Below are positions 1-64,000 of a DNA stretch of 64,000 nt, one piece after another (position 1 is the first letter of the stretch; each line of letters starts with the position of its first letter). The translations under genes and the position numbers were made by a program. The DNA lies in contig DASTWV010000059.1 of the NCBI GenBank assembly GCA_035765775.1, forward strand, positions 186,001 through 250,000, in the 5' to 3' direction. The notes below the pieces were generated by a model, which did not search any database, was not told the origin of the DNA, and worked only from the letters and a program-made list of their open reading frames with translations. This DNA comes from Actinomycetota bacterium (lineage in GTDB: Bacteria; Actinomycetota; CADDZG01; JAHWKV01; JAOPZY01).

Positions 1-2178
1 GAGCCCGAGGCAGACGGACCGCAGGGCCGGGTCGGTGCCGTGGTGGGCGCCGTCGTCTGCCCGGGCCAGCGCCCGGTCGAACTGGCGCTGGAAGTGAGCG
101 ACCCAGGCCTCCACCTCGTCCGCCTCCTCCCGGGCTCCGAGGGTCCGGGCCGCGGCGAGGTCCTCCTCCGCATCGGTGTAGCGGCCGAGAACCGCTCGGG
201 CCCGGGCCCGCAGCACCCTGGGGGCGGCACCGTCGGACAGGGAGATGGCGGTGTCCAGCATGGCGATGGCCGCCTCGGCGTCGAAGCGGTCCAGAGCCGC
301 GGTGGCCGCGGCGACCAGCGCCATCGAGGCCTCCACCGCTTCGCCACCGAGGCGGGCGTGGTGGGCGAGGACGAGGGGCGGGACCAGCCGGCGGGACACA
401 AGCGCCCGGGATGCCTCCCGGTGGATGAGTGACCGGGCGGCGGGCGACACCGCGGCGTGGAGGGCATCCCGGATCAGGGCGTGGCGGAAGGCGAACACCC
501 CGCCCCGGTCCTCGAGGAGGCCCCGGCGCACGCCCTCCTCCAGGTGGTCGAGCAACTCCACGGGGCTGCCGCCGGTGACCGACACCAGGACATCCAGGTC
601 GACCTCGGGCCCGAGCACGGCCGCCGCCCGCAGGGTCCTGGCCGCCGGACCCAACCGGTCGCACCGGCGGGACACCGCCTCGGTGATCGAGGCCGGGACC
701 TCCCCCGTGTCCGGGGCAGCCGCCAGCTCGACAGCGAAGAGCGGGTTGCCGGCGCTGCGCCCGAAGACGGCGTCGGCGCGCTCGGCCCCCACGATGGCAG
801 CCACTGCGGCGCGGTCCAGCGGACCGAGCCGGAGAACGGTGCCGGCGTCGAGCCGGAATCCCTCGCCCGAGCGCACACCGAGGACCACCAGGACGGCGGC
901 ATCGGCGAGCGCCCGCTCCACCTGGGCGACCCAGGCCAGGGTGGCGGCGTCGGCGGCATGGGCGTCGTCCAGCACGATGACCGCGGGAGCCGTTGCGGCC
1001 ACTTCCCGCACGGCAGTCCGGAGCGCGCCCAGTAGGAGGGCCTGGCCAGCGCCGGGATCGGTCAGTGCGGCGAGCGTCGCGGCCTCGCCCGTCCCCGACC
1101 GGCCCAGCAGCGGGAGCAGCAGGCCGAGGCCAGCCGCCTCGGGAGCGTCACGACCTCCCGCGGTCAGGAGGTCGATGGCCTCGAGGACCGGTTGCAGGGG
1201 CAGGGTCCGGCCCAACTCGTCGCAGGTCACGAACGCTAGGTGGGCGCCCCCTGCCTGGGCGAGTGCCGCCCAGGTGCGGAGCAGCCGGGTCTTGCCCATG
1301 CCCGCCTCACCATCGACGACCACCACCCTGGCCTGCCCCCCGGCGGCGCGTGCTAGGGCAGCGTCCAGGACGGCCAGCTCGGGGGCCCGGCCGGGGAGGG
1401 CGCTGGCCGTCGGGCCGGCCGGCGCTCCGGCGAATTGCGGGGCGTCGAAGGGCGTCCCCCGCAGGAGGGCTGCGTGCAGGTCGGAGGTCTCCGCACCGGG
1501 GTCGGTACCCAGGTCCTCGGCGAGACGCTCGGCGAACCGGGCGTACGCCGCCAGCGCCGAGGCCGGCCTGCCGCTGGCGCCGAGCGCCGCCATCAGGGTG
1601 CGCAACGCCGCCTCGTCGTAGCCGTCGCGGGCGAGGGCCTGCTCGGCCAGCTCGGCGGCGACCAGCGGCTCCCCGGCGGCAAGGGCGGCACTGGCGCCCA
1701 CTCTCTGTGCGCGCCCGATCGCCCGGCTGGCTGCCGCCCGTTCCGCTGCCGCCCACTCGGCGTCGGCCTCGCCGGCCAGGAAGGGGCCGCGCACCATCGC
1801 CAGCGCGGCGCCTGCTGCCGTGCGGGCGGCGGCGAAGGCCCCGGCCTGGAATCGGCGCTCCGCCTCGTCAGCGAGGTCGCCCAGAGCCACGACATCGACC
1901 CAGTCGCAGGCGAGCGTGTAGCCGGCTCCGGAACGCGCCAGGCGCCCCGCCCCCAGCACCCGGCGCAGCCGGCTGACCAGCACGGCCACCTGGTGGGCGG
2001 GATCGGCCGGCGCGCCCTCGGGCCACAGGATGTCGACGAGCACATCGACGCCGACCGGCCTGGAGCGGCCCAGGGCCAGCGCCGCCACGAGGGTGCGGGC
2101 CTTGCGGCTACCGAGCGCTGCCGCGTCCAGGCCCTCGACCCGGAGGTCGCCGAGCAACCGGATCCGCAGATCCTGCAT
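1..2178 (-). CDS. SARP-type transcriptional regulator with AAA ATPase domain (3' end outside window)
   Basis: Translating the minus strand from the ATG at 2178 gives 726 residues that run off the left edge of the window. The first ~95 residues resemble an OmpR-type winged helix, and the next ~150 a bacterial transcriptional activation (BTAD) domain, as in SARP regulators. An ATPase domain follows, with a Walker A motif GEAGMGKT near residue 290 and a Walker B stretch VIVLDDAH near residue 400. Such proteins activate transcription, often of secondary metabolism or signalling operons, but no target is evident here. Its C-terminal domain (commonly TPR or LuxR-like) is not visible. High confidence in family, low in function. 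Confidence 0.85.
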   Translation of the reverse strand, partial: MQDLRIRLLGDLRVEGLDAAALGSRKARTLVAALALGRSRPVGVDVLVDILWPEGAPADPAHQVAVLVSRLRRVLGAGRLARSGAGYTLACDWVDVVALGDLADEAERRFQAGAFAAARTAAGAALAMVRGPFLAGEADAEWAAAERAAASRAIGRAQRVGASAALAAGEPLVAAELAEQALARDGYDEAALRTLMAALGASGRPASALAAYARFAERLAEDLGTDPGAETSDLHAALLRGTPFDAPQFAGAPAGPTASALPGRAPELAVLDAALARAAGGQARVVVVDGEAGMGKTRLLRTWAALAQAGGAHLAFVTCDELGRTLPLQPVLEAIDLLTAGGRDAPEAAGLGLLLPLLGRSGTGEAATLAALTDPGAGQALLLGALRTAVREVAATAPAVIVLDDAHAADAATLAWVAQVERALADAAVLVVLGVRSGEGFRLDAGTVLRLGPLDRAAVAAIVGAERADAVFGRSAGNPLFAVELAAAPDTGEVPASITEAVSRRCDRLGPAARTLRAAAVLGPEVDLDVLVSVTGGSPVELLDHLEEGVRRGLLEDRGGVFAFRHALIRDALHAAVSPAARSLIHREASRALVSRRLVPPLVLAHHARLGGEAVEASMALVAAATAALDRFDAEAAIAMLDTAISLSDGAAPRVLRARARAVLGRYTDAEEDLAAARTLGAREEADEVEAWVAHFQRQFDRALARADDGAHHGTDPALRSVCLGL

Positions 2179-2361
2179 GGGGCCATGATGAAGCGAGGGC
2201 GGGCTCAGCGGTGCGGGTCTCCCGCTTTCGAGTCGCCGGGAAGGGCCACCCTGGGTGGACGGGTTCAGGGGCGTCGAAGGGCCTGGGGGCTCCTGATCAC
2301 GGGACCAAGCTGTGCGGCCTCCCGGGCAACCGATTGCCGCCGCACCTTGGTGCCGGGGGTT

Positions 2362-2387
2362 CCTCTCAATAGAACCTCTCAATAGAA
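2362..2387. repeat. Tandem 13-bp duplication
   Basis: The unit CCTCTCAATAGAA occurs twice back to back (2362-2374 and 2375-2387) in the 380-bp gap between the SARP gene and the DUF222-HNH gene. It is AT-richer than the flanks. No function is apparent; it may be a replication-slippage scar. Confidence 0.7.
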
Positions 2388-2501
2388 CCCTGCTGACGGG
2401 CTGTCTTCATGCGGTGTCCCGCCTCGCGCGGTGCCCACATCAAAATTCTGGCGACTTTTTTTGCTGGGGCGCGTTTTTGGCCGTTCCCTGTCGTACCCGT
2501 G

Positions 2502-2510
2502 TGCTAGTGT
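2502..2510 (+). promoter_or_regulatory. Extended -10 promoter candidate for the DUF222-HNH gene
   Basis: TGCTAGTGT matches an extended -10 (TG-n-TAnnnT). Transcription would begin near 2517, inside the LexA-type box, about 40 bp before the ATG at 2559. No good -35 hexamer is seen at the right spacing, which is common for extended -10 promoters. Confidence 0.45.
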
Positions 2511-2519
2511 CCTGGTTAT

Positions 2520-2533
2520 CGAACTGGTGTTCG
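2520..2533 (+). promoter_or_regulatory. LexA (SOS) box
   Basis: CGAAC-TGGT-GTTCG is a perfect palindrome with the 4-bp spacer of the actinobacterial SOS box (CGAAC-N4-GTTCG). It sits 25 bp before the start of the DUF222-HNH gene and over the predicted transcription start. LexA bound here would repress transcription until DNA damage. In mycobacteria, members of the 13E12/DUF222 family are among known LexA-controlled genes, so site and gene agree. Confidence 0.75.
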
Positions 2534-2558
2534 TGTAGATGGATGCAAGGAGAGCGGG

Positions 2559-3745
2559 ATGGAGACTGCGATGCTGGAGGCGATGCCGGCTGCGGAGCTG
2601 GCCGGGGCGATTTCCTCGCAGCATGCCGTGGTGGTGGCCGCCCAGGCGGAGCTGATCTCCTTGATCGCTGCGTTCGACGCCCGGGAGGGTTGGCGGGCCG
2701 ACGGGGCCAAGTCGATGGCCGCCTGGCTGGTCGCCGGCCTGCACGTCACCTACGCCACCGCCTCGGAATGGGTGGGCCTCGCTGCGGCGCTGCCCGGGTT
2801 GCCGGCGCTGGCGTCGTCGCTGTCCTCGGGGGCGCTGAACCTGGAATCTGCGGCCGCGGCCGCCAAGCTGGTGGGCGGGGATGCCTCGGGGGCGGTGACC
2901 GATGCGGGGGTGACTGCGGAGGCCGAGGCCCTGCCCGCCGACTTCCTGCGCACCGCGGTGCGCCGCCAGGAGCAGGTGGCGGCCCAGGAATCCGGCGAAC
3001 GGCCCCGGCCAGGTTTTCGTGGTCGCATTCGGCCGACGGCTGGACCACCTTCCGGGGCAGCCTGCCCCCCGCCGAGGGCGCAGCGGTGATCGCCGCGGTG
3101 CAGCGGGCGGAGACCGACGAGCCCGACCCGGCTACCGGTGCGTTCGACCCGCCCGAGGTCCGGGCCGCCGAGGGCCTGGTGGCGCTGGCCTCCACCGCCC
3201 TGCGGGAGGACGCCGACCCGGACCGGGCCTGCGTCGTGGTGCACGTCTCGGTGGAGGCCCTGGTGTCGGGCCGGGGCATAGGGGAGCTGGAGAGCGGGGG
3301 TGCCATCCCGGCCTCGGTGGTGCGCCGGCTGGCGTGCGACGGGCGGATCGAGGCGGTGCTGGAGATGGGAGGAGCCATCGTGCACATCGGGGCGGCCCGC
3401 CAGGCGATCCCGCCCCATATCACCCGTCAGCTCAAGTACCGGGACAAGACCTGCCGGTTCCCGGGCTGCGGCGCCCGCCGCCATCTGCACGGCCACCACC
3501 TCATCCACTCCGCCGATGGCGGGCCGACCAAGGTGCGGAATCTGGCCCTCCTGTGCCAACGGCATCACACCCTGGTGCACGACGGGGGCTGGTCGGTGAC
3601 GGGCAATCCCGAGCCCGGGCCGGGGGCCCGGGACCAGCTGCAGTTCCTGCGGCCGGACGGGACCCTCTTCGTGCCCCACACACCGCCGGGGCTGCCGGCG
3701 GTGGCGGGCATGGATCTCATGGCCGCCTTACGGAGCCGGGAGTGA
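2559..3745 (+). pseudogene. DUF222/HNH endonuclease-domain protein (13E12-like), frameshifted
   Basis: The ATG at 2559 has a good ribosome binding site (AAGGAG, 2549-2554). The first frame encodes a DUF222 domain for ~145 residues and then continues out of frame to a stop at 3089. The rest of DUF222 and a C-terminal HNH nuclease domain continue in another frame to 3745. Its HNH part has CRFPGCG, HLHGHH, and LLCQRHHTLVHDGGW, so zinc and catalytic residues are intact. The two frames join if one base is added near the C-run at 3003-3006. Whole length would be ~395 residues, typical of the family. This may be a real mutation, an assembly error or recoding. The gene carries a LexA box upstream. 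Confidence 0.75.
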
Positions 3746-3861
3746 CGATGGCCCGGACGCGTCTCGCCCGCCCCGAGGGGGCGGGGGTGGACACGCGGGC
3801 CGGGCGGCCCGGGCGGGGTTCCGGCGAGGCGAAGGCTGCCGTTCTGCGGGACGGGCCGGTG

Positions 3862-4971
3862 TCAGCGCCGGGCGAGGGCCTGGCTCTTGTCCCGCAGGGC
3901 GCCCAGCAGCTCTTGGAAGGCCTTGTGAAAGTTGTCCACTCCCTGATCCTCAAGGGTGTGGGCCACGTCCTCCATGTCGATGCCGAGGTCGGCCAGGGCC
4001 TGCAGGGCACGGCGCGCCCCATCGGCGTCGGCGTCGATGGTGCGGGCCAGCACGCCCCGGTCCTCGAAGGCGGTGATGGTCTTCTCCGGCAACGTATTGA
4101 CAGTATCCGGGCCGATGAGCTCATCGACGTACAGGGTCTCCGGGTAGGCAGGATTCTTGGTGGAGGTGGAGGCCCACAGCGGCCGCTGGAGATGCGCCCC
4201 GGCCGCGGCCAGGCGCTCCCAGCGCTCCCCGGAGAACTGCTCGCGGAAGAGTTGGTAGGCAACCTGGGCCTGGGCCAAGGCCGCTTTGCCCAGCAGGCCC
4301 TTCCCAGAGTCGCCCAGGGCTCCCAGCCGCTTGTCCACCTCGGTGTCCACGCGGCTGACGAAAAACGACGCCACGCTGTGCACCTGCCTCGGGTCCCCGC
4401 CCGTGGCCAGGAAAGTCTCCAGGCCGCTGAGGTACGCCTCGATGACGTCGGCGTAGCGGCTGAGCGAGAAGATCAGCGTGATGTTGATGCTCCGGCCCTC
4501 CGCCACCATGGTCTTGATTGCCGGCACGCCCTCCGCCGTGGCAGGGATCTTGACCAGCACGTTGGGCTGCGCGATCCGCTCGTGGAGGCCTCGGGCGGCC
4601 GCAATGGTGCCTTCGGTGTCCCGGGCCAGCTCGGGAGCCACCTCCACCGAGATGAAGCCGTCGTCGCCCCGGCTCTCGTCGTAGGTGGGGCGCAGGATGC
4701 GGAGGGCGTGGTTGATGTCCTCCAGCACCATCTCCCAGTAGGCATCCTCCACGGGGCGGCCCTCGGCGATCAGGCGGCCGAACTGCTCGTCGTAGGCGTC
4801 CGACCCTTCGATGGCCTTGGCGAAGATCGTGGGATTGGACGTCACGCCCCGGATGCCGTCGGAGACCATCCGGGCCAGGGTCCCCTCCAGCAGGTAAGGG
4901 CGGGTGAGGTTGTCCAACCAGGGGCTCTGCCCCTGCTCCTCGTACAGCCGTTGCAGCTTGGTCCGAAGCAT
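3862..4971 (-). CDS. tal: Transaldolase
   Basis: This 369-residue protein transfers dihydroxyacetone units between sedoheptulose-7-phosphate and glyceraldehyde-3-phosphate in the non-oxidative pentose phosphate pathway. Its N-terminal SNPTIFAKAI and the segment NVLVKIPATAEG with the Schiff-base lysine are diagnostic; FFVSRVDTEVD and STSTKNPAYPETLYV are also typical of the actinobacterial class. The start at 4971 (MLRTKLQRL) is preceded by GGAG and fits family length; the open frame extends further upstream without homology. gnd and zwf of the oxidative branch lie ~48 kb away in this window. Confidence 0.95.
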   Translation of the reverse strand: MLRTKLQRLYEEQGQSPWLDNLTRPYLLEGTLARMVSDGIRGVTSNPTIFAKAIEGSDAYDEQFGRLIAEGRPVEDAYWEMVLEDINHALRILRPTYDESRGDDGFISVEVAPELARDTEGTIAAARGLHERIAQPNVLVKIPATAEGVPAIKTMVAEGRSINITLIFSLSRYADVIEAYLSGLETFLATGGDPRQVHSVASFFVSRVDTEVDKRLGALGDSGKGLLGKAALAQAQVAYQLFREQFSGERWERLAAAGAHLQRPLWASTSTKNPAYPETLYVDELIGPDTVNTLPEKTITAFEDRGVLARTIDADADGARRALQALADLGIDMEDVAHTLEDQGVDNFHKAFQELLGALRDKSQALARR

Positions 4972-5074
4972 GGTGACTCTCCATTCTCGAGACAGGCTGC
5001 CCCTGTCAGCAGTGTATGTACCCCGATTGCCTGGGTAAGGGTCCTGGTGGACGGTTCGGAGAAAGGAGCCCTTC

Positions 5075-5617
5075 ATGCGCAATGGAACCGCTCCCTCGCC
5101 CCTTCGCACGGTGGTCGACGGGGCCGCCGCCGGGCTCATGGGGACGATCGCCATGGACGCGGTGCGCTACGCCGAGGCCCGCCGCTCGGGCAGCACCGGC
5201 AGCTTCAAGGACTTCGAGTTGGCCCGGGCGGTCCGGGGCTGGGACTCCGCTCCTGCCCCCGGGCAGTTCGGGCGGCGCCTCATCGAGGGCCTGCGCCAGA
5301 AGCCGCTCGACGCCAGCAAGGCCCAACCCACAACGGCGGCCGTGCACGTGGCCACCGGGGCATTGTGGGGGGCGCTGTTCGGGCTGGTGGCCGGCTCCCT
5401 GGACCGGGGGCGCTGGGCCTGGGCCGTGCTCTACGGTCCTCTGGTCTGGGGTGCGAACTACGGCGTCCTGAGCGCACTCGGCCTCTACCGGGGGGTCACC
5501 GAGGAGGAGCCCTCCTCGGTGGCCAAGGACATCGGGGTCCACCTGGTCTACGGCCTGTCTGGTGCGCTGGCGTACCGCCTCGTGCACCGCCGGGCACGCT
5601 CTCGGCCCACCGGCTGA
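5075..5617 (+). CDS. Membrane protein of unknown function
   Basis: The product has 180 residues with hydrophobic stretches near residues 12-30, 88-108, 116-136 and 152-170 and resembles the DUF1440/YagU-like integral membrane proteins. It has no catalytic motif that I recognise. Start 5075 has an extended Shine-Dalgarno, GAGAAAGGAG, of the kind shared by stress genes in this window. It is followed 5 bp later by the cytidylate-kinase-like gene, so the two are probably co-transcribed with moeA. Confidence 0.6.
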   Translation: MRNGTAPSPLRTVVDGAAAGLMGTIAMDAVRYAEARRSGSTGSFKDFELARAVRGWDSAPAPGQFGRRLIEGLRQKPLDASKAQPTTAAVHVATGALWGALFGLVAGSLDRGRWAWAVLYGPLVWGANYGVLSALGLYRGVTEEEPSSVAKDIGVHLVYGLSGALAYRLVHRRARSRPTG

Positions 5618-5622
5618 GACCG

Positions 5623-6270
5623 ATGGCGGCCCTGGTCGTCACCATCTCATCCAGCTACGGGGCCGGCGGGAGCATCGTGGGCCCCCGGGTGGCCGAAGAG
5701 CTGGGACTGCCGTACTGGGACCGGGCGTGGGCACCCGAGGCGGTCGCCCGGGCGGGCGGTGAGGCAGCGCGGGAAGGCCTGAGCCTCGAGGAGCACGCCG
5801 ACGGAGTCCTGCGCCGGCTCTTCACGGCCGCCGCCCGGATGCCGGCGGCCGTGGGCGCGATCGCTCCCCCGCCCACGGCGCCCCTCAGTGACGAGGAGCG
5901 CTTCCGGGCCGCCAACGAGGCGGGGATCCTGGACCTCGTCCGCCGGGGGGGCGGGGTCATCCGCGGCCGGGGGGCGGCAGCGTTCCTCGGCAGGCAGCCC
6001 GGATGCCTGCATGTCCGCCTGGATGGCCCCGAAGCCACTAGGCTCGCCCTGGGGATGCGCATCGAGGGCATTGACGAGCAGGAGGCGCGCCGGCGCCTGG
6101 TGGCGACCGACCGCACCCGGGAGCAGTATGTCCGGCGCTTCTACAGCCGCGACGTGCACGACCCGGAGCTCTACGACCTGACCCTGGACACCGGCGAGAC
6201 CGACCTCGCGGCGTGCACCGGGATCATCGTGGAGGCCGCCCGGACGCACATGAACCGCCAGGCAACGTGA
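5623..6270 (+). CDS. Cytidylate kinase-like family protein
   Basis: A 215-residue P-loop protein begins MAALVVTISSSYGAGG; the SSYGAGG loop replaces the usual GxGKS, as in the cytidylate-kinase-like (Cytidylate_kin_2) family. Later segments IRGRGAAAFL, RMRIEG-type and YDLTLDTG are also typical. Members are found as stand-alone regulators or nucleotide kinases of unproven substrate; true Cmk activity should not be assumed. The stop overlaps the GTG start of moeA (GTGA), implying translational coupling. Confidence 0.8.
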   Translation: MAALVVTISSSYGAGGSIVGPRVAEELGLPYWDRAWAPEAVARAGGEAAREGLSLEEHADGVLRRLFTAAARMPAAVGAIAPPPTAPLSDEERFRAANEAGILDLVRRGGGVIRGRGAAAFLGRQPGCLHVRLDGPEATRLALGMRIEGIDEQEARRRLVATDRTREQYVRRFYSRDVHDPELYDLTLDTGETDLAACTGIIVEAARTHMNRQAT

Positions 6271-7487
6271 CCGTGCTCGTGCCGGCGCAGGAGCTGGTGG
6301 ACCGGATGCTGGCCACGGTCTCGCCACTGCTGCCGGTGGCGCTCCCCCTGCGCGCGGCCGCCGGACGGGTGGCCGCCGAGCCCGTCCGGGCCCCGTCCCG
6401 GCTCCCCCGCTTCACCAACTCGGCCATGGACGGCTTCGCAGTGCGGGCCAGCGACCTGCACGGCTCCGGCCCGGTCCGCCTGCGCATTGCCGGGCACGCC
6501 TGGGCGGGCGAGCCGTGGGGTGGGTCGGTCGGCGAGGGCCAAGCGGTCCAGATCGCCACCGGCGCGGCCCTGCCCCTGGGGGCCGACACCGTCATCCCGG
6601 TGGAAGCGGTCGCTGTCGAGGAGGGCTGGGTCGTGGTGCCCGCCGGTGCCCCGCCGGGCGCGCACGTGCGCCGGGCGGGCGAGGACGTGACCGAGCAGGA
6701 CGTCGTCGTGCCCGCGGGAGCCGTGCTGGGACCGGGCCAGGTGGCGGCGTGCGCCGCGCTGGGCATCCGTCACGTGGTCGTGCACCCGCCCGCCCGGGTG
6801 GCGATCGTCCCCACGGGCAGCGAGGTGCGCGCTGCCGGCGACGCGCTTGGCCCCGGAGACATCCACGACGCCGTGTCCCCCGCCCTGGCCATGCTGCTCG
6901 GCGAGATCGGCGCCTACGCCTGCCCCCACCCCCCCGTCCCGGACAGCGCCCCGGACATCATGGCCGCCCTCGGCCAGGCCGCCCTCGAATGCGACCTGCT
7001 GCTCACCATCGGGGGGGTGTCGGCGGGCGAGCGCGACCTGGTCCGCCGGCTGAACACCGTGGGCCACATCGATCCGTTCCAGGTGGCGCTCCGCCCCGCC
7101 AAGCCCTTCGCCTTCGGCAAGCTCTTCGACCGGCCCCTGGTGGGGCTGCCCGGGAACCCGGGGGCGGCGCTCATTGCCTTCGAGGTGCTCGCCCGGCCCG
7201 TCATCCTGCGCCTCCAGGGCCGCCCGGCGCTCCCCCGGCCCGCCGTCCGGGCGGTCCTCACCGAGCCCCTCGAAGGGTCGCCCGACCGGCTCCGGCTGGT
7301 CGCCGTCCAGGTCTGGCGGGACGGGCAGGGCGGGCTGCTCGCCCGGCCGGTGGCGCACCAGGGTGCCGGCATGGTGGCTGCGCTGGCGGCGGCCCAGGGT
7401 TGGGCCTACGTTGCACCCGGAGCCGGCTCCCGGCCGGCGGGCGACGAGATCGACGTGGCCCTGCTGACCGAGCCCGGCTGCCAGTAA
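6267..7487 (+). CDS. moeA: Molybdopterin molybdenumtransferase MoeA
   Basis: This 406-residue protein inserts molybdate into adenylylated molybdopterin to complete molybdenum cofactor. Seen are the N-terminal ...PRFTNSAMDGFAVRA segment, IATGAALPLGADTVIPVE, a central IVPTGSEVR and DLLLTIGGVSAGERD of the MoCF-binding domain, and LVGLPGNPGAALIAFE near the C-terminal domain. The GTG start at 6267 overlaps the stop of the previous gene; a second GTG at 6273 is possible. A molybdenum/bis-MGD formate dehydrogenase lies 1-6 kb downstream, a likely client. Confidence 0.95.
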   Translation: MTVLVPAQELVDRMLATVSPLLPVALPLRAAAGRVAAEPVRAPSRLPRFTNSAMDGFAVRASDLHGSGPVRLRIAGHAWAGEPWGGSVGEGQAVQIATGAALPLGADTVIPVEAVAVEEGWVVVPAGAPPGAHVRRAGEDVTEQDVVVPAGAVLGPGQVAACAALGIRHVVVHPPARVAIVPTGSEVRAAGDALGPGDIHDAVSPALAMLLGEIGAYACPHPPVPDSAPDIMAALGQAALECDLLLTIGGVSAGERDLVRRLNTVGHIDPFQVALRPAKPFAFGKLFDRPLVGLPGNPGAALIAFEVLARPVILRLQGRPALPRPAVRAVLTEPLEGSPDRLRLVAVQVWRDGQGGLLARPVAHQGAGMVAALAAAQGWAYVAPGAGSRPAGDEIDVALLTEPGCQ

Positions 7488-7492
7488 GAATC

Positions 7493-7521
7493 TTGACAGT
7501 AAGCTTCTTGTCAGCTATCAT
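7493..7521 (+). promoter_or_regulatory. Housekeeping-type promoter of hsp20 with overlapping palindromic operator
   Basis: TTGACA (7493-7498), a 17-bp spacer and TATCAT (7516-7521) form a near-consensus sigma-70-type promoter. An 18/20-type palindrome lies across it at 7494-7513: TGACA, two bases, AAGCTT, two bases, TGTCA. A protein bound there would block RNA polymerase. The MarR-family gene downstream in the same unit is the obvious candidate; HspR (HAIR) or CIRCE sequences are not present. Confidence 0.7.
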
Positions 7522-7560
7522 CTGTGTAGCAAGGTATGACTGGCTGAGGAGGTGACTGGT

Positions 7561-8079
7561 ATGGCAATTGCAGTGCGGCGGTTCTCCCCCTGGTCCAGCT
7601 TCAACGAGCTGCAGCGGGAGACCGACCAGTTGATGCGCAACGTCCTGGCAGGCGCAGGGATGTTCGGTGGGACCCCGGCCCTGGCGTCGGGCGGCCAGCA
7701 GTCGGGGGCCTGGATGCCGGCGGTGGACGTGCTCGCTCGGGACAAGGACATCGTGGTGCGGGCCGAACTGCCCGGCATCGACCCCTCCCGGGACGTCGAG
7801 ATCTCGGTGCACGACGGCGTGCTGACCGTGCGCGGCGAGCGCCGGCAGGAGGAACAGACCAAGGACGACCGCTACATGCGAGTCGAGCGCCGCTACGGAT
7901 CCTTCGAGCGCACCCTGGCCATCCCCGAGGGCGTGAACCCGGAGGGCATCCAGGCGTCGTACGACAACGGCGTGCTCGAGGTCACCATCCCGGGCGCGGC
8001 CCAGGAATCGGCGCCCCGGCGGATCCCGGTGCAGGTTGCCGCCACGGCCATGCCGGCGGCAGACGGGCACGAAGCGTAG
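7561..8079 (+). CDS. Hsp20/alpha-crystallin family small heat shock protein
   Basis: The 172-residue protein is an ATP-independent holdase chaperone. The alpha-crystallin domain runs from about residue 55 to 150: WMPAVDVLARDKDIVVRAELPG, then ISVHDGVLTVRGERR and the closing ASYDNGVLEVTIP. The short N-terminus has the usual FNELQRETDQLM helix. The ATG at 7561 is chosen because AGGAGG ends seven bases upstream; a GTG at 7552 lies directly on that site. It is followed by a hairpin and a marR gene on the same strand. Confidence 0.95.
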   Translation: MAIAVRRFSPWSSFNELQRETDQLMRNVLAGAGMFGGTPALASGGQQSGAWMPAVDVLARDKDIVVRAELPGIDPSRDVEISVHDGVLTVRGERRQEEQTKDDRYMRVERRYGSFERTLAIPEGVNPEGIQASYDNGVLEVTIPGAAQESAPRRIPVQVAATAMPAADGHEA

Positions 8080-8105
8080 GGTCGAGCGCAGTCCGGAAGG
8101 GAGGA

Positions 8106-8127
8106 CCCGCAGAGACCTCTCTGCGGG
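8106..8127 (+). terminator. Strong hairpin between hsp20 and marR
   Basis: CCCGCAGAG and CTCTGCGGG form a 9-bp perfect stem around the loop ACCT. There is no T-run, so it may pause or attenuate, or protect the hsp20 mRNA 3' end, rather than terminate fully. A second short palindrome (CCCTCGCGAGGG) follows at once. Confidence 0.5.
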
Positions 8128-8164
8128 TTCCCTCGCGAGGGGACCGAGGGGACCGAGGCCACTG

Positions 8165-8659
8165 ATGGCGGGACTGGAGAGCGAGGCGCGGCTGCTCGGG
8201 GCCTCCCTGGGACTGGCCGGGCACCTGGAGCACATTGCCCGCCACCTGGACCGGGTCCGGAGCCGCGCCCTCGCCCTGGAGGGGCTGACCCCGCGGGATG
8301 TCGAGGTGCTGAACGCCCTCGGGCGAGCCGGCCCCCCGTACCGCCTCTCGCAGGGGCAGCTGGCGCGCAGCGCCCAGCTCACATCGGGGGGCATGACCGG
8401 GCAGGCGGACCGCATGGAACTGGCCGGCTGGGTCACCCGGAGCCCCGATCCCGACGACCGCCGGGGGGTGCTGATCTGCCTCACCGAGGCGGGCCAGGCA
8501 GTGCTGCAACGCTCGCTCGGGACCTACCTCGGGGACGCCGACCGGGCGCTGGCGGTGCTGGATACCAGAGACCGGGCCGCGCTGGCCGTGCTGCTGGCCC
8601 GGGTGGTCTCCGGCCTCAGCGAGGAGCCGCCCCCCGGGAGCCGTCGCGGGGGCTCATAG
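8165..8659 (+). CDS. MarR-family transcriptional regulator
   Basis: A 164-residue winged-helix protein: an N-terminal dimerisation helix, then TPRDVEVLNAL, YRLSQGQLARSAQLTSGGMTGQADRMELAGWV (helix-turn-helix) and the wing SPDPDDRRGVLICLTEAG, whose D-x-R-R is the family hallmark. MarR proteins bind ~20-bp palindromes and usually regulate themselves; the palindrome over the hsp20 promoter fits. The 3' end overlaps that of the convergent NrfD-type gene by 44 bp. Confidence 0.9.
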   Translation: MAGLESEARLLGASLGLAGHLEHIARHLDRVRSRALALEGLTPRDVEVLNALGRAGPPYRLSQGQLARSAQLTSGGMTGQADRMELAGWVTRSPDPDDRRGVLICLTEAGQAVLQRSLGTYLGDADRALAVLDTRDRAALAVLLARVVSGLSEEPPPGSRRGGS

Positions 8660-9581
8660 CGGGTCGGCCTCCGTCACCGCCCGCCGCCGCACTCGCCATG
8701 CGTCGGCGCTGCGGGCCGACAGTCGCCTCGGGGTCCCGGGCCGACGCCCGGCCCGCCTCCACCACGGCGAAGCGCTCCAGCGCCGCCCCGGTGGCAACGG
8801 CCACCGCCCCCAGCTTCTCAAACGAACCGGTCACCACCGCGGCGGCCCCGGCGACGGTGCAGGCCGTGGAGGCCCGGCCCAGAGCCCCGGCCCGCCCCTC
8901 GTGGTAGGCCCGGGCCACGTCGGGCTCCAGCCGCCGGCGGAGCCGCTGGGCGGACAGGATCTCGGCGACCGCACCCCCGAGCAGGAGGCGGCGGGCGGCC
9001 CCCGCGTCCTGCGCCGGGGCCAGGAACACCCCCAACGCGCCCGCACTCGCCGCCGCCCCGGCGGCGAAGAGCAGCGGCAGGTCGTCGCCCGCCGCCTGCC
9101 ACGCCGGCACCGCGGTATCGGCGAGAAGCACCGCCGTGTAGGTGGCCACCGCCGGGCCGAGGCATGCCGCCGCGCCATCGGCCAGAGCACCGGCCGCCGG
9201 CAGGGCGAGGGAGTCGGCCGCGACGCCCACCCCGAGCGCAGCGCCGAAGGCGGACAGGATCCAGGACCCCACGTTCATCGGCGAGGTGGGCTTGAAGACC
9301 CGCAGCATGTTGGCGAAGCGGCTGGGGCGGCCGAGGTCCCGGATGAGGAACCCGGTGCTCAGTCCGAGCGCGCCCAGCGCCACCAGGCGGCTCTGCCGGG
9401 CCAGCCGCCGGTTCCGGGTGAGCCGGCTGCCGGCCGCCAGGAGCGCCGATCCGCCGGCCAGGCCGCCGGTGAACAGGTAGGCCGGGATGGGCCACTTCCA
9501 CACCGGCTCCTTCAGGATCGGGCGCCCGTAGTAGCTCTCCGGGGTGGCCCGGGGCACCATCGGCTGCTCGCGGGGCGGCAT
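8616..9581 (-). CDS. NrfD/PsrC-type membrane subunit of formate dehydrogenase
   Basis: This 321-residue membrane protein starts with a polar segment and WPIPAYLFTGGLAGGSALLA, the family signature around the first helix, followed by about eight hydrophobic helices and LGLSTGFLIRDLGRPSRF. NrfD-type subunits anchor iron-sulfur/molybdopterin oxidoreductases and pass electrons to quinone. The gene lies 3 bp after the 4Fe-4S subunit and replaces the cytochrome b556 subunit of the E. coli enzyme. The C-terminal ~40 residues are polar and may be run-on. Confidence 0.85.
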   Translation of the reverse strand: MPPREQPMVPRATPESYYGRPILKEPVWKWPIPAYLFTGGLAGGSALLAAGSRLTRNRRLARQSRLVALGALGLSTGFLIRDLGRPSRFANMLRVFKPTSPMNVGSWILSAFGAALGVGVAADSLALPAAGALADGAAACLGPAVATYTAVLLADTAVPAWQAAGDDLPLLFAAGAAASAGALGVFLAPAQDAGAARRLLLGGAVAEILSAQRLRRRLEPDVARAYHEGRAGALGRASTACTVAGAAAVVTGSFEKLGAVAVATGAALERFAVVEAGRASARDPEATVGPQRRRMASAAAGGDGGRPAMSPRDGSRGAAPR

Positions 9582-9584
9582 GGG

Positions 9585-10376
9585 CTACGAGCGAACGAAC
9601 GCCGCCAGGGCGCCCGCCGCCAGGGCGCCCGCGGCCAGGGCGGCCCGGCGCCACATCCGGGGCAGCTCGGCGGGCCGAGGATCGGGGGGCAGGCCGTAGA
9701 CCTCGGGACGGTCGAGCAGCAGGAAGAAGGCTCCGAAGCCACCGACCCCGTCGGCCGGATCCGCGCCGTAGAGCTGTGCCCCCTCCTCCCCCGCCTCGTG
9801 CAGCGTCTGCAGCCGACCCTCGGCCCGCCGGCGCAGTTCCAGCAGGGGGCCGAACTGGATCGATTCGGTGGGGCAGGCCTGGGCGCACGCGGGCTGCAGG
9901 CCACCGTGGAGCCGGTCGTAGCACAAGGTGCACTTGAAGACCCGCCCGTCCTCCGGGCGTTGGTCGATGACCCCGAAGGGGCACGCCGGCACGCAGTAGC
10001 CGCACCCGTTGCACACGTCCTCCTGCACCACCACCGTCCCGAACTCCGTACGGATCAGGGCGCCGGTGGGGCACACCTCCAGGCAGGCGGCGGACGTGCA
10101 GTGCTTGCAGACATCCGAGCTCATCAGCCAACGCAGGCCCTGTTCGGACTGCTCGATGAAGGCCACATGGCGCCACGTGCTGGCGCCCAGGCCGCCGGTG
10201 TTGTCGTAGGAGGTGCCCAGGAAGGCGAGGCCGTCCTCGGGAACCCCGTTCCACTCCTTGCACGCCACCTCGCACGCTTTGCAGCCGATGCAGACGCTGG
10301 TGTCGGTGAAGAAGCCCACCCGCTCCGGCCCGGGTTCCCACCCGGCCCGGGCGGCCGGATCCGAGAGCCGCGTCAC
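9585..10376 (-). CDS. fdhB: Formate dehydrogenase beta subunit (four 4Fe-4S clusters)
   Basis: This 263-residue protein carries four cysteine groups: CIGCKACEVAC (C29, C32, C35, C39), CKHCTSAACLEVCP, CNGCGYCVPACP and a split group CTLC...CAQACP. These bind four [4Fe-4S] clusters that conduct electrons from the molybdenum site to the membrane subunit. A hydrophobic C-terminal helix (residues ~245-260) may touch the membrane. The GTG at 10376 overlaps the stop of the catalytic subunit (GTGA), so the subunits are translationally coupled. The open frame upstream of it is a shadow. Confidence 0.92.
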   Translation of the reverse strand: MTRLSDPAARAGWEPGPERVGFFTDTSVCIGCKACEVACKEWNGVPEDGLAFLGTSYDNTGGLGASTWRHVAFIEQSEQGLRWLMSSDVCKHCTSAACLEVCPTGALIRTEFGTVVVQEDVCNGCGYCVPACPFGVIDQRPEDGRVFKCTLCYDRLHGGLQPACAQACPTESIQFGPLLELRRRAEGRLQTLHEAGEEGAQLYGADPADGVGGFGAFFLLLDRPEVYGLPPDPRPAELPRMWRRAALAAGALAAGALAAFVRS

Positions 10377-13300
10377 CGGGCGCCTCGTAGATCGGCGGGC
10401 AGGCCGGCCCGCTCCCGGTAGCTGGCCACGAGGCGGCTGACCGCCGGCCCCCGGGGCCGGCGCCCGGGCCGGATGTCGCAGGTGGCTGCCTTGACCTCCT
10501 GGATGTGCACGTTGGGGTCCAGCACGATCGACGCCAGGTCGTTGGCCCCATCGCCGGTCACCAGGCCCTGGCTCCCCCAGTGGTAGGGCAGGCCCACCTG
10601 GTGGATCCGCTGGCCCTGCACCTGCAGCGGGGCCATCCGGTCGGTCACCAGGACCCGGGCCTCGATGGCCGCCCGGGGCGTGACGATCGTGGCCCACCCA
10701 CCGTGGGTGAGGCCGCGTTCAGCGGCTAGCTCGGGGTGGACCTCGCAGAACATCTCGGGCTGCAGCTCGGACAGCACGTGCAGGGTGCGCGACATCGCGC
10801 CCGCGGTGTGGTGCTCGGTCAGCCGGTAGGTGGTGAACACGTAGGGGAAGACCCCGGCCCCGGGCTCCGAGGCGTACCGGTTGCCCTCCCGGTCGAAGCG
10901 CTGCCGGGCGGGGTTGGACTGCTGGCGGTACAGGGTGTTGCGGAAGGGCGACTCCTCGGGCTCGTAGTGCACCGGCAGCGGGCCGTCCTTCAGCCCGTGG
11001 GGCACGAAGAGCCACCCGAGGCCATCGGACTGCATGACGAACGGGTCAGTGCCCCGCAGGGCGTGCTCCGCCCGGGCTCCGGGCGGCGGCTGGTAGTCCG
11101 GAGCCATGGTCTTGGTGCAGTCGGCGGCGTCGTGGCCGGTCCACTCGCCCTTGGCCGCGTCCCACCAGACGTAGGCCTTGCGCTCCGACCACGGCTCACC
11201 ACCCGGGGTGGCCGACGCCCGGTTGTAGAGCAGGCGGCGGTTGGCGGGCCAGGCCCAGCCCCATTCGGGCGCCACCCAGCTCTGGCGGTCGCCGGGTGTC
11301 CGCCGGGCGGTCTGGTTCTCCTCGCCGGCGTAGCAGCCGCAGTAGATCCAGCAGCCGCACACCGTGGAGCCGTCGGCCTTCAGCTGCGTGTAGGTGTCCA
11401 GCGCATGCCCAGCACCGTCCCACCCGTTGATCTCACGCAGGACCGCCCCGGCGCCGGGATCCTCGTGCGGCCCGCTCACCGGATAGTCCCAGGTGAGCTC
11501 CAGCACGGGCCGGTCCCGCGCGTCGCCCGAGGCGGCCAGCTTCTGCCGCACGATGCGCCCGAGGTGGTAGTAGAACCACAGGTCGGAGCGGGCATCGCCG
11601 GGCGGCTCGACCGCCTTGTGGCGCCACTGCAGCAGGCGCTGGGTGTTGGTGAACGTGCCCTCCTTCTCGGTGTGCGCCGCCGCCGGCATCAAGAACACCT
11701 CGGTGCCGATCTCCCCGGTGCGCAGCTCCTCCGACTCGATCTCCGGGCTGTCGTACCAGAACGAGGCGGTCTCGATCTCGGCGAAGTCCCGCACCACCAG
11801 CCAGTCGAGGTTGGCCAGCGCCCGCCGGTGCAGGCTGCCGTTGGCCGAGCCGACCGCCGGGTTCTCCCCGATGACGAAGAACCCTTTGACGGTCCCGTCC
11901 AGCATCCCGAGGATGCTCTGGTAGCTGGAATGGTCACCGTTGATGCGGGGCAGGTAGTCGAAGCAGTAGTCGTTCGCCGCCGTGGCGGCCGGCCCCCACC
12001 AGGCCTTGAGCAGGCTGGTCACGTAGGCGTCCATGTGGCCCCAGTAGCCGTTCTCGGCGCCGTCCCGGGCGATGAACTCCCCCAAGCTGGAATGCGTGTG
12101 GGCGTGCGGCATCGGGATGTAGCCGGGCAGCAGGTTGTACAGCGTCGGGATGTCCGTGGACCCCTGGATGCTGGCGTGGCCCCGCAGGGCCATGATCCCC
12201 CCGCCCGGGCGGCCGATGTTGCCCAGCAGGAGCTGGATGATGGCCGCCGTGCGGATGTACTGCACGCCGACGCTGTGCTGGGTCCAGCCCACGGAGTAGA
12301 CGAAGGCGGACGTCCGCTCGGGCCCGGAGTTGGCGCACAGGGCCTCGGCCACCCGTAGGAACACCGGCTGCGGCACCCCGCACAGCTCCTCGACCACCGC
12401 GGGCGTATAGCGTGCGAAATGTCTCTTCAGGATCTGGAACACGCAGCGGGGGTGCTGCAGCGTCGGGTCGGTGTGGGCGGCGTGCCCGGTACCCGCCTCC
12501 CCGTGGCCCCCGAACTCGCCGCCCGCCGCCGACCCCGCCTGCTCCCGTTGGCCGGCGGAGGACTGGACCCGGGTCCCCTCGTAGGTCCAGCTCGCCTGGT
12601 CGTAGGTGCCGGATTCGGGGTCGAAGCCCGAGAACAGGCCGTCGAGGTCCTCGGTGTCGGCGAATTCCGGGCTCACAATTGCCGAGGCGTTGGTATAGGC
12701 CTTGACGTAGTCGGAGAACTCCCGGCCGTTCGCCAGGATGTAGTGCACGATGCCCCCCAGGAAGGCGATATCGGACCCGGCGCGGAGTGGGACGTGCAGG
12801 TCGGCCACCGCGCTCGTGCGGGTGAACCGGGGGTCGACGTGGATCACCGTCGCTCCACGGGATTTCGCCTCCATCACCCACTGGAAGCCCACGGGGTGGC
12901 ACTCGGCCATGTTGGAGCCCTGGATGACGATGCAGTCGGCATTCGCCAGATCCTGCTGAAAGGTCGTGGCGCCGCCCCGGCCGAACGAGGTCCCCAAACT
13001 GGGGACAGTGCTGGAGTGTCAAATCCGGGCTTGATTCTCGATCTGCACCGCTCCCAGCGCGGTATAGAGCTTTTTCATGAGGTAGTTCTCCTCGATGTCG
13101 AGGGTGGCGCCCCCGAGGCTGGCCACGCCCATGGTCCGGCGCAGCGTGCGGCCCTGGCCGTCGACGTCCTCCCAACCCTCCCGCCGGGTGGCCAGCAGGC
13201 GGTCGGCGATCATGTCCATCGCCTGGCTGAGGGGGATCTCCTCCCAGCGGGTGCCGTAGGGCCGGCGGTACCGCACGGTCCGGAGCCGGCCGGGCCGGGT

Positions 13301-13594
13301 CACCAGCTCCTTGCTGGCGGCGCCCTTCGGGCACAGCCGGCCCCGGGATATCGGGCTGTCGGGATCACCCTCGATCTGGACGACCTTTCCGTCCTTCACG
13401 AAGATCCGTTGCCCGCAGCCCACCGCGCAGTACGGGCACACCGATTGGACCACCTCGGCCGCCTCGGTCCGGGGACGCAGGCCACGGGTTCGATCGGAGA
13501 TCGCCGCCTCCCCCAAGCCCCAACGGTCCTTCCCGACCAGTTGGCGGAGTGCAGGCCAGCGCGCCAAGCGCGCCCCCGGGAAGCGGGAATCCAT
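10373..13594 (-). CDS. fdhA: Selenocysteine-containing formate dehydrogenase, catalytic (alpha) subunit
   Basis: Read through the in-frame TGA at 13019-13021 this is one 1073-residue protein; without readthrough it would look like two genes. Sec192 lies in NQARI-Sec-HSSTVPSLGTSFGRGG, the exact active-site context of selenocysteine formate dehydrogenases (Sec followed by His). N-terminal cysteines C53, C56, C60 and C88 bind a [4Fe-4S] cluster; ADCIVIQGSNMAECHPVGF and the C-terminal molydopterin-dinucleotide domain follow. It oxidises formate at a Mo/W bis-MGD centre. The start at 13594 gives MDSRFPGARL; I see no twin-arginine signal, unlike E. coli FdnG, so the active site probably faces the cytoplasm. 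An extension to 14104 is open but would overlap csbD. Sec insertion needs selA, selB, selC and selD elsewhere. Confidence 0.93.
12980..13021 (-). promoter_or_regulatory. UGA(Sec) codon and bacterial SECIS hairpin
   Basis: On the minus strand the TGA at 13021-13019 is followed 12 bases later by GTCCCC-AGTTT-GGGGAC (13006-12990), a perfect 6-bp stem with a 5-base loop. Bacterial SECIS elements are coding hairpins at this distance after the UGA, recognised by SelB. The sequence also encodes the conserved TVPSLGT, so it serves both as code and structure. Confidence 0.8.
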
Positions 13595-13643
13595 GCCGGG
13601 TCGGTACCCACTTTGACGCGACCTAACACCGCCGCACGGGCCG

Positions 13644-13667
13644 GTTTTGGTCCGGTGGTTTCGGGTA
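13644..13667 (+). promoter_or_regulatory. Sigma-B/SigF-type promoter candidate for csbD
   Basis: GTTT (13644-13647), 15 bases and GGGTA (13663-13667) match the sigma-B/SigF pattern. It points at csbD, a classical sigma-B regulon member in Bacillus, whose ATG is 163 bp further on. It lies in the gap between the divergent formate dehydrogenase and csbD genes. Confidence 0.6.
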
Positions 13668-13830
13668 ACCACTTGGTAACAGATGTTTGCCGGAGGAATT
13701 GGAAGATATTGGCTGATGGATATCTCAGGGCGCCGGGCTGACGCCACCCCCAGCCACACCCGACAGATGCCGAAGCCGTCTTCACCTCCGGTGAGGACCG
13801 TGGAATTGGGGACCGTGAAAGGAGGGGGCC

Positions 13831-14004
13831 ATGGGCCTCGAAGACAAAGCCGAAGCCGGTATTGACAAGGCGAAGGGCAAGGCCAAAGAAGCGATCGGAA
13901 AGACCACCGACGACCGATCCATGGAAGCGGAGGGGCACATCGATCAGGCCAAGGGGGGCGCAAAGCAGGCCTGGGAGCATGTGAAGGATGCAGCCAAGGG
14001 CTGA
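13831..14004 (+). CDS. csbD: CsbD family general stress protein
   Basis: A 57-residue hydrophilic protein starting MGLEDKAEAGIDKAKGKAKEA and containing GHIDQAKGGAKQAWEHVKDA, the repeated amphipathic pattern of CsbD proteins. The family is strongly induced by general stress, with no known biochemical function. The start has a very strong site, GAAAGGAGG. It is followed within 60 bp by another tiny hydrophilic gene with the same type of ribosome binding site. Confidence 0.92.
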   Translation: MGLEDKAEAGIDKAKGKAKEAIGKTTDDRSMEAEGHIDQAKGGAKQAWEHVKDAAKG

Positions 14005-14066
14005 CCGGCCTGCGGTCACGACCAACAGATGGATCCCGGAGAGGATCCACGCGAAAGGAGCTCATC

Positions 14067-14264
14067 ATGAGCGAGAGCCCAGCGCATGTCCCTGGGGTTC
14101 CCAAAGGTGAGGAAACCGTGGAGCGTGAGGGCCGCGAGCCCGGGCGCTACCCGACCGGCAGCGATGACACCCCCGCCGGCCGCCCCCACGGGACATCGAC
14201 GGCCCGGGATGACACCGGGGTCGACCCCCAGGAGCCCGTCACGGGAGGCACTCCGAAGGGATAA
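14067..14264 (+). CDS. Small hydrophilic protein of unknown function
   Basis: 65 residues, rich in Gly, Pro, Thr, Glu and Asp, no hydrophobic core (MSESPAHVPGVPKGEE...); probably disordered. I do not recognise the family. It is supported by the strong ribosome binding site GCGAAAGGAG, eight bases before the ATG, by position just after csbD, and by a clear terminator 17 bp after the stop. Likely co-transcribed with csbD and stress-induced. Confidence 0.7.
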   Translation: MSESPAHVPGVPKGEETVEREGREPGRYPTGSDDTPAGRPHGTSTARDDTGVDPQEPVTGGTPKG

Positions 14265-14280
14265 GGAGAGAACTGCGCGA

Positions 14281-14317
14281 CACAAAGGGCCCGGTCTCCG
14301 GGCCCTTTGTTTTTTTG
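14281..14317 (+). terminator. Rho-independent terminator
   Basis: ACAAAGGGCCCGG and CCGGGCCCTTTGT form a 13-bp stem around a TCT loop, followed by seven T. It ends the csbD unit. Confidence 0.92.
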
Positions 14318-14348
14318 TCACTGGAGAGAACAGAAAGGATGCGCCGCG

Positions 14349-14501
14349 ATGAGTGATGAGGGCATCGAAGAGATGGAAGCTATTGCCGAGGAGATGAAGG
14401 AGGAGCAGGAAGAGATCCTGAAGCGCCTCGATCCGTACCACGGTCCCAATGCGGTGACCGGTCCCACCCGGGATGCAGGGGGGCCATCGGCAAACGCGTA
14501 A
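14349..14501 (+). CDS. Small acidic protein of unknown function
   Basis: 50 residues: an acidic, probably helical N-terminus (MSDEGIEEMEAIAEEMKEEQ) and a short Gly/Pro tail. AGAAAGGA lies nine bases before the ATG. No family recognised. It starts right after the terminator of the csbD unit, so it would need its own promoter or readthrough. Its 3' end overlaps the convergent PAP2 gene by ~120 bp, so one of the two ends may be mis-set. Confidence 0.5.
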   Translation: MSDEGIEEMEAIAEEMKEEQEEILKRLDPYHGPNAVTGPTRDAGGPSANA

Positions 14502-14982
14502 ACGGGGCGTCGGCCGCAGCGAACACCCGCCGGACCGCCAAATGGCAGCTGAGCCCGACTACCCAACCCGCCGCCACGTCGGTCAGGTAGTGCGAACGGC
14601 TGGCCACCAATGCCCCGTGCGACGCGAGGACCAGGGCGGCGAGCGGCGCCGCCAGGCGGGGGGTGGCCCTCATCACGCCGAGCGCGAATGCGAGCTGCGT
14701 CGCGGCGTGCCCAGAGGGGAACGACGACGTTAAGGGCGGATGGAGTCGCCGGCGTGCCGCCGGGGGCCGGGGGCGGCGGAACGCGGGCTTCAAGAGAAGG
14801 TTCGCCACGACAACCGCGAGAACTGCGCCGGATACACCGCACACGACGCCATCGATTGCCCGGTCGTCGCCCTCGCAGAGCACCAATGTCCCGAGGGCGA
14901 ACCAGGTGCGTGATTCCTGGAAGATCCGGCCGATCCTCACTGGCCAGGGCAGCGCTTGGCGCTCCGTGCTGGTCAGTCCCAT
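14380..14982 (-). CDS. PAP2-family phosphatase, membrane
   Basis: A 200-residue membrane protein with the acid-phosphatase signature: KPAFRRPRP (K-x6-RP), FPSGHAAT and RSHYLTDVAAGW. Substrates are usually lipid phosphates such as undecaprenyl pyrophosphate or phosphatidic acid. The Arg normally six residues before the His of the third motif appears to be Leu (ALVASRSH). The ATG at 14982 is preferred to a TTG at 15000. The C-terminal ~40 residues are polar and antisense to a small gene. Confidence 0.8.
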   Translation of the reverse strand: MGLTSTERQALPWPVRIGRIFQESRTWFALGTLVLCEGDDRAIDGVVCGVSGAVLAVVVANLLLKPAFRRPRPPAARRRLHPPLTSSFPSGHAATQLAFALGVMRATPRLAAPLAALVLASHGALVASRSHYLTDVAAGWVVGLSCHLAVRRVFAAADAPFTRLPMAPLHPGWDRSPHWDRGTDRGASGSLPAPPSSPRQ

Positions 14983-15102
14983 GCGCCGCTCACGCCCCAA
15001 TCAGTGCCGGCGCAACCGAAGGGTACCGAGCGGTTCGACGACGCGCAGCTGCCCGGCGGGCCGGAGAGGCCCCGCCGGGCAGGCACAGGTGAACTCGATG
15101 GC

Positions 15103-15321
15103 TTAGACGTCTTCCTCGATGACGGTCCTGTGCCGGCTGCCACCACCGAAGCCGCCCCAGCTGCTCCAGAAGACCAGCGAGAGGAGGGCGCCAATGATGC
15201 CCACGACCATCAGGATGACGCCGATAGTGTGGAGGTTAAAGCCTCGCGTATTGTTGACCGAGATGGCGAAGTCAAGGATCGCCCCGACTGCGATGAGGAA
15301 GATGCTGGTTCCCAGGCCCAT
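15103..15321 (-). CDS. DUF6458-type small membrane protein
   Basis: 72 residues with two hydrophobic helices (MGLGTSIFLIAVGAILDFAI and TIGVILMVVGIIGALLSLVF) and a Gly/Arg-rich tail, the arrangement of a small actinobacterial membrane protein family of unknown role. Start has GAAAGGAG at ideal distance. It lies 24 bp after the upstream flippase-like gene on the same strand. Confidence 0.8.
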   Translation of the reverse strand: MGLGTSIFLIAVGAILDFAISVNNTRGFNLHTIGVILMVVGIIGALLSLVFWSSWGGFGGGSRHRTVIEEDV

Positions 15322-15345
15322 GTCGTTCTCCTTTCAAGATGGCTT

Positions 15346-16455
15346 CTAGCTTGGCTTGGATCCATCCGTATGATTCCCATCTGGGGGCGTAGCAAATCCT
15401 TGGGCGTCCCGGATAACCGGTTTACGGCGCCCGAGGGCGACGTAGCATGCGGCGCCCACCGGGATCGGCAGCCAGAACTGCACCAGCCGGTAGGCCAGGA
15501 CCCCCAGCACGGCTATGCCCCGGGGGGACCCGAAGCCGACCAGGGTCGGGACCAGGATCCCCTCGACCACACCGAGCCCGCCCGGGGTCACCGGGATGGC
15601 CGCCAGGACATTGGCGATGCCATAGGCGACCAGAAGCCCATCCGGATTTTCGAAGTGCCCGAACGCCGCCAGGAAGATGTAGAGCGACGCGGCGTCCAAG
15701 ACCCAGTTCAGGCACGCCCATCCCAGGGCCCGCCTGAGGAGTGCGCGGTCATTCGTCAGCGTCTGGATGCGCCGGGCAAGGTCGTGGACGATGCGCTCCA
15801 TGTCGAAGCGCCGGACGTAGGGCAGCCTCCGTGCCAGTGCCCCCACCCACCGGGCGGCCCGGTCCTGGCCCCGGGTGAGCAGGACGACCGCGGCGGCGAA
15901 CAGGCCGATGGCGGCCCCGCCGACGGCGGCGGCGAGGCCATACAGCGGGTTGAACCCGCTCACCGGGATCGACACCACCAACGCCAGCCACAGGATGAGG
16001 TTGAGCACCACGGCCGAGCCCAGACCCTGCGTGGCGAGGACGAAGCCCGCCTCGGGGCCGGTCGCTCCCTCGCCGGTCAGCAGGCGGAAGCCCAGGGCCT
16101 CCCCACCCGCTGCCCCGCCGGGCAGGATGTGGCTGATGGCCAGGGTGGCCAGGTCGATGCGCCACACCCGGGAGAACCGGCCGACGCCCTTCGGCAGCAG
16201 GATCTGCGTGAGGCGGGCGTAGCTCGCCAGGCTCGCCGCCTGCAGGGCCACCCCGAGCAGCACGTAGCCCAGGTTCACCCGGCCCAGCAGGTGGACGGAC
16301 TTGTGGAGACCCACAATTTGCGGGAGGACCAGGTACTCCACCACGGCTGCCATCACCAGCACGAGGACCAGCCGGCGCACGGGGTGCCGGGAGATCACCC
16401 GGCGCCAGTACGGGGCCTTCGCCGACGGAGAGGAAGCGGACGGAGCGAGGGGCAT
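15346..16455 (-). CDS. Lysylphosphatidylglycerol synthase TM-like (UPF0104/YbhN) membrane protein
   Basis: 369 residues with about eight membrane helices; contains the conserved ISHILPGGAAGGEALGFRLL and IPVTPGGLGVVEGILVP. The family is the transmembrane half of lysyl-PG synthases and includes transport or lipid-flipping proteins of uncertain substrate. There is no catalytic synthase domain. Start 16455 (MPLAPSASS) follows from where similarity begins. A second paralogue sits at 50251-51357. Confidence 0.85.
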   Translation of the reverse strand: MPLAPSASSPSAKAPYWRRVISRHPVRRLVLVLVMAAVVEYLVLPQIVGLHKSVHLLGRVNLGYVLLGVALQAASLASYARLTQILLPKGVGRFSRVWRIDLATLAISHILPGGAAGGEALGFRLLTGEGATGPEAGFVLATQGLGSAVVLNLILWLALVVSIPVSGFNPLYGLAAAVGGAAIGLFAAAVVLLTRGQDRAARWVGALARRLPYVRRFDMERIVHDLARRIQTLTNDRALLRRALGWACLNWVLDAASLYIFLAAFGHFENPDGLLVAYGIANVLAAIPVTPGGLGVVEGILVPTLVGFGSPRGIAVLGVLAYRLVQFWLPIPVGAACYVALGRRKPVIRDAQGFATPPDGNHTDGSKPS

Positions 16456-16480
16456 ACCGCTTTCGTACCCCGCGCACGTC

Positions 16481-16505
16481 GTTTGGTGCGCAGGGCCACC
16501 GGGTA
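16481..16505 (+). promoter_or_regulatory. Sigma-B/SigF-type promoter candidate for the GH65 operon
   Basis: GTTT (16481-16484), 16 bases and GGGTA (16501-16505), pointing to the GH65 gene 227 bp downstream. The resulting long leader contains a three-fold repeated motif. Confidence 0.5.
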
Positions 16506-16661
16506 ACCGCGAACCATGGTCCACGACGTGGCCGGCCTGTTCCGGCCGGCCCAACCCGGCTCCATGCGCGAGGGCGCCCGGTCGATCGCGCCCTAGTACC
16601 ACCGACCTCCCCTGCGCGCACCCATTCCGGTCGGAATCCGGGCCTCGATCCCTCGATGGCG

Positions 16662-16711
16662 CATCACATCGGAAGGTCCATCACAACGGAAGGGTCCATC
16701 ACAACACGAGG
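16662..16711 (+). repeat. Three tandem copies of a ~17-bp motif before the GH65 start
   Basis: CATCACAwCGGAAGG-type units begin at 16662, 16679 and 16697 (periods 17 and 18), the third degenerate (CATCACAACACGAGG). The array ends 21 bp before the GTG start. Such spacing suggests a regulator binding site array or an RNA-level element. Confidence 0.65.
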
Positions 16712-16731
16712 CTGCGAAAGGATGAAACGCC

Positions 16732-18936
16732 GTGCTGGAAACCGAAGAGTTCCCCCTCGGGCTCGCGCCCACCAAGGACCCGGCGTGGCTCGTGATCGTC
16801 GATGACGTCGAGGCCGCGCAGGAACCGGCCGTCGAGTCCTGGCTGACCGTGAGTAACGGGCGCTTCGCGGTGCGGGGGCTCCTGCCCGGCTCGGCGGGGA
16901 TCCCGCACCCTGCCTGCTTCGTGGCGGGGTTCTACGGCAACGCCGACGGCGATATCTCGTCCCTGGAACTCGTGCCATGCCCGGACGTGGCGAGCATCAG
17001 GGTCGCGCTCGAGCCCCCCTTCCCGCCCGCGGGGGGCCCGGCCCGGGGATGCCGGCGGATCCTGGACCTGGCGCAGGGCGTGCTCTTCACGACCCAGACC
17101 CTGCCCGGCGACCGGGCCCTCACGACCGTGCGCTTTGCCTCCATGGCGGAGCGCAGCCTGCTGGCCGTGGCGGCGCAGGTGCACGGGGACAGGCCGGCTG
17201 CCCTGTCCGCCCCGGTGTTCGTGCAGGCCGACTCGGTCCTGCGGTCCGCCGAGGTGCGCCGGACCGAGCAGGTCGACGTGCACCTCCACGGCCATGCCGA
17301 GCGCCAGGTCCACATGGCCGTGGCCACCCATGCCGAGCGGGACTCGCTGCACCGGGTGGCGGCGTTCCACCGCTCGTACGCCCCCCCGGAGGAGGCGGAT
17401 GCCGCGCGCTCGGCACTCGAGCACGCCCGGGGGGCCGGACTGGCCCGCGCTGCCCAGCACCACCGGGCCGCCGTCGCCGACCGCTGGCGGGATGCCGCGG
17501 TGGAGGTCGCGGGAGCCCCGGAGTTCCAGCGCGCGCTGAGTTTTGCGCTCTTCCACCTCATGTGCTCGGGGGACCCGGAGTGCGAGACCGCGTCGATCGG
17601 GGCCCGGGGGCTCACCGGCACCGGGTACCGGGGGCACGTGTTCTGGGACACCGACGTCTTCGTCGTGCCCTTCTTCACCTACACCCACCCGGCGACCGCC
17701 CGGGCACTGCTTGCCTACCGCTACCGGACCCTCGACGCGGCCCGGGAACGGGCAGGTGAGTACCGGGGCGCGCTCTTTCCCTGGGAAGGAGCGGATACCG
17801 GCGAGGACTGCACACCGGCGGTGATCCGCCTCCCGGACGGGACCGCCGTGGACGTGCTGACCGGCCAGCAGGAGATCCACATCTCGGCGGACGTCGCCTG
17901 GGCCGTCTGGCAGTACTGGCAGGTCACCGGCGACGACGGCTTCATGGCGGACATGGGCACCGAGCTGCTGGTGGAGACCGCCCGCTTCTGGGCCTCGCGG
18001 GCAACCGTGGGCGAGGACCGCCGGTACCACATCACCGGCGTCATCGGCCCGGACGAGTACCACGAGGAGGTGACCGACAACGCGTTCACCAATGTGATGG
18101 CGCGCCAGAACCTGCGCTGGGCCGCCGAGGCGGTCGCCTGGATGGCGAAGGCTCGGCCGGGAGGCTGGGAATCGCTGGCCGGCCGGCTGCGGTTCGAGAG
18201 CTCCGAGCTGGCGGGCTGGGAGGCGGTCGCCTCGGGCCTGGCCAGCGGGCTGCACACCTCCGGCCCGGAGGCCGGCCTCTACGAGGAGTTCGCCGGGTAC
18301 TTCGCCCTGGAAGACCTCCGGGCGGAGGACTTCGGCCGGCGGCCCTTCGCCGGTGAGCGGGTCCTGGGCACCAAGCGGTTGCGCCGGAGCCAGATCATCA
18401 AGCAGGCGGACGTGGTCATGCTGGCTCACCTCTTGCCCGGCGTGGTGCCCGTGGAGAGCGCCCGCACCAACTACCGGTACTACGAGCCCCGGACGGCGCA
18501 CGGCAGCTCGCTCTCGCCTGCCATCCACGCCGCCCTGGCCGCCCGCACCGGCGACCTCGCCTCGGCCATGGCCAATCTCGACCTGGCGGCGCGGGTCGAC
18601 TTGGACGACCGGATGGGCAACGCCTCGGAGGGGCTGCACCTGGCGGCAATGGGCGGCCTGTGGCAGGCGATGGTGTTCGGCTTCGGCGGGGTGGCGCCGG
18701 AGAGCGGGGGTCTGCGCCTGGATCCGGTGCTCCCTGAGCAGTGGGACCGGTTACGTTTCGCCCTCCGGTTCCGGGGCACCCGGGTTGCGGTCGAAGCCTC
18801 GGCCCGCGCCCTCACGGTGGACCTCGACGGCGACGCGGCGGTGGCCACGGGCAGCACGCCCCTCGCCCGGTTGGCGGCGGGCTCGTACCGGGCTGAGCGC
18901 ACCCCGGGCGCCGGCTGGTCGGAGCTCCGGCGATGA
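16732..18936 (+). CDS. Glycoside hydrolase family 65 disaccharide phosphorylase
   Basis: 734 residues with the GH65 layout: N-terminal beta-sandwich (1-~270), catalytic (alpha/alpha)6 barrel, small C-terminal sheet. GYRGHVFWDTDVFVVPFF, VIGPDEYHEEVTDNAFTN (catalytic acid Glu442) and TAHGSSLSP (phosphate site) are present. Family members split trehalose, maltose, kojibiose or nigerose with phosphate to beta-glucose-1-phosphate; the substrate cannot be told from sequence. Beta-phosphoglucomutase follows with a 4-bp ATGA overlap, a matching next step; mycobacteria have the same pair (Rv3400/Rv3401). GTG start with GAAAGGA upstream. Confidence 0.9.
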   Translation: MLETEEFPLGLAPTKDPAWLVIVDDVEAAQEPAVESWLTVSNGRFAVRGLLPGSAGIPHPACFVAGFYGNADGDISSLELVPCPDVASIRVALEPPFPPAGGPARGCRRILDLAQGVLFTTQTLPGDRALTTVRFASMAERSLLAVAAQVHGDRPAALSAPVFVQADSVLRSAEVRRTEQVDVHLHGHAERQVHMAVATHAERDSLHRVAAFHRSYAPPEEADAARSALEHARGAGLARAAQHHRAAVADRWRDAAVEVAGAPEFQRALSFALFHLMCSGDPECETASIGARGLTGTGYRGHVFWDTDVFVVPFFTYTHPATARALLAYRYRTLDAARERAGEYRGALFPWEGADTGEDCTPAVIRLPDGTAVDVLTGQQEIHISADVAWAVWQYWQVTGDDGFMADMGTELLVETARFWASRATVGEDRRYHITGVIGPDEYHEEVTDNAFTNVMARQNLRWAAEAVAWMAKARPGGWESLAGRLRFESSELAGWEAVASGLASGLHTSGPEAGLYEEFAGYFALEDLRAEDFGRRPFAGERVLGTKRLRRSQIIKQADVVMLAHLLPGVVPVESARTNYRYYEPRTAHGSSLSPAIHAALAARTGDLASAMANLDLAARVDLDDRMGNASEGLHLAAMGGLWQAMVFGFGGVAPESGGLRLDPVLPEQWDRLRFALRFRGTRVAVEASARALTVDLDGDAAVATGSTPLARLAAGSYRAERTPGAGWSELRR

Positions 18937-19682
18937 CGCCGCCACCGGAGCGGACCGAGCCAGCGCTCCCCCTCGGCCGCCTGGACGCCTGCATCTTCGA
19001 CATGGACGGCGTCGTCACCGACACCGCCCGGACCCACTTCGCCGCCTGGAAGCGGATGTTCGATGCCTTCCTGGAAGACGCCGAACCGTTCACCAAGCAG
19101 GACTACCTGCTCTACGTGGACGGCAAGACCCGGTACGAGGGGGCCGAAAGCTTCCTGCAGGCCCGGGGGGTGTCCCTGCCCTGGGGTTCGCCGCAGGATG
19201 CGCCGGGCACCCCGACGGTGTGTGGGCTGGCCAACCGCAAGGATGCCTACTTCATCGATCAGGTGAGGAGCGCCGGCGTGGACCGCTACGAGTCCACCGT
19301 TGCCCTCCTGCACCGACTGCGGGCGAGCGGCCGGAAGACCGCCGTCGTGTCCGCCAGCCGCAACGCCACCGAGGTGCTGACCGCGGCCCGGGTCCTTGAT
19401 CTGTTCGACGCCAAGGTGGACGGCGTGGATGCCGACACACTCGGCCTCGCCAGCAAGCCCGACCCCGCCCTCTTCCTGGAAGCCTGCCGCCGGCTGGACC
19501 TGCCGCCCGGCCGGGCCGCGGTATTCGAAGATGCCCTGGCCGGCGTCGCCGCCGGGCGCCGGGGGGAGTTCGGCTTTGTGGTGGGGCTCGACCGGGCGGG
19601 ACAGGCCGTTGCCCTCCGGGAGGCGGGGGCCGACGTGGTCGTGCCCGACATCGAACAACTGAACGTGGACGCCGGGACCTGA
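18933..19682 (+). CDS. pgmB: Beta-phosphoglucomutase-like HAD hydrolase
   Basis: 249 residues; HAD motif I FDMDGVVTDT with nucleophile Asp23 and Asp25, motif II VVSAS, motif III KPDPALFLEA, motif IV VFEDALAGVAAG. Converts beta-glucose-1-phosphate from the GH65 enzyme to glucose-6-phosphate. Start overlaps the GH65 stop (ATGA), giving translational coupling. The longer cap region with TPTVCGLANRKD is typical of the actinobacterial type. Confidence 0.9.
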   Translation: MTPPPERTEPALPLGRLDACIFDMDGVVTDTARTHFAAWKRMFDAFLEDAEPFTKQDYLLYVDGKTRYEGAESFLQARGVSLPWGSPQDAPGTPTVCGLANRKDAYFIDQVRSAGVDRYESTVALLHRLRASGRKTAVVSASRNATEVLTAARVLDLFDAKVDGVDADTLGLASKPDPALFLEACRRLDLPPGRAAVFEDALAGVAAGRRGEFGFVVGLDRAGQAVALREAGADVVVPDIEQLNVDAGT

Positions 19683-19854
19683 GCCCGGCTGGCCCCTACC
19701 AGCGTTTAGGCACGTGGTTGCCGCATAGTACGCCGCCGCATGGAGGGGGCAATCTCGGACAGGTCTGCTTAAGTATTAGGTGAAGAACCGACCGAGGTTT
19801 GCGGACCGGTACTGAATGGGAATTCTCCGTTCCTACAGATACGGAGGAACGGAT

Positions 19855-21204
19855 TTGGCACGGACAGGACAGCGCGACCCGGCACGCTCTGAGGTCGATA
19901 CCAAATCTGAGGGCGCGTCGCCGGTCTGGCGGCAGTACCTGCGGGCAATGGGCCCCGGCCTCGTCACCGGTGCTTCCGACGATGACCCCTCCGGCATCGC
20001 CACCTACGCCCAGACCGGGGCGCAATTCCGCTTCGGCATGCTCTGGGCCGCCCTGATCACCCTGCCGCTGATGGCCGCGGTCCAGGAAATTTGCGACCGC
20101 ACCGCTCTGGCCACGGGCAAGGACATGGGCACCCTGGTGGCCAAGCGGTTCCACTCCTGGGCCCGGGTGCTGATCGGCATCCTCCTGGGGGCGCTGATCG
20201 CCGCCAACGCGTTGAACATCGCCGCCGACCTGGCCGCCATCGGCTCCGGCATGCAGCTCCTGCACGCCGGATCGCCGGCATGGTGGGCGTTGGGCGCCGG
20301 GGTCCTGATCACCGGGCTGGTGATGGTGGGCTCGTTCCACCTCATCGCCCGGGTGTTCAAGATCCTGGGCGCCGCCCTGCTGGCGTACATCGGCGTGCTC
20401 TTTGCGCTGAAGATCAACTGGCCGTCGGTGGCCGTCCACACGCTGGTGCCCCACGTCGTGCTCTCGAAGGACTACCTCGAAGTCCTGGTGGCGGTGCTCG
20501 GCACCACCATCAGCCCGTACCTGTTCTTCTGGCAGTCGGCCCACCGGGTCGAGGAACTGCGGGCCGAGCCCGAGGGCGGCCGCCGGCCGGTCTCGCTCAA
20601 AAATCGGCCCCGGGGCGAGCAGGCGACCAAGGAGCGCACCAGCCGGGCCGACGTGTTCACCGGCATGGCCTTCTCCAACATCGTGATGTTCGCCATCATC
20701 GTGGCGACAGCCGCCACCCTGGGCGCCCACGGCAAGACCCACGTGACATCGGCCGCCAGTGCCGCGGAGGCACTCCGCCCGGTCGCCGGGAAGCTGTCCT
20801 CGGTCCTGTTCGCCCTGGGCTTCATCGCCTCCGGATTTCTTGCGGTCCCCGTGCTCGCCGGTTCGGGATCCGCCGGCATGGCCGGCCTCCTGCACAAGTC
20901 GTGGGGCTTCTCCCGCTCGCCCCGTGAGGCCCCGGTGTTCTACGCCCTGGTCGCCGCCGGGACCATCGGGGGGACCGTCCTCACGTTGCTCCACATCGAC
21001 ACCATCCACCTCCTGGTAATCGTGGCGATGGTGAACGGGCTGGCGGCGGCGCCGTTCCTCGTGGTCATCATGCTGATCTCAGGCGACGCCCGGCTCATGG
21101 GTTCCCACCGCAACCACCGGACCGCAACCATCCTGGGATGGACCGCCACGGGCCTCATGGCGGCGGCGGCAGTCGCCCTCATCGCCACCGGCGGGGGGCT
21201 GTAG
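19855..21204 (+). CDS. NRAMP-related divalent metal transporter
   Basis: 449 residues, about eleven membrane helices. The first helix carries TGASDDDPSGIATY, so the metal-site motif is DPSG, not the DPGN of Mn/Fe NRAMP proteins; helix 6 (FTGMAFSNIVMF) also lacks the usual methionine motif. Such substitutions occur in a branch of the family that includes magnesium transporters, so the ion is uncertain. The TTG start at 19855 is placed by ACGGAGGA seven bases upstream; an ATG at 19816 has none. The 170-bp gap before it shows nothing I recognise. Confidence 0.8.
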   Translation: MARTGQRDPARSEVDTKSEGASPVWRQYLRAMGPGLVTGASDDDPSGIATYAQTGAQFRFGMLWAALITLPLMAAVQEICDRTALATGKDMGTLVAKRFHSWARVLIGILLGALIAANALNIAADLAAIGSGMQLLHAGSPAWWALGAGVLITGLVMVGSFHLIARVFKILGAALLAYIGVLFALKINWPSVAVHTLVPHVVLSKDYLEVLVAVLGTTISPYLFFWQSAHRVEELRAEPEGGRRPVSLKNRPRGEQATKERTSRADVFTGMAFSNIVMFAIIVATAATLGAHGKTHVTSAASAAEALRPVAGKLSSVLFALGFIASGFLAVPVLAGSGSAGMAGLLHKSWGFSRSPREAPVFYALVAAGTIGGTVLTLLHIDTIHLLVIVAMVNGLAAAPFLVVIMLISGDARLMGSHRNHRTATILGWTATGLMAAAAVALIATGGGL

Positions 21205-21214
21205 GTCACATTCT

Positions 21215-22231
21215 TTACGCTCCGGCGGCTTCGAAGAGGGCTTCGTAGCCCGTCACCATGGCCTCGGACGAAAACCGCTCCTCCACCCGGGCCCGGCAGG
21301 CCCCGGGGTCGAGGCTCCGCACCTGGCCCACCGCCGCCACCAGGTCGTCCATCTCGCTGCGCAGGAACCCGGTCTGGCCGTCGGCCACCACTTCCCGGGC
21401 CGCCCCGCAGGGCCGGGCGACCACGGGCGTCCCGCACGCCATCGACTCGACCATCACCAACCCGAAGGGCTCCGGCCACTGGATGGGGAAGAGCGTGGCC
21501 AGGGCACCGGCATAGAGGCGCAGCTTCTCGGCCTCGCCCACGCCGTCGAGCACCTCCTCGGAGCCGGTCAGCCGGGGCGCCACCTGTTGCTCCCAGTACT
21601 GCTGCTCACCCGGCTCGGTCCGCTTGACCACCATCTTGAGCGGCAGCCCCGCCCGCCGGGCGATCTCCACCGCCACATCCGGCCCCTTCTCCCGGTTGAC
21701 CCGGCCCACGAAGAGCAGGTAGCCGTCGTCGTCCTCACGGAAGGGGAAGCTCGCCACCCGGACCCCGTTGTAGACAACGCCGGCGTAGTGGGCACCGGGG
21801 TTCTCGGCGCGCTGCGCCTCACTAATGGCCACGAGCTCGACGTCGCCGTTCAGAGCCCCGTAGTAGCGCCGGACCTGCGGCGTCCAGGGCCCGTGCAGGG
21901 TGTGGAACACCGGGACAGGCGAGGGCTGGAGGGCCCCCAGCGCCACGCCCAAGACGGTGTGGTCGTGGATCACGTCAAAGTCCGCCGCGTGCCGGTACGC
22001 CGCCAGGGCGTGCACCAGCTCATCGGCCGCCTCCACGTTGCCGGTCCCTACCGGGCGGTCCAGGGTGGACACCACGCGGGCCGGGGAGGCGGACCCGGGG
22101 GCGGCGAACAGGGTGACGTCGTGCCCGCGGGCGCTCAGCCCGCCGGCCAGGTGCGCCACCACCCATTCGATGCCCCCGTAGTCTTTGGGCGGAACGGTAA
22201 GCGCAATCGGCGCTATTTCGGCAATTCTCAT
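21215..22231 (-). CDS. Glycosyltransferase family 4
   Basis: 338 residues, GT-B fold. N-terminal IAPIALTVPPKDYGGIEWVV is typical of sugar-nucleotide GT4 enzymes, and the C-terminal half has LLFVGRVNREKGPD and PEPFGLVMVESMACGTPVVA, the E-x7-E donor-binding motif. Transfers a sugar, perhaps in glycolipid or capsule synthesis, but acceptor and donor are unknown. It is convergent with the transporter gene, 10 bp apart. Confidence 0.88.
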   Translation of the reverse strand: MRIAEIAPIALTVPPKDYGGIEWVVAHLAGGLSARGHDVTLFAAPGSASPARVVSTLDRPVGTGNVEAADELVHALAAYRHAADFDVIHDHTVLGVALGALQPSPVPVFHTLHGPWTPQVRRYYGALNGDVELVAISEAQRAENPGAHYAGVVYNGVRVASFPFREDDDGYLLFVGRVNREKGPDVAVEIARRAGLPLKMVVKRTEPGEQQYWEQQVAPRLTGSEEVLDGVGEAEKLRLYAGALATLFPIQWPEPFGLVMVESMACGTPVVARPCGAAREVVADGQTGFLRSEMDDLVAAVGQVRSLDPGACRARVEERFSSEAMVTGYEALFEAAGA

Positions 22232-22447
22232 CGGCTCTCCTTACGAGCACGTCCTGGCAGACAGGCGGCGATGTGGTTGGTCGGTTCGGTACTCAGGGAT
22301 TCGGCCGGGAGCGGCAGTACCGCGCGGCGCAGCGGCATTCCCCTTCCGTATGGTGATACCCACCAAGGGCCAGCCATACATCGGGCACGGCCCTGCGCCG
22401 CTTTCCAGCACCCGTTCCGCATGGAATGGGCTGGGTTTGTCCCAGGT

Positions 22448-22461
22448 TATTCCAAGGAATA
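22448..22461. promoter_or_regulatory. 14-bp palindrome in a 300-bp gap
   Basis: TATTCC-AA-GGAATA is a perfect palindrome 68 bp before the small gene at 22529. It lies in the 297-bp gap between that gene and the divergent glycosyltransferase. GTTT at 22436-22439 sits 17 bases before the GGAATA half, a poor sigma-B-like match. A regulator site is possible. Confidence 0.35.
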
Positions 22462-22528
22462 TGTCCGGTTATGGCGGGCAAACTCTCCGAGAGACATATC
22501 GTCGGCTATGCGAAAGGAGGGATGGCTG

Positions 22529-22693
22529 ATGTCCGGCCACGAAACGAAGGGCAAGATCGAGCCGGGCGCCGCTCCGTGGGAGGGTAAGGACACCCACGGC
22601 TGGGCGCCCGACGCGAACAAGGAAGGCACGGAGGAGGGCCAGGAGGCTACCGACAAGAGCTTCCAGTCCAACCCGAGCAACCAGGAGAACTAG
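22529..22693 (+). CDS. Small hydrophilic protein of unknown function
   Basis: 54 residues, polar and Gly/Glu/Lys-rich (MSGHETKGKIEPGAAPWEG), no hydrophobic core, likely disordered. The ATG at 22529 is preceded by CGAAAGGAGGG, the long Shine-Dalgarno shared with csbD and others. A strong terminator follows 37 bp after the stop. Family unknown; stress protein by analogy. Confidence 0.7.
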   Translation: MSGHETKGKIEPGAAPWEGKDTHGWAPDANKEGTEEGQEATDKSFQSNPSNQEN

Positions 22694-22730
22694 TCCGGTC
22701 GATGTGACGCCGGATCCGTTCCCCGACAAG

Positions 22731-22770
22731 AACGAAAAAACCGGGCCCCTCGGGGCCCGGTTTTTTCGTT
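22731..22770. terminator. Bidirectional terminator
   Basis: An almost perfect 19-bp inverted repeat (AACGAAAAAACCGGGCCCC and its complement) around TC. It has T-runs on both strands, so it ends both the small plus-strand gene and the minus-strand gene at 22783. Confidence 0.93.
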
Positions 22771-22782
22771 GTGGCCGTGCGG

Positions 22783-23448
22783 CTACGAGCCCGCCGGCTT
22801 GGACGACTGCCGGGACGAACCGGCAGGCTGGGCGTTGCCCGGCTCGTAAGGCTCCGCCTCGGGGAGGGCGTCCAGAGCCCGGCCCTTGGTCTCCTCGACC
22901 AGCTCGCCGACGCCCTCCTTCACGATCTCGCCCATCCGCTCGGCGACGTAGCCCAGGTCCTCGAGACCGACCTTCTCCACGCCCTCGCGGAGCTTGCCCG
23001 CCGCGACGTCGATGCCGGCACCGACCGTCCCCTGCACCCGGCTGCTGGCCACCTCGGCGGCGGCCTCCAGGTGCTGGCGGATGTCGGGGTCGTCGCGCAC
23101 TTCCTCGGCCACCCGAACGATCATCTGCTTGAGGTCGTCACCATCCGGGAGGATCTCCTGGAGGCGGTGGGCCGCGTCGAGGAACTCCTGCTTGACCTGG
23201 TCAGGGTCGGGGAGCACCTGCTTGGCCTGCTCGACCGCCCCGCCCACGGCCGACTTGACGGCGTCGCCGTCGGGAAGCACCTGCCTGGCCTGCTCGACCG
23301 CACCGTTCACGGCCGACTTGACGGCGTCGCGGTCGGGGATCGCCTCCTTGAGCTGTGCGCCCGCCGCGCTGACGCGGTCCTTGACGCCCGTCTCCGCCAC
23401 CTGCTGCTCGGACGGGAGGTACTGCGTGGTTTGGTTCTCGGTAGCCAT
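22783..23448 (-). CDS. Hydrophilic protein with four 21-residue repeats
   Basis: 221 residues. After a polar start (MATENQTTQYLPSEQ) come four tandem 21-residue units beginning LPDGDAVKSAVGGAVEQAKQV (first unit IPDRDAVK, last LPDGDDLK), then an amphipathic helical region with EEVRDDPDIRQHLEAAAEVAS and a polar tail. Sequence suggests long amphipathic helices, as in LEA-like desiccation or membrane-surface proteins; no known family. AAGGAGGATGAG precedes the ATG. Last gene of a three-gene unit with a coiled-coil and a holin-like protein. Confidence 0.75.
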   Translation of the reverse strand: MATENQTTQYLPSEQQVAETGVKDRVSAAGAQLKEAIPDRDAVKSAVNGAVEQARQVLPDGDAVKSAVGGAVEQAKQVLPDPDQVKQEFLDAAHRLQEILPDGDDLKQMIVRVAEEVRDDPDIRQHLEAAAEVASSRVQGTVGAGIDVAAGKLREGVEKVGLEDLGYVAERMGEIVKEGVGELVEETKGRALDALPEAEPYEPGNAQPAGSSRQSSKPAGS

Positions 23449-23522
23449 CTCATCCTCCTTTTGCCGCTCCGGTTCCTGGCCTTTCGCTTCCTTATCCACC
23501 CTTTGCATCCACCGTTTCCGGG

Positions 23523-23924
23523 TTACGAGCCGCCTTCCTGCTCGAGCACGGCCTGCGCTCCTGCTTCCTTGACATTCGCAATGCGCTCGGCGACCGCTGC
23601 CTCCAGATCTCGGGCCCGCTCCACCGCGATCTCCTGGACGTCCGCGGCCTTGGCACCTACCCCGGCGGCCACCCGGTGGGCAGCGGAGTGGATCTCCTCC
23701 CGGCTGGGCAGCTTGTCGACCAGACTCGCGACCAGCTCGTCCTTCTTCTCCTCGGCCTTCTCGAGGAGAAGATCGGCCTTCTGCTGGGCCACGGCGATCG
23801 CTTCTTGTTTCGCATGCGCCTTCTTGTATGCCAACTGCTCCACCGCGGCCGCCAAGCGCTGCTCGGTCTGCTGCACCGCCTGCACCTGGGCCTCGATGGC
23901 CGCCCCGTCATCTTTCTCGCTCAT
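23523..23924 (-). CDS. Coiled-coil protein of unknown function
   Basis: 133 residues, Ala/Glu/Lys/Gln-rich with continuous heptad-like helices (IEAQVQAVQQTEQRLAAAVE, then LLLEKAEEKKDELVASLVD). No membrane segment, no motif. GAGGAGGGG precedes the ATG. It lies between the holin-like and repeat protein genes with gaps of 9 and 74 bp. Phasin- or LEA-like behaviour is possible, unproven. Confidence 0.75.
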   Translation of the reverse strand: MSEKDDGAAIEAQVQAVQQTEQRLAAAVEQLAYKKAHAKQEAIAVAQQKADLLLEKAEEKKDELVASLVDKLPSREEIHSAAHRVAAGVGAKAADVQEIAVERARDLEAAVAERIANVKEAGAQAVLEQEGGS

Positions 23925-23933
23925 TGCCCCTCC

Positions 23934-24458
23934 TCAGGCCTGCCCTCGGCGCCACGCTCGGCTCAGCTGCCCGCCCAGCGATCCCAGGGTCCGTACGGTT
24001 TGTTCCGGCATCAGCGGCGTTGCACTCCGGACACCGGCACGGCCCGCGATGGCGAAGCACCCGGCGATGACTGCGTAGACGACGCCGACAATCAGAGCCG
24101 CCAGCCAGGCCGGCAAAACCAGCGCCAATCCCAGGATCGCCGCCGCGCTGAAGGCGGCAATGGCGAAGAGCACGGTGATGCCGGCGGCCCCGAGGAGGCC
24201 GGCTCCTTTGCCGGCCTGTTTGGCCTTGGTGGTCATCTCCGTCTTGGCAAGCTGCAACTCCTGGGTGAACAGCTGCTTCGATGCTTGGGCAGCCTCACTC
24301 AAGACCTCGGGTAACGGCGGTTCGGACCGGACGTGCGCCATCAGGGGGACAGTGCCCGGATCGCCATTCGACCCGCCATTCACCCCCGCATTCAATGCCG
24401 GGCCGCCGTTCAGCCGTTGGCGGCTTTGCGCTTCCAGCCGCTGGTATCGCTCGCGCAC
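23934..24458 (-). CDS. Phage holin_3_6-like/actinobacterial holin-X membrane protein
   Basis: 174 residues: a polar N-terminus, an amphipathic stretch ASKQLFTQELQLAKTEMTTKAK and two hydrophobic helices (GITVLFAIAAFSAAAILGLA, LAALIVGVVYAVIAGCFAIA) plus a basic tail. This matches the phage_holin_3_6 family, common in actinobacteria outside phages. GTG at 24458 has AGGAGG six bases upstream; a TTG six bases earlier is less likely. A second member is at 28669-29079. Confidence 0.8.
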   Translation of the reverse strand: MRERYQRLEAQSRQRLNGGPALNAGVNGGSNGDPGTVPLMAHVRSEPPLPEVLSEAAQASKQLFTQELQLAKTEMTTKAKQAGKGAGLLGAAGITVLFAIAAFSAAAILGLALVLPAWLAALIVGVVYAVIAGCFAIAGRAGVRSATPLMPEQTVRTLGSLGGQLSRAWRRGQA

Positions 24459-24582
24459 GGTCAACCTCCTTACTACTTCCAGATTTAGATGACCCGCCTA
24501 CCCGGTGGCAATCCCCCGCCAGGCAGAGCCGTTCCCTCACTGGAGGTCTTCCCAGCGGCTGTGGAGTTCAACCGCCTAATAC

Positions 24583-25587
24583 CTACTCCAGGAGGGCAAT
24601 CAGCGCGGCTTCAATCGGCTCGGGCATGGGTTGGTCGGGACCCGCCGGGGTCTCAAGTGCCCGCCGGATGGTCTCCCCGTGCTCGTAGTGGTCCACCACC
24701 CGGGGATCCACGTAGGCGGAACGGACGACGGCGGGGGTGTTGCCCAGGAAGCGGGCGACCTCCCGGTACATCCGGCTCACCACCCGCCCCCGAGCGGCGT
24801 GCGAGGGCGCCGGGCGGGCGGTGGCCAGCTGCACCGCCGCCAGGAGCGTGGCGTTCCAGGTGCGGAAGTCCTTGGCGGTGAAGTCGCCGCCGGACCGGTC
24901 CTTGAGGTAGGCGTTGATATCGGCCGATGTGACATCGACCCAGGACCGGCCGGTGCGGTAGGCGAGGAGCTCTGGGCCGCCAGCTCGACGGCGCTTCAGT
25001 CTCGCCACAACCTCGTAGACCGCGTCGTCCACGACGGCGTGCAGGCGGCGCTTGCCACTCTTGGCGACGTAGTCGAACACCACGGTGCAGCCGCCCTCCA
25101 GGCGCGCGTGCGCCTTGAGGATCGTGGCCAGCCCGTAGTGCTCGTGCTTCGCCGCGTAGCTCTCGCCGCCGATGCGGAAGAACCCGAGCTCCAGGAGCCG
25201 GACGGAGCAGGCCAGCACCCGCTCACGGGTGAGGTCGGCCCCGCCATTGAGGTCGCCCGCCACCGCCCGGCGCAGGCTGGGCAGGACGCGGGCGAAGTCC
25301 AACATGTGGTCGAACTTGGCCCGGTCGCGGCGCAGCCGCCACTGGGCGTGGTAGAGGTACTGGCGCCGACCCGCCGCATCGATCCCGCGGGCCTGGATGT
25401 GCCCGCGGTCGTCCAGGCAGATCCACACGTCGCGCCAGGCCGGGGGGATCACCAGCCCCCGGATGCGCTCGAGGACCTCGGGATCACGGACCCGCGACCC
25501 GGACGGGTCCCAGTAGCTGAACCCGCGACCTGACCGCCGGCGGACAATTCCCGGCTCATCGCTGTGGACCTTCCGCAACCTGGGCAT
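24583..25587 (-). CDS. DNA topoisomerase IB
   Basis: 334 residues with eukaryote-like type IB layout: FSYWDPSG and IPPAWRDVWICLDDRGHIQARGIDAAGR in the N-terminal domain, YAAKHEHYGLATI, SGKRRLHAVVDD, then FTAKDFRTWNATLL and the active Tyr in TPAVVRSAYVDPRVVDHY. It relaxes supercoils through a 3'-phosphotyrosine link. The start is uncertain between ATG 25587 and GTG 25608; neither has a well-spaced binding site. Confidence 0.9.
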   Translation of the reverse strand: MPRLRKVHSDEPGIVRRRSGRGFSYWDPSGSRVRDPEVLERIRGLVIPPAWRDVWICLDDRGHIQARGIDAAGRRQYLYHAQWRLRRDRAKFDHMLDFARVLPSLRRAVAGDLNGGADLTRERVLACSVRLLELGFFRIGGESYAAKHEHYGLATILKAHARLEGGCTVVFDYVAKSGKRRLHAVVDDAVYEVVARLKRRRAGGPELLAYRTGRSWVDVTSADINAYLKDRSGGDFTAKDFRTWNATLLAAVQLATARPAPSHAARGRVVSRMYREVARFLGNTPAVVRSAYVDPRVVDHYEHGETIRRALETPAGPDQPMPEPIEAALIALLE

Positions 25588-25731
25588 TCGCTCCTTGCTT
25601 ATGCCCACCCGATCCCGGGTTGCTCCTTGCCCGTTCCGGCCCCGACTAGGCCTCGATTTTTCATCAGTCCCTGACGAAGGCCGGTCAGTGAGCCCGGTAT
25701 CCTGGATGTAGACCCGGGGAGGATGGAGGCA

Positions 25732-26112
25732 ATGAGCAAAATCATAATGTTGGACGAAACCAACTTCGCCCGTGAGGTACTGCAGTCACGCCTGCCAGTC
25801 ATGGTGGATCTCTTTGCCGAGTGGTGCGCAACCTGCCACCAAATGCGTCCGACATTGGAAAGCATTGCGGAGGAGGAAGAGGACCGGCTGCGGGTGGCGG
25901 CCCTCGACACCGACCTCTACTCCGGCGTCACCCAGGACTTCTTCCACTTCACCCTTCTCCCCACCTTTATTCTGTTCGTCAATGGGCAGCAGGTGGCCCG
26001 CATGGATGGCTTTCACTCCCAGAACGAGCTCCTCTGGGAGTTCGAACCGTTCCTTGCCCGGCGCCCGAGCGAATTGATGCCGCCGATGACCTCTCCCACA
26101 TCAGAATATTGA
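25732..26112 (+). CDS. Thioredoxin-like protein
   Basis: 126 residues with the thioredoxin fold core: VMVDLFAEWCATCHQMRP (redox pair C32, C35; WCATC in place of WCGPC), AALDTDLYSGVTQDFFHFTLLPTFILFVNGQQVARMDGF with the cis-proline. The altered dipeptide suggests a redox potential different from a general thioredoxin. ATG 25732 is favoured by GGGGAGG nine bases upstream. Base composition falls in and after this gene. Confidence 0.88.
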   Translation: MSKIIMLDETNFAREVLQSRLPVMVDLFAEWCATCHQMRPTLESIAEEEEDRLRVAALDTDLYSGVTQDFFHFTLLPTFILFVNGQQVARMDGFHSQNELLWEFEPFLARRPSELMPPMTSPTSEY

Positions 26113-26194
26113 TTGCGATGATTCGGCTCTGAAATAGCCAACACGACAGGCCCTAGCTGGGAGCGCGGCCGGGCTGCCTGGGGGTCTGCTGTCG

Positions 26195-26804
26195 ATGCAT
26201 TCAACAGGAGCAGCAAGCCAGTTTGGCAACCAGCCTTCCCCACCGCCTTCCAGCCCACTGACCATCCTCGATACTGTGCTAAAGCCCAAAACCTGGATGA
26301 TCCTGGGAGGGCTCGCGGTAGTTGTTCTGGCTGTGGTGATTGGATACCAATCGTACTGGTGGACAGGATCAGCTACTTCGCCAGCACGGATTACCGTCTC
26401 TGGTGGCTGCCCTTCCTCTATTGGCGACCATAACGGGGTCAGCAACAGCGGTATCGGGTTCTCGTTCCAGATGGTCCCGCGGAACCCGACAGGTGCAATT
26501 GTTTGCATCTACCCGCCCGCGCCCCCCCCCACCGGCATCGCAGGCAACTCTGACCCGGGCCGAGGCCGAGCTCCTGTCTGTTGCCGCCGATTCCAGCAGT
26601 ACGGCCCGACCGCACAACAACGGCTGCGCCTGGGGTGGGGGCAACATCACCGTGGTGGCGTTCTCCTATCCGGGGCGGAGTGATGTCGATCTCTGGTATG
26701 AACCAGGAGATTGCGGCTTACTCACCAACGGCCGCCTACAGTCCAGAGATACGACAGGGTTTGCGAATCTGGTGCAGGACATCAGTCGTCGTGGCCCGTC
26801 CTGA
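26195..26804 (+). pseudogene. Membrane-anchored protein split by a C9 tract
   Basis: The first frame gives ~115 residues: polar start, one membrane helix (WMILGGLAVVVLAVVIGY) and an extracytoplasmic part ending CIYPPAP. A second frame continues to 26804 with LTRAEAELLSVAADSS, NNGCAWGGGNITVVAFSYPG and YEPGDCGLLTNGR. The frames join if the nine-C run at 26522-26530 has eight C. Function unknown; three to four Cys suggest disulfides outside the cell. It could be phase-variable, a pseudogene or a sequencing error. GC content is lower than around it. Confidence 0.55.
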
Positions 26805-26818
26805 CCCGGCCGCGCCGG

Positions 26819-27493
26819 TCAGTTGGCTGCCGCCCGGAGACCCAGCCATTCCTGGAACTCACCGAGAGACTCGAACACTTCGAGCGCCCCCGCTTCGGTG
26901 AGCTCCTCGCGCGAGAAGCCGCCGGTGAGCAACGCAACCGAGTCGATGCCCGCCCGGGCGGCTGCGGCGCAATCGAACACCGAGTCGCCCACCATGAGGC
27001 CGGACGTGGCGCCCACCTTGCCCAGTGCCGCCTGGATGAGATCGGGCTCCGGCTTGGTGGCCGCCACATCGTCGGCTCCGGTCCACGCCGCCACCCGCCC
27101 GCGGGCATGGAGGATCTCGATGTAGTGGTCCAGCTCGGACTGGCGGGCGGACGAGGCCAGCACCGCAGTCCAGCCTTCGTCGCGCAGGGCGCCGAGCATG
27201 TCGGCTGCCCCGGCAAAGGGCGCAGCCTCTTCCATGACCTCGGCATAGCGCTGCGATGCGCTTTCCCGGATGGCGTCTCCCAGCTCCCGCTCCACCCGCT
27301 CACCGGCCACCGCCTTGACCAGGTGGTCGCCCCCCATGCCGATGTGGCGGTGCAGGCGCCAGACGGGCAGCGTCAGCCCGTGCTGACGGAAGCCCCGGTA
27401 CCAGGCCACGGCGTGGTGGTAATTGGTGTCGACCAGGGTGCCGTCCACGTCGAGAAGGATGGTTCCCGGTGTACGGGGTTTGCCATGCATCAT
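26819..27493 (-). CDS. HAD-family phosphatase
   Basis: 224 residues; motif I ILLDVDGTLVDTNYHH (beta-PGM/phosphoglycolate-type cap), motif II VLASSARQ, motif III TKPEPDLIQAAL, motif IV VGDSVFDCAAAARAG. Likely hydrolyses a small phosphorylated metabolite; substrate not inferable. ATG ATG at 27493/27490 with GTGAGGA upstream. Convergent with the frameshifted gene, 14 bp apart. Confidence 0.88.
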   Translation of the reverse strand: MMHGKPRTPGTILLDVDGTLVDTNYHHAVAWYRGFRQHGLTLPVWRLHRHIGMGGDHLVKAVAGERVERELGDAIRESASQRYAEVMEEAAPFAGAADMLGALRDEGWTAVLASSARQSELDHYIEILHARGRVAAWTGADDVAATKPEPDLIQAALGKVGATSGLMVGDSVFDCAAAARAGIDSVALLTGGFSREELTEAGALEVFESLGEFQEWLGLRAAAN

Positions 27494-27515
27494 TCCTCAC
27501 CCCCTCGTGCGCGTA

Positions 27516-27547
27516 GAAGGCGGGCCCAGGGAATCAGGCCCGCCTTC
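27516..27547. terminator. Hairpin between two minus-strand genes
   Basis: GAAGGCGGGCC and GGCCCGCCTTC form an 11-bp stem around a 10-base loop, downstream of the 27576 gene and upstream of the HAD gene. It lacks a T-run on the minus strand, so termination may be partial. Confidence 0.6.
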
Positions 27548-27575
27548 GGACTTTCTCGAATAATTGGCTGTATCG

Positions 27576-27830
27576 TCAGTCGTTGCCGGCGATCTTTTCG
27601 ATGAGCTTGGTTTCCATCCCGAGCGGGTCGCCCTTGCCGCCCATCCCGGAAGACTGCTCGATCGTTTCCTTCAAGCGCTCATTGGCGGCCGCGGCGCCGG
27701 CAACGGTGGGCTCCAGCTTGTCACCGGGCTCCTTGTCCAGTTCCTGGCGCACTTCCTGGCTGGAAGGCGGGTTCTCCATGGACTCCAGGTTCTCCCGGGT
27801 GTCTTCGTGCAAGTTCGGGTTGTCGGTCAT
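27576..27830 (-). CDS. Small acidic hydrophilic protein of unknown function
   Basis: 84 residues (MTDNPNLHEDTRENLESMENP...), Glu/Asp/Gly/Lys-rich with one predicted helix (AAAANERLKETIEQ), no membrane segment. ACAAGGAGG precedes the ATG. Unknown family, similar in style to the other stress-like small proteins. Upstream DNA has a 14-bp tandem repeat and an imperfect sigma-B-type promoter. Confidence 0.7.
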   Translation of the reverse strand: MTDNPNLHEDTRENLESMENPPSSQEVRQELDKEPGDKLEPTVAGAAAANERLKETIEQSSGMGGKGDPLGMETKLIEKIAGND

Positions 27831-27880
27831 GGTATGCCTCCTTGTGCCGGGTCTTTTCGGGATTAATCCTTCCCCGCAGG

Positions 27881-27928
27881 CATGCAGGCAAACCCATGCA
27901 GGCAAAACCCGGAAACAAGCAGACAAAC
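27881..27928 (-). promoter_or_regulatory. Tandem ATGCAGGCAAACCC repeat and imperfect sigma-B-type promoter
   Basis: ATGCAGGCAAACCC occurs at 27882-27895 and again (with one extra A) at 27896-27910. Just beyond, on the minus strand, GTTT (27928-27925), 14 bases and GGGTT (27910-27906) resemble GTTT-N14-GGGTA with one mismatch. It points to the gene starting at 27830. Confidence 0.4.
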
Positions 27929-27946
27929 GCGCGGTGGACGAGCCGG

Positions 27947-28234
27947 TTACTTGCCTTTGCCGCCGTGCGCCAGTTCGCGCCAGCTCTTCTCGCCGACCTC
28001 GACGTCGAACTTCTTGGCCGCGGCCAGGATCCGCTTCCAGGCCCGGTCCCGGTCGGCGTCACTGACGCCCTTCACCTGGTTGAAGCGGGCGATGGCGTTG
28101 CGGACATGCGAGGCGTCGTTCAGGGGCTCCTTGCGCTCGTCGGGGAAGGCGAAGGTGTCGTCGCCCATTTCTTCCCTCTCCTCAGTGCTCAGACCTTCGG
28201 ACTCGTGCTGCGACTTGTGCTTGCTCGTGGCCAT
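27947..28234 (-). CDS. DUF6582-like protein
   Basis: 95 residues, charged; the C-terminal half HVRNAIARFNQVKGVSDADRDRAWKRI-type segment followed by AAAKKFDVEV is the hallmark of a small actinobacterial family of unknown function. The start has GAAAGGAGG. The 120 bp upstream contains a doubled CGCGGAGTGTCC and three TACCC, no clear promoter. Confidence 0.8.
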   Translation of the reverse strand: MATSKHKSQHESEGLSTEEREEMGDDTFAFPDERKEPLNDASHVRNAIARFNQVKGVSDADRDRAWKRILAAAKKFDVEVGEKSWRELAHGGKGK

Positions 28235-28354
28235 GGGGGCGCCTCCTTTCCGTACCCGTGTCCTACCCTGACCGCGTACCCGGCCCAGCCGGAGATATAC
28301 GTCGGCGAGGTGCGGCCGCGGAGTGTCCCGCGGAGTGTCCCAGAGAGGGGCTGG

Positions 28355-28705
28355 CTACTTGGCCGCGGCCGGGTGCTCCTTGGCCTTGTCGACCAGCTGG
28401 CGCAGGAGGATGGGCACCGCGGCCCCCACGCCCGCCTTCACCGCGGCGAGGAGCAGCTTGTGCGAGAGCGGCTCCGGGATGTGGCCGGCCTTCACCGCCG
28501 AGTCGATCGCCTTGGAGCGCTTCCGGTGGCGCCCCACCGTCACGAGGACGCCCAGGGTGACCCCGAAGGCCCCCACCCCGAGCACGACGGGCAGCACGGA
28601 CTTGGAAGAGCTCTGCAGCGTCTTCCGCAGCCCGGCGACCCGGGTGCTCATGTCCGCCCGCACCGCCGCTATCTCGGCGAGGGTTTGATCTGGTCTTTCG
28701 CCCAT
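28355..28705 (-). CDS. DUF3618-like small membrane protein
   Basis: 116 residues: a polar N-terminal helix (TLAEIAAVRADMSTRVAGLR) as in DUF3618, one membrane helix (VLPVVLGVGAFGVTLGVLVTV) and a second hydrophobic stretch near residue 95. Function unknown. It overlaps the end of the preceding holin-like gene by 37 bp, which with 29079-29234 makes a tight three-gene unit. Confidence 0.7.
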   Translation of the reverse strand: MGERPDQTLAEIAAVRADMSTRVAGLRKTLQSSSKSVLPVVLGVGAFGVTLGVLVTVGRHRKRSKAIDSAVKAGHIPEPLSHKLLLAAVKAGVGAAVPILLRQLVDKAKEHPAAAK

Positions 28706-29079
28706 TCCAAGTCATCCTTCAGGGATTGCAGCGTCCGCCGGGGGGCTTTGATGTCCAGCCGGGATTTGCCCACGAGCACCAGGATAGTTCCCGCCAGGAG
28801 CCAGAAGATCGTGACGATCCCCGCCACCAGCGATGGGTGGCCCAGGGCCACGATCAGCCAGACCTGCCCGAGGATGAAGAACAGCAGGGCGCAGAAGCCT
28901 CCTGCGGCCATCATCCCGATGGCCACGCCGTTGCGCTTGGCGAGACCGATCGCCTCCTGCTTCGCCAGCTCGATCTCGAGGTGGACCAGGCGCACGACGT
29001 CGGTGGCCAGCCCGGAGAGCGAGGTCTGCACCTCCTCGGCGGCGGCCTCGGCGTGGGAGACGAACCGGGGCAGGCGCAT
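28669..29079 (-). CDS. Phage holin_3_6-like membrane protein
   Basis: 136 residues: an amphipathic lead VRLVHLEIELAKQEAIGLAKR and two membrane helices (IGMMAAGGFCALLFFILGQ, LVAGIVTIFWLLAGTILVLV), the phage_holin_3_6 pattern. Its ATG at 29079 shares one base with the stop of the preceding gene (TGATG). Second copy of the type at 23934-24458. Family role is unknown; no lysis genes are near. Confidence 0.8.
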   Translation of the reverse strand: MRLPRFVSHAEAAAEEVQTSLSGLATDVVRLVHLEIELAKQEAIGLAKRNGVAIGMMAAGGFCALLFFILGQVWLIVALGHPSLVAGIVTIFWLLAGTILVLVGKSRLDIKAPRRTLQSLKDDLEWAKDQIKPSPR

Positions 29080-29234
29080 CAGGCGCCCGGAGGCCCTTCG
29101 GACCCGGGCGTGCCCGGGGGAGAGGGCGGGGCGGGCTGGCGTTGCGGGTCCGTTGGTTGTTCCACGTCCGGCTCTTCCATTGGCTGGTCGCCACTTCCGG
29201 GGGTGTCGGTCTCGTGCTGGGGCGCTGTGCTCAC
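29079..29234 (-). CDS. Small Pro/Glu-rich protein of unknown function
   Basis: 51 residues (MSTAPQHETDTPGSGDQPMEE then P- and G-rich), no hydrophobic part. GTG at 29234 with GAGAAAGGA upstream. First gene of the unit with the holin-like and DUF3618-like genes, behind a sigma-B/SigF-type promoter 41 bp upstream. Longer starts in this open frame have no support. Confidence 0.65.
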   Translation of the reverse strand: MSTAPQHETDTPGSGDQPMEEPDVEQPTDPQRQPAPPSPPGTPGSEGPPGA

Positions 29235-29274
29235 GGGGTGTCCTTTCTCGGGAGTATACGACTGAGGTGGCGGA

Positions 29275-29298
29275 TACCCGGGCATCTCCCCCGCAAAC
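29275..29298 (-). promoter_or_regulatory. Sigma-B/SigF-type promoter candidate (minus strand)
   Basis: GTTT (29298-29295), 15 bases and GGGTA (29279-29275), 41 bp before the GTG of the small protein/holin-like unit. A second one faces away 23 bp further on. Confidence 0.65.
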
Positions 29299-29320
29299 GT
29301 CCAGGCGGTCATCCCCGGGC

Positions 29321-29345
29321 GTTTGACGGGCCCCTTCAGAGGGTA
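29321..29345 (+). promoter_or_regulatory. Sigma-B/SigF-type promoter candidate (plus strand)
   Basis: GTTT (29321-29324), 16 bases and GGGTA (29341-29345), 49 bp before the GTG of the zinc-ribbon gene. With the minus-strand site it makes a divergent pair in a 159-bp gap. Confidence 0.65.
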
Positions 29346-29393
29346 ATTACAAGCCGATACGTCACCCCTTGGACAGCACGGGAGGAGGCGATA

Positions 29394-29567
29394 GTGGACC
29401 GCTATGAAGAGGACAAGGCGGCATGGTGCCTGGGCTGCGGGGCACCGATTCGCCAGGGCATGTTGTGCACACGGGTAGAGGAGTACTGGCTGGTCTGCCC
29501 CAACTGCGCCGACATGGAACTGGACCACGAACTCTTCCAACCGGCAGGTGATCAGGCCGTAGCGTAA
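29394..29567 (+). CDS. Small zinc-ribbon protein
   Basis: 57 residues with two CxxC pairs, CLGC at 12-15 and CPNC near 42-45, spaced to bind one zinc, and an acidic tail. Family unknown. GTG at 29394 with GGAGGAGGCG upstream; terminator 11 bp after the stop. It is expressed alone from the divergent stress-type promoter. Confidence 0.75.
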   Translation: MDRYEEDKAAWCLGCGAPIRQGMLCTRVEEYWLVCPNCADMELDHELFQPAGDQAVA

Positions 29568-29577
29568 GCAAACTCCC

Positions 29578-29611
29578 AGAAAGGCGGGCCGCCAATTGGC
29601 CCGCCTTTTTC
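29578..29611 (+). terminator. Rho-independent terminator
   Basis: AAAGGCGGGCC and GGCCCGCCTTT form an 11-bp stem around a 7-base loop, followed by T residues. It ends the zinc-ribbon transcript and may also stop the convergent GT2 gene. Confidence 0.85.
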
Positions 29612-29670
29612 GCGCTCTCCCGCCGGCGAGCTGGTTTGCGGCCCGGCAGCCCCAGGACCCGATGCGGCCG

Positions 29671-31983
29671 TTACGGCACCTGGCTGGCGGCCGTCGGTGT
29701 GACCGCGGCCACCGGCGACACCAGGGCCACGGCCGACGGGCTGGGCGACGGGCTGGGCAAGAACGACGGTGACGGGCTCGGGCTGGGCGACGGGCTCGGG
29801 CTGGGCGACGGGCTGAAGGACCGCCGGGGCGATGGGCTGGGAGAGAACCCGGTCGTGGGCGACTCCGACGGCGACGGCAGGGGGGAGGCTCCGGGCGTCG
29901 GGCTGACGATCACGGCCGGGGTGGGGTTGTCGCTGACCAGGGCGGGCACGAAGTCCTGCGGCGCGCTTGGGATCCGCGTCAGCGCGCCCAGCGGCCCCGG
30001 GTCGGAGGCCGCCCGCTGCGGGACGTGGAGCTGCGGCGACGGCTTCGATGGGCTCGTGGCGCCGGCAAACAGCACGGCGGCCGCCACCACCCCCACGCCG
30101 GCCAGGGCGCTGAACCCGGCGGCGTAGGCGGCGATGCCCCGGAGGCGTTCCCGGTGGTCCTCCGAGCGGCGGCGGCGCTCCAGCTGCCCGGACAGCTCCA
30201 TGCGCTGGTTGAGGTAGGACATGAACAGCGACGAGGCATAGATGCCCCCCTGCCAGAAGAACAGGACCGCGAAGAAGACACTGGCGTGGCCCGCCACCAG
30301 GACCGCGATCCCCATTCCCCAGAGCAGCAGGGTCAGCGCGGTCTCGGGCCGGGCAGCCTTGAACGCGTCCCCGAGGCTGCCCTCGCCCTTGGACTTCGGA
30401 GTGCGCAGGAACACACCCTCGGAGCGGAACAGCGCCTGGATGCAGGCGAGCGAGACGGTCCACGACAGGCACAGCCAGTTGAGGAAGGCGAAGAACGCCC
30501 GACGCAGGCCGATCCCGGTGGACACCCGCAACGCCCAGAGCGCTCGCACCACCCCGGTCACCATCAGCAGGGCAGGCAGCAACAGCGCGGCCCCCAGCAG
30601 CGGGGGGAGACCAATGTGGCCGGTGATCAGCAGGTCCAGCCCGGTGCCCACCAGGATCAGGCTGAAGCCCAGGTAGAGCAGGTCCATGAACCACTGGATG
30701 CCGCCGAAGAGGTAGTCGAGGCGCTGGGGGATGGTCATGCGGCTGTTGGGGTCGCGGTGCCAGGGCAGCAGCTCCCGGAAGTGCTTGCGCAGGATCTGGA
30801 CGCCGCCGAAGCACCAGCGGAAGCGCTGCCCCTTGAGGGCGGAGAACGTCAGCGGCATGATGCCCCGGCCGAAGGACTCGTTCAGGTACAGCCCGGACCA
30901 CCCGGCCCGGAGGAGGCGCAGCGATGCCTCGGCGTCCTCGGTGATGCACCACTCGTCCCACCCCCGCAGGCCCTCCAGGGCGGAGCGGCGGATCAGCCCC
31001 ATGGTGCCGGCGAAGATGATCGAGTTCCGTTGGTTGCGCGACGGCATCGAGGTGGAGAAGAAGTACTCGTAGGCGTCGTAGCAGGCCGTGAGGTAGGGGT
31101 CGCCCTGCCATTCCCGGTAGTCCTGGGGCGTCTGCACGAAAGCCAGGTCGGGGTTGGCGAAGTACCCGATGGTGCGCCTGAGCCAGGCCGGGTCCACCAC
31201 GTAGTCGGCGTCGATGATGCCGACGATCTCGGCTTCCGGGTCGGTGAACTCCCGGAGGGAGAGATTAAGGGCTCCCGCCTTGAAGCCCTCCACGTTGTCG
31301 GCATGGAAGAAATGCACCCGGGGCATGTCCCGGCAGAACTCCTCCACCGGCCGCCAGGTCTCCTCGTCCGGGGTGTTGTTGTCGACAATGACGATCTCGA
31401 GGTTCGGGTAGTCCACCTCGTTCAGCGAGCGGATGGTCTCGATCAGCATGTCGGGAGGCTCGTTGTAGGCGGCCACCTGGAGCGAGACCCGGGGCAGATA
31501 GGAGGGGTCAAAGGGGAGGTCGCGGCGGCGGAACTTCGCCCGCACGGTGGCGTCCAGGCTCTCGAAGGTGAAGTAGGCCGAGATGATGAGCGCCAGGAAT
31601 TCGAGGACGAGAAGCAGGATGGATGCCACCAGCCCAAACAGCGAAAGGCCGCTGCTGAAGGTGAGGGCGGTGACGAAGGCCAGGTAGGCGATCGAGGCAG
31701 CCAAAAACGAAGCGTAGAAGACGTGGCCTATGGGATTCCACCCTGGCCGGGCGACCAGGACCAGCAAGCCGATGACCACCAGGAGGATCTCGGCCTGCAG
31801 GACGTATGTGGTGGGGAGGTGCCAGATAGCAGCCGCGATTTGACCGGACGCCAGAACCACTCCCAGGAGCAGGACTAGCCCCAAAAGCCGAAAGGAAATA
31901 CGCAGTCTCGACCCCAGGAGTACCAGCGCAAGCGTACTGACACCTAGGGCCACTACGCAGGTTAAGGTCCACGCCAGCAGCAC
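29671..31983 (-). CDS. Membrane glycosyltransferase family 2 (cellulose synthase-like)
   Basis: 770 residues. Four to five membrane helices, then a GT2 domain (~170-400) with VAAYNEP, IVIVDNNTPD, GIIDADYVVDP (D-x-D), CITEDAEASLRLL (TED) and GQRFRWCFGG (QxxRW), further helices, and a C-terminal Ser/Pro repeat tail (many SPSPSP) that is probably outside the cell. The motif set marks a processive beta-glycan synthase; the product (cellulose, hyaluronan-like or other) is unknown. No bcs accessory genes or PilZ domain seen. GTG start at 31983, no strong ribosome binding site. Confidence 0.85.
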   Translation of the reverse strand: MLLAWTLTCVVALGVSTLALVLLGSRLRISFRLLGLVLLLGVVLASGQIAAAIWHLPTTYVLQAEILLVVIGLLVLVARPGWNPIGHVFYASFLAASIAYLAFVTALTFSSGLSLFGLVASILLLVLEFLALIISAYFTFESLDATVRAKFRRRDLPFDPSYLPRVSLQVAAYNEPPDMLIETIRSLNEVDYPNLEIVIVDNNTPDEETWRPVEEFCRDMPRVHFFHADNVEGFKAGALNLSLREFTDPEAEIVGIIDADYVVDPAWLRRTIGYFANPDLAFVQTPQDYREWQGDPYLTACYDAYEYFFSTSMPSRNQRNSIIFAGTMGLIRRSALEGLRGWDEWCITEDAEASLRLLRAGWSGLYLNESFGRGIMPLTFSALKGQRFRWCFGGVQILRKHFRELLPWHRDPNSRMTIPQRLDYLFGGIQWFMDLLYLGFSLILVGTGLDLLITGHIGLPPLLGAALLLPALLMVTGVVRALWALRVSTGIGLRRAFFAFLNWLCLSWTVSLACIQALFRSEGVFLRTPKSKGEGSLGDAFKAARPETALTLLLWGMGIAVLVAGHASVFFAVLFFWQGGIYASSLFMSYLNQRMELSGQLERRRRSEDHRERLRGIAAYAAGFSALAGVGVVAAAVLFAGATSPSKPSPQLHVPQRAASDPGPLGALTRIPSAPQDFVPALVSDNPTPAVIVSPTPGASPLPSPSESPTTGFSPSPSPRRSFSPSPSPSPSPSPSPSPSFLPSPSPSPSAVALVSPVAAVTPTAASQVP

Positions 31984-32040
31984 GCTGCATTAAGTACCCC
32001 AGGCCGGACGACTCTAACCTCGGCAGGAATGAGTAGATAA

Positions 32041-32970
32041 CTAGAGCAGGCGTACCCCCCAGCGAGCGGTGGCCGACTCCCCGGGCTCCAGCCGGATCAC
32101 CCCCTCCTCGGCCTGCAGGCCGTTGGGCGGGCAGGACATCGGCTCGGTCCCCAGACCGCGCCGGCGCCGGTGGGGAGCCAGCGTGTCCCCGGTGTAGATC
32201 TCGACGATGGGGTAGGCGCGGTCCACCCAGAGCTCCGTGCCGCGCCCGTCGGGCCCCCAGAGGCGCACGATCGCCCGCCCGTCGGCGTCCCGGGCCAGAT
32301 CGGTGAAGGCGTAGTCGACCGCCAGCGCCCCGATCCGCCGGCGGCTGCGGAAGTCGAAGGCGGTGCCCTCGACCGCCTCCCGGCCGGTCGGCAGCTGGCG
32401 CTGGGGATCCGTGGTAATGCGGGTGGCGGCGTCAAACTGCAGCTCGGCGTCGTCCAGCAGGCCGGCGCCGGGCGACAGGTAGGGGTGTTGGCCGCAGGCG
32501 AAGGGGCAGGCGGCGTCTCCCCCGTTGCTGGCAGTGGTGGTCACCGTGAGGCCCTCCGGGCCCAGCTGGTATTCGACCGTGACATCCAGGAGGAAGGGGT
32601 ATCCGGTCATCGGGAACACCGTCGCCGCCATAACCACCCGATCGGGGGCCCGCTCGGTGGCCCGCCACGGCCTCCAGCGCAGGAACCCGTGGATGGCGTT
32701 GTGCTTGGCAGGCTCGGTGATCGCCACCTGGTAGTCCGTGCCGTCGAAGCGGTAGCGGCCGTCGGCGAGCCGGTTGGGCCAGGGGATGAGAGGCGTGCCG
32801 TGCGCCCCGTCGCACATAGCCGCCTCGTCATAGGGGTCGAGGACTGCCCGGCCCCCGCTCCAGTACTCCCGGACACCGCCGCCCACCTCGACCACCGTGG
32901 CACGCTGCTCACCGTAGGCGAGCGGGAACTGGTCCCCGGACGGCGGTCGGCCCGTCCCAGATCGGCCCAT
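32041..32970 (-). CDS. Aldose 1-epimerase family protein
   Basis: 309 residues of the galactose mutarotase fold: LVDPYDE, GTPLIPWPNRLADGRY, AIHGFLRWRPW and the segment CGQHPYLSPGAG with catalytic His; Glu in the C-terminal part (VEIYTGDTLAPH). Interconverts anomers of hexoses or acts on a hexose-6-phosphate. The start at 32970 follows from similarity; the open frame extends to 33042. Confidence 0.88.
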   Translation of the reverse strand: MGRSGTGRPPSGDQFPLAYGEQRATVVEVGGGVREYWSGGRAVLDPYDEAAMCDGAHGTPLIPWPNRLADGRYRFDGTDYQVAITEPAKHNAIHGFLRWRPWRATERAPDRVVMAATVFPMTGYPFLLDVTVEYQLGPEGLTVTTTASNGGDAACPFACGQHPYLSPGAGLLDDAELQFDAATRITTDPQRQLPTGREAVEGTAFDFRSRRRIGALAVDYAFTDLARDADGRAIVRLWGPDGRGTELWVDRAYPIVEIYTGDTLAPHRRRRGLGTEPMSCPPNGLQAEEGVIRLEPGESATARWGVRLL

Positions 32971-33004
32971 ACCACAGAGGCTAGCCGATCTCACAAACCT
33001 ACGT

Positions 33005-33034
33005 GTTTCCCGGGCCGTGGCGCGGGGAAAACAC
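33005..33034 (+). promoter_or_regulatory. Imperfect sigma-B-type promoter within an inverted repeat
   Basis: GTTT (33005-33008), 16 bases and GGGAA (33025-33029), a -10 variant. CGTGTTT (33002-33008) and AAACACG (33028-33034) form an inverted repeat. It precedes the DksA/TraR-type gene by ~40 bp. Support is weaker than for the GGGTA sites. Confidence 0.35.
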
Positions 33035-33071
33035 GAACGCAATCATTCGTGGACCGGCCCGAAGGGGGTGC

Positions 33072-33488
33072 ATGACGATGCTAGAGAATGAGGCGTTCCA
33101 GCGCCTGATGGAAGAGCGGGAGCGCCTGCAACAACTCCGCCGGAGCCTGGCAGAAACTAGTGCAACAGAAGCCGCCGACGCGGTGGGTGTGGGGGGGAAC
33201 ACGCAGCATCCCGCCGACCTCGCCTCGGAACTCTTCGACCGCTCCAAGGACCTGTCGATCCTGGATGGGATCACCGCCAACCTCGGAGAGGTGGAGCACG
33301 CAATCCAGCGGATCGAGGGTGGGACGTACGGCTTCTGCGAGGCGTGCGGCAGGCCGATCGGCGAGGTGCGCCTGGACGCCCTGCCGGCGGCCCGCTTCTG
33401 CCGGGACGACCAGGCCCGGGCCGAGCGCTCCGGATCGAAGGCTTCGGCGAGCCTCGGCTACGACTTCGCCGCCCACGCCGCCTCCTGA
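33072..33488 (+). CDS. DksA/TraR-type zinc-finger protein
   Basis: 138 residues: a coiled-coil-rich N-terminus, ILDGITANLGEVEHAIQRIEGGTYGFCEACGRPI then RLDALPAARFCRDDQ. Zinc ligands C89, C92, C110 and probably Asp113 in place of the fourth Cys. Such proteins bind RNA polymerase through the secondary channel or act in stress; actinobacterial ones are not well understood. ATG 33072 after AAGGGGGTG. Confidence 0.85.
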   Translation: MTMLENEAFQRLMEERERLQQLRRSLAETSATEAADAVGVGGNTQHPADLASELFDRSKDLSILDGITANLGEVEHAIQRIEGGTYGFCEACGRPIGEVRLDALPAARFCRDDQARAERSGSKASASLGYDFAAHAAS

Positions 33489-33547
33489 GGAACCCGTAAC
33501 GCGGCGCAGCCGCCCGGTGAGGGCGGCTGCGTGGACGGAGGAAATGC

Positions 33548-34021
33548 TTACGGCGTCTGACCGGTCTCCCGGCCGGCGCTGCCCGGCGGCAACCCGACAC
33601 CCTTGCCCAGGCCAGCCGGGCTCTCGTTTTCCCGCTGGGTTTCGGGGATCCGTTCCTGCAACTCGGCATCGGGCGCGATGTCCTTGGCCTGTGCCGACTC
33701 CGGGCGCATCCCTTCGCTGCCGTGGCTGGGCCCCGACTGGGTCAGGACGTCAGCGCTCGGCTGGGCGGCACCCACGACTTCCTGGCGGATCGGGGTGTTG
33801 GCCTCCAGGGCACCCTCGCGGTCACCCTGGGTGAGCACACCCAGCGTGGCGGCGCCGTTGGCGTTGTCGGCCTCGGGGCCGATGGCCTTGGGGCTCACCT
33901 CGTCCGCGGGCGGGCCGTCCTTGGTCTGCGTGGCCGCCTGGGGTACCTGAAAGCCGACGGGACCAGACCCGGTAGGACCCTTCTTCATTGCCTCTTCGTA
34001 ACTGCGCTCTTGCTCAGACAC
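33548..34021 (-). CDS. Disordered hydrophilic protein of unknown function
   Basis: 157 residues rich in Gly, Pro, Ala, Glu and Gln with no hydrophobic segment (QERSYEEAMKKGPTGSGPVG at the start). GTG at 34021 with GAAAGGAG upstream. It lies behind a sigma-B/SigF-type promoter 82 bp upstream. Similar in style to other small stress-type proteins in the window; no family known. Confidence 0.7.
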   Translation of the reverse strand: MSEQERSYEEAMKKGPTGSGPVGFQVPQAATQTKDGPPADEVSPKAIGPEADNANGAATLGVLTQGDREGALEANTPIRQEVVGAAQPSADVLTQSGPSHGSEGMRPESAQAKDIAPDAELQERIPETQRENESPAGLGKGVGLPPGSAGRETGQTP

Positions 34022-34103
34022 GGCAGCTCCTTTCTTGTCAGATGTCTCGTTACCTGAGACGTGGTCTGGGACGTACAAGCGTGCGGACCTTATAGAAGTA
34101 AAT

Positions 34104-34130
34104 TACCCGGGAGGAAGGGCGCGTCAAACC
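34104..34130 (-). promoter_or_regulatory. Sigma-B/SigF-type promoter candidate (minus strand)
   Basis: GGTTT (34130-34126), 17 bases and GGGTA (34108-34104), upstream of the disordered protein gene (GTG 34021). Upstream edge is 23 bp from the end of the CYTH-CHAD gene. Confidence 0.6.
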
Positions 34131-34152
34131 TCTGGAATAGAGGTGAGGGTTG

Positions 34153-35718
34153 TTACCCAGAACTCGCCTTCGTAAACTTCCGCCACGCCTTCCGGGCATC
34201 GTCCCAGGGCTCCTGCCAGACCTCGCGGGCGCGCTGGCGCTCCTCGACTGCAGCGGCGATCAGCTCGCCGGCCGCCAGGCTGGCTCCCTCCTTCAGCCGC
34301 TTCTGTGCCCGCAGCCATTCCTCACGTACCCCGGCGTCGTGGAGTCGACCGAGGACGTCCTGCAGGTCCTCGGCCCTGCGGCCCAGCTTCGCGGCGCGCT
34401 TGGCGGTGGTCCCGCGCAGGGCGGGCGCCGCCCGCTCAGCGGCGTAGCGCAGGTGCTTGGCCCGCTTGCGGAGCTCGTGGAGCGCCTCGTCTCGGGGAAC
34501 CTCCGGCAAGCTGCCGGCCTGCGCCCGCATCCGCTTCCATTGGCGGCGCATGAGGGCGGGCAGGACGTCGTGCACTTCGGCGCCCTCGTCCCGCACCAGT
34601 TCGGGGGCGAGCGCGGCTGACGAGAGGGCGTCCAGCAGGTCCAGGTAAGCCTCGCCGTCCATCTCGGCCCGCAGGCGCGCGACGGCGGCGGTGCGCTCGC
34701 GCACCAGGCGGTTCAGGAGCGAGCCGGCGGCTGCCCCGTCGGCCAGCTCCAGCTCGGCCAGCGCATCCTGCAGCCCGGCGACCATCACATCGGTGTCCCG
34801 CACCGCCCCGAGCGCCTGGCCGAGCCGCTTGAGGCCATCGCTCAGGCGACGCTCCCAGTCGGGCTCCAGCTCCGGCCGGAAGAGGCGCAGCTCGGAGCGG
34901 AGCCGGCGGGCGGCGACCCGGGCCTGGTGCACGTGCTCGACGTCGCCCCCCAGCCGGATGCCGATGTCGTGGGCGATAAGCGTCCGGAGGCCGTCGCCGA
35001 GGCACATCCGGACCGCCTCGCCGACCGTTGACCGGGGCCCCAAGCGGACGGGGCTGTTGGCCCGCCGGCCCGCCGGCGGCGCGCCCAGGGCACGGCCCAG
35101 CTTGGTCCCACTCTGCTCCGCCGAGGCCCCCGCGGCCTGCAACCGCTCGACGGCGGCCTCCAACGTGCGGGTGGTCGAGGAATCGGTGATCTCAACCTCG
35201 ATCTCCCGGAAGACCCGGCCATCGCCCGGCCCGCCGTGCACGGTCACGACGTCGTCGTCCAGCTCGGCCGCCGGCAGCCCGTCGGCGCCCATGAGGGCGA
35301 AGCGCTGCCGCCGGGTCTGGAGCTCGGCCACCGGTCCCAGCACCGCCCGGCGCACCCGCGCCCGGGTGAGGGAGATGGCCTCGGCCGGGATCGCGCCCGC
35401 CGGTTCCTCCCAGGTCAACTCGGAGCGCTGGAGCGCCAGGCCGCCGGCCTGCCCGGGTAGCTTGAGGGTCCAGGTGCCCGGAGAGCCTGCCGGGGCCTCC
35501 GGCTCCCGCCGGTGGCGCAGGGTGATCCCGGCAGCCAGGAGGGTAAGGTCGGGCGTGTCGAAGTAGGTGGCGTGGAGGACGGCGTCGGGCATGGCCACCA
35601 CCCCGGCCACCCCGGGCAGGTCGCGCAGGTCGGGCATGGCGAAGAGGGGGTCGACGCGGAGCTTGGCCTCGATCTCGGTGTGGGAATGGGCCGGGCGGGC
35701 AACGTCAGTGGCGGGCAT
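34153..35718 (-). CDS. CYTH-CHAD domain protein
   Basis: 521 residues. Residues ~10-200 form a CYTH triphosphate tunnel domain with TEIEAKLRV (ExExK), TYFDTPDLTLLAAGITLRHR, and LKLPG. Residues ~230-510 form a CHAD domain with repeated His-helices (HVHQARVAARRLRSELRLF, ALHELRKRAKHLRYAAE). Such proteins bind or cleave polyphosphate or nucleoside triphosphates. GAAAGGAGG precedes ATG 35718. It follows the YihY gene by 79 bp, likely the same transcript. Confidence 0.92.
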   Translation of the reverse strand: MPATDVARPAHSHTEIEAKLRVDPLFAMPDLRDLPGVAGVVAMPDAVLHATYFDTPDLTLLAAGITLRHRREPEAPAGSPGTWTLKLPGQAGGLALQRSELTWEEPAGAIPAEAISLTRARVRRAVLGPVAELQTRRQRFALMGADGLPAAELDDDVVTVHGGPGDGRVFREIEVEITDSSTTRTLEAAVERLQAAGASAEQSGTKLGRALGAPPAGRRANSPVRLGPRSTVGEAVRMCLGDGLRTLIAHDIGIRLGGDVEHVHQARVAARRLRSELRLFRPELEPDWERRLSDGLKRLGQALGAVRDTDVMVAGLQDALAELELADGAAAGSLLNRLVRERTAAVARLRAEMDGEAYLDLLDALSSAALAPELVRDEGAEVHDVLPALMRRQWKRMRAQAGSLPEVPRDEALHELRKRAKHLRYAAERAAPALRGTTAKRAAKLGRRAEDLQDVLGRLHDAGVREEWLRAQKRLKEGASLAAGELIAAAVEERQRAREVWQEPWDDARKAWRKFTKASSG

Positions 35719-35797
35719 GGTTCCTCCTTTCACCGGTGCGTAACGGGTCTTCAGTTGTGACGGCGGGTGGGGACCGAGCCGATCCCCTGCCGGGGCG

Positions 35798-36817
35798 TCA
35801 GCCTGGGGAGCCCGCCCGGGGCGGGGCGGACGGCGTCCGGGGACGGCCACCCGGAGCCGGGCGGAAATGCACCTTGATCGACTCGCCGGCCCGGCGCTGC
35901 TGCTTGGTCGCCTGCTCGGCCTCGGCCCGCTCGTCTGCCTCGGTGGGCGGGCTGGTCAGGCTCCTCGGCCACAGGTTGCGCACCCGCACCACGTTGATCT
36001 CGGCCCCGTAGAAGGTGAGCTGGGCACCCAGGTAGATCCACGAGAGCAGGGCAATGACGGTGGCGAAGGCGCCGTAGGTCTTGCCCGCATTGTTGAGGAC
36101 GTGGGTCACGTAGAAGCCGCCGACCACCTGGAGGACCGTCAGGGCCACCCCGGCGGCCAGGGCGCCCGGGAGGACGTCGGACCAGGAGAGGTCCGCCTTG
36201 GGCAGGACCCGGAACGCGAAGAGAACCACAGCGGTGTTGACGGCCAGCGAGGCGATGGGGGCCACCAGGCGCAGGCCGGGGACCACCGTTCCCCCGGCCG
36301 CCACCAGCCCGGACAGGCCGACGGCCACGAGGCTGGCGACGCCCAGGATGCCGAGCATCATCACGGCCTGGGCCCGGGCGAGCAGGGCACCGGGGCGATC
36401 GGCGATGGGGACCTCCCACACCTCGTTCATGCCGTACTGCAGCGCCTGCATCACGGCGGTGCCGGCGAGGAGCGTGAAGATGATGCCGGCCGCCAGGCCG
36501 AGCCCGCTGCCGTGGATTTGGTGGACGTCGGTGGTCCCGATGATCGGGATGTGGCGGAGCACCTGGGAGACGAGCTTGTGTGACGCCTGCCCGCCGAGGA
36601 TGAACCCGAGCACCGTGACGAAGACCAGCAGGAGGGGGAACAGGGAAAAGAATCCGTAGTAGGCGACCAGCGAAGCCAGGTACCCGGCGTTGTCGTCACC
36701 GAACTTCTTGGCCACCGCGAAGGGAAAGGCCACGGCCGGCCGCTCCCGCTGGAACACGTCGAAGGCGTGCAGCCAGCGCTGGAACAGGGCTTTGGCGTCC
36801 CCGACTAGCCCCGCCAT
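35798..36817 (-). CDS. YihY/UPF0761-family membrane protein
   Basis: 339 residues with six or more membrane helices; GYLASLVAYYGFFSLFPLLLVFVTVLGF and GMNEVWEVP, plus KTYGAFATVIALLSWIYLGAQLTFYGAEIN, are typical. Formerly called RNase BN, now regarded as of unknown role. Basic tail after helix six. GGGAGGGAG precedes ATG 36817. Confidence 0.9.
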   Translation of the reverse strand: MAGLVGDAKALFQRWLHAFDVFQRERPAVAFPFAVAKKFGDDNAGYLASLVAYYGFFSLFPLLLVFVTVLGFILGGQASHKLVSQVLRHIPIIGTTDVHQIHGSGLGLAAGIIFTLLAGTAVMQALQYGMNEVWEVPIADRPGALLARAQAVMMLGILGVASLVAVGLSGLVAAGGTVVPGLRLVAPIASLAVNTAVVLFAFRVLPKADLSWSDVLPGALAAGVALTVLQVVGGFYVTHVLNNAGKTYGAFATVIALLSWIYLGAQLTFYGAEINVVRVRNLWPRSLTSPPTEADERAEAEQATKQQRRAGESIKVHFRPAPGGRPRTPSAPPRAGSPG

Positions 36818-37020
36818 TCTCCCTCCCTGGACACCCTGCATCTCCTTTTCAACTCGCTGCAGTCTTCGAGGACGTATTTCCTTTGAGGTGGTGCCCCTAG
36901 TAGCTCACCGCGTGCAGATGCTTGGCCTGGGGCACAGTGCACCGCCTTTCCTGCGTGTTGCCTAACCTGTTGCGCCGTCCGTGGCAGGTCCTTGGTACCC
37001 AGGCACCCTCTTCCCTTAGG

Positions 37021-37044
37021 TACCCGCGCCCCAAGGGCGCAAAC
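37021..37044 (-). promoter_or_regulatory. Sigma-B/SigF-type promoter candidate for the YihY/CYTH-CHAD unit
   Basis: GTTT (37044-37041), 15 bases and GGGTA (37025-37021) pointing at the YihY gene 204 bp downstream. The remaining part of the 269-bp gap shows no other feature I recognise. Confidence 0.5.
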
Positions 37045-37086
37045 GGGCCGCGATTGGGCCTGGCGGGACGGGGGTACCCCACCGCC

Positions 37087-38172
37087 GTGGAAAACCCCTA
37101 CCGGACCGCCGCCGGGATCATCCTGATCGCCCTGGGCATCGTGGCCGGGGCGGCGCTCGTCGTCGCCCTCCGCACCTTGCTGGTCGTCGTCCTCACCGCC
37201 GGCGTGCTGGCGCTGGCCCTCGACCATCCCGTGAGCTGGGTGCACGCCCACTTCCACCTCGCCCGGCGGGGCCTGGCGGTGGCCATCGTGTGCCTGCTGG
37301 CCCTGGGCGCCATCGCCGGCTTCGCCTTCCTGCTCTACCAGCCCTTCCTGCACCAGTCCCGCGTCTTCCGCTCGGGGCTCCCGCCCCTGACCAACCGGGT
37401 CCGCAAGCTTCCCCTTGCCGGCCACTTCCTGCGCCACGTGGACCTGGTGGCGGACACCCGGCGCGCCCTGGCACAGCTGCCCCGGTGGCTCGGCACGCAC
37501 CGCAGCACCGTGCTGGGGGTGGCGGAGTCCGCCCTGACCGCCTTGGCGGCCGCCTTGACGGTCGCCGTCACCGCCGTGTTCCTCCTGCTGAAGGGGCCGA
37601 CGATGCTCGAGCGGGGCCGGGATCTCATCCTCGACGACTTCCGCCGTGCCCGGGCGGTGCGCCTGGGCCGCGACATCCGCGACGCGGTGAGCGGCTACGT
37701 CAACGGCAACCTGCTGATCAGCCTGCTGGCGGCGACCGTGACGGCGGTGTCGCTGCTCGCCCTGCGGGTCCCCTTCGTCGCCGTGCTGGCGGCGGTCATG
37801 TTCGTCTTGGACCTCATCCCACTGGTGGGCGCCAGCCTGGGGGGCCTGGTGGTGACGGCCGCCACCTTCGTCCTGGACCCCCATCCCTGGAAGGCGGCGG
37901 TCTTCGCCGTCCTGTTCATCGTCTACCAGGAGTTGGAGAGCCACACCCTCTACCCCTGGATCATGGGGCACACCGTGCGCATCGGCAGCTTCGGCGTGTT
38001 CCTGGTCACCCTGGCCGGCGCCGAGTTGGGCGGCATCGTGGGGGCCCTGCTGGCGATCCCGGTCGGTGCCGCCCTCAACATCGCACTGCAGGACCTGATC
38101 GAGGAGCGCCGGGCCCGGGCCGAGGCCGAGGGGGCGGCGACCCGGCTGGAGCTGGAGCTACCGGCCCACTAG
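37087..38172 (+). CDS. AI-2E/UPF0118 family transporter
   Basis: 361 residues with seven or eight membrane helices and the family C-terminal part YVNGNLLISLLAA, VLDLIPLVGASLGG, VYQELESHTLYPWIMGHTVRIG. Members include autoinducer-2 exporters and Na+/H+ antiporters; the role here is unknown. GTG 37087 (MENPYRTAAG) chosen by the start of similarity. The 178 bp after it contains no gene. Confidence 0.88.
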   Translation: MENPYRTAAGIILIALGIVAGAALVVALRTLLVVVLTAGVLALALDHPVSWVHAHFHLARRGLAVAIVCLLALGAIAGFAFLLYQPFLHQSRVFRSGLPPLTNRVRKLPLAGHFLRHVDLVADTRRALAQLPRWLGTHRSTVLGVAESALTALAAALTVAVTAVFLLLKGPTMLERGRDLILDDFRRARAVRLGRDIRDAVSGYVNGNLLISLLAATVTAVSLLALRVPFVAVLAAVMFVLDLIPLVGASLGGLVVTAATFVLDPHPWKAAVFAVLFIVYQELESHTLYPWIMGHTVRIGSFGVFLVTLAGAELGGIVGALLAIPVGAALNIALQDLIEERRARAEAEGAATRLELELPAH

Positions 38173-38350
38173 TCCCGCCCCCGGCCCCCATTGGGCCCTC
38201 CATTGGCGGCCCGCGACCGCCTGGGAGAACTCTAGGCGGTCCCAGGTTTGGGCCCACGTCGGCGGGGAACAATGGCGGCGCCCAACCTTCCTGTCGGCAG
38301 CACCTCAGGCTTCCGGCAGGAAGTGGGGGGTCCATAGCTCTTCCTGGCTC

Positions 38351-38983
38351 TTACTGCAGGACGATCTCGCCCCCGGGCGCCGCGATCCCCACCGCTGTCA
38401 CGCCGTCCGGGCCCGGCCCGCCACCCGATACCCGGCACGCCACGTCCTCGCCCCCGAGCCATTCCGCCACCGCGCCCGCATCACCCCGCACCTGGACCCA
38501 AGCAATGCCCTCGGGCTGCACGGGCTGGGCGCAGGCCATGCGGCCGGGATGGCGCTCGGGCGGCACCCCCCACTCGATGAAGAAGGGGAGCTCCGGGCGG
38601 CCCAGGGCCATCTCCAGCCCGGCGGTGCGCCAGGACACCCGGCTGCCGTCGGGCAGCTCCCGCGCCTTCGCCTGGACGGCGAGCCCCAGCCGGCCGGCGA
38701 CCGCATCGAGGTCATCGGTGGACACCACCCACAGCATCGGTCCCTCCCCGGCCCGCAGTAGCTGGGCGAGGCCGCTCCCCACCGGGTCACTCCGTGCCTC
38801 GGCGGGGTCCACCAGGGCCATCAGCTCGATGTAGCTGGAGCCGAGCGGCACGATCCGGTTGGCCGTACCCCACCCCGGATGGCGCCCGCCGGGCACCGAG
38901 GCCAGCCCGGACCGGCGGCGCAGCCGCTCGCCCGCTTCATCAAGATCCGTCACACTGTATACGATATGATCGATCTTTAACAC
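38351..38983 (-). CDS. VOC/glyoxalase-like (Glyoxalase_3) protein
   Basis: 210 residues: KIDHIVYSVTDLDEAGERL, PGGRHPGWGTANRIVPLGSSYIELMALVD and FFIEWG, matching the glyoxalase-3 branch of the VOC superfamily, two beta-alpha-beta units with metal ligands probably His and Glu. Substrate unknown. GTG 38983 with AGGAG nine bases upstream. It is divergent from the next gene with only 18 bp between start codons. Confidence 0.8.
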   Translation of the reverse strand: MLKIDHIVYSVTDLDEAGERLRRRSGLASVPGGRHPGWGTANRIVPLGSSYIELMALVDPAEARSDPVGSGLAQLLRAGEGPMLWVVSTDDLDAVAGRLGLAVQAKARELPDGSRVSWRTAGLEMALGRPELPFFIEWGVPPERHPGRMACAQPVQPEGIAWVQVRGDAGAVAEWLGGEDVACRVSGGGPGPDGVTAVGIAAPGGEIVLQ

Positions 38984-39001
38984 TGGATTACACTCCTATG
39001 T

Positions 39002-39694
39002 ATGGAACCACGACACGCCTGGAGCGTCGTCTTGGCGCTGGTGGTCGCCCTGTTCGGGGTGCCCTGCGGCGTGATCTTCCTGCTGGCGGCGTCCTTGTCG
39101 CCACTGCCGGGCACGGCGCCCGGGGATCCGGCCCTCCCGCTGGCTGTCCCGGCTGGCGTGCTGGCCGCGGACCAGGGGGCGTCGGCGGTGGCCCCGGCGG
39201 GCTGCGTCGTGCCGGTTGCCGTGCTGCTGGCCGTCGGCGAGGTGGAGAGCGGCAACGCCGCCGGGCGCGCCATCAGTGCCGCCGGGGATGTGTCGCCCCC
39301 CATCATCGGCCCGGCATTGGACGGCTCGATCCCAGGCACCGCGATCATCGCCGACACCGACGGCGGGGCGATGGACGGCGACCCGGTCTGGGACCACGCG
39401 GTGGGGTTCCTCCAGGTCCTGCCCTCCACCTGGCGCCGGTGGGCGCCGGCGGGTGCCGACCCACAGAACCTCTTCGATGCTTCCCGCACCGCGGTGACCG
39501 TCCTGTGCCAACCGGCGCGCGACCTGACCGATCCGGCGGCCCTGGACGCCGCGCTGCGGGCGTACAACGACTCGTCCGCCTACGTGGCGGCGGTGGAGGG
39601 TTGGGCCGCCGCCTACCGCGCCGGGATCGAGCGGGCGAGCGCCGCGGTCACCCAGTCCGCCAGCGTGTCCAGGAACCCCGGGTCGATGCCGTGA
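39002..39694 (+). CDS. Lytic transglycosylase-like exported protein
   Basis: 230 residues: an N-terminal signal/anchor helix (WSVVLALVVALFGVPCGVIF), linker, then a lysozyme-like domain with LLAVGEVESGN (catalytic Glu), HAVGFLQVLPSTWRRW and DAALRAYNDSSAYVAAV, as in actinobacterial transglycosylase/resuscitation-type proteins acting on peptidoglycan. TACACT (38989-38994) lies seven bases before the ATG, so the mRNA may be leaderless; no Shine-Dalgarno is present. The last ~25 residues overlap the convergent esterase. Confidence 0.78.
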   Translation: MEPRHAWSVVLALVVALFGVPCGVIFLLAASLSPLPGTAPGDPALPLAVPAGVLAADQGASAVAPAGCVVPVAVLLAVGEVESGNAAGRAISAAGDVSPPIIGPALDGSIPGTAIIADTDGGAMDGDPVWDHAVGFLQVLPSTWRRWAPAGADPQNLFDASRTAVTVLCQPARDLTDPAALDAALRAYNDSSAYVAAVEGWAAAYRAGIERASAAVTQSASVSRNPGSMP

Positions 39695-40275
39695 CCCATC
39701 GGCGACTCCCGGTAGGTGACGTCCGCCCCGGCGGCGACCAGCCGGTCCCGCGCGCTGCGCCCGAAGGTCACCGGGATCACGCCGTCGTTGGTGCCGTGCC
39801 CGATGGCCACCGGGGGCAACGGGGCGGAGAGGTCGAAGGCAAAGCCCGCCACCGTGGGCATGAAGCCGCTGAGGGCGATCATGCCCGCCGGGCGGGGGCG
39901 GTCCTCGCCCAGGCTCATCGCGTGCGTCATCACCGCGCCCTGCGAGAACCCGCCCAGGATGGTTCGGCTCGTGGGGATCCCGGTCTCGATTGCCAGAGCG
40001 TCGAGCCAGTCACCGAGCCTCCCGTACGTCGCCAGGAAGGTCTCGGGGTTCGGCGTGCCCACGCCGCCGAGCGCGTACCAGTGCGCCCCGCCCGGGGGCA
40101 GGGACAGCGGCCCCCGGGCCGTGACGCCCAAGAGGCGCCGCTCGGGATCGAGGTAGCCGAGAAGGCCGTACAGGTCGTGCTCGTCCGAGCCCCGGCCGTG
40201 GAAGAGCACCAGGGCGCCCTCGGGCGGGCGGGCTGGCTTCCGGGTCAGGTGGACGAGGGCGTCGAGACCACTCAT
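39613..40275 (-). CDS. Carboxylesterase/phospholipase-type hydrolase (MhqD-like)
   Basis: 220 residues, alpha/beta hydrolase: VLFHGRGSDEHDL, ILGGFSQGAVMTHA (Ser nucleophile in GFSQG), HGTNDGVIPV (Asp) and MGHGIDP (His). ATG 40275 overlaps the stop of the preceding dioxygenase (ATGA). A dioxygenase/hydrolase pair of this kind is the MhqO/MhqD system for quinone and methylglyoxal-like electrophile stress in Bacillus. Confidence 0.85.
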   Translation of the reverse strand: MSGLDALVHLTRKPARPPEGALVLFHGRGSDEHDLYGLLGYLDPERRLLGVTARGPLSLPPGGAHWYALGGVGTPNPETFLATYGRLGDWLDALAIETGIPTSRTILGGFSQGAVMTHAMSLGEDRPRPAGMIALSGFMPTVAGFAFDLSAPLPPVAIGHGTNDGVIPVTFGRSARDRLVAAGADVTYRESPMGHGIDPGFLDTLADWVTAALARSIPAR

Positions 40276-41201
40276 CGCAGCTCCGGCACCCGGCCGGCCC
40301 TCGGGTCGGGTAGCGGGGTCAGGATCTGTTCGAGCTGGCCGCGGAGGTGTTCGTAGTTGGGCGGCAGGCTCAGGCCCTCGCCCAGGTGGGCCGGGTCCTC
40401 GTCGGCCGAGAATCCCGGCCCGAGCGTGGCGATTTCGAACAGCACCCCGCTGGGCTCCCGGAAGTAGATCGAGCGGAAGTAGAACCGGTCGATCACCGGC
40501 GTCGGCCGGGCCCCGCCGGCCTCGACCCGGACCCGCCAGGCCTCGTGGTCGGCCATCGGAGCCGCCCAGGCGATGTGGTGGACGGTGCCCGCGCCCGGCA
40601 TGCCGCGCCCCGGGGCCTGGTCGTACACCCAGAACGATCCCCGCCGCTCGCCCCGGGACTCGTAGCTCTGGGGGGCGGTGGAGGTGAAGCCTAGGGTCTC
40701 GGTGAGGAAGGCCTGCGAGCGGTCCGCCACCGCGGCGTATGCCCGGGCGCCGTCGAAGCCCTGCAGGGCGAGGTGCCCGGGGACCTCGGGGTGATCGGCG
40801 ATCAGGGGCTGGTCCGGGGCGGCGGACACGTGGAGGGCCAGGCCGAGGCCCTCGGGGTCGGTGAACTCCAGGAGCCCGGGCCGGCGTTCGGTGGCGATGC
40901 CCTCGCGGCCCAGGCGGTCGGCCCAGAAGTCGAGCGCCGCCTCGGAGGCCACCCGCCAGACGATGCGGTGCACCATTCCGGCCCCGGCGACTCCGCGCCC
41001 GGCGCCCGGGTACTCGAAGAAGGTGAGGTCGGCGCCCGGGCTGCCGGCCTCGTCGGCATAGAACAGGTGGTACACGGTGGGATCGTCCTGGTTGACAGTC
41101 TTTTTGACCAGGCGCAGCCCCATGACCCCGGCGTAGAACTCGACGTTGCGGGGGGCGTCGCCCGTGATGGCGGTGATGTGATGGATACCTTCCAGCTTCA
41201 T
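40272..41201 (-). CDS. Ring-cleaving dioxygenase, MhqO-like VOC protein
   Basis: 309 residues with two VOC modules: GIHHITAITGDAPRNVEFYAGVMGLRLVKKTVNQDDP in the first, and GTVHHIAWAAPMADHEAW and IYFREPSGVLFEIATLGPGF in the second, with His and Glu metal ligands. Homologues open hydroquinones/catechols or protect from quinones. Translationally coupled with the esterase. No MhqR-like repressor nearby; the 145 bp upstream shows no clear operator. Confidence 0.88.
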   Translation of the reverse strand: MKLEGIHHITAITGDAPRNVEFYAGVMGLRLVKKTVNQDDPTVYHLFYADEAGSPGADLTFFEYPGAGRGVAGAGMVHRIVWRVASEAALDFWADRLGREGIATERRPGLLEFTDPEGLGLALHVSAAPDQPLIADHPEVPGHLALQGFDGARAYAAVADRSQAFLTETLGFTSTAPQSYESRGERRGSFWVYDQAPGRGMPGAGTVHHIAWAAPMADHEAWRVRVEAGGARPTPVIDRFYFRSIYFREPSGVLFEIATLGPGFSADEDPAHLGEGLSLPPNYEHLRGQLEQILTPLPDPRAGRVPELR

Positions 41202-41346
41202 GATGTGTTCCTCCTCTCACGAAGGGGAACCAGCGGGGGCCGGGCGCTATTCCGGGAGCCCTTCCCGCACCTGGGACGGGGCATGTCCCGGCTGCCGCGG
41301 GAGGCCGCGGGAGGCCGGGGGGGCGGGGGCCGCTGCCGGTGACCTC

Positions 41347-43011
41347 CTACCGGGGGGGCGCGCCGGCCCGGGCGCGCTCCAGGACGGCCCCGGCCTGCAG
41401 ACGCCCCGCCTCCCGGTCGGCGCCGAACATGTCGCTCAGCTCGTTCAGCCGGTCCTCGTCGGTGAGGGCAGTCACCCGGGTCACTGTCCGCCCATCGGTG
41501 ACCTCCTTGCCGACGTGCAGGTGCACATCCCCGTAGGCGGCCAGCTGCGGCAGGTGGGTCACCGCCAGCACCTGGCTGTGGCGGGCAAGATCCCGCAGCT
41601 TGGCCCCGACCGTCTCGCCCACCCGGCCTCCGATGCCTGAGTCGATCTCGTCGAACACCAGGATCGGCCGGCCCTCTGCCCCGGCCAGGGCGGCCTTGAC
41701 CGCCAGCATCACCCGGGAGGTCTCGCCGCCCGATGCCACCTTGGCCAGGGGCCGGGGCGGCTCCCCGGGGTTGAGCGAGAGCAGGAACTCCAGCGGCTGG
41801 GCATCGATCGGGGAGGCCGCCTCCCCGAAGCCGACTGCGAAGCGCCCGGCCATGGCCAGCGCGGCGAACTGCTCCTCCACCCGCTGCTCCAGCGAGCGGG
41901 CTGCCTCCCGCCGGCCGGCGTTGAGCTCGGCGACGGCCCCGGCCAACTGGCCGCGGGTGGCCACCGCCTCGGCCTCCAGGCCGGCGATCGTCCCGCCCCG
42001 GCCCTCGAGATCGGCCAGCTCCGCCCGGGCGCCCTCGCCGAAGCGCAGCACCTCTTCGACGCTGGCGCCGTACTTGCGTTTCAGGGCAACGATCGCGGCC
42101 AGGCGGTCGTCGGTGTGGGCCAGGCGGCCGGGATCGAATTCGACCGCCTCCCGGTAGGCCCGCACCCGTTCGGCGAGATCCTCGAGCTGGAGGGCGATCT
42201 CGGTGGCCAGGCTATTGAGCGGCGCCGCCCCCGGGTCGAGCCCCTCGAGCTGGCCGAGCAGGTGGACGGCGGCCGAGCCCCGGTCGCGGGCCGAGCCCTC
42301 CTCCCCCGCCACCGCCTCGTAGGCCCCGGCCGCCAGGGTCAGGATCTCCTCGGCATTGGCCAGCAGGCGCTGCTCCCGGCGGAGCTCCTCCTCCTCACCC
42401 GCCGCCAGCCGGGCCTGGGCGATCTCGCCGATCTGGTGGCGCAGCAGGTCCGCCCGGCGGGCGAGCTCCCGGTCGTCACCCCGCAGCTCGGCGAGCTCAC
42501 GCTCGATGCGCCGGTGGGTGCTGCGCAGGCCCTGGATGCGGGCGCGCAACTCGCCGAGGTTCGCCCAGCGGTCCAGCAGGTCCGCCTGCTCGGTCACCCG
42601 GAGCAGCGAGAGGTGGGCGCTCTGGCCATGCAGGTCCACGAGGCGCTCGCCCAGGGACTGGAGCATGCGCACCGGGACCCCACGCCCGTTGACCCGGCAC
42701 ACGCTGCGCCCGGCGGCGGTGATCTCCCGGCCGAGGATGAGGACCTCGTCCTCGGGGGCGGCGAGACCCTCCTCGATGAGGTCGACGAGATCGAGCACCG
42801 AGGCGGCGAAGAACCCCTCCACCCGGGCCCCGCTCGTTCCCGCCCGCACCATCCCGGCGTCGGCCCGGTCGCCCACCAGCAGGCCCAGGGCATCGATGAC
42901 GATCGACTTGCCGGCACCGGTCTCGCCGGTCAGCACGTTGAGCCCGGGGCCGAACCCGATGCGGGCGTGGTCGATCACCGCGAGATTGGTGATGTCCAGC
43001 TCGATGAGCAC
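41347..43011 (-). CDS. recN: DNA repair protein RecN
   Basis: 554 residues, SMC-like ATPase acting at double-strand breaks. Walker A GETGAGKS at 29-36, long central coiled coil, signature LAKVASGGETSRVMLAVKAAL and Walker B PILVFDEIDSGIGG, then VTHLPQLAAYGD. GTG start at 43011. No SOS box seen in the 67-bp gap. Confidence 0.95.
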   Translation of the reverse strand: MLIELDITNLAVIDHARIGFGPGLNVLTGETGAGKSIVIDALGLLVGDRADAGMVRAGTSGARVEGFFAASVLDLVDLIEEGLAAPEDEVLILGREITAAGRSVCRVNGRGVPVRMLQSLGERLVDLHGQSAHLSLLRVTEQADLLDRWANLGELRARIQGLRSTHRRIERELAELRGDDRELARRADLLRHQIGEIAQARLAAGEEEELRREQRLLANAEEILTLAAGAYEAVAGEEGSARDRGSAAVHLLGQLEGLDPGAAPLNSLATEIALQLEDLAERVRAYREAVEFDPGRLAHTDDRLAAIVALKRKYGASVEEVLRFGEGARAELADLEGRGGTIAGLEAEAVATRGQLAGAVAELNAGRREAARSLEQRVEEQFAALAMAGRFAVGFGEAASPIDAQPLEFLLSLNPGEPPRPLAKVASGGETSRVMLAVKAALAGAEGRPILVFDEIDSGIGGRVGETVGAKLRDLARHSQVLAVTHLPQLAAYGDVHLHVGKEVTDGRTVTRVTALTDEDRLNELSDMFGADREAGRLQAGAVLERARAGAPPR

Positions 43012-43078
43012 GTCAGGGCCACCCTACCGCCCCACTGGGACCTGCTGGCACCGGCTCGGACCATCTATCGTGGATGCC

Positions 43079-43462
43079 ATGGCGGACACCGAGACCCCGC
43101 CCCTGTACGAGCGGGTGGGGGGCGACGAGTACTTCCACACTCTCGTCGACCGTTTCTACGTCGCGGTCGCCGAGGACCCGGTGATCCGGCACCTGTACCC
43201 GGAGGACCTCGGCCCACCCGCCTACCACCTGGCCGAGTTCCTGGTGCAGTACTGGGGCGGCCCACGCCGCTACAGCGAGCGCCGGGGCCACCCCCGCCTG
43301 CGCATGCGCCACCCGTTCGCCATCGGAGGGCCGGAGCGCGACGCCTGGCTCCGGCACATGACCGACGCGGTGCGGGAGAGCGGGGCCGGGCCGATCGAGC
43401 AGGCCGAGCTGCTGGACTACTTCGCCATGGCGGCCCAGATGCTGGTCAACCAGCCGGGCTGA
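43079..43462 (+). CDS. Truncated haemoglobin, group II (GlbO-like)
   Basis: 127 residues: LYERVGGDEYFHTLVDRFYVAVAED (B helix Phe-Tyr), HLAEFLVQYWGGP and RMRHPFAIGGPERDAWL. The pattern of group II truncated globins; proximal His is in the RMRHPF segment. Binds O2 or NO and acts in redox protection. ATG 43079, divergent from recN. Confidence 0.92.
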   Translation: MADTETPPLYERVGGDEYFHTLVDRFYVAVAEDPVIRHLYPEDLGPPAYHLAEFLVQYWGGPRRYSERRGHPRLRMRHPFAIGGPERDAWLRHMTDAVRESGAGPIEQAELLDYFAMAAQMLVNQPG

Positions 43463-43537
43463 GCCCGGCTCCACGGCGGTCGGCCCTGATCTAAGGTTTT
43501 TCCGCGATCTCGCGAATTCCTGCCCTTTTTGTCGGTG

Positions 43538-43557
43538 GTCACCATTTCAATGGTGAC
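43538..43557 (+). promoter_or_regulatory. Perfect 20-bp palindrome directly before the AbiEi/DUF559 gene
   Basis: Arms GTCACCATT and AATGGTGAC (9 bp each) around TC, touching the ATG at 43558. A binding protein would block ribosome access or transcription. The encoded protein starts with a winged-helix AbiEi-type domain, which in known AbiEi proteins binds its own promoter. A second small palindrome (CGCGA-TC-TCGCG, 43504-43515) precedes it. Confidence 0.75.
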
Positions 43558-44478
43558 ATGAACGATCTAGACCACCGTATAACGGATCTCGCCGATCGCC
43601 AGCATGGGGTCGTCGAGCTTGGGCAGGTGATGGATCTCGGGTTCAGCCGCAAGCTCATCCGGGGCCGGGTTGGCCGGAGCCAGTTGGTGGAGGTGCTTCC
43701 CCGGGTGTACCGCCTCGGGCCGGGCGAACCGCCTTTTGAGCAGAGAGCCATGGCCGCGACACTGGCGGCTGGGCCGGGAGCACTGGCATCGCACCGGGCT
43801 GCGGCCAACCTCCACGGGCTCCCCGGTATCGCACGCTGGGCGGAGGTGACGGTACCGCATGACCGCCGGATCGAGGTGCCGGGGCTCACCGCGCACCGGG
43901 CCCGGGATCTGCCGGACGACGACCGGGCCATGGTTCGGGGAATCCCGGCAACCACGCCCACCCGGACGCTGCTCGACCTCGCGGGACTGTTCCACGCCGA
44001 GCGCCTCGGACGGGCGCTGGCCCACTGCCTGATTCACGGACTGGTTTCGCGAGCCGATCTCGAGCGCCGGAGTGCTCTGGTGGCCCGCGGCCACCCCGGC
44101 ATCGGGACACTCCGGGAACTTCTCGCCGCCTGGCCCATCTCCCAGCGGCCCATCGGCAGCGAGTTCGAATTGGAGCTGTATCGCTGCCTCGACGCCGCCG
44201 GGATCGAGCGCCCGGTCCCGCAGTGCCGGGTGGTACTGCCGGACGGGACAGTGCGCTACATCGACTTCGGCTACCCGCGCCTCCGCTTCGGCCTCGAGGC
44301 CGAGGGCTTCATCTGGCACGGGTCCCGGCAGGCGTGGGAACGGGACCGGGCCCGCCACAACGAGCTGGTTGCCGCCGGCTGGGACTATCTCGCCATCACC
44401 TGGGGATTGCTCCATGACCATCCCGACCAAGTGGCCGACCTCGTCCGGCGATCCCTGGCGATCCGTGCCCGCGGCTGA
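43558..44478 (+). CDS. AbiEi-like winged-helix plus DUF559 protein (orphan antitoxin-type)
   Basis: 306 residues. The N-terminus (MNDLDHRITDLADRQHGVVE, FSRKLIRGRVGRSQLVEVLPRVYRLG) matches the type IV antitoxin AbiEi DNA-binding domain; the C-terminal ~110 residues (EFELELYRCLDAAGIERPVPQ, IDFGYPRLRFGLEAEGFIWH, RHNELVAAGWDYLAITW) form a DUF559/Vsr-like nuclease fold. Its D, E and E/H positions are present. No AbiEii nucleotidyltransferase is next to it. It probably represses itself through the palindrome at its start; biological target unknown. Confidence 0.82.
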   Translation: MNDLDHRITDLADRQHGVVELGQVMDLGFSRKLIRGRVGRSQLVEVLPRVYRLGPGEPPFEQRAMAATLAAGPGALASHRAAANLHGLPGIARWAEVTVPHDRRIEVPGLTAHRARDLPDDDRAMVRGIPATTPTRTLLDLAGLFHAERLGRALAHCLIHGLVSRADLERRSALVARGHPGIGTLRELLAAWPISQRPIGSEFELELYRCLDAAGIERPVPQCRVVLPDGTVRYIDFGYPRLRFGLEAEGFIWHGSRQAWERDRARHNELVAAGWDYLAITWGLLHDHPDQVADLVRRSLAIRARG

Positions 44479-44500
44479 CCGTGAACCGGCCTCGGGAGAA

Positions 44501-44549
44501 GTTCTGGGGAGGATTCTGGCCCGAAATGGGATCAAAAACTCCCCAGAAC
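44501..44549. repeat. 11-bp perfect inverted repeat, 27-bp loop
   Basis: GTTCTGGGGAG (44501-44511) and CTCCCCAGAAC (44539-44549), 23 bp after the AbiEi-like gene, in a 164-bp gap. It may be a terminator without T-run or a protein site. A nested ATTCTGG copy lies in the loop. Confidence 0.7.
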
Positions 44550-44642
44550 GAAACGGACAAACTAGGAGCGTGTGGTGAGAAAGCTCTCATAGTGCGCTAG
44601 AGGCGTTTCCTGTCGGCCGCTCCCGCCGGTCACCTCTCCGCC

Positions 44643-45356
44643 ATGACCCAGGCACTGCTGTACCAGTCCGCGCCCACCGGCAACGACCTCCTCGACCGCC
44701 TCCCCAGCTGGGAGCAGCGGGACCTGTTGCTGGTGGCCGAGCAGGTGGCCCTCGCCCCCCGGCAGGTCATCTTCGAGCCCTGCCAGCTCATCGACAGGGC
44801 CTGGTTCCCGCTCGCCGGGGTGATCTCTCTGGTGGCCCGCACGTCCGACGGCGCCGGGGTGGCGGTGGCCTCGGTGGGCCGGGAGGGCATGGTGGGCTTG
44901 CCCATCGTCCTGGGCGAGGCCAGCAGCCCCAACCTGACCGCCGCCGTGCAGGTGCCCGGCACCGCCCTCACCGTCGGGGCGCTTGAGCTCCGGCGCCGGT
45001 CACGGCCGCCCGCGGGTCTCCACATGCTGCTCCAGGCCTACGCTCACACCCTGCTCACCCGGACGGCGCAGGAGGCGGCGTGCAACCGGCGCCACACCGT
45101 GCTGCAACGCTGCGCCTGCCTCCTGCTCCAGACCGAGGACCGCGTGGGGGCGCCCGACTTCCCCCTGACCCAGGACCAGATCGCCCACCTCCTGGGCACC
45201 CGGCGGGCGAGCGTGGTCGGCGCCGCCCGCACGCTGCAGGAGGCCGGGGCGATCCGTTACCGCCGGGGACGGCTGCACGTCGCCGACCGCCGGACCCTCG
45301 CCCGGCTCTCCTGCGACTGCTACGAGGTGATCGCGATCAGCCCCCGCATCCCGTAG
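44643..45356 (+). CDS. Crp/Fnr-family transcriptional regulator
   Basis: 237 residues: N-terminal cNMP-type barrel (LAPRQVIFEPCQLIDRAWFPLAGVISLVARTSDG, GREGMVGLPIVLG) and C-terminal winged helix (LTQDQIAHLLGTRRASVVGAARTLQEAG). No Fnr cysteine cluster; ligand unknown. ATG 44643 with weak binding site. Its 3' end overlaps the convergent cupredoxin by 37 bp. Confidence 0.88.
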   Translation: MTQALLYQSAPTGNDLLDRLPSWEQRDLLLVAEQVALAPRQVIFEPCQLIDRAWFPLAGVISLVARTSDGAGVAVASVGREGMVGLPIVLGEASSPNLTAAVQVPGTALTVGALELRRRSRPPAGLHMLLQAYAHTLLTRTAQEAACNRRHTVLQRCACLLLQTEDRVGAPDFPLTQDQIAHLLGTRRASVVGAARTLQEAGAIRYRRGRLHVADRRTLARLSCDCYEVIAISPRIP

Positions 45357-45745
45357 GCGTAGTGCCCCGGGAGGTGGCAGGCGAAGACCCAGGTGATGGG
45401 GTTGGACGGGAAGCTGACCGTCGTGGACCGGGTGGTGCCGGCGGGCACCGAGACCTCGCCCGGGACCGACCCGTCGTGCACGGTGTCGGTGCCGGCCTCC
45501 TCGGCCTGCTGCAGGGCCTCGTTGCCCACGATGAACTCGTGGTCGATGGGGTCGGTGTTGGTGATGACGAAGCGCACCGTCGATCCCTCCTTCACCGTCA
45601 CCGCCGACGGTGAGAAGCGGGAGTAGTGGATGGCGATGGCCACGGTGGGGACCGGCTGGGGGCCGATGACCCCGGCGTGGGCGGCGGCCCCCAAAGAGGC
45701 CAGGACGACGACCAGACCGATCCCCGCCCCGTGGCGCAGTCTCAT
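45320..45745 (-). CDS. Cupredoxin-domain exported protein
   Basis: 141 residues: signal peptide (GIGLVVVLASLGAAAHAG), then a cupredoxin fold with DHEFIVG (His ligand) and FACHLPGHYAYGM (Cys, His, Met ligands), so a type 1 copper site. Electron carrier or copper protein outside the membrane. ATG 45745 overlaps the stop of the DUF2330 gene (ATGA). Confidence 0.85.
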   Translation of the reverse strand: MRLRHGAGIGLVVVLASLGAAAHAGVIGPQPVPTVAIAIHYSRFSPSAVTVKEGSTVRFVITNTDPIDHEFIVGNEALQQAEEAGTDTVHDGSVPGEVSVPAGTTRSTTVSFPSNPITWVFACHLPGHYAYGMRGLIAITS

Positions 45746-46872
45746 GCCGGCAGCCCGGGGACCCGAAGGCTGCGCCGCCAGCTCCAGCCCCACGCCGCCG
45801 CCAGGCCGGCAGCGCCCAGGGCGCTGGCCCACCAGACCCACGCCGAGCCGCCGCCCGAGGGCGGGGTGGGGGTGGACGGCGCCGGGTTGGACGCCAGCCC
45901 GGCGGCCCGGGCGGACGGGGCCACCCCGTTGACCCCCACCGAGAGGTCGTAGCGCAGGTTGACCTCGGGGGTGCTCAGCCGCAGGTAGGTGAGCCACATG
46001 CCCGACGCCGGGATCCACGACCCGCCCTGGTCCTCCCGCAGGTCGCTGATGAGGCTGGCCGACGCCTGCTCGCTGGTGTTGAGCACGAGGCCGTTGGTCG
46101 AGGTGCGGTTGGACCTGAGCGGCGTCGGGTCGGGCAGCATCGCCGGGGCCTGGTCGGTGAGCAGGTAGATGTCGGCGCTGACGAAGTCGGACTGCGTCTT
46201 GCCCAGGCCCAGGATGGCCAGGGGCACCCAGGGCTGCTTCGTGGGGATGGTCAGGGCGATGGGCGTGATGGCGCCGGCCTGCTGACCCTGGGCGGCGGCG
46301 GCATCGGCATTGAACTTGGCGGCCATGAAGATGGGCGACCGGTGGGCGTAGAAGTCGAGCAGGGCCGGCGCGTCGGGCGGCAGGCTGAACCCGTTGTTCT
46401 TGGCCCATTCGCCGACGGCGAAGCCGCCGCCCTTGAGGACCGTGAGGTCGAGGGCCCCGATGGTGGTCTGCTGGATGACCTGGGCAGGCACCGGAGCCGC
46501 TGCGGCGGCGGCGCGGCCGGCGGTGTCGAAGGCGGCGTTGATCGGCTCGGTCTCGCGCACGAGGCGCTGCAGGGTCCAGGCGCCGCCCTTCTCGATGGCG
46601 GTCGGCACCGCGGGCAACGGCGTGATCGAGCCGAAGTTGCCCGTCCCGCCCTCGAAGGTGAAGGCGGTGATGTAGTGCTCGACGCCGTTGTGGTAGCCCA
46701 CCAGGGTTGTGGTGCGCTGGAGGCTCACGCCCCCGTTGGGGCCGATCAGCCCCCCGCAGGCCAGGGCGGGCCCCGCCCCGATCAGCACCAGCAGGCCGAG
46801 GGCGCTGCCGACCGCCAGCACCCGAATGGTGGTTGTGGCGCTCCGCCTGCGGCTCCGCTGGTTGAGTCCCAT
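45742..46872 (-). CDS. DUF2330 exported membrane-anchored protein
   Basis: 376 residues: signal peptide (RVLAVGSALGLLVLIGAG) cut before ACGG, a long extracytoplasmic DUF2330 domain (ACGGLIGPNGG, YHNGVEHYITAFTFEGG, FGSITPLP, WVPLAILGLGK) and a C-terminal Pro-rich linker plus membrane helix (WVWWASALGAAGLAAAWGWS). Function unknown. Translationally coupled to the cupredoxin, so the two probably act together. Confidence 0.85.
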   Translation of the reverse strand: MGLNQRSRRRSATTTIRVLAVGSALGLLVLIGAGPALACGGLIGPNGGVSLQRTTTLVGYHNGVEHYITAFTFEGGTGNFGSITPLPAVPTAIEKGGAWTLQRLVRETEPINAAFDTAGRAAAAAAPVPAQVIQQTTIGALDLTVLKGGGFAVGEWAKNNGFSLPPDAPALLDFYAHRSPIFMAAKFNADAAAAQGQQAGAITPIALTIPTKQPWVPLAILGLGKTQSDFVSADIYLLTDQAPAMLPDPTPLRSNRTSTNGLVLNTSEQASASLISDLREDQGGSWIPASGMWLTYLRLSTPEVNLRYDLSVGVNGVAPSARAAGLASNPAPSTPTPPSGGGSAWVWWASALGAAGLAAAWGWSWRRSLRVPGLPA

Positions 46873-46947
46873 CTCTGGCCTCCCTGTCTGGCACGTGTCG
46901 GGGAACGTGATGAGGCTTAGACGGGGCCGTGCCGGGCGAAAGTTCCG

Positions 46948-47751
46948 TCAGGACGCGGCGGCGGCCTTCTGGAGGGCGGCGCCGAAGGTGCGGGCGACAA
47001 GGGCATAGCCGGCGTCCGAGGGGTGGAACCCGTCGGCGCTGACCAGCGAGGCGTAGGTGCCGTCCTTCTCGGCCTCCGCTCCGGCGGCGTGCAGGTCGAC
47101 GAGGATGGCGCCGGTTGAGGCCACCACCGCCGAGGTCGCCCGGTTGTAGGCGTCGACCGACGCGTCCAGGGCCGCCGGGGCCGGGCAGAGGCTCCCGGTG
47201 CCCAACCCGAAGGACCCGGAGCGGCAGGCGAGGTAGATCGGCAGCTGGTCCAGCGGCGGCGTGTTGGCCACCAGCACCGTCGTGCCCCCCTTCTGGCGCA
47301 GCTGCGAGATCAGGGACTGGAGCTCGTGCTGGTAGTCGGCGGGCGTCACGCTGGCAATGAGGTCGTTCACGTTGAGCCACACCGTGACCAGGGTCGGGTG
47401 GGCGGCCAGCGCCTGGGACAGCTGGTCCTGCAGGGCATCCTCGACGGTGGCGCCGGACACCGCCACGTTGTCGAAGGTCGCCGAGTGGGGCAGGAAGCCC
47501 CGAGCGAAGACCGCCGGCCAGGCGTCCTGGGCCGGATCGCTGCTGCCGACGCCCAGCGACTCGCTCGCCCCGATGGCTACGTAGACCACCGGGCCGGTAG
47601 AGGGCGCCGGCGAGCGGGCGGGCGACGAAGCGGGCGAGGGGGCCGCGCGGCTGGGGGCCGCGGGTGCCGCCGCCCGGTGCCCGGAGGAGCACGCACCGAG
47701 CACCACCAGCGCGGCGCCCGCAAGGCGTCTCCACCGCCGGCCAGCGCGCAT
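46948..47751 (-). CDS. SGNH/GDSL-type lipoprotein hydrolase
   Basis: 267 residues: lipoprotein signal with lipobox LGAC (Cys21), Ala/Pro linker, then SGNH blocks YVAIGASESLG (Ser), VWLNVNDL (Asn) and SADGFHPSDAGYALVA (Asp, His). An esterase anchored to the outer face of the membrane; substrate unknown. ATG 47751. Confidence 0.85.
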   Translation of the reverse strand: MRAGRRWRRLAGAALVVLGACSSGHRAAAPAAPSRAAPSPASSPARSPAPSTGPVVYVAIGASESLGVGSSDPAQDAWPAVFARGFLPHSATFDNVAVSGATVEDALQDQLSQALAAHPTLVTVWLNVNDLIASVTPADYQHELQSLISQLRQKGGTTVLVANTPPLDQLPIYLACRSGSFGLGTGSLCPAPAALDASVDAYNRATSAVVASTGAILVDLHAAGAEAEKDGTYASLVSADGFHPSDAGYALVARTFGAALQKAAAAS

Positions 47752-47852
47752 GATCCCCGAATCTACCCGGGCCGCCCGGGGGCGCCGCCCAAGTGCCGCC
47801 AGAAGGGCGGCCCCATCGGGTGCTAGGTTTCTCCAGGCACCCCTCGCCCGCC

Positions 47853-47858
47853 TATACT
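47853..47858 (+). promoter_or_regulatory. -10 element of a near-leaderless transcript
   Basis: TATACT lies eight bases before the GTG at 47867, the spacing seen for leaderless actinobacterial mRNAs; no Shine-Dalgarno is present. Confidence 0.5.
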
Positions 47859-47866
47859 TCCCGCCG

Positions 47867-48175
47867 GTGAGTGCCCTCCTGCAGGTCGTCCGCACGGGCC
47901 AGCCCCGAACGATCCGGCTGGTGGGGGAACTGGATGCCTCGAACGCCGACGACCTCCTCATCGACTTGGATCCCGAGCTGGCGTCGGGCGGCGACTTGAC
48001 GCTGGACCTCGGCGCCTTGGACTTCATCGACAGCGTGGGCCTGCGCAGTTTCGTGCGGGTGGCCCACGCCCTCGACGGCGGCCGCCTGATCCTGCGGGAA
48101 CCGCAACCCGGTGTCGGCCGCACGCTGGATATCGTTGGGATTGACAAGACAAACAATATTTTCGTCACAAAATGA
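47867..48175 (+). CDS. STAS-domain anti-sigma factor antagonist
   Basis: 102 residues: RTIRLVGELDASNADDL and LDLGALDFIDSVGLRSF, with Ser56 in the DSVGL site that is phosphorylated in RsbV/SpoIIAA-type proteins. It would bind and neutralise the anti-sigma factor when unphosphorylated. The RsbW-like gene follows 65 bp later. Start is probably leaderless. Confidence 0.88.
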   Translation: MSALLQVVRTGQPRTIRLVGELDASNADDLLIDLDPELASGGDLTLDLGALDFIDSVGLRSFVRVAHALDGGRLILREPQPGVGRTLDIVGIDKTNNIFVTK

Positions 48176-48205
48176 CGTGCTTGTAGGTCTTGCGATCACA
48201 TAAAG

Positions 48206-48230
48206 GTTTGTTCATCTCTTCCGATGGGTA
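48206..48230 (+). promoter_or_regulatory. Sigma-B/SigF-type promoter candidate for the RsbW-like gene
   Basis: GTTT (48206-48209, as GGTTT), 16 bases and GGGTA (48226-48230), ten bases before the GTG at 48241. An anti-sigma kinase under the sigma it controls gives a feedback loop, as known for sigma-B operons. Confidence 0.65.
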
Positions 48231-48240
48231 GAGCGCCGCG

Positions 48241-48849
48241 GTGAGCGCACCCCGGACCCTGAACGTCGAACTGCCCGTCGATCCGCGGTCACCGGGGGCG
48301 GCACGCCGGGAATTGGCCTCTCTGGCCGCTGACCTTCCGGCCGACCTGCAGTGGGACCTCCAGCTCTTGGTGAGCGAGCTGGTGGCCAACAGCGTGCGGC
48401 ACGCCGCCCTGGACCGGGAGGACCACATCGTCCTCCGCGCCCGGGTGGCCGACGCCTCGATCCGGGTGGAAGTCTCCGATCACGGGCACGGCTTCCAGCC
48501 CGAGCGTCCGACCAGCCCCGGGGAGTCCCGTTCCGGGCTCTGGCTGGTCAACCGCCTGGCGGACCGATGGGGGGTCGTCCGGGACGGCTCCACTCTGGTC
48601 TGGTTCGAGAGTGACCTACAAGCGGGGACGAGCGGTGCCGACTGGGAAGGGGTCGTGCGCAACTGGCCGGCAGCGTGCCGGTCGATGGCGCGGGACCTGT
48701 TCCGGCTCTACGGTCCGCCCGAAGAAGTCACCCCGACCCGGCTGCGCTGGTGGCCGGAGCGGGACACCGAGGTCACGATCTCGTGGCCGAGTCCGGCGCC
48801 GGCGGGCGGGCAGGTCCCGACCCCGCCCTCGTCGCCGAGATCGCCCTAG
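48241..48849 (+). CDS. RsbW-like serine kinase/anti-sigma factor with C-terminal extension
   Basis: 202 residues: GHKL ATPase domain (~20-125) with N-box ELVANSVRHA (Asn50), G1 box VSDHGHGF (Asp80) and SGLWLVNRLADRWG. These bind sigma factors and phosphorylate STAS antagonists. After residue ~125 is a ~75-residue tail (VVRNWPAACRSMARDLFRLY, RLRWWPERDTEVTISW) not part of the usual domain. GTG 48241 has no strong Shine-Dalgarno. 3' end overlaps the convergent reductase by 77 bp. Confidence 0.88.
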   Translation: MSAPRTLNVELPVDPRSPGAARRELASLAADLPADLQWDLQLLVSELVANSVRHAALDREDHIVLRARVADASIRVEVSDHGHGFQPERPTSPGESRSGLWLVNRLADRWGVVRDGSTLVWFESDLQAGTSGADWEGVVRNWPAACRSMARDLFRLYGPPEEVTPTRLRWWPERDTEVTISWPSPAPAGGQVPTPPSSPRSP

Positions 48850-49804
48850 CCAACTCGTCCAAATCGGCGGCGGGCAGCTCCAGGTCGGCCGCCGCCACCC
48901 AGGAATCCACCTGTTCCGGGCTCCGGGCGCCGACGATTGCCCCCGTGACCCCCGGCCACGCCAGCACCCAGGCCACCGCCACTGCCGCCGGGGTGACGCC
49001 ATGGCGCTCGGCAATGGGACGGAGCGCCTCGGCCAGGGCGAGGTTGCGCTCCAAGCCCTCGCCGGTGAAGTTGGGGTTGCGCGCGCGCCAGTCGTCCGGC
49101 GCCAGGGCCTCCACCCGGGCACGGGAGAACGAGCCGGTGAGCAGGCCGGACTGCATGGGGCTGTAGGCGATCACCCCGGTGTGGTGCTCGGCACACCAGG
49201 AGACGAGGCCGCCGGCGGCCTCGCGGTTGATCAGGGAGAGCGGGGGCTGGAGCGAGTCCACGTGGCCGATCCGGCTGGCGGCGGACACCTCCTCCACCGT
49301 GTGGTTGGATAGCCCGACCGCAGCCACCACGCCCTCGGCCTTCAGCTCCAGCATGGTGCCCCAGTAGTCCTCGACCGGCGCGCCGTCCTCGGGGGTCCAG
49401 TGCATCTGGTAGAGGTCGATGCCCTCGACCTGCAGGCGGCGCAGGGACTGCTCCACCTCCCAGCGGATGGACTCCGGCCTGCCCACCCGCCGGGCGGGTG
49501 CCATGGGATCGCCGTCGTCCCAGCGCAGGCCGCACTTGGTGAAGACGTAGGGCCGATCGGCGTCGCTGAACGGGGCGAGGGCCTCGGCGACCACCTCCTC
49601 GGAGTGGCCCAGGCCGTAGATCGCGGCCGTGTCCACCCAGTTGACCCCGGACTCCACGGCGCGGCGGATGGCGGCGATGGAGGCCTCGTCGTCCTGCGGC
49701 CCCCAACCGAAGCTCCAGCCGCCCCCGCCGGTGGCCCAGGCGCCGAACCCGACGGTGGTGAGGTCGAAGCCGGTGGCGCCCAGGGGGCGGGTGGCAGAGA
49801 TCAC
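48773..49804 (-). CDS. Aldo/keto reductase
   Basis: 343 residues, (beta/alpha)8 barrel with catalytic D58, Y63, K90, H135 in WVDTAAIYG, VFTKCG and LYQMHWTPED, and NADPH site TGAIVGARSPEQV. Substrate unknown; reduces aldehydes or ketones. GTG 49804. The C-terminal ~25 residues overlap the RsbW-like gene. Confidence 0.92.
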   Translation of the reverse strand: MISATRPLGATGFDLTTVGFGAWATGGGGWSFGWGPQDDEASIAAIRRAVESGVNWVDTAAIYGLGHSEEVVAEALAPFSDADRPYVFTKCGLRWDDGDPMAPARRVGRPESIRWEVEQSLRRLQVEGIDLYQMHWTPEDGAPVEDYWGTMLELKAEGVVAAVGLSNHTVEEVSAASRIGHVDSLQPPLSLINREAAGGLVSWCAEHHTGVIAYSPMQSGLLTGSFSRARVEALAPDDWRARNPNFTGEGLERNLALAEALRPIAERHGVTPAAVAVAWVLAWPGVTGAIVGARSPEQVDSWVAAADLELPAADLDELARAISATRAGSGPARPPAPDSATRS

Positions 49805-49829
49805 GGATGGAACATACCCCTGCTGCCGA

Positions 49830-49867
49830 CTCCTGGCTCGAGCCGGCTCGAGCCGGCGACCCAGGAG
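49830..49867. terminator. Inverted repeat between two minus-strand genes
   Basis: CTCCTGG and CCAGGAG flank a 24-base loop that contains CTCGAGCCGG twice. It lies between the lipoprotein gene end and the reductase start. Possible terminator; no T-run. Confidence 0.4.
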
Positions 49868-50254
49868 CTAGACCGGGTGGGTGAAGCGCAGCGGGAGGCG
49901 GTCGACGACGAACGCCGCCACGGCCTTCGCCGTCTTGGCGTCCACGGCCACCACCGCGTACGCTCCGCCCTTCGCCGGGTTGGCCCCGTTCACCGATCCC
50001 GGCTCGAAGCTGCCCTGGAAGGCCACGATGCACAGCGTCTCGCTGCCGAAGGCGGCGAACTCGGCGTGACGCTTCGCCACCGCCGAGGCCTTCACCTGCC
50101 GCACGCCGAGGTACCGGCCCTGCTGGTGCACCGCGGCCCGCGCAGCAGGGAGCGCCCGGAAGCACGCGCTGGACCCGGTACCGAGCGAGTTGCGCTGCCC
50201 GGCGCACCCGGCGAGCGCGAGGGCCGCCACCGCGACGACCAGGAGCCGCCTCAC
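49868..50254 (-). CDS. Small lipoprotein of unknown function
   Basis: 128 residues: MRRLLVVAVAALALAGC with lipobox Cys17, then a soluble domain with two more Cys (SSACFRAL, SETLCIVAFQG) and no known motif. GTG 50254 overlaps the stop of the preceding flippase-like gene (GTGA), so it is co-translated with it and probably works with it at the membrane. Confidence 0.75.
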   Translation of the reverse strand: MRRLLVVAVAALALAGCAGQRNSLGTGSSACFRALPAARAAVHQQGRYLGVRQVKASAVAKRHAEFAAFGSETLCIVAFQGSFEPGSVNGANPAKGGAYAVVAVDAKTAKAVAAFVVDRLPLRFTHPV

Positions 50255-51357
50255 GGCGCCACCAGGCCCGTGTGGTCCTTGCGGGCCTGCACCCGCAGGA
50301 CCAGGGCGGCCAGCCAGCCCGCCGGGAGCAGGAGCCAGAAACCGAGGATCCGGTAGAGGAGGACGGCCGCCACGGTGGCGGACTGCGTCCCGCCGTAGAA
50401 GACCAGGGCCACCGTCAGGCTGCCCTCCACCACGCCGAGGCCCCCGAGGGTCAGCGGCAGGTTCGCCGCCAGCTGCGCCGCCCCGTACGCCAGCAGCAGC
50501 CCCCGCCAGGGCACCCGGGCATGGACCGCCAGGAACGCGATGGCCAGGCAGGACAGGTCGAGGAGCCAGTTGGCCAGTGACCACCCCGCCGCCCGGGCCA
50601 GGGTCACCTTCGAGAGCTGCACCGCACCCAGGCGCTCCATCGCCCGGGCGCCCAGCTCTCCGGCGTCGCCCTCGGGGCGGTGCGCGACGCGCTGGGCGAG
50701 CCGTACCAGGGCCACGAGGACTACCCGGACGAACCGGGTCAGCAGGCCCCGGCGCACCACCTCGACCAGTCCGGCCCCCAGGACCGCCACCACGACGATG
50801 CCCCGGACGAGGTCGAGAGAGCTCGCCTGGCCCTCGGCGAGGCCCAACCCCACCAGGGCGACCAGCGCCAGGGCGGCGAACGCCACGACCGTGGACACCA
50901 CCAGCACCCAGCCCGCCAGGGTCGCATCGATCCCCCGCCGCCGGAACTGGCGGAAGGCGTAGATGGTCGACCAGGCGGGCCCCACCGGCAGCGAGTTCTG
51001 GATGGCGTTGGCGGCCAGTGTGATCCCGGTCAGAGGGCGGAGGCCCACCCGAGCGCCGCCGGCGGTGAGCAGCCGGCGCTCCATGCCGGCGTAGGCGATG
51101 ATCGAGGCCAGCTCAGCGCCCAGCGCCACCACGATCCAGGCACCGGACACGTGGCCGAGGGTGGCGAAGGCACCGGAGAGCTCGTTGCGCCGGCCGAAGA
51201 CGGCGTCGAGCGCCACCCCGGCCGCCACCACGCCCAGCCCGTACCGCAGGAGCACCCCGAGCACGTGTCGTGCCCCGCGGGCCCCGTTGGACGGCGCCGG
51301 GGGTTCCCGGGTCGCAGGAGGCGAAGAGGCGTCGTCGGGGGCCACGCCCGGCATCAT
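50251..51357 (-). CDS. Lysylphosphatidylglycerol synthase TM-like membrane protein
   Basis: 368 residues, eight or so helices, with NSLPVGPAWSTIYAFRQF and LPLTLGGLGVVEGSLT typical of the family. Paralogue of 15346-16455, here paired with a lipoprotein. Role unknown (lipid transport or flipping suspected). Confidence 0.85.
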   Translation of the reverse strand: MMPGVAPDDASSPPATREPPAPSNGARGARHVLGVLLRYGLGVVAAGVALDAVFGRRNELSGAFATLGHVSGAWIVVALGAELASIIAYAGMERRLLTAGGARVGLRPLTGITLAANAIQNSLPVGPAWSTIYAFRQFRRRGIDATLAGWVLVVSTVVAFAALALVALVGLGLAEGQASSLDLVRGIVVVAVLGAGLVEVVRRGLLTRFVRVVLVALVRLAQRVAHRPEGDAGELGARAMERLGAVQLSKVTLARAAGWSLANWLLDLSCLAIAFLAVHARVPWRGLLLAYGAAQLAANLPLTLGGLGVVEGSLTVALVFYGGTQSATVAAVLLYRILGFWLLLPAGWLAALVLRVQARKDHTGLVAP

Positions 51358-51457
51358 CCGCTCCCTGCCTTGGCTGCGCCTGGAGCACCGGCTGGTGCTC
51401 GCCCGCGGCGCTCCTCAGCACCCCCCGTATGGCGGGGCCCGATGGTACGGTGGCCGC

Positions 51458-52366
51458 GTGGCCCAGTACCGCCATCCTCCCCGGCATCGTGCGGACCCAC
51501 CGCGGCCCACAGGGCCCCCGATCGGGAAGATCGTGCTCATCGGGTTCCTCGGGCTGATGTTGCTCGCCGGGCTCGGAGCCCTGGGCGGCTGGGCGATCAA
51601 CCAGGCGGACAACCCGGTCGCCATTCCCAGCTTCACACCACCGGCTTCGGTAGCCCCCAACCCTTCCCAGGCCCCGATCCCCACCTCCACGGCGCAGGCC
51701 CCCGCCGGGCCGGCGGTTGACCTGCCGGTGGTGATCGCGGCCCTCGGCCCCGGGGCGACCGGCCCGGCGGTGACCGCCTTCCAGCAGCGCCTGGCGAACC
51801 TCTCGTACATGGTGGGGCCAGTGGACGGCAACTACGGCGCGGCGATGTCCTACGCCGTCACCGCCTTCCAGAAGGTCGAGGGCCTGCCCCGCACCGGCGT
51901 CGTCGATGCTCTGACCCGGTCGGCGATGCAGACCGCCGGCGTGCCGGCACCGGCCTACGCCGCCCCGCCCGACCACATTGAAGTGGACATCGCCCACCAG
52001 GTCATGCTCATCGTGGACAACGGCCAGGTGACCGCCACCGTGGCCGTGTCGACGGGCACCGACAAGAAGTTCACTGAGAAGGACTCGCCCGGGCCCCACA
52101 AGGCGGTGACGCCCAACGGTGTCTTCAGCGTGCTGTGGAAACACAACGGCTGGTGGACCTCGCCCCTGGGCCAGATGTACAAGCCGTCGTTCATTGACGA
52201 CTCCCTGGGCATCGCCATCCACGGGTACCCGGAGGTGCCGCCCCAGCCGGCGTCGCACGGCTGCATCCGGGTCCCGATGCCCTTCGCCGACGCCATCTAC
52301 GCCCACGACACGTCGGTGGGGTTGACGGTGTTCGTGCACGGCGGGCCGGACGGCCCGAACCCGTAG
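51458..52366 (+). CDS. L,D-transpeptidase with peptidoglycan-binding domain
   Basis: 302 residues: N-terminal membrane anchor (KIVLIGFLGLMLLAGLGALG), Pro/Thr linker, a PG_binding_1 domain (TGPAVTAFQQRLANLSY, NYGAAMSYAVTAFQKVEGLPRTG) and a YkuD domain with IHGYPEVP and SHGCIRVP, catalytic Cys269. Makes 3-3 cross-links in peptidoglycan. GTG 51458, no classical Shine-Dalgarno. Confidence 0.93.
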   Translation: MAQYRHPPRHRADPPRPTGPPIGKIVLIGFLGLMLLAGLGALGGWAINQADNPVAIPSFTPPASVAPNPSQAPIPTSTAQAPAGPAVDLPVVIAALGPGATGPAVTAFQQRLANLSYMVGPVDGNYGAAMSYAVTAFQKVEGLPRTGVVDALTRSAMQTAGVPAPAYAAPPDHIEVDIAHQVMLIVDNGQVTATVAVSTGTDKKFTEKDSPGPHKAVTPNGVFSVLWKHNGWWTSPLGQMYKPSFIDDSLGIAIHGYPEVPPQPASHGCIRVPMPFADAIYAHDTSVGLTVFVHGGPDGPNP

Positions 52367-52431
52367 GACGGGGCCGCTAGAGTGGCCTCGGGGGCGGGCG
52401 GGGTGGGCTCGGCCGACTCGGGAGGTAACCA

Positions 52432-53453
52432 ATGCAACTCGGCATGATCGGTCTCGGCCGCATGGGGGCCAACCTCGTGCGGCGCCTGATACGGGACGGC
52501 CACACATGCGTCGTGTACGACCATTCCGCCGACGCCGTGCAGGCGATGGTGCAGGAGGGGGCGACGGGGGCCGCTTCGCTCGAGGAGTTCGTCGCCCAGC
52601 TCGAGGCTCCCCGGGCGGCCTGGGTGATGATCCCGGCGGCCTACGTGGGCGACACGGTGCACCAGTTGGCGGGCCTCATGGCCGCGGGCGACATCATCAT
52701 CGACGGCGGCAACTCCTACTACCGGGACGACATCGACCGGGCGGCTGCCCTTGCTGGACAGGGGATCCGCTACCTGGACGTGGGCACCTCAGGGGGTGTC
52801 TTCGGACTCGAGCGGGGCTTCTGCCTGATGATCGGCGGCGACCGCGACGCGGTCGCCCACCTGGACCCGGTCTTCGCCACCATCGCTCCGGGCGTCGACG
52901 CCGCCCCGCGCACGCCGGGACGCACCGGGGAGCCCACCACGGCGGAGCAGGGGTACCTGCACTGCGGGCCGGCCGGCGCCGGGCACTTCGTCAAGATGGT
53001 GCACAACGGCATCGAGTACGGCCTCATGGCGGCCTTCGCCGAGGGCCTGGGCGTGCTCGAGGCGGCGAACGCGGGCACGCAGCGCCGGGAGACCGACGCC
53101 GAGACCGCCCCCCTGCGCGAGCCGCAGTACTACCAGTACGACCTGGACGTGCCGGCAGTGGCCGAGCTGTGGCGCCGGGGCAGCGTTGTGGCCTCCTGGC
53201 TGCTGGACCTGACCGCCGAGGCCCTGGCGGCCGACCCGGAGCTCAGCGCCTTCACCGGCCGGGTCTCCGACTCGGGCGAGGGCCGCTGGACGGTGCTGGC
53301 GGCAGTCGACGAGGGGGTTCCGGCCCACGTCCTCAGCGCCGCGCTCTTCGAGCGCTTCGCATCCCAGGGCCGGGCGGCGTTTGCCGGCAAGGTGCTGTCG
53401 GCCATGCGCCATGAGTTCGGTGGCCACGCCGAGAAGCCCGCGTCGGGAGGGGC

Positions 53454-53457
<4 letters not shown>
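52432..53457 (+). CDS. gnd: 6-phosphogluconate dehydrogenase (decarboxylating), YqeC/GntZ type
   Basis: 341 residues: [19 protein letters not shown] Rossmann motif, [44 protein letters not shown] (catalytic Lys/His/Glu). The shorter C-terminus marks the NAD-type class. Converts 6-phosphogluconate to ribulose-5-phosphate. GGAGGTAACCA precedes ATG 52432; overlaps zwf by 4 bp (ATGA). Confidence 0.95.
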
Positions 53458-54887
<1,430 letters not shown>

Positions 54888-54917
54888 GGAGCGCCTCCGG
54901 TGGGAGGCTCGTTGCCG

Positions 54918-55577
54918 TTAGTGCGCCAGGCCCGCCACCGCGTTGATGGTCATGGCGATGATCGCAGTGCCGAACACGTAGGACAGCACCGCGTGGCGGA
55001 GCACGGTCCGCCGGATGTGGCGGGCGATGATGTCGGTGTCGGACACCTGGTAAGTCATGCCGACGGTGAATGCCAGGTAGGCGAAGTCGGCGTAGGTGGG
55101 CTCCCGGTCGTCGTGGAAGTCGATGCCCCCCTTGGGCTCGGCGTAGAAGAGCCGGGCGTAGCGCAGCGTGAAGATCGTGTGCACCACGCTCCACGACACC
55201 ACGACGCTCAGCACCCCGATAACGGTGAGCAGGGCCTTCGCCGCCCCGTTCTCGTTGGCGGCCTTCAGCACCGTCAGCCCCACGGCCAGGAGGCTGGCGG
55301 CGCTGGCGCCCATCAGCATGGAGTCGGCGGCCGTCCGGCTGCTGTCCTCCCGCACCGCGATGCGCGCGGTCTCGGCGCCGTCGCGGCCGATGACCGACCC
55401 CAGGGCGGAGAGCACGAAAATGGCTGCGGCAACATCCCAGCCGCCCAGGACGGCGGCCTGCCAGGGGGCGGTGAAGGCAGCCACCACCAAGACCACGACG
55501 CCGCCGGCGGCGGCGATCACTGCCCGCTTGCCGGCGGAGAGCTGGCGGTGGGCACCCATATCCGTGTTGCCAGACAT
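54918..55577 (-). CDS. DUF1345 membrane protein
   Basis: 219 residues, four or five helices and the family block SVVHTIFTLRYARLFY, DFAYLAFTVGMTYQVSDTDI. Function unknown. AGGTTC-type weak binding site before ATG 55577. Convergent with zwf. Confidence 0.85.
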   Translation of the reverse strand: MSGNTDMGAHRQLSAGKRAVIAAAGGVVVLVVAAFTAPWQAAVLGGWDVAAAIFVLSALGSVIGRDGAETARIAVREDSSRTAADSMLMGASAASLLAVGLTVLKAANENGAAKALLTVIGVLSVVVSWSVVHTIFTLRYARLFYAEPKGGIDFHDDREPTYADFAYLAFTVGMTYQVSDTDIIARHIRRTVLRHAVLSYVFGTAIIAMTINAVAGLAH

Positions 55578-55697
55578 AGAACCTCCATCGATCTGCAGGT
55601 CGCCCGCCCGTATTCCCGGACGTCGGGGAGGGTGGAGTCAACATACCCAGCCAAGACCCGAACCCTCCTGCGGGCGCCGGAGGCGTAGGATCGGCCC

Positions 55698-56033
55698 ATG
55701 GCAGTGCTCCGGGTCGCGGGTCCCCTACGAGCGCTCGCCGGAGGGAACTCCGAGCACGAGGTGGAGGCCGGTACCGTGCTGGAGCTGCTGCGGCTCTTCG
55801 AAGACATCCACCCCGCAACCAGCGGCTGGATCCTCGACGAGCGGGGCCGCATACGGCAGCACATCAACGTTTTCGTCAACGCCGAGCTGGCGGTGGCGGC
55901 GACACCCCTGGCCACCGGCGACCAGGTGGACGTCCTACCCGCCATCTCCGGAGGAAGTCGCCATGGCCGAGCTGGTGATCGGTACCAAGAAGGGATTGTT
56001 CGTCCTGCAGGGCAGCCCGGAGACGGGCTTTGA
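55698..56033 (+). CDS. MoaD/ThiS-family ubiquitin-like protein with C-terminal extension
   Basis: 111 residues: beta-grasp fold (VLRVAGPLRALAGG, INVFVNAELAV, GDQVDVLPAISGG). The diglycine (85-86), normally the exact C-terminus for thiolation, is followed by 25 more residues that are antisense-free coding overlapping the next gene (71 bp). Either the tail is cleaved or there is a frameshift. The pair with a BNR-repeat protein recurs in actinobacteria as far as I know. Confidence 0.78.
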   Translation: MAVLRVAGPLRALAGGNSEHEVEAGTVLELLRLFEDIHPATSGWILDERGRIRQHINVFVNAELAVAATPLATGDQVDVLPAISGGSRHGRAGDRYQEGIVRPAGQPGDGL

Positions 56034-57030
56034 CATCACCGCCCGGGCATTCGCCGGTGAGCCGGTCGAGTTCGGGCGCCGGGATCCGAGGACCGGGCGC
56101 CTGCTGGCCTCGGTGACCTCGCCCTTCTATGGGCCCAAGATCTGGTGGACCGAGGACCCGGCGGGGCCCTGGACGCAGGCGTCGGGCACGGCCCTGCCGG
56201 AGGGCGGCGACGACGCCCTGGTACGGATCTGGAGCATCGTGGTGGGCGAGTCCGAGGGCTTGGTGTATGCCGGCGGCGACCCGGGTGTGCTCTTCGAGAG
56301 CCGGGACGGCGGCGCCAGCTGGGCGGTCAACCAGGGCCTATGGGACCACCCCAGCCGGCCCTCGTGGGACCCGGGCGGCGGCGGGTTGTGCATCCACTCC
56401 GTCGTTCCGTGGCCCGGGGACCCGAACCGGCTGGCACTGGGGATCTCGGCGGCGGGCATCTGGCTGACCGATGACGGGGGCGCATCCTGGCGCCCGAGCA
56501 ACCGGGGCATCGTGCCCCGCTACCTGCCCGAGGAAGCGCGGCCGGACGCCCGCCAGATCTGCGTGCACAACCTGCAGCGGGCACAAGCTCGCCCCGAGCG
56601 GCTGGTGATGCAGTTCCACGGCGGCGTCTACCGGTCGGATGACGCCGGCGAGAGCTGGGTGGACATCGGGGCCGGGCTGCCGTCCGACTTCGGCTTCCCG
56701 GCGGTCGTGGACCCCGCCGACCCGGACAGCGCCTTCGTCATCCCGATGACCGCCGACACCGACCGGGTGATGCCCGACGGCCGGCTCCGGGTCTATGAGA
56801 CCCGCGACGCCGGGGAGACCTGGACCGCCCGGGGCGAGGGGCTCCCCGACCGGGACACCTACCTCACGGTCCTGCGCCAGGCCTTTGCCCGCGCCGGCGA
56901 GGGGCAGGGGCTCCAGCTCTACTTCGGGGCCACATCGGGCGAGGTCTTCGGCTCGGGCGACGCGGGCGCCACCTGGACGACCGTGGCCTCCCGCATGCCT
57001 CCCGTGTTCTCGGTGACTGCCACCGCGTGA
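55963..57030 (+). CDS. BNR/sortilin-like beta-propeller protein
   Basis: 355 residues with repeated SRDGGASW, TDDGGASWRP, SDDAGESWVDIG, TRDAGETWTARG and SGDAGATW Asp-box motifs of sialidase-like propellers. No signal peptide, so cytoplasmic; a glycosidase role is not shown. Its ribosome binding site (GGAGGA) lies in the diglycine codons of the MoaD-like gene, and its stop overlaps the GTG of the patatin gene. Confidence 0.85.
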   Translation: MAELVIGTKKGLFVLQGSPETGFDITARAFAGEPVEFGRRDPRTGRLLASVTSPFYGPKIWWTEDPAGPWTQASGTALPEGGDDALVRIWSIVVGESEGLVYAGGDPGVLFESRDGGASWAVNQGLWDHPSRPSWDPGGGGLCIHSVVPWPGDPNRLALGISAAGIWLTDDGGASWRPSNRGIVPRYLPEEARPDARQICVHNLQRAQARPERLVMQFHGGVYRSDDAGESWVDIGAGLPSDFGFPAVVDPADPDSAFVIPMTADTDRVMPDGRLRVYETRDAGETWTARGEGLPDRDTYLTVLRQAFARAGEGQGLQLYFGATSGEVFGSGDAGATWTTVASRMPPVFSVTATA

Positions 57031-59402
57031 CGGGGAACAGCGTGACGGGGAACAACGAGCCCGGCAACGGCGAGCCCGGGAGCGGCGTGGCGGCAGGCCC
57101 CGAGCGCCTCCTCGACGTTTGGCCCTACCACCGGGCCGAGCCCCGGGCGGCCGGGCGGCCGCCACTGCGGGCGGAGCGGGGCCCGCACGACAAGCCCTGG
57201 GGGATCTGCCTGTCAGGCGGCGGGATCCGGGCGGCGTCGATGGCTCTGGGGGCTCTCCAGGCGATGGACCGCCGGGGCATGCTGACCGGCGAGCAGCACG
57301 CCACCTACCTCTCGGCGGTGTCGGGCGGCTCGTACGCCGCCGGGGCCTACACAATCCTGGCCCGCCAGCTCCAGCCCCGGGAGGGTGACCCGGCAGACCC
57401 GCCCCACCAGGAGCCGCCGATGGCGGATGTCCCTCCCTTCGCCCGCCTCGACCGGGCGGGCTCCGACCCCTCCCGGGCCCGGCTGCCCGCCACACCGGAG
57501 GAGCGCTACCTGGTCGACCACACCCTCTACCTGGAGCACGGCCCGGGGGGCGCGCCCGGGGCGCTGTGGCATCTGACGATGGGCATCCTGGTCAACCTCG
57601 CCCTCCTGGTGCTGACGACCGACGCCGTCGCCCGCCCGGCCGGCTGGCTCGCCGGGCGCCTGCACCCCGCAGCACTGGGCCAGGGCGACCACGTGCACGC
57701 GATCTCGATCCTGCCCTGGGAGTGGATCGTGCTGGCGGTGCTCGGGGGCCTGGCGGTGCTGGCCGGGGTGCTGTCGGTGCTACGCCCCTCGGGCGAGGAG
57801 ACCCGGTGGCTGGGGCGGGCCTCCCTCGGCCTCCTCAACGCCGCGCTCGTCTGGCTGGTGATCATCGGGTTCCCCTTCGTGCTGGTGGCGGTGCGCTGGC
57901 TGCTGGACCCGGCGGTGGCGACGCAGCGGGTGGGCCAGACGACCGCCCGCCTCGGGGTCGCCGCCAGTGCCGGCGGTGGCCTGAGCCTGGTGGTGGGCCT
58001 TGCCCAGATCCGCCGCCTATGGGCCGGGCGGCCCAAGCTGAGCGACCTCCCCACCGGCGGGGTCCGCGGGTTCCTGCTGAGCCACAAGACTGCCATCCTC
58101 AACGCCGTCGCTTCGGTCGCCGGCCCCCTGCTGATCGGCGCCACGTTCGCGGCCCTCGCCACCAGTGCGGCGGGGGCGGCGGCGCACGGCGGCACGCGCT
58201 GGGGGACGGACATCGAGTGGTGGATCTTCCTGGTCGTGGTGCTGGCGGGGCTGTGGCTGGTGGGCGATCTCAACGCCTGGTCGCCGCACAGTTACTACTA
58301 CGAGCGCCTGGGCTCGGTGTTCGCCGTCGGCCGGCAGGCAGCCGGGCGGCCCGACCCCCGGCTCCGGGGCTCCACCGACCCGTCCAGCCTGGTGACCTGG
58401 CACGGCGAGCCGGTGGGTGCCCTGCCCTGGAACCTGGAGAACCCGGGACTCCAGCTGGGGCGTGCCCAGCCAGAGCGCTTCCCCGAGGTCCTCATCTGCG
58501 CCTGCGCCAATGTGAACGACTACGGGTCGATCCCGACCGGGTTCAACGCCACCTCGTTCGTGTTCTCCAGCCGGATGGTCGGGGGCCCGTTGGTGGGGGC
58601 GGTGCCCACCGATGAGTACGAGGCGGCCCTCGGGGGCCTGGTGATCAACCTGCCGGAGGCAGTCAGCATCGCCGGGGCGGCGGCCGCCCCGGCCATGGGG
58701 AAGATGACCCGGGGTGCCCTCCGGTTCGTGCTGACGGTGGCGAACGTGCGTCTCGGGGTCTGGATCATCAACCCCCGCCACCTCAAGGACCAGCACGGCG
58801 GCAAGCGGTCGCCTGCCTTCCCCCGGCCCACGTACCTCTTCCGGGAGATGTTCGGGCTCAACCACCTCGACGCCCCCTACCTCTACGTCACCGACGGCGG
58901 CCACTACGAGAACCTGGGCCTGGTCGAGCAGCTCCGGCGGGGCTGCCGGTGGGTCTTCTGTCTCGACGCGGCGGGCGACGCGGTCACGAGCTTCCACACC
59001 CTGGGCGACGCCCTGGCCATCGCCCGGTCCGAGCTGGGCGTCGAGATCGACATCGACCCGGGGCGGGCGATGGCGCCGGTGAGCGACCTCCGGCCTGGCG
59101 ACCATCAGCCCTGGGTGGCGCAGGCCTGGTGCACGGGAACGATCCACTACCCGGGCCAGGCCGAGCCCGGCACCCTCGTGTACGTCAAGGCCGGAGTCCC
59201 GTCCGACGCCCCGTGGGACGTACGGGACTATGCCGAGGCCCACAGCCAGTTCCCCACCGACCCCACCCTCGACCAGCTCTACGACGCCGGCCGGGTGGCG
59301 GCCTACCGGGCGCTGGGCGAATTCATCACCGACCGGGCGCTCGACGACGTGTGGGACGAGTTCTCGGCCTGGCGCGGTGGCCCGGCGGGGGCCGGTATCT
59401 GA
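57027..59402 (+). CDS. Patatin-like phospholipase with inserted membrane region
   Basis: 791 residues. N-terminal patatin half: oxyanion SGGGIRAA (63-70) and nucleophile in SGGSYAAG (Ser102). Catalytic Asp623 in TDGGHYENLG closes the dyad. Between them, ~190-420, lie about five or six membrane helices (WIVLAVLGGLAVLAGVLSV and others). This joins lipase and membrane parts in one chain. GTG 57027 coupled to the BNR gene. Likely a lipid acyl hydrolase at the inner membrane; substrate unknown. Confidence 0.85.
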   Translation: MTGNSVTGNNEPGNGEPGSGVAAGPERLLDVWPYHRAEPRAAGRPPLRAERGPHDKPWGICLSGGGIRAASMALGALQAMDRRGMLTGEQHATYLSAVSGGSYAAGAYTILARQLQPREGDPADPPHQEPPMADVPPFARLDRAGSDPSRARLPATPEERYLVDHTLYLEHGPGGAPGALWHLTMGILVNLALLVLTTDAVARPAGWLAGRLHPAALGQGDHVHAISILPWEWIVLAVLGGLAVLAGVLSVLRPSGEETRWLGRASLGLLNAALVWLVIIGFPFVLVAVRWLLDPAVATQRVGQTTARLGVAASAGGGLSLVVGLAQIRRLWAGRPKLSDLPTGGVRGFLLSHKTAILNAVASVAGPLLIGATFAALATSAAGAAAHGGTRWGTDIEWWIFLVVVLAGLWLVGDLNAWSPHSYYYERLGSVFAVGRQAAGRPDPRLRGSTDPSSLVTWHGEPVGALPWNLENPGLQLGRAQPERFPEVLICACANVNDYGSIPTGFNATSFVFSSRMVGGPLVGAVPTDEYEAALGGLVINLPEAVSIAGAAAAPAMGKMTRGALRFVLTVANVRLGVWIINPRHLKDQHGGKRSPAFPRPTYLFREMFGLNHLDAPYLYVTDGGHYENLGLVEQLRRGCRWVFCLDAAGDAVTSFHTLGDALAIARSELGVEIDIDPGRAMAPVSDLRPGDHQPWVAQAWCTGTIHYPGQAEPGTLVYVKAGVPSDAPWDVRDYAEAHSQFPTDPTLDQLYDAGRVAAYRALGEFITDRALDDVWDEFSAWRGGPAGAGI

Positions 59403-59539
59403 GAACAAAAGAGGGCCCGCCGCGGCTTCGAGCGGGATAGCCCCTAGGTCCGGGCCACCGCCAGGTCGAGCCTGCCGGCGCCCCACCGGCGCGGGCTGGC
59501 AGCCCTGACCCCAGAAAACGGCGCTACATTGGGTCGCTC

Positions 59540-61255
59540 ATGGCTCCCCGCCGTCGCGGCCCCCACCGCACCCCCGTGCTCACCGTCTTCGTTGCGCTTG
59601 CCCTGCTTGCCGCGGGGTGCGGGGCCTCGAAGAAGTCCGCCGCCCGGCCCCCCACCCCGACGCCCACCCCTACGCCGAGCGTCAGCCCCGTCCCCAGCCC
59701 GACCCCGAGCCCGAGCCTGGGCGGCCCCAGCACCGCGCCCAGCACGGCGGCCAGCCCCGCCCCGGGCGGCGGCTTCGGCGGGCTCGCCGTCCCGGCTCTT
59801 ACCTGGCACACCTGCACCGCCCCGTTCCAGTGCTCGTCGATCCAGGTGCCGCTGGACTGGTCGAAGCCCACCTCCGCCCCCACGGTGACGCTGTCGCTCA
59901 TCCGGCTCCCGGCCTCGGGGGCCAAGAGTGAGCGGATCGGCTCGCTCTTCGTCAACCCGGGCGGCCCGGGCGCCTCGGCGGTGGACTTCGTGCGCAGCAT
60001 CCAGTTTGTGCTGCCGGACTCGGTGCTGCGCCGGTTCGACATCGTGGGCTTCGACCCCCGGGGGATGGGGCACAGCCAGCCGATCAGCTGCCTGAGCGGG
60101 CCCCAGATGGACGCCTTCCTGGCCTCCAACCCGGCGCCGAGCACTCAGGCGGACATCGACGCCGTCGTGGCGGCGGACAAGCAGTTCGACGCCGGGTGCC
60201 TGGCGGCTGCCGGCAGCGCCTTCCTGGCGCACATCGACACCCTGGACGCCGACCGGGACATGGACTTCATCCGCGCCGCCCTGGGCGACGCCAAGCTCAC
60301 CTATGTCGGCTACTCGTACGGCACGTTCCTGGGGGCGGAGTACGCCAACCTGTTCCCCACCCACGTCCGGGCGCTGGTGCTGGATGGGGCGGTGGACCCG
60401 GCGGTCGGCGCCCTGGCCTTCGACGCCCAGCAGGCACAGGGCTTCGACAACGAGATGGGTCAGTTCTTCGCCAGCTGCGCCTCGGGCTGCGCCTTCGCCA
60501 ACGGCACCAACGTGAGGGCCGCGTTCCAGGCCCTCGAGGCCAAGGTCACGGCCAACCCGCTGAAGGTGGGCAGCCGCATGCTGAACCAGGCGCTGTTCCT
60601 GGACGGGGTGGCCGATGCCATGTACCAACCCGCGGAGTGGCCCACCCTGGCCAGCGCTCTCCAGGCTGCCAGCAACGGCGACGGGGCCAAGCTGCTGGGG
60701 CTGGCCGACGAGATCACCGACCGTTCCTCCAACGGTACCTACGACGCCCTGACGTCGGCGGGCCCGGCGGTGGACTGCGTGGACAGCACGTACCCCACCG
60801 ACGTCGCCACCTTCCAGGCCGACGCCCAAGCGGCCGCCGCCCAGGCCCCCATCTTCGGCCCGGCAATCGTGTGGAGCAGCCTGGTCTGCGCCTTCTGGCC
60901 GGTGCCTCCGGTCATCACGCCGGCCCCGGTGCACGCCATCGGAGCCCCACCGATCATGGTGGTGGGTACCACCGGGGACCCTGCCACCCCCTACCCGCTG
61001 GCCGTCTCCCTGGCGTCGGAGCTCAGCTCGGGTGTGCTGCTGAAGCACGTCGGGCAGGGCCACACCTCCCTCGGGCAGGGGAGCGACTGCGTGACCAACG
61101 CCGAGGCCACCTACCTGATCTCGCTGTCGGCGCCGGCCAACGGCGCCTCCTGCGGCAACGGCGGCTCGCCCACCCCACCCGCCGGCGGCAGCGGGGTCAG
61201 TGCCGCCTACCGGCCGGAGCCACGAACTAGACCGAGCGGTACTCCTCGTCGGTGA
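59540..61255 (+). CDS. Tripeptidyl aminopeptidase-type alpha/beta hydrolase lipoprotein
   Basis: 571 residues: lipobox LLAAGC (Cys27), long Thr/Pro/Ser linker, catalytic domain with LFVNPGGPGASAVDF, VGFDPRGMGHSQP, VGYSYGTFLGAEYANLFP (Ser259), TTGDPATPYPLA (Asp) and GQGHTSLGQG (His), and a C-terminal TAP-like region. Secreted peptidase/esterase of actinobacteria. Last residues overlap the convergent cupin gene. Confidence 0.9.
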   Translation: MAPRRRGPHRTPVLTVFVALALLAAGCGASKKSAARPPTPTPTPTPSVSPVPSPTPSPSLGGPSTAPSTAASPAPGGGFGGLAVPALTWHTCTAPFQCSSIQVPLDWSKPTSAPTVTLSLIRLPASGAKSERIGSLFVNPGGPGASAVDFVRSIQFVLPDSVLRRFDIVGFDPRGMGHSQPISCLSGPQMDAFLASNPAPSTQADIDAVVAADKQFDAGCLAAAGSAFLAHIDTLDADRDMDFIRAALGDAKLTYVGYSYGTFLGAEYANLFPTHVRALVLDGAVDPAVGALAFDAQQAQGFDNEMGQFFASCASGCAFANGTNVRAAFQALEAKVTANPLKVGSRMLNQALFLDGVADAMYQPAEWPTLASALQAASNGDGAKLLGLADEITDRSSNGTYDALTSAGPAVDCVDSTYPTDVATFQADAQAAAAQAPIFGPAIVWSSLVCAFWPVPPVITPAPVHAIGAPPIMVVGTTGDPATPYPLAVSLASELSSGVLLKHVGQGHTSLGQGSDCVTNAEATYLISLSAPANGASCGNGGSPTPPAGGSGVSAAYRPEPRTRPSGTPRR

Positions 61256-61616
61256 CCGGGCGGTCATCGCCCCATTCGGTCTTGCCGCCCGGGTTGACCG
61301 CCAGGTGCATCATCACGCCTCCGGCGTCGGCGCCGTGCCAGTGCCACTCGTTCGGGGCGGAGTAGACAACGTCGCCGGTGCCGGCCATCTGCGTCGAGCC
61401 CTCGACCCCCACCCGGGCCGTGCCCGCCAGCACGAAGAGCGCCTGGCCCCCCGGGTGCCGGTGCCAGTTGGTGCGGGCCCCGGGCTCGAAGACCACGCGG
61501 TACAAGCGCATGCCGTCGTCGCCCGGCTCGTCGAGCAGGGTGTCCAGGTGGACCCGGCCGGTGAAATGGCCGCCGCCGAAGGCCGACGTGACGGCGTCGC
61601 TGCGGTGCACCTCCAT
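61227..61616 (-). CDS. Cupin-domain protein
   Basis: 129 residues; single cupin barrel with TNWHRHPGGQALFVLAG and EWHWHGADAGG, metal His/His/Glu/His pattern, and MHLAVNPGGKTEWGDD, as in small cupins related to carboxymuconolactone pathways. Function unknown. AGGAGG nine bases before ATG 61616. Confidence 0.88.
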   Translation of the reverse strand: MEVHRSDAVTSAFGGGHFTGRVHLDTLLDEPGDDGMRLYRVVFEPGARTNWHRHPGGQALFVLAGTARVGVEGSTQMAGTGDVVYSAPNEWHWHGADAGGVMMHLAVNPGGKTEWGDDRPVTDEEYRSV

Positions 61617-61648
61617 GGGGAACCTCCTCTGTGTCGTCGGTGGACGAG

Positions 61649-62452
61649 CTAGTTGTTGCGGGACCGCAGGGCATTGGCCGCCGCGGTCAGCTGGGGAGCC
61701 AGTTCCGGGCGGGCCTCCGCCCGCCGTTCCAGTTCCCGGGCGGCGTCGCCGAAGCGGCCCTGGAGCTCGATGGCCCCGGCCAGCATCAGGGCTTCGGCCA
61801 CCCCGGCGCCCGGGAGCGCGAGCTGCATCCGGGCCACCCACTCCAGGTCCCGGCCGGCCCGCCGCAGCTGGTAGATCGAGGCCAGGTTGGCCAGCATGCG
61901 GCCCAGGATGGCCTGCGCCCCGACCGCCTGCAGCAGGTGGGACCCGAACTCGATCTCGGGCCCGGCGCCGGTGGACTCCCGGAAGCGGGCCTCGCAGCCG
62001 GCCTCGGTGAGGACCGCCCCGCCGGCGAAGGCGTCGAGGTACACCCCGCTGTGCGGCACCCGCAGGAGGAAATGCCCGGGCATGCCGACGCCCTCCAGCG
62101 CCACTCCGGCCCGCCAACCCACCTCCATGGCCAGCACCGACAAAGAGATCGGGATCCCGACCCGCCGGGCCATGACCCGGTGCAGGAAGGAGTTGGCCGG
62201 GTTGTAGTAGTCGGAGGTGGCGCCCCGCAGCCCCAGCTCGGCGAACAGGCGATGGCGCAGAGCGTCCAGGTCCCCGATGCCGTCCGCCCACACGTCGAGC
62301 TGGCCCTGCCAGGGCTTGAGATCGATGCCCGGATCCCCCGCCTCGGCGATCAGGAACGCTCCCGCCCCGAGGTCGACATCGGCCGGCGGCAGCGCCACCA
62401 ACGCGGCGAAGCGCTGGACTGCCTCCAAGGTTGCCTCCCACGACGGGGCCAC
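61649..62452 (-). CDS. SirB1/transglutaminase-like protein with TPR-type helices
   Basis: 267 residues: YYNPANSFLHRVMARRVGIPISLSVLAMEVGWRAGVALEGVGMPGHFLLR with catalytic-like Cys replaced (SLSVLA), typical of the SirB1 N-terminal family, then helical repeats. Start GTG 62452 fits a leaderless transcript: TACTAT on the minus strand ends six bases before it. The open frame upstream runs through the divergent gene. Confidence 0.82.
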   Translation of the reverse strand: MAPSWEATLEAVQRFAALVALPPADVDLGAGAFLIAEAGDPGIDLKPWQGQLDVWADGIGDLDALRHRLFAELGLRGATSDYYNPANSFLHRVMARRVGIPISLSVLAMEVGWRAGVALEGVGMPGHFLLRVPHSGVYLDAFAGGAVLTEAGCEARFRESTGAGPEIEFGSHLLQAVGAQAILGRMLANLASIYQLRRAGRDLEWVARMQLALPGAGVAEALMLAGAIELQGRFGDAARELERRAEARPELAPQLTAAANALRSRNN

Positions 62453-62458
62453 AGACGC

Positions 62459-62465
62459 ATAGTAT
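62459..62465. promoter_or_regulatory. Shared -10 for divergent near-leaderless transcripts
   Basis: The heptamer ATAGTAT gives TAGTAT (62460-62465) for the plus strand, eight bases before ATG 62474, and TACTAT (62464-62459) for the minus strand, six bases before GTG 62452. One bidirectional -10 could serve both. Confidence 0.5.
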
Positions 62466-62473
62466 CGAGAGCC

Positions 62474-62962
62474 ATGGAGGAAACCCCGTTCCGCCTCGAC
62501 CCGCCCTCCGGCCCCCTGCCGGGCTCCCTGTCCGATGCCGATGCCCCCGGCCCGACCGAGCAGGTCCACAACGTGGGCAAGCTGCTGCGGGTGGGCGGGA
62601 TGCTGCGCGAGATGCTGGACGAGACCCGGCGGGACTCCCTCGACCAGGACGCCCGCCAGCGGGCGGTTGCCCTGCTCGGGCGCTGCATCGCCGAGCTCAA
62701 GGAGGCGATCTCCCCAGACCTGCAGGCCGAGCTGGACCGGGTGAACCTCGCCTTCGGCACCGAGCCCCCGTCGCAGTCCGAGCTGCGCCTCACCCAGGCC
62801 CAGCTGGTCGGCTGGTTCGAGGGTCTGTTCCACGGCATGCAAGCCACGCTCATGGGCCAGCAGATGGGCTCGATGATGGGTCAGGGGCCAGGCGGGGTGC
62901 CGCACCCGCTGCGCCGTCCCGGCCCCCCCGGACCCGACACCCGGCCGGGCCAGTACCTCTGA
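62474..62962 (+). CDS. bpa: Bacterial proteasome activator (Bpa/PafE-like)
   Basis: 162 residues: VGGMLREMLDETRRDSL, then RLTQAQLVGWFEGLFHGMQATL, the conserved helical bundle, and a C-terminal GQYL, the HbYX-like tail that docks on the 20S proteasome. It opens the proteasome gate without ATP. Its presence implies a proteasome in this organism. Overlaps the next ATG by TGATG. Confidence 0.9.
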   Translation: MEETPFRLDPPSGPLPGSLSDADAPGPTEQVHNVGKLLRVGGMLREMLDETRRDSLDQDARQRAVALLGRCIAELKEAISPDLQAELDRVNLAFGTEPPSQSELRLTQAQLVGWFEGLFHGMQATLMGQQMGSMMGQGPGGVPHPLRRPGPPGPDTRPGQYL

Positions 62963-63243
62963 TGGCGCTCGACGAGGCGGCCGCGGCGGCCGCTCAGGCG
63001 GGCCTTGACCCGGCCTGGGAGCGCGCCGGCACCGCCTCCATCCGCCGGACCTTCTCCTTCCCCAACTTCGTGGATGCCTTCGGCTTCGCCACCCGCATCG
63101 CCCTGCTGGCGCAAGGCGAGAACCACCACCCCGACCTGGAGGTGGGCTGGGGCCGGGTGTCCGTGACCTTCAGCACGCACTCGGCCGGGGGCCTGACCGA
63201 CAACGATTTCGCCATGGCAGCGAAGGTGGACGCCCTGCGCTAG
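62962..63243 (+). CDS. phhB: Pterin-4-alpha-carbinolamine dehydratase
   Basis: 93 residues: FPNFVDAFGFATRIALLAQGENHHPDLEVGWGRV, and THSAGGLTDNDFAMAAKV, the full family signature with ENHHP. Dehydrates or recycles pterins, or acts as a moonlighting cofactor. ATG 62962 overlaps the bpa stop. Confidence 0.92.
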   Translation: MALDEAAAAAAQAGLDPAWERAGTASIRRTFSFPNFVDAFGFATRIALLAQGENHHPDLEVGWGRVSVTFSTHSAGGLTDNDFAMAAKVDALR

Positions 63244-63271
63244 GTGCGGGTCGGGTCGGGACGGCGCCACC

Positions 63272-64000
63272 TCACACGGCGAAGCGGAAGTGGCACACGT
63301 CACCCTCGGCCATGCGGTACTCCTTGCCCTCCAGGCGCAGCACACCCTTCGCCTTGGCGGCGTTCCACGACCCCGCCGCCACCAGGTCGTCGTAGCCGAT
63401 GATCTCGGCCCGGATGAACCCCCGCTGGATGTCGGAGTGGATCACCCCGGCTGCCTCGGGGGCGGTCGCCCCCCGGCGGACCTCCCAGGCCCGGGACTCG
63501 GTGTCCCCGGTGGTGAGGAAGGTGATCAGGTCCAGCAGGCGGTACACCGCGTCCACCACCCGTCCGGCCACCGGCTCGGCCACGCCGTAGGCGGCGAGCA
63601 GGTCGGCGGCCTCGCCCGGGTCCAGCCCGGTGACCTCGGCCTCCAGCGCGGCAGCCACCGAGAACCCGTCGGGGGCGGGCGAGTCCAGGCCCCCCTCGTC
63701 CACGTTGCGCACCACCACCGCCGGCTTCAGCGTCAGCGGGGCGAGGCCGGCGAAGGCCCGGAGCTCCTCGGGCTCCCAGACCCGGGAGCGCAGGGGCTGG
63801 CCGCCCTCGAGGTGGGCCATCCCGGCTTCCAGGAAGGGGATGTCGGCCCGGGCGGCCGGGTCCTTGCGCGCCCGGTTCAGGCGGGTCTCGAACGGGCCGA
63901 GGTCGGCCAGGATCAGCTCCTCGCCGAAGGCGGCGATCTCGGGGGCGGGGTCCTGGCCCCCGAACGCCGGCGCCACCACCATGAGGGCGTCCATGGTGCG
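63272..64000 (-). CDS. ychF: Ribosome-binding ATPase YchF (N-terminal part outside window)
   Basis: The last ~243 residues are seen. They include the helical insert (EELILADLGPFETRLNRA) and the C-terminal TGS domain (FLTTGDTESRAWEVRRGATAPEAAGVIHSDIQRGFIRAEIIGYDDLV). The P-loop half is outside the window. YchF/OLA1 hydrolyses ATP and binds the ribosome. Confidence 0.93.
   Translation of the reverse strand, partial: RTMDALMVVAPAFGGQDPAPEIAAFGEELILADLGPFETRLNRARKDPAARADIPFLEAGMAHLEGGQPLRSRVWEPEELRAFAGLAPLTLKPAVVVRNVDEGGLDSPAPDGFSVAAALEAEVTGLDPGEAADLLAAYGVAEPVAGRVVDAVYRLLDLITFLTTGDTESRAWEVRRGATAPEAAGVIHSDIQRGFIRAEIIGYDDLVAAGSWNAAKAKGVLRLEGKEYRMAEGDVCHFRFAV

Follow-up and report, generated by a model that had tools for sequence, protein, structure and literature searches.

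We analysed a 64-kb stretch of actinobacterial DNA (the window) that carries on its minus strand the genes of a formate dehydrogenase, with the following features:

8616 to 9581, minus strand: fdhC, NrfD/PsrC-type membrane subunit of 321 aa (PF03916, 49.6 bits against a cut-off of 25.8)
9585 to 10376, minus strand: fdhB, 4Fe-4S beta subunit of 263 aa (matches to TIGR01582 and PF13247)
10373 to 13594, minus strand: fdhA, selenocysteine (Sec) formate dehydrogenase alpha subunit, identified by its profile matches
12990 to 13006, minus strand: SECIS-like hairpin GTCCCC-AGTTT-GGGGAC, with compensatory change at two synonymous-site pairs
13019 to 13021, minus strand: in-frame TGA read as selenocysteine (U192) at the position of the active-site Mo/W ligand, from the codon of the relatives and the alignment with 1h0h

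The GTG start of fdhB overlaps the stop codon of fdhA as GTGA (10373-10376) and fdhC begins 3 bases past fdhB (end of fdhB at 9585, start of fdhC at 9581); the three genes are thus one run, an operon. In a mechanical search fdhA appears as two open reading frames of the minus strand, 14104-13019 and 12997-10373, which are parts of one frame with the TGA at 13021-13019 as their sole separator (the plus strand reads TCA at these positions). When this codon is read as Sec, the frame runs from the ATG at 13594 down to 10373 and yields 1073 residues with one internal TGA, at residue 192; the terminal stop at 10375-10373 is also a TGA. The preliminary description of this DNA had joined both frames into one gene and had placed the TGA inside NQARI-U-HSSTVPSLG, the fixed active-site context, and it is there that we located the codon (ENQARI-U-HSSTVPSLGTSFGRGG).

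FdhA scored 1898 bits against the NCBIfam model NF041513 (formate_DH_Act, actinobacterial formate dehydrogenase; cut-off 1400) in a full-length match, residues 10-1062 covering positions 3-1067 of the 1067 in the profile, and 942 bits against TIGR01553, the model for the alpha subunit of FdnGHI-type formate dehydrogenase-N, above its cut-off of 814. The three expected molybdopterin oxidoreductase domains (PF04879, PF00384 and PF01568) are all present, and in an alignment with the Desulfovibrio gigas formate dehydrogenase 1h0h, residue 192 falls on the modified residue of the active site. When the gene was compared with four homologues, dN/dS was ~0.22-0.29 upstream of the TGA and ~0.28-0.39 downstream, values that show purifying selection on both parts. 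The single-frame readthrough, the match to NF041513 from end to end and the selection that persists past the TGA bear out the earlier statements that the two frames are one gene and that homology is unbroken on both sides of the stop. fdhA is one Sec-coded gene of the NF041513 family; the earlier observation was real and correctly read, yet ordinary, as it describes the normal state of a common and known family. The accompanying expectation that an annotator would report two genes or a pseudogene no longer holds, since RefSeq calls the copies of this gene on an Arthrobacter and a Tsukamurella plasmid as a single CDS across the TGA.

Next, we aligned the 80 nearest FdhA relatives from named genomes and recorded the codon matching U192, which is TGA in 68 of them, TAG in 12 and a sense codon in none. 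Because all 80 have TGA or TAG exactly at this place, a chance in-frame stop is excluded; both this comparison and the aligned modified residue of 1h0h agree with the Sec position that had been proposed. A single stop dividing two open frames is also what would be seen if the TGA were a sequencing error, or a true nonsense mutation in a Cys-type enzyme that left a pseudogene or two genes. This explanation is nonetheless extremely improbable in view of the stop in 80/80 nearest relatives, the purifying selection that continues past it, the hairpin kept by compensatory change on its 3' side and the full Sec machinery of the genome, the last two of which are described below.

All the TAG-type fdhA genes belong to the Geodermatophilaceae, and the tRNA-Sec has the anticodon CUA in the 4/4 genomes with a TAG-type fdhA that were tested, a combination of tRNA-Sec(CUA) and TAG that was already reported for this family (PMC5330540). 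Geodermatophilus sp. LHW52908 (G399; L136, L143) has tRNA-Sec genes with both the UCA (81.8 bits) and the CUA (65.3 bits) anticodon, and its fdhA uses TAG. On the FdhA tree, the TAG-coded fdhA of Geodermatophilus sp. TF02-6 (L092) does not group with the Geodermatophilaceae clade but branches close to TGA genes, and on this placement we counted a second change from TGA to TAG; it is possibly an acquired gene that was re-coded to suit the resident CUA tRNA-Sec. Two further homologues (L119 and L120) have a Cys codon, TGC, and neither selA nor a tRNA-Sec was detected in their genomes.

Readthrough alone does not identify the inserted residue, and the TGA could be read as an amino acid other than Sec, either by suppression or by reassignment (e.g., to Trp). 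We assign this reading a negligible probability: the terminal stop of fdhA, being itself TGA, argues against a general reassignment, residue 192 matches, in a solved formate dehydrogenase structure, the residue of the active site that is modified, Cys takes the position in two relatives whose genomes show no detected Sec machinery, and the anticodon of the tRNA-Sec shifts along with the codon in the Geodermatophilaceae.

We then studied the hairpin at 13006-12990, whose first stem base is 13 nt downstream of the TGA. Its folding energy compared with that of shuffled sequences (z of -0.28) is ordinary for such a GC-rich stretch and not distinctive, so that the evidence for the hairpin rests on covariation. 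Across 70 distinct homologous stretches, the six stem pairs are retained in 99-100%. Two of them join synonymous third positions (Val3-Gly3 and Pro3-Leu3), and the mutual information of these two predicted pairs, 0.727 and 0.371, is the highest of all 91 third-position pairs, the next value being 0.218; none of 5000 shuffles reached that of either pair. When the changes were mapped on a tree built from 111 FdhA proteins, both sides of one stem pair changed on the same branch 11 times (out of 15 and 18 changes in total), and those of the other did so 4/4 times. Neither of the two Cys homologues retains the stem. The comparison with relatives that the preliminary description had called for at the hairpin thus revealed kept pairs, compensatory changes and loss in the Cys homologues, and the hairpin looks as a selected bacterial SECIS element does. 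Covariation of this kind, at synonymous sites and throughout the family, provides a clear example of selection on a bacterial SECIS among high-GC actinobacteria.

To place the gene in its genome, a draft assembly of 3.6 Mb in 62 contigs (95.8% complete, 1.23% contamination), we searched for the Sec machinery. ARAGORN found no tRNA in the 64-kb window and an Rfam search of it gave no matches; the Sec genes sit on other contigs. selA and selB are adjacent on contig C44 (18 kb), selD is on contig C32 and is itself Sec-coded (YSHGAG-U-ACKLGP), and two tRNA-Sec genes, both with the anticodon UCA and different at 3 positions, are on contigs C55 (L001) and C30 (L002). All four predicted genes, selA, selB, selC and selD, were therefore found, plus fdhD on contig C9. 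The surroundings of the two tRNA-Sec genes are unrelated to each other. At the end of contig C37 (L146, 3045 bases), beside transposase-like ORFs, lies a 3' fragment of another selA, a divergent copy that is 33-37% identical to the SelA encoded on C44.

Given a draft assembly with selA/selB on an 18-kb contig, a binning error is possible, and fdhA might be Sec-coded in an organism that no longer makes Sec, the contigs with selA/selB or tRNA-Sec being contaminants. The number of contigs and the estimated contamination would allow for this, as would the small size of the contigs that hold selAB, the second tRNA-Sec (8 kb) and the stray selA fragment (3 kb). We consider it very unlikely, since one tRNA-Sec and selD are on larger contigs, of 209 kb and 103 kb, respectively, the composition of C44 agrees with that of the window, and the hairpin and the frame are intact where decay would be expected without Sec. 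Moreover, identity to the counterparts in a genome of the same family (G007) is 72% for SelA and 70% for SelB, compared with 61% and 53% for a genome of the same order, so that both fit the host lineage; the FdhA of that same-family genome is 75% identical to the one in the window.

At the level of the phylum, a homologue was present in 124 of the 397 sampled genomes, mostly with an in-frame TGA, and selA scored above its cut-off in 226 of the 397. The Sec trait is then patchy in actinobacteria, as had been noted, but it is not rare. selA was found in 44 of the 49 genomes with a closer, TGA-coded homologue versus 185 of the 348 others (Fisher p ~3e-7, for a set of 49 hand-picked from the table of 397 and with kinship left uncorrected).

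The other subunits and the N-terminus of FdhA agree with the account of an NrfD-type membrane subunit and an alpha subunit devoid of a Tat signal. FdhB scored 197 bits against TIGR01582, below the curated cut-off for formate dehydrogenase beta subunits (334.7), and the N-terminus of FdhA, MDSRFPGARLARWPALRQ, has no twin-arginine signal; the twin-arginine pattern was found in 0/80 relatives. These features are not special to this DNA: the family is already known through the curated NCBI model, and the fdhA-fdhB-nrfD operon without Tat is usual for it. In 17 of the 80 relatives' loci, some of them with incomplete flanks, there was no NrfD relative inside the flanks taken. The E. coli alpha subunit FdnG carries a Tat signal, and its membrane partner FdnI is a cytochrome b. 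FdnGHI (1kqf) likewise combines a Sec alpha with a 4Fe-4S beta subunit, and FdhA scores 708 bits to FdnG; the enzyme of the window differs from it in having an NrfD membrane subunit (PF03916) in place of an FdnI-type cytochrome b, as well as in its alpha subunit without a Tat signal. The Desulfovibrio FdhAB enzymes are periplasmic and soluble, without an NrfD anchor. Their structures (1h0h and 6sdr) are among the best solved-structure matches to FdhA, with the Sec position aligned in 1h0h.

Closer systems are found in the actinobacteria. Plasmid pYA7-1a of Arthrobacter sp. YA7-1 and plasmid 17 of Tsukamurella tyrosinosolvens both encode, like the window, a full-length alpha subunit with the Sec codon in NQARI-U-HS(S/A)TVP(S/G)LG, and share with it the 3' hairpin, the 4Fe-4S subunit, the NrfD/PsrC anchor and the lack of Tat. 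In the two plasmids selD, selA and selB come directly after the fdh genes, whereas in the genome of the window selA/selB, selD and selC are on other contigs. From its published description, FDH1 of Actinomycetospora chiangmaiensis DSM 45062 is also an actinobacterial membrane-bound Sec formate dehydrogenase, although its cluster has selA and selB alongside, unlike the window; formate removal by this organism was selenium-dependent in culture, and the authors found a bSECIS (PMC7176365). Corynebacterium aurimucosum was likewise described as having a Sec formate dehydrogenase along with selABD and selC (PMC2830990). A literature search for NrfD together with an actinobacterial Sec formate dehydrogenase returned no paper.

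Taken together, these results indicate that fdhA almost certainly encodes the alpha subunit of a membrane-bound actinobacterial Sec formate dehydrogenase, with Sec predicted to be inserted at UGA192; no observation of weight speaks against this. From what is known of the family, SelD, SelA and tRNA-Sec(UCA) would produce Sec-tRNA, and SelB would bind the hairpin just 3' of UGA192 and deliver Sec there, so that translation could continue to 1073 residues. With Sec192 as a ligand of the Mo/W in the bis-pterin cofactor, the enzyme would oxidize formate to CO2, presumably in a catalytic head on the cytoplasmic side; the Fe-S clusters of the alpha and beta subunits would carry the electrons to FdhC, the NrfD-type subunit, and to the quinone pool. 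The lack of a Tat signal and the NrfD anchor permit the reading of a cytoplasm-facing head. A further proposal, that the complex is a formate:quinone oxidoreductase with such a head held by NrfD, and that its coupling or direction (CO2 reduction included) differs in kind from that of E. coli FdnGHI throughout the family, we regard as speculative and rather unlikely; if true, it would mean a different energy coupling from FdnGHI for the whole actinobacterial family.

For an actinobacterial order that has been little sampled (8 genomes), these findings contribute one selenoprotein with good support, along with a complete set of genes for Sec decoding, and they leave the knowledge of selenoproteins in general unchanged. 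Among the relatives, one from an Actinomadura and one from a Streptomyces (L034 and L082) have selD, selB and selA convergent directly after fdhA. Finally, on the opposite strand beside the operon, the window contains genes for a MoeA-like molybdopterin enzyme (6213-7487), an Hsp20 (7552-8079) and a MarR-type regulator (8036-8659).

Follow-up and report, generated by a model that had tools for sequence, protein, structure and literature searches.

A predicted SigB/SigF-type stress regulon clustered in a 64-kb stretch of an uncultured actinobacterial genome

In Mycobacterium smegmatis, the measured consensus of SigF promoters is GTTT-N14-19-GGGTA (PMC4694148). Several of these promoters lie only 3 to 11 nt before the start codon, many targets are grouped closely around MSMEG_1758-1804, and a type I topoisomerase, a hemerythrin HHE protein and an RsbW homologue are among the genes controlled (PMC4694148, PMC7693655). 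In the same species RsbW1 is the anti-sigma factor and RsbW2 a kinase, and RsbW3 is a SigF-dependent booster expressed from a GTTT-N17-GGGTAA promoter (PMC7693655). Streptomyces coelicolor has nine SigB homologues with overlapping targets, which share a class of promoters with a GTTT-like -35 box and a GGGTA/T-like -10 box (PMC8346170). As for Bacillus subtilis, its SigB promoters are given as GTTTAA-N12-14-GGGA/TAA/T (quoted in PMC8346170), and CsbD is cited as SigB-dependent in PMC6828939, with reference to Pragai and Harwood 2002.

In the present work we analyzed a 64-kb stretch of DNA (hereafter the window) from an uncultured actinobacterial lineage, in which GTTT-N15-17-GGGTA sites in front of genes had been proposed to reveal a stress regulon of the SigB/SigF type. 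The concentration of sites in gaps, the presence of one SigB/F/G factor and the conservation of site-gene pairs all argue for this proposal, in which dependence on sigma is predicted. We estimate at about 90% the probability that the sites are promoters for the single SigB/SigF/SigG-type sigma factor of the genome, and that the island is transcribed together. It resembles the M. smegmatis SigF regulon in its promoter boxes, its near-leaderless members, its clustering and an RsbW homologue as target, but differs from it in that island and sigma factor are on different contigs. Moreover, CsbD, holin-X, YihY, CYTH-CHAD, DUF6582 and several unnamed small proteins are island members not named in PMC4694148, which makes no mention of CsbD, holin, YihY or CHAD. 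The promoter class is also that of the S. coelicolor SigB homologues, although only one factor exceeds the family cut-off here. Compared to B. subtilis SigB, the spacer of N15-17 counted from GTTT corresponds to N13-15 after a six-base -35 box; the phylum is different, and so are the targets, largely, except CsbD. The promoter type, the clustering of the regulon and the presence of an RsbW gene among its targets are all known already, with precedents in M. smegmatis SigF; the island adds one more example of a regulon of known kind, in a little-studied lineage. For this lineage, the promoters, sigma factor and targets of a general stress regulon can now be predicted, and several unnamed small proteins gain a testable context.

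Exact sites in the window and in the genome

Eight exact matches to GTTT-N15-17-GGGTA are present on the two strands of the window (Table 1). All seven sites of the original prediction are among them, each pointing at a gene and with coordinates that were correct but for a single base (34129 in place of 34130); one site is additional. Every exact site faces a gene with correct box spacing. Two of them, at 29275-29298(-) and 29321-29345(+), are back to back, and the additional site, 34154-34177(-), lies 24 nt upstream of 34104-34129 and overlaps the last codons of the CYTH-CHAD gene.

Table 1. Exact sites and genes of the predicted regulon and its surroundings (positions in the window)
Feature	Position	Strand	Remarks
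Exact site, GTTT-N15-GGGTA	13644..13667	+	Predicted promoter of csbD unit
csbD, 57 aa	13831..14004	+	PF05532, 57.7 bits (Pfam cut-off 40)
Small hydrophilic protein, 65 aa (called PAHV)	14067..14264	+	Second ORF of csbD unit
Exact site, GTTT-N16-GGGTA	16481..16505	+	Upstream of GH65
GH65 family glycoside hydrolase/phosphorylase	16732..18936	+	PF03632, 370.6 bits
HAD hydrolase	18933..19682	+	After GH65
Small acidic protein, 84 aa	27576..27830	-	Two variant sites upstream
DUF6582 protein	27947..28234	-	PF20223, 78.6 bits
Further small protein	28355..28663	-	After holin-X, same unit (29234 to 28355)
Holin-X superfamily III membrane protein	28669..29079	-	PF07332, 77.7 bits
Small disordered protein, 51 aa	29079..29234	-	First gene of holin-X unit
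Exact site, GTTT-N15-GGGTA	29275..29298	-	Predicted promoter of small protein + holin-X unit
Exact site, GTTT-N16-GGGTA	29321..29345	+	Upstream of zinc-ribbon ORF
Protein with two CxxC pairs (zinc ribbon), 57 aa	29394..29567	+	Single gene, then terminator-like hairpin
Hydrophilic, probably disordered protein, 157 aa	33548..34021	-	Two tandem exact sites upstream
Exact site, GTTT-N17-GGGTA	34104..34129	-	Proximal predicted promoter, disordered-protein gene
Exact site, GTTT-N15-GGGTA	34154..34177	-	Distal second copy, disordered-protein gene
CYTH-CHAD protein	34153..35718	-	Downstream of YihY; PF05235, 170.8 bits; PF01928, 43.8 bits
YihY/BrkB membrane protein	35798..36817	-	PF03631, 134.2 bits
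Exact site, GTTT-N15-GGGTA	37021..37044	-	Upstream of YihY and CYTH-CHAD
STAS-domain (anti-sigma antagonist-like) protein	47867..48175	+	PF01740, 58.1 bits; just upstream of RsbW-like gene
Exact site, GTTT-N16-GGGTA	48206..48230	+	10 nt before RsbW-like start codon; near-leaderless
RsbW-like ATPase, 202 aa	48241..48849	+	PF13581, 61.5 bits (cut-off 27.4)

Fewer than one chance match had been estimated for the 64 kb, and dinucleotide shuffling agrees, with 0.07 matches for the whole window and a maximum of 1 in 100 shuffles. The noncoding part (12,108 b, 69% GC) holds seven exact sites, compared to a mean of 0.049 and a maximum of 1 in 1000 segment-wise shuffles, and 79 letter-permuted motif controls had 0.19 matches there on average. 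The sole permuted control to reach four matches, TTTG...GGGTA, is readily explained, because it reads the same sites one base further on. With up to one mismatch allowed, 17 sites fall in the 12.1 kb of noncoding DNA versus 4 in the 51.8 kb of coding DNA (odds ratio 18, p = 1.4e-9), such sites being 18 times denser in the former. Within the window, the count of intergenic versus coding hits proposed along with the original prediction is strongly in favor of gaps.

The genome scan proposed at the same time was less clear-cut. The genome comprises 3.60 Mb in 62 contigs, and genes outside the window were called with a simple ORF caller based on codon-position GC. There are 26 exact matches genome-wide versus 14 for the reversed control; with so small an excess, many of the matches outside the window are probably due to chance. 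Eight of the 26 reside in the 64 kb, that is, 1.8% of the genome (clustering p = 1e-8). Location relative to ORFs is not discriminating: with the simple caller, 24 of the 26 exact matches and 10 of the 14 reversed-control matches are outside called ORFs (p = 0.16), and we dropped this position as a genome-wide test since the reversed pattern is also mostly found there. The cluster in the window is thus real, but outside the island the pattern alone does not define a regulon.

The sigma factor and the RsbW-like proteins

A SigB/SigF-type factor, on whose existence the proposal depended, is indeed encoded in the genome: a single protein exceeds the curated cut-off of the SigB/F/G family (TIGR02980, 283 bits for a cut-off of 234.35). 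Its gene (C50:43662-44327) and flanks are on a contig other than that of the window. The closest solved relatives of the protein are the sigma chain 8x6g_H and the SpoIIAC-type 1l0o_C, and it is 83% identical to its counterpart in isolate RYN_267, the closest named relative, and 60 to 65% identical to those of Nitriliruptoria- and Euzebya-type MAGs. At least six other sigma-70-family factors of the genome match the SigBFG model weakly, and several further partial matches, ECF-like in look, occur in short frames.

Directly before the sigma gene lies an RsbW-like ORF of 140 aa; its match to PF13581 is weak (21 bits, below the cut-off), and 44 residues at its amino terminus match RsbW 6m36 with an E value of 4.5e-7. 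Another RsbW-like gene, divergent from this rsbW-sigma pair, starts 12 nt after an exact site; no exact site was found upstream of the rsbW-sigma operon itself. The same exact site precedes a STAS-RsbW pair at the sigma locus of RYN_267. In that isolate, the STAS gene separates the site from the divergent RsbW-like gene (L027 463-2184; L058 8578-10759), and it is absent at the corresponding place of the genome studied here. RYN_267 and the same-family genome used below (G001) are probably the same genome, since the site sequence is equal in both. The degenerate ATP motifs of the sigma-adjacent RsbW were not retained as a special trait, as the N-box Asn is missing from the sigma-adjacent RsbW-like proteins of nearly all named relatives examined.

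The RsbW-like protein of the window has an intact HATPase_c_2 domain, with N-box ELVAN and DHGHG, but stays under the NCBIfam equivalog cut-offs (29.6 versus 135 bits for SpoIIAB, 27 versus 145 for RsbW). The neighboring STAS protein scores 48 bits against TIGR00377, whose cut-off is 53. A CsbD homologue and the anti-sigma kinase itself had been announced among the targets; the former stands, and the identity of the latter is doubtful, given that another RsbW-like gene adjoins sigma on C50 and that the window protein is below the NCBIfam cut-offs.

Conservation in relatives and the reading of the sites

Comparison with related genomes provides the strongest support for the predicted regulon. 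An exact site precedes the CsbD gene at 11 of 29 relatives' loci, compared to 0 for five control patterns (p = 3e-4); ten were found in the 400 nt upstream, and the eleventh is in G044, where the locus was cut and the site lies 71 nt before the match by coordinates. Each of the eleven genomes also encodes a SigBFG-family factor scoring 225 bits or more. The CsbD-SigB link, experimental in Bacillus, is seen here at the sequence level in at least 11 other actinobacterial genomes from several families. A CsbD gene is present in 29 of 44 genomes with a SigBFG factor versus 1 of 17 without (p = 2.6e-5), and the site-to-control ratio is higher in genomes with the factor (p = 0.0018), both values being uncorrected for phylogeny or genome size. 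Motif enrichment across the whole genomes of relatives is only modest, with base composition and genome size as confounders.

Other site-gene pairs are kept in the same-family genome G001. The orthologue of the small protein at 29079-29234 retains an exact site upstream (L221), the homologue of the 84-aa acidic protein has the same variant, GTTT-N15-GGGAA, at the same place, and in front of the CYTH-CHAD homologue GTTT-N15-GGGAA occurs just before the gene start. Upstream of YihY, the site is exact in G054 and has one mismatch in G001. The closest G001 match to the disordered protein has no site at up to one mismatch. Neither of two families qualified as a target in general: exact sites were found at 0 of 30 top-scoring holin-X loci, where only the specific small-protein and holin unit is supported, and at 1 of 29 YihY loci. 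A matrix trained on the sites of relatives only gave its highest score in the window to GH65, which is followed at the top by the disordered protein, the holin unit, csbD, YihY and RsbW; DUF6582 and the zinc ribbon come shortly after these. For the zinc ribbon and GH65, the promoters are predicted from this matrix and from the window statistics, not from orthologous sites.

In an order-level relative (G005), seven of 28 exact sites are within 50 kb (p = 4e-7); clustering is consequently not unique to the genome studied. This seven-site cluster (G005:C2:60521-110206; L212-L214) covers topoisomerase IB as well as a spot adjacent to YihY. The gene for topoisomerase IB has exact sites upstream in three order-level relatives; it was nevertheless rejected as a target in the window, where it has no recognizable site.

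It is conceivable that the sites are chance matches, picked out by the reader in a GC-rich genome. Indeed, the pattern outnumbers its reversed control only about twofold across the genome, and some exact matches have no plausible downstream gene. The window, on the other hand, has eight sites for 0.07 expected, seven of them noncoding for 0.05, and neither the clustering nor the site-gene pairs conserved in relatives would be accounted for; with shuffles and permuted controls in agreement, we reject this reading as extremely improbable. The sites could also be real promoters read by another sigma-70-family or ECF factor, of which the genome has several that resemble the SigBFG model weakly or in part, and PMC8346170 documents cross-recognition among the SigB homologues of Streptomyces. 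We hold this to be quite unlikely, as a single factor exceeds the SigB/F/G cut-off, the boxes are those of the established SigB/F consensus (PMC4694148, PMC8346170), and an exact site is present at the locus of the C50 factor itself, in the genome studied and in a relative.

A further question, compatible with sigma-dependent promoters, is the role of the RsbW-like protein of the window. It keeps ELVAN and DHGHG, in sequence and alignment, and the sigma-adjacent RsbW-like proteins have neither the N-box Asn nor the DxGxG box, so that it could be a kinase or a feedback regulator. A tentative view, to which we give slightly less than an even chance, is that it acts in the same circuit as a feedback antagonist or kinase, comparable to RsbW3 or RsbW2 of M. 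smegmatis, and not as the anti-sigma factor. The division of roles among the three M. smegmatis proteins (PMC7693655) offers a precedent, and the gene adjoining sigma fails the HATPase cut-off; yet HATPase_c_2 matches are common, with 26 in the genome, and the closest G001 match to the window protein has no site at up to one mismatch.

Returning to promoters of the single SigB/SigF/SigG-type factor, the scheme that we infer, which covers sigma binding, the stress signal, partner switching and the feedback role of the window protein, would run as follows. The RsbW-like protein of the preceding gene would probably keep sigma inactive until stress, when partner switching with a STAS protein would probably free it. 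Once free, sigma would direct RNA polymerase to GTTT (-35) and GGGTA (-10), and the island of small hydrophilic, membrane and envelope genes would then be co-transcribed, yielding CsbD, holin-X, YihY, CYTH-CHAD, GH65 and a further RsbW-like regulator. Whether the island belongs to a SigB/F stress core conserved across Actinomycetota, made mostly of uncharacterized small hydrophilic proteins with CsbD as the most widespread, and in which genes can move between sigma-dependent units under the same control, appears to us evenly balanced.

Gene movement, variant sites and neighboring genes

The 65-aa protein PAHV belongs to the csbD unit here, its gene being followed on the 3' side by a terminator-like hairpin and a T run; in the same-family genome it has its own exact site (L014; L328), in front of an orthologue that is 78% identical. 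The place syntenic to the latter (C59:157880) still has the exact site, followed by the small membrane ORF, and lacks PAHV. Because the syntenic place retains site and next gene with PAHV sitting in the csbD unit, this arrangement suggests that PAHV was transferred from one sigma-dependent unit to another, either away from a promoter of its own and into the unit of csbD or in the opposite direction.

Some genes of the island are preceded by variant sites. These are GTTT-N15-GGGAA (27870-27893) and GTTT-N17-GGGTT (27891-27916) for the 84-aa acidic protein, and GTAT-N15-GGGTA (28277-28300(-), matrix p = 0.005) for the DUF6582 protein; a one-mismatch site also precedes a glycosyltransferase (31983). 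The 57-aa CxxC protein belongs to no Pfam or NCBIfam family over cut-off, and has no homologue among the relatives' sequences searched. Another holin-X gene of the window forms a unit with two charged proteins downstream, neither of which has a Pfam family over cut-off (22783-24464(-)); no exact site was recognizable for this unit. Finally, a formate dehydrogenase alpha subunit (10373-13453(-)) has one in-frame TGA at about 13019-13021, and since this TGA is single and in the context ARI-U-HSSTVPSLG, the gene very likely encodes a selenocysteine enzyme and is not a pseudogene.
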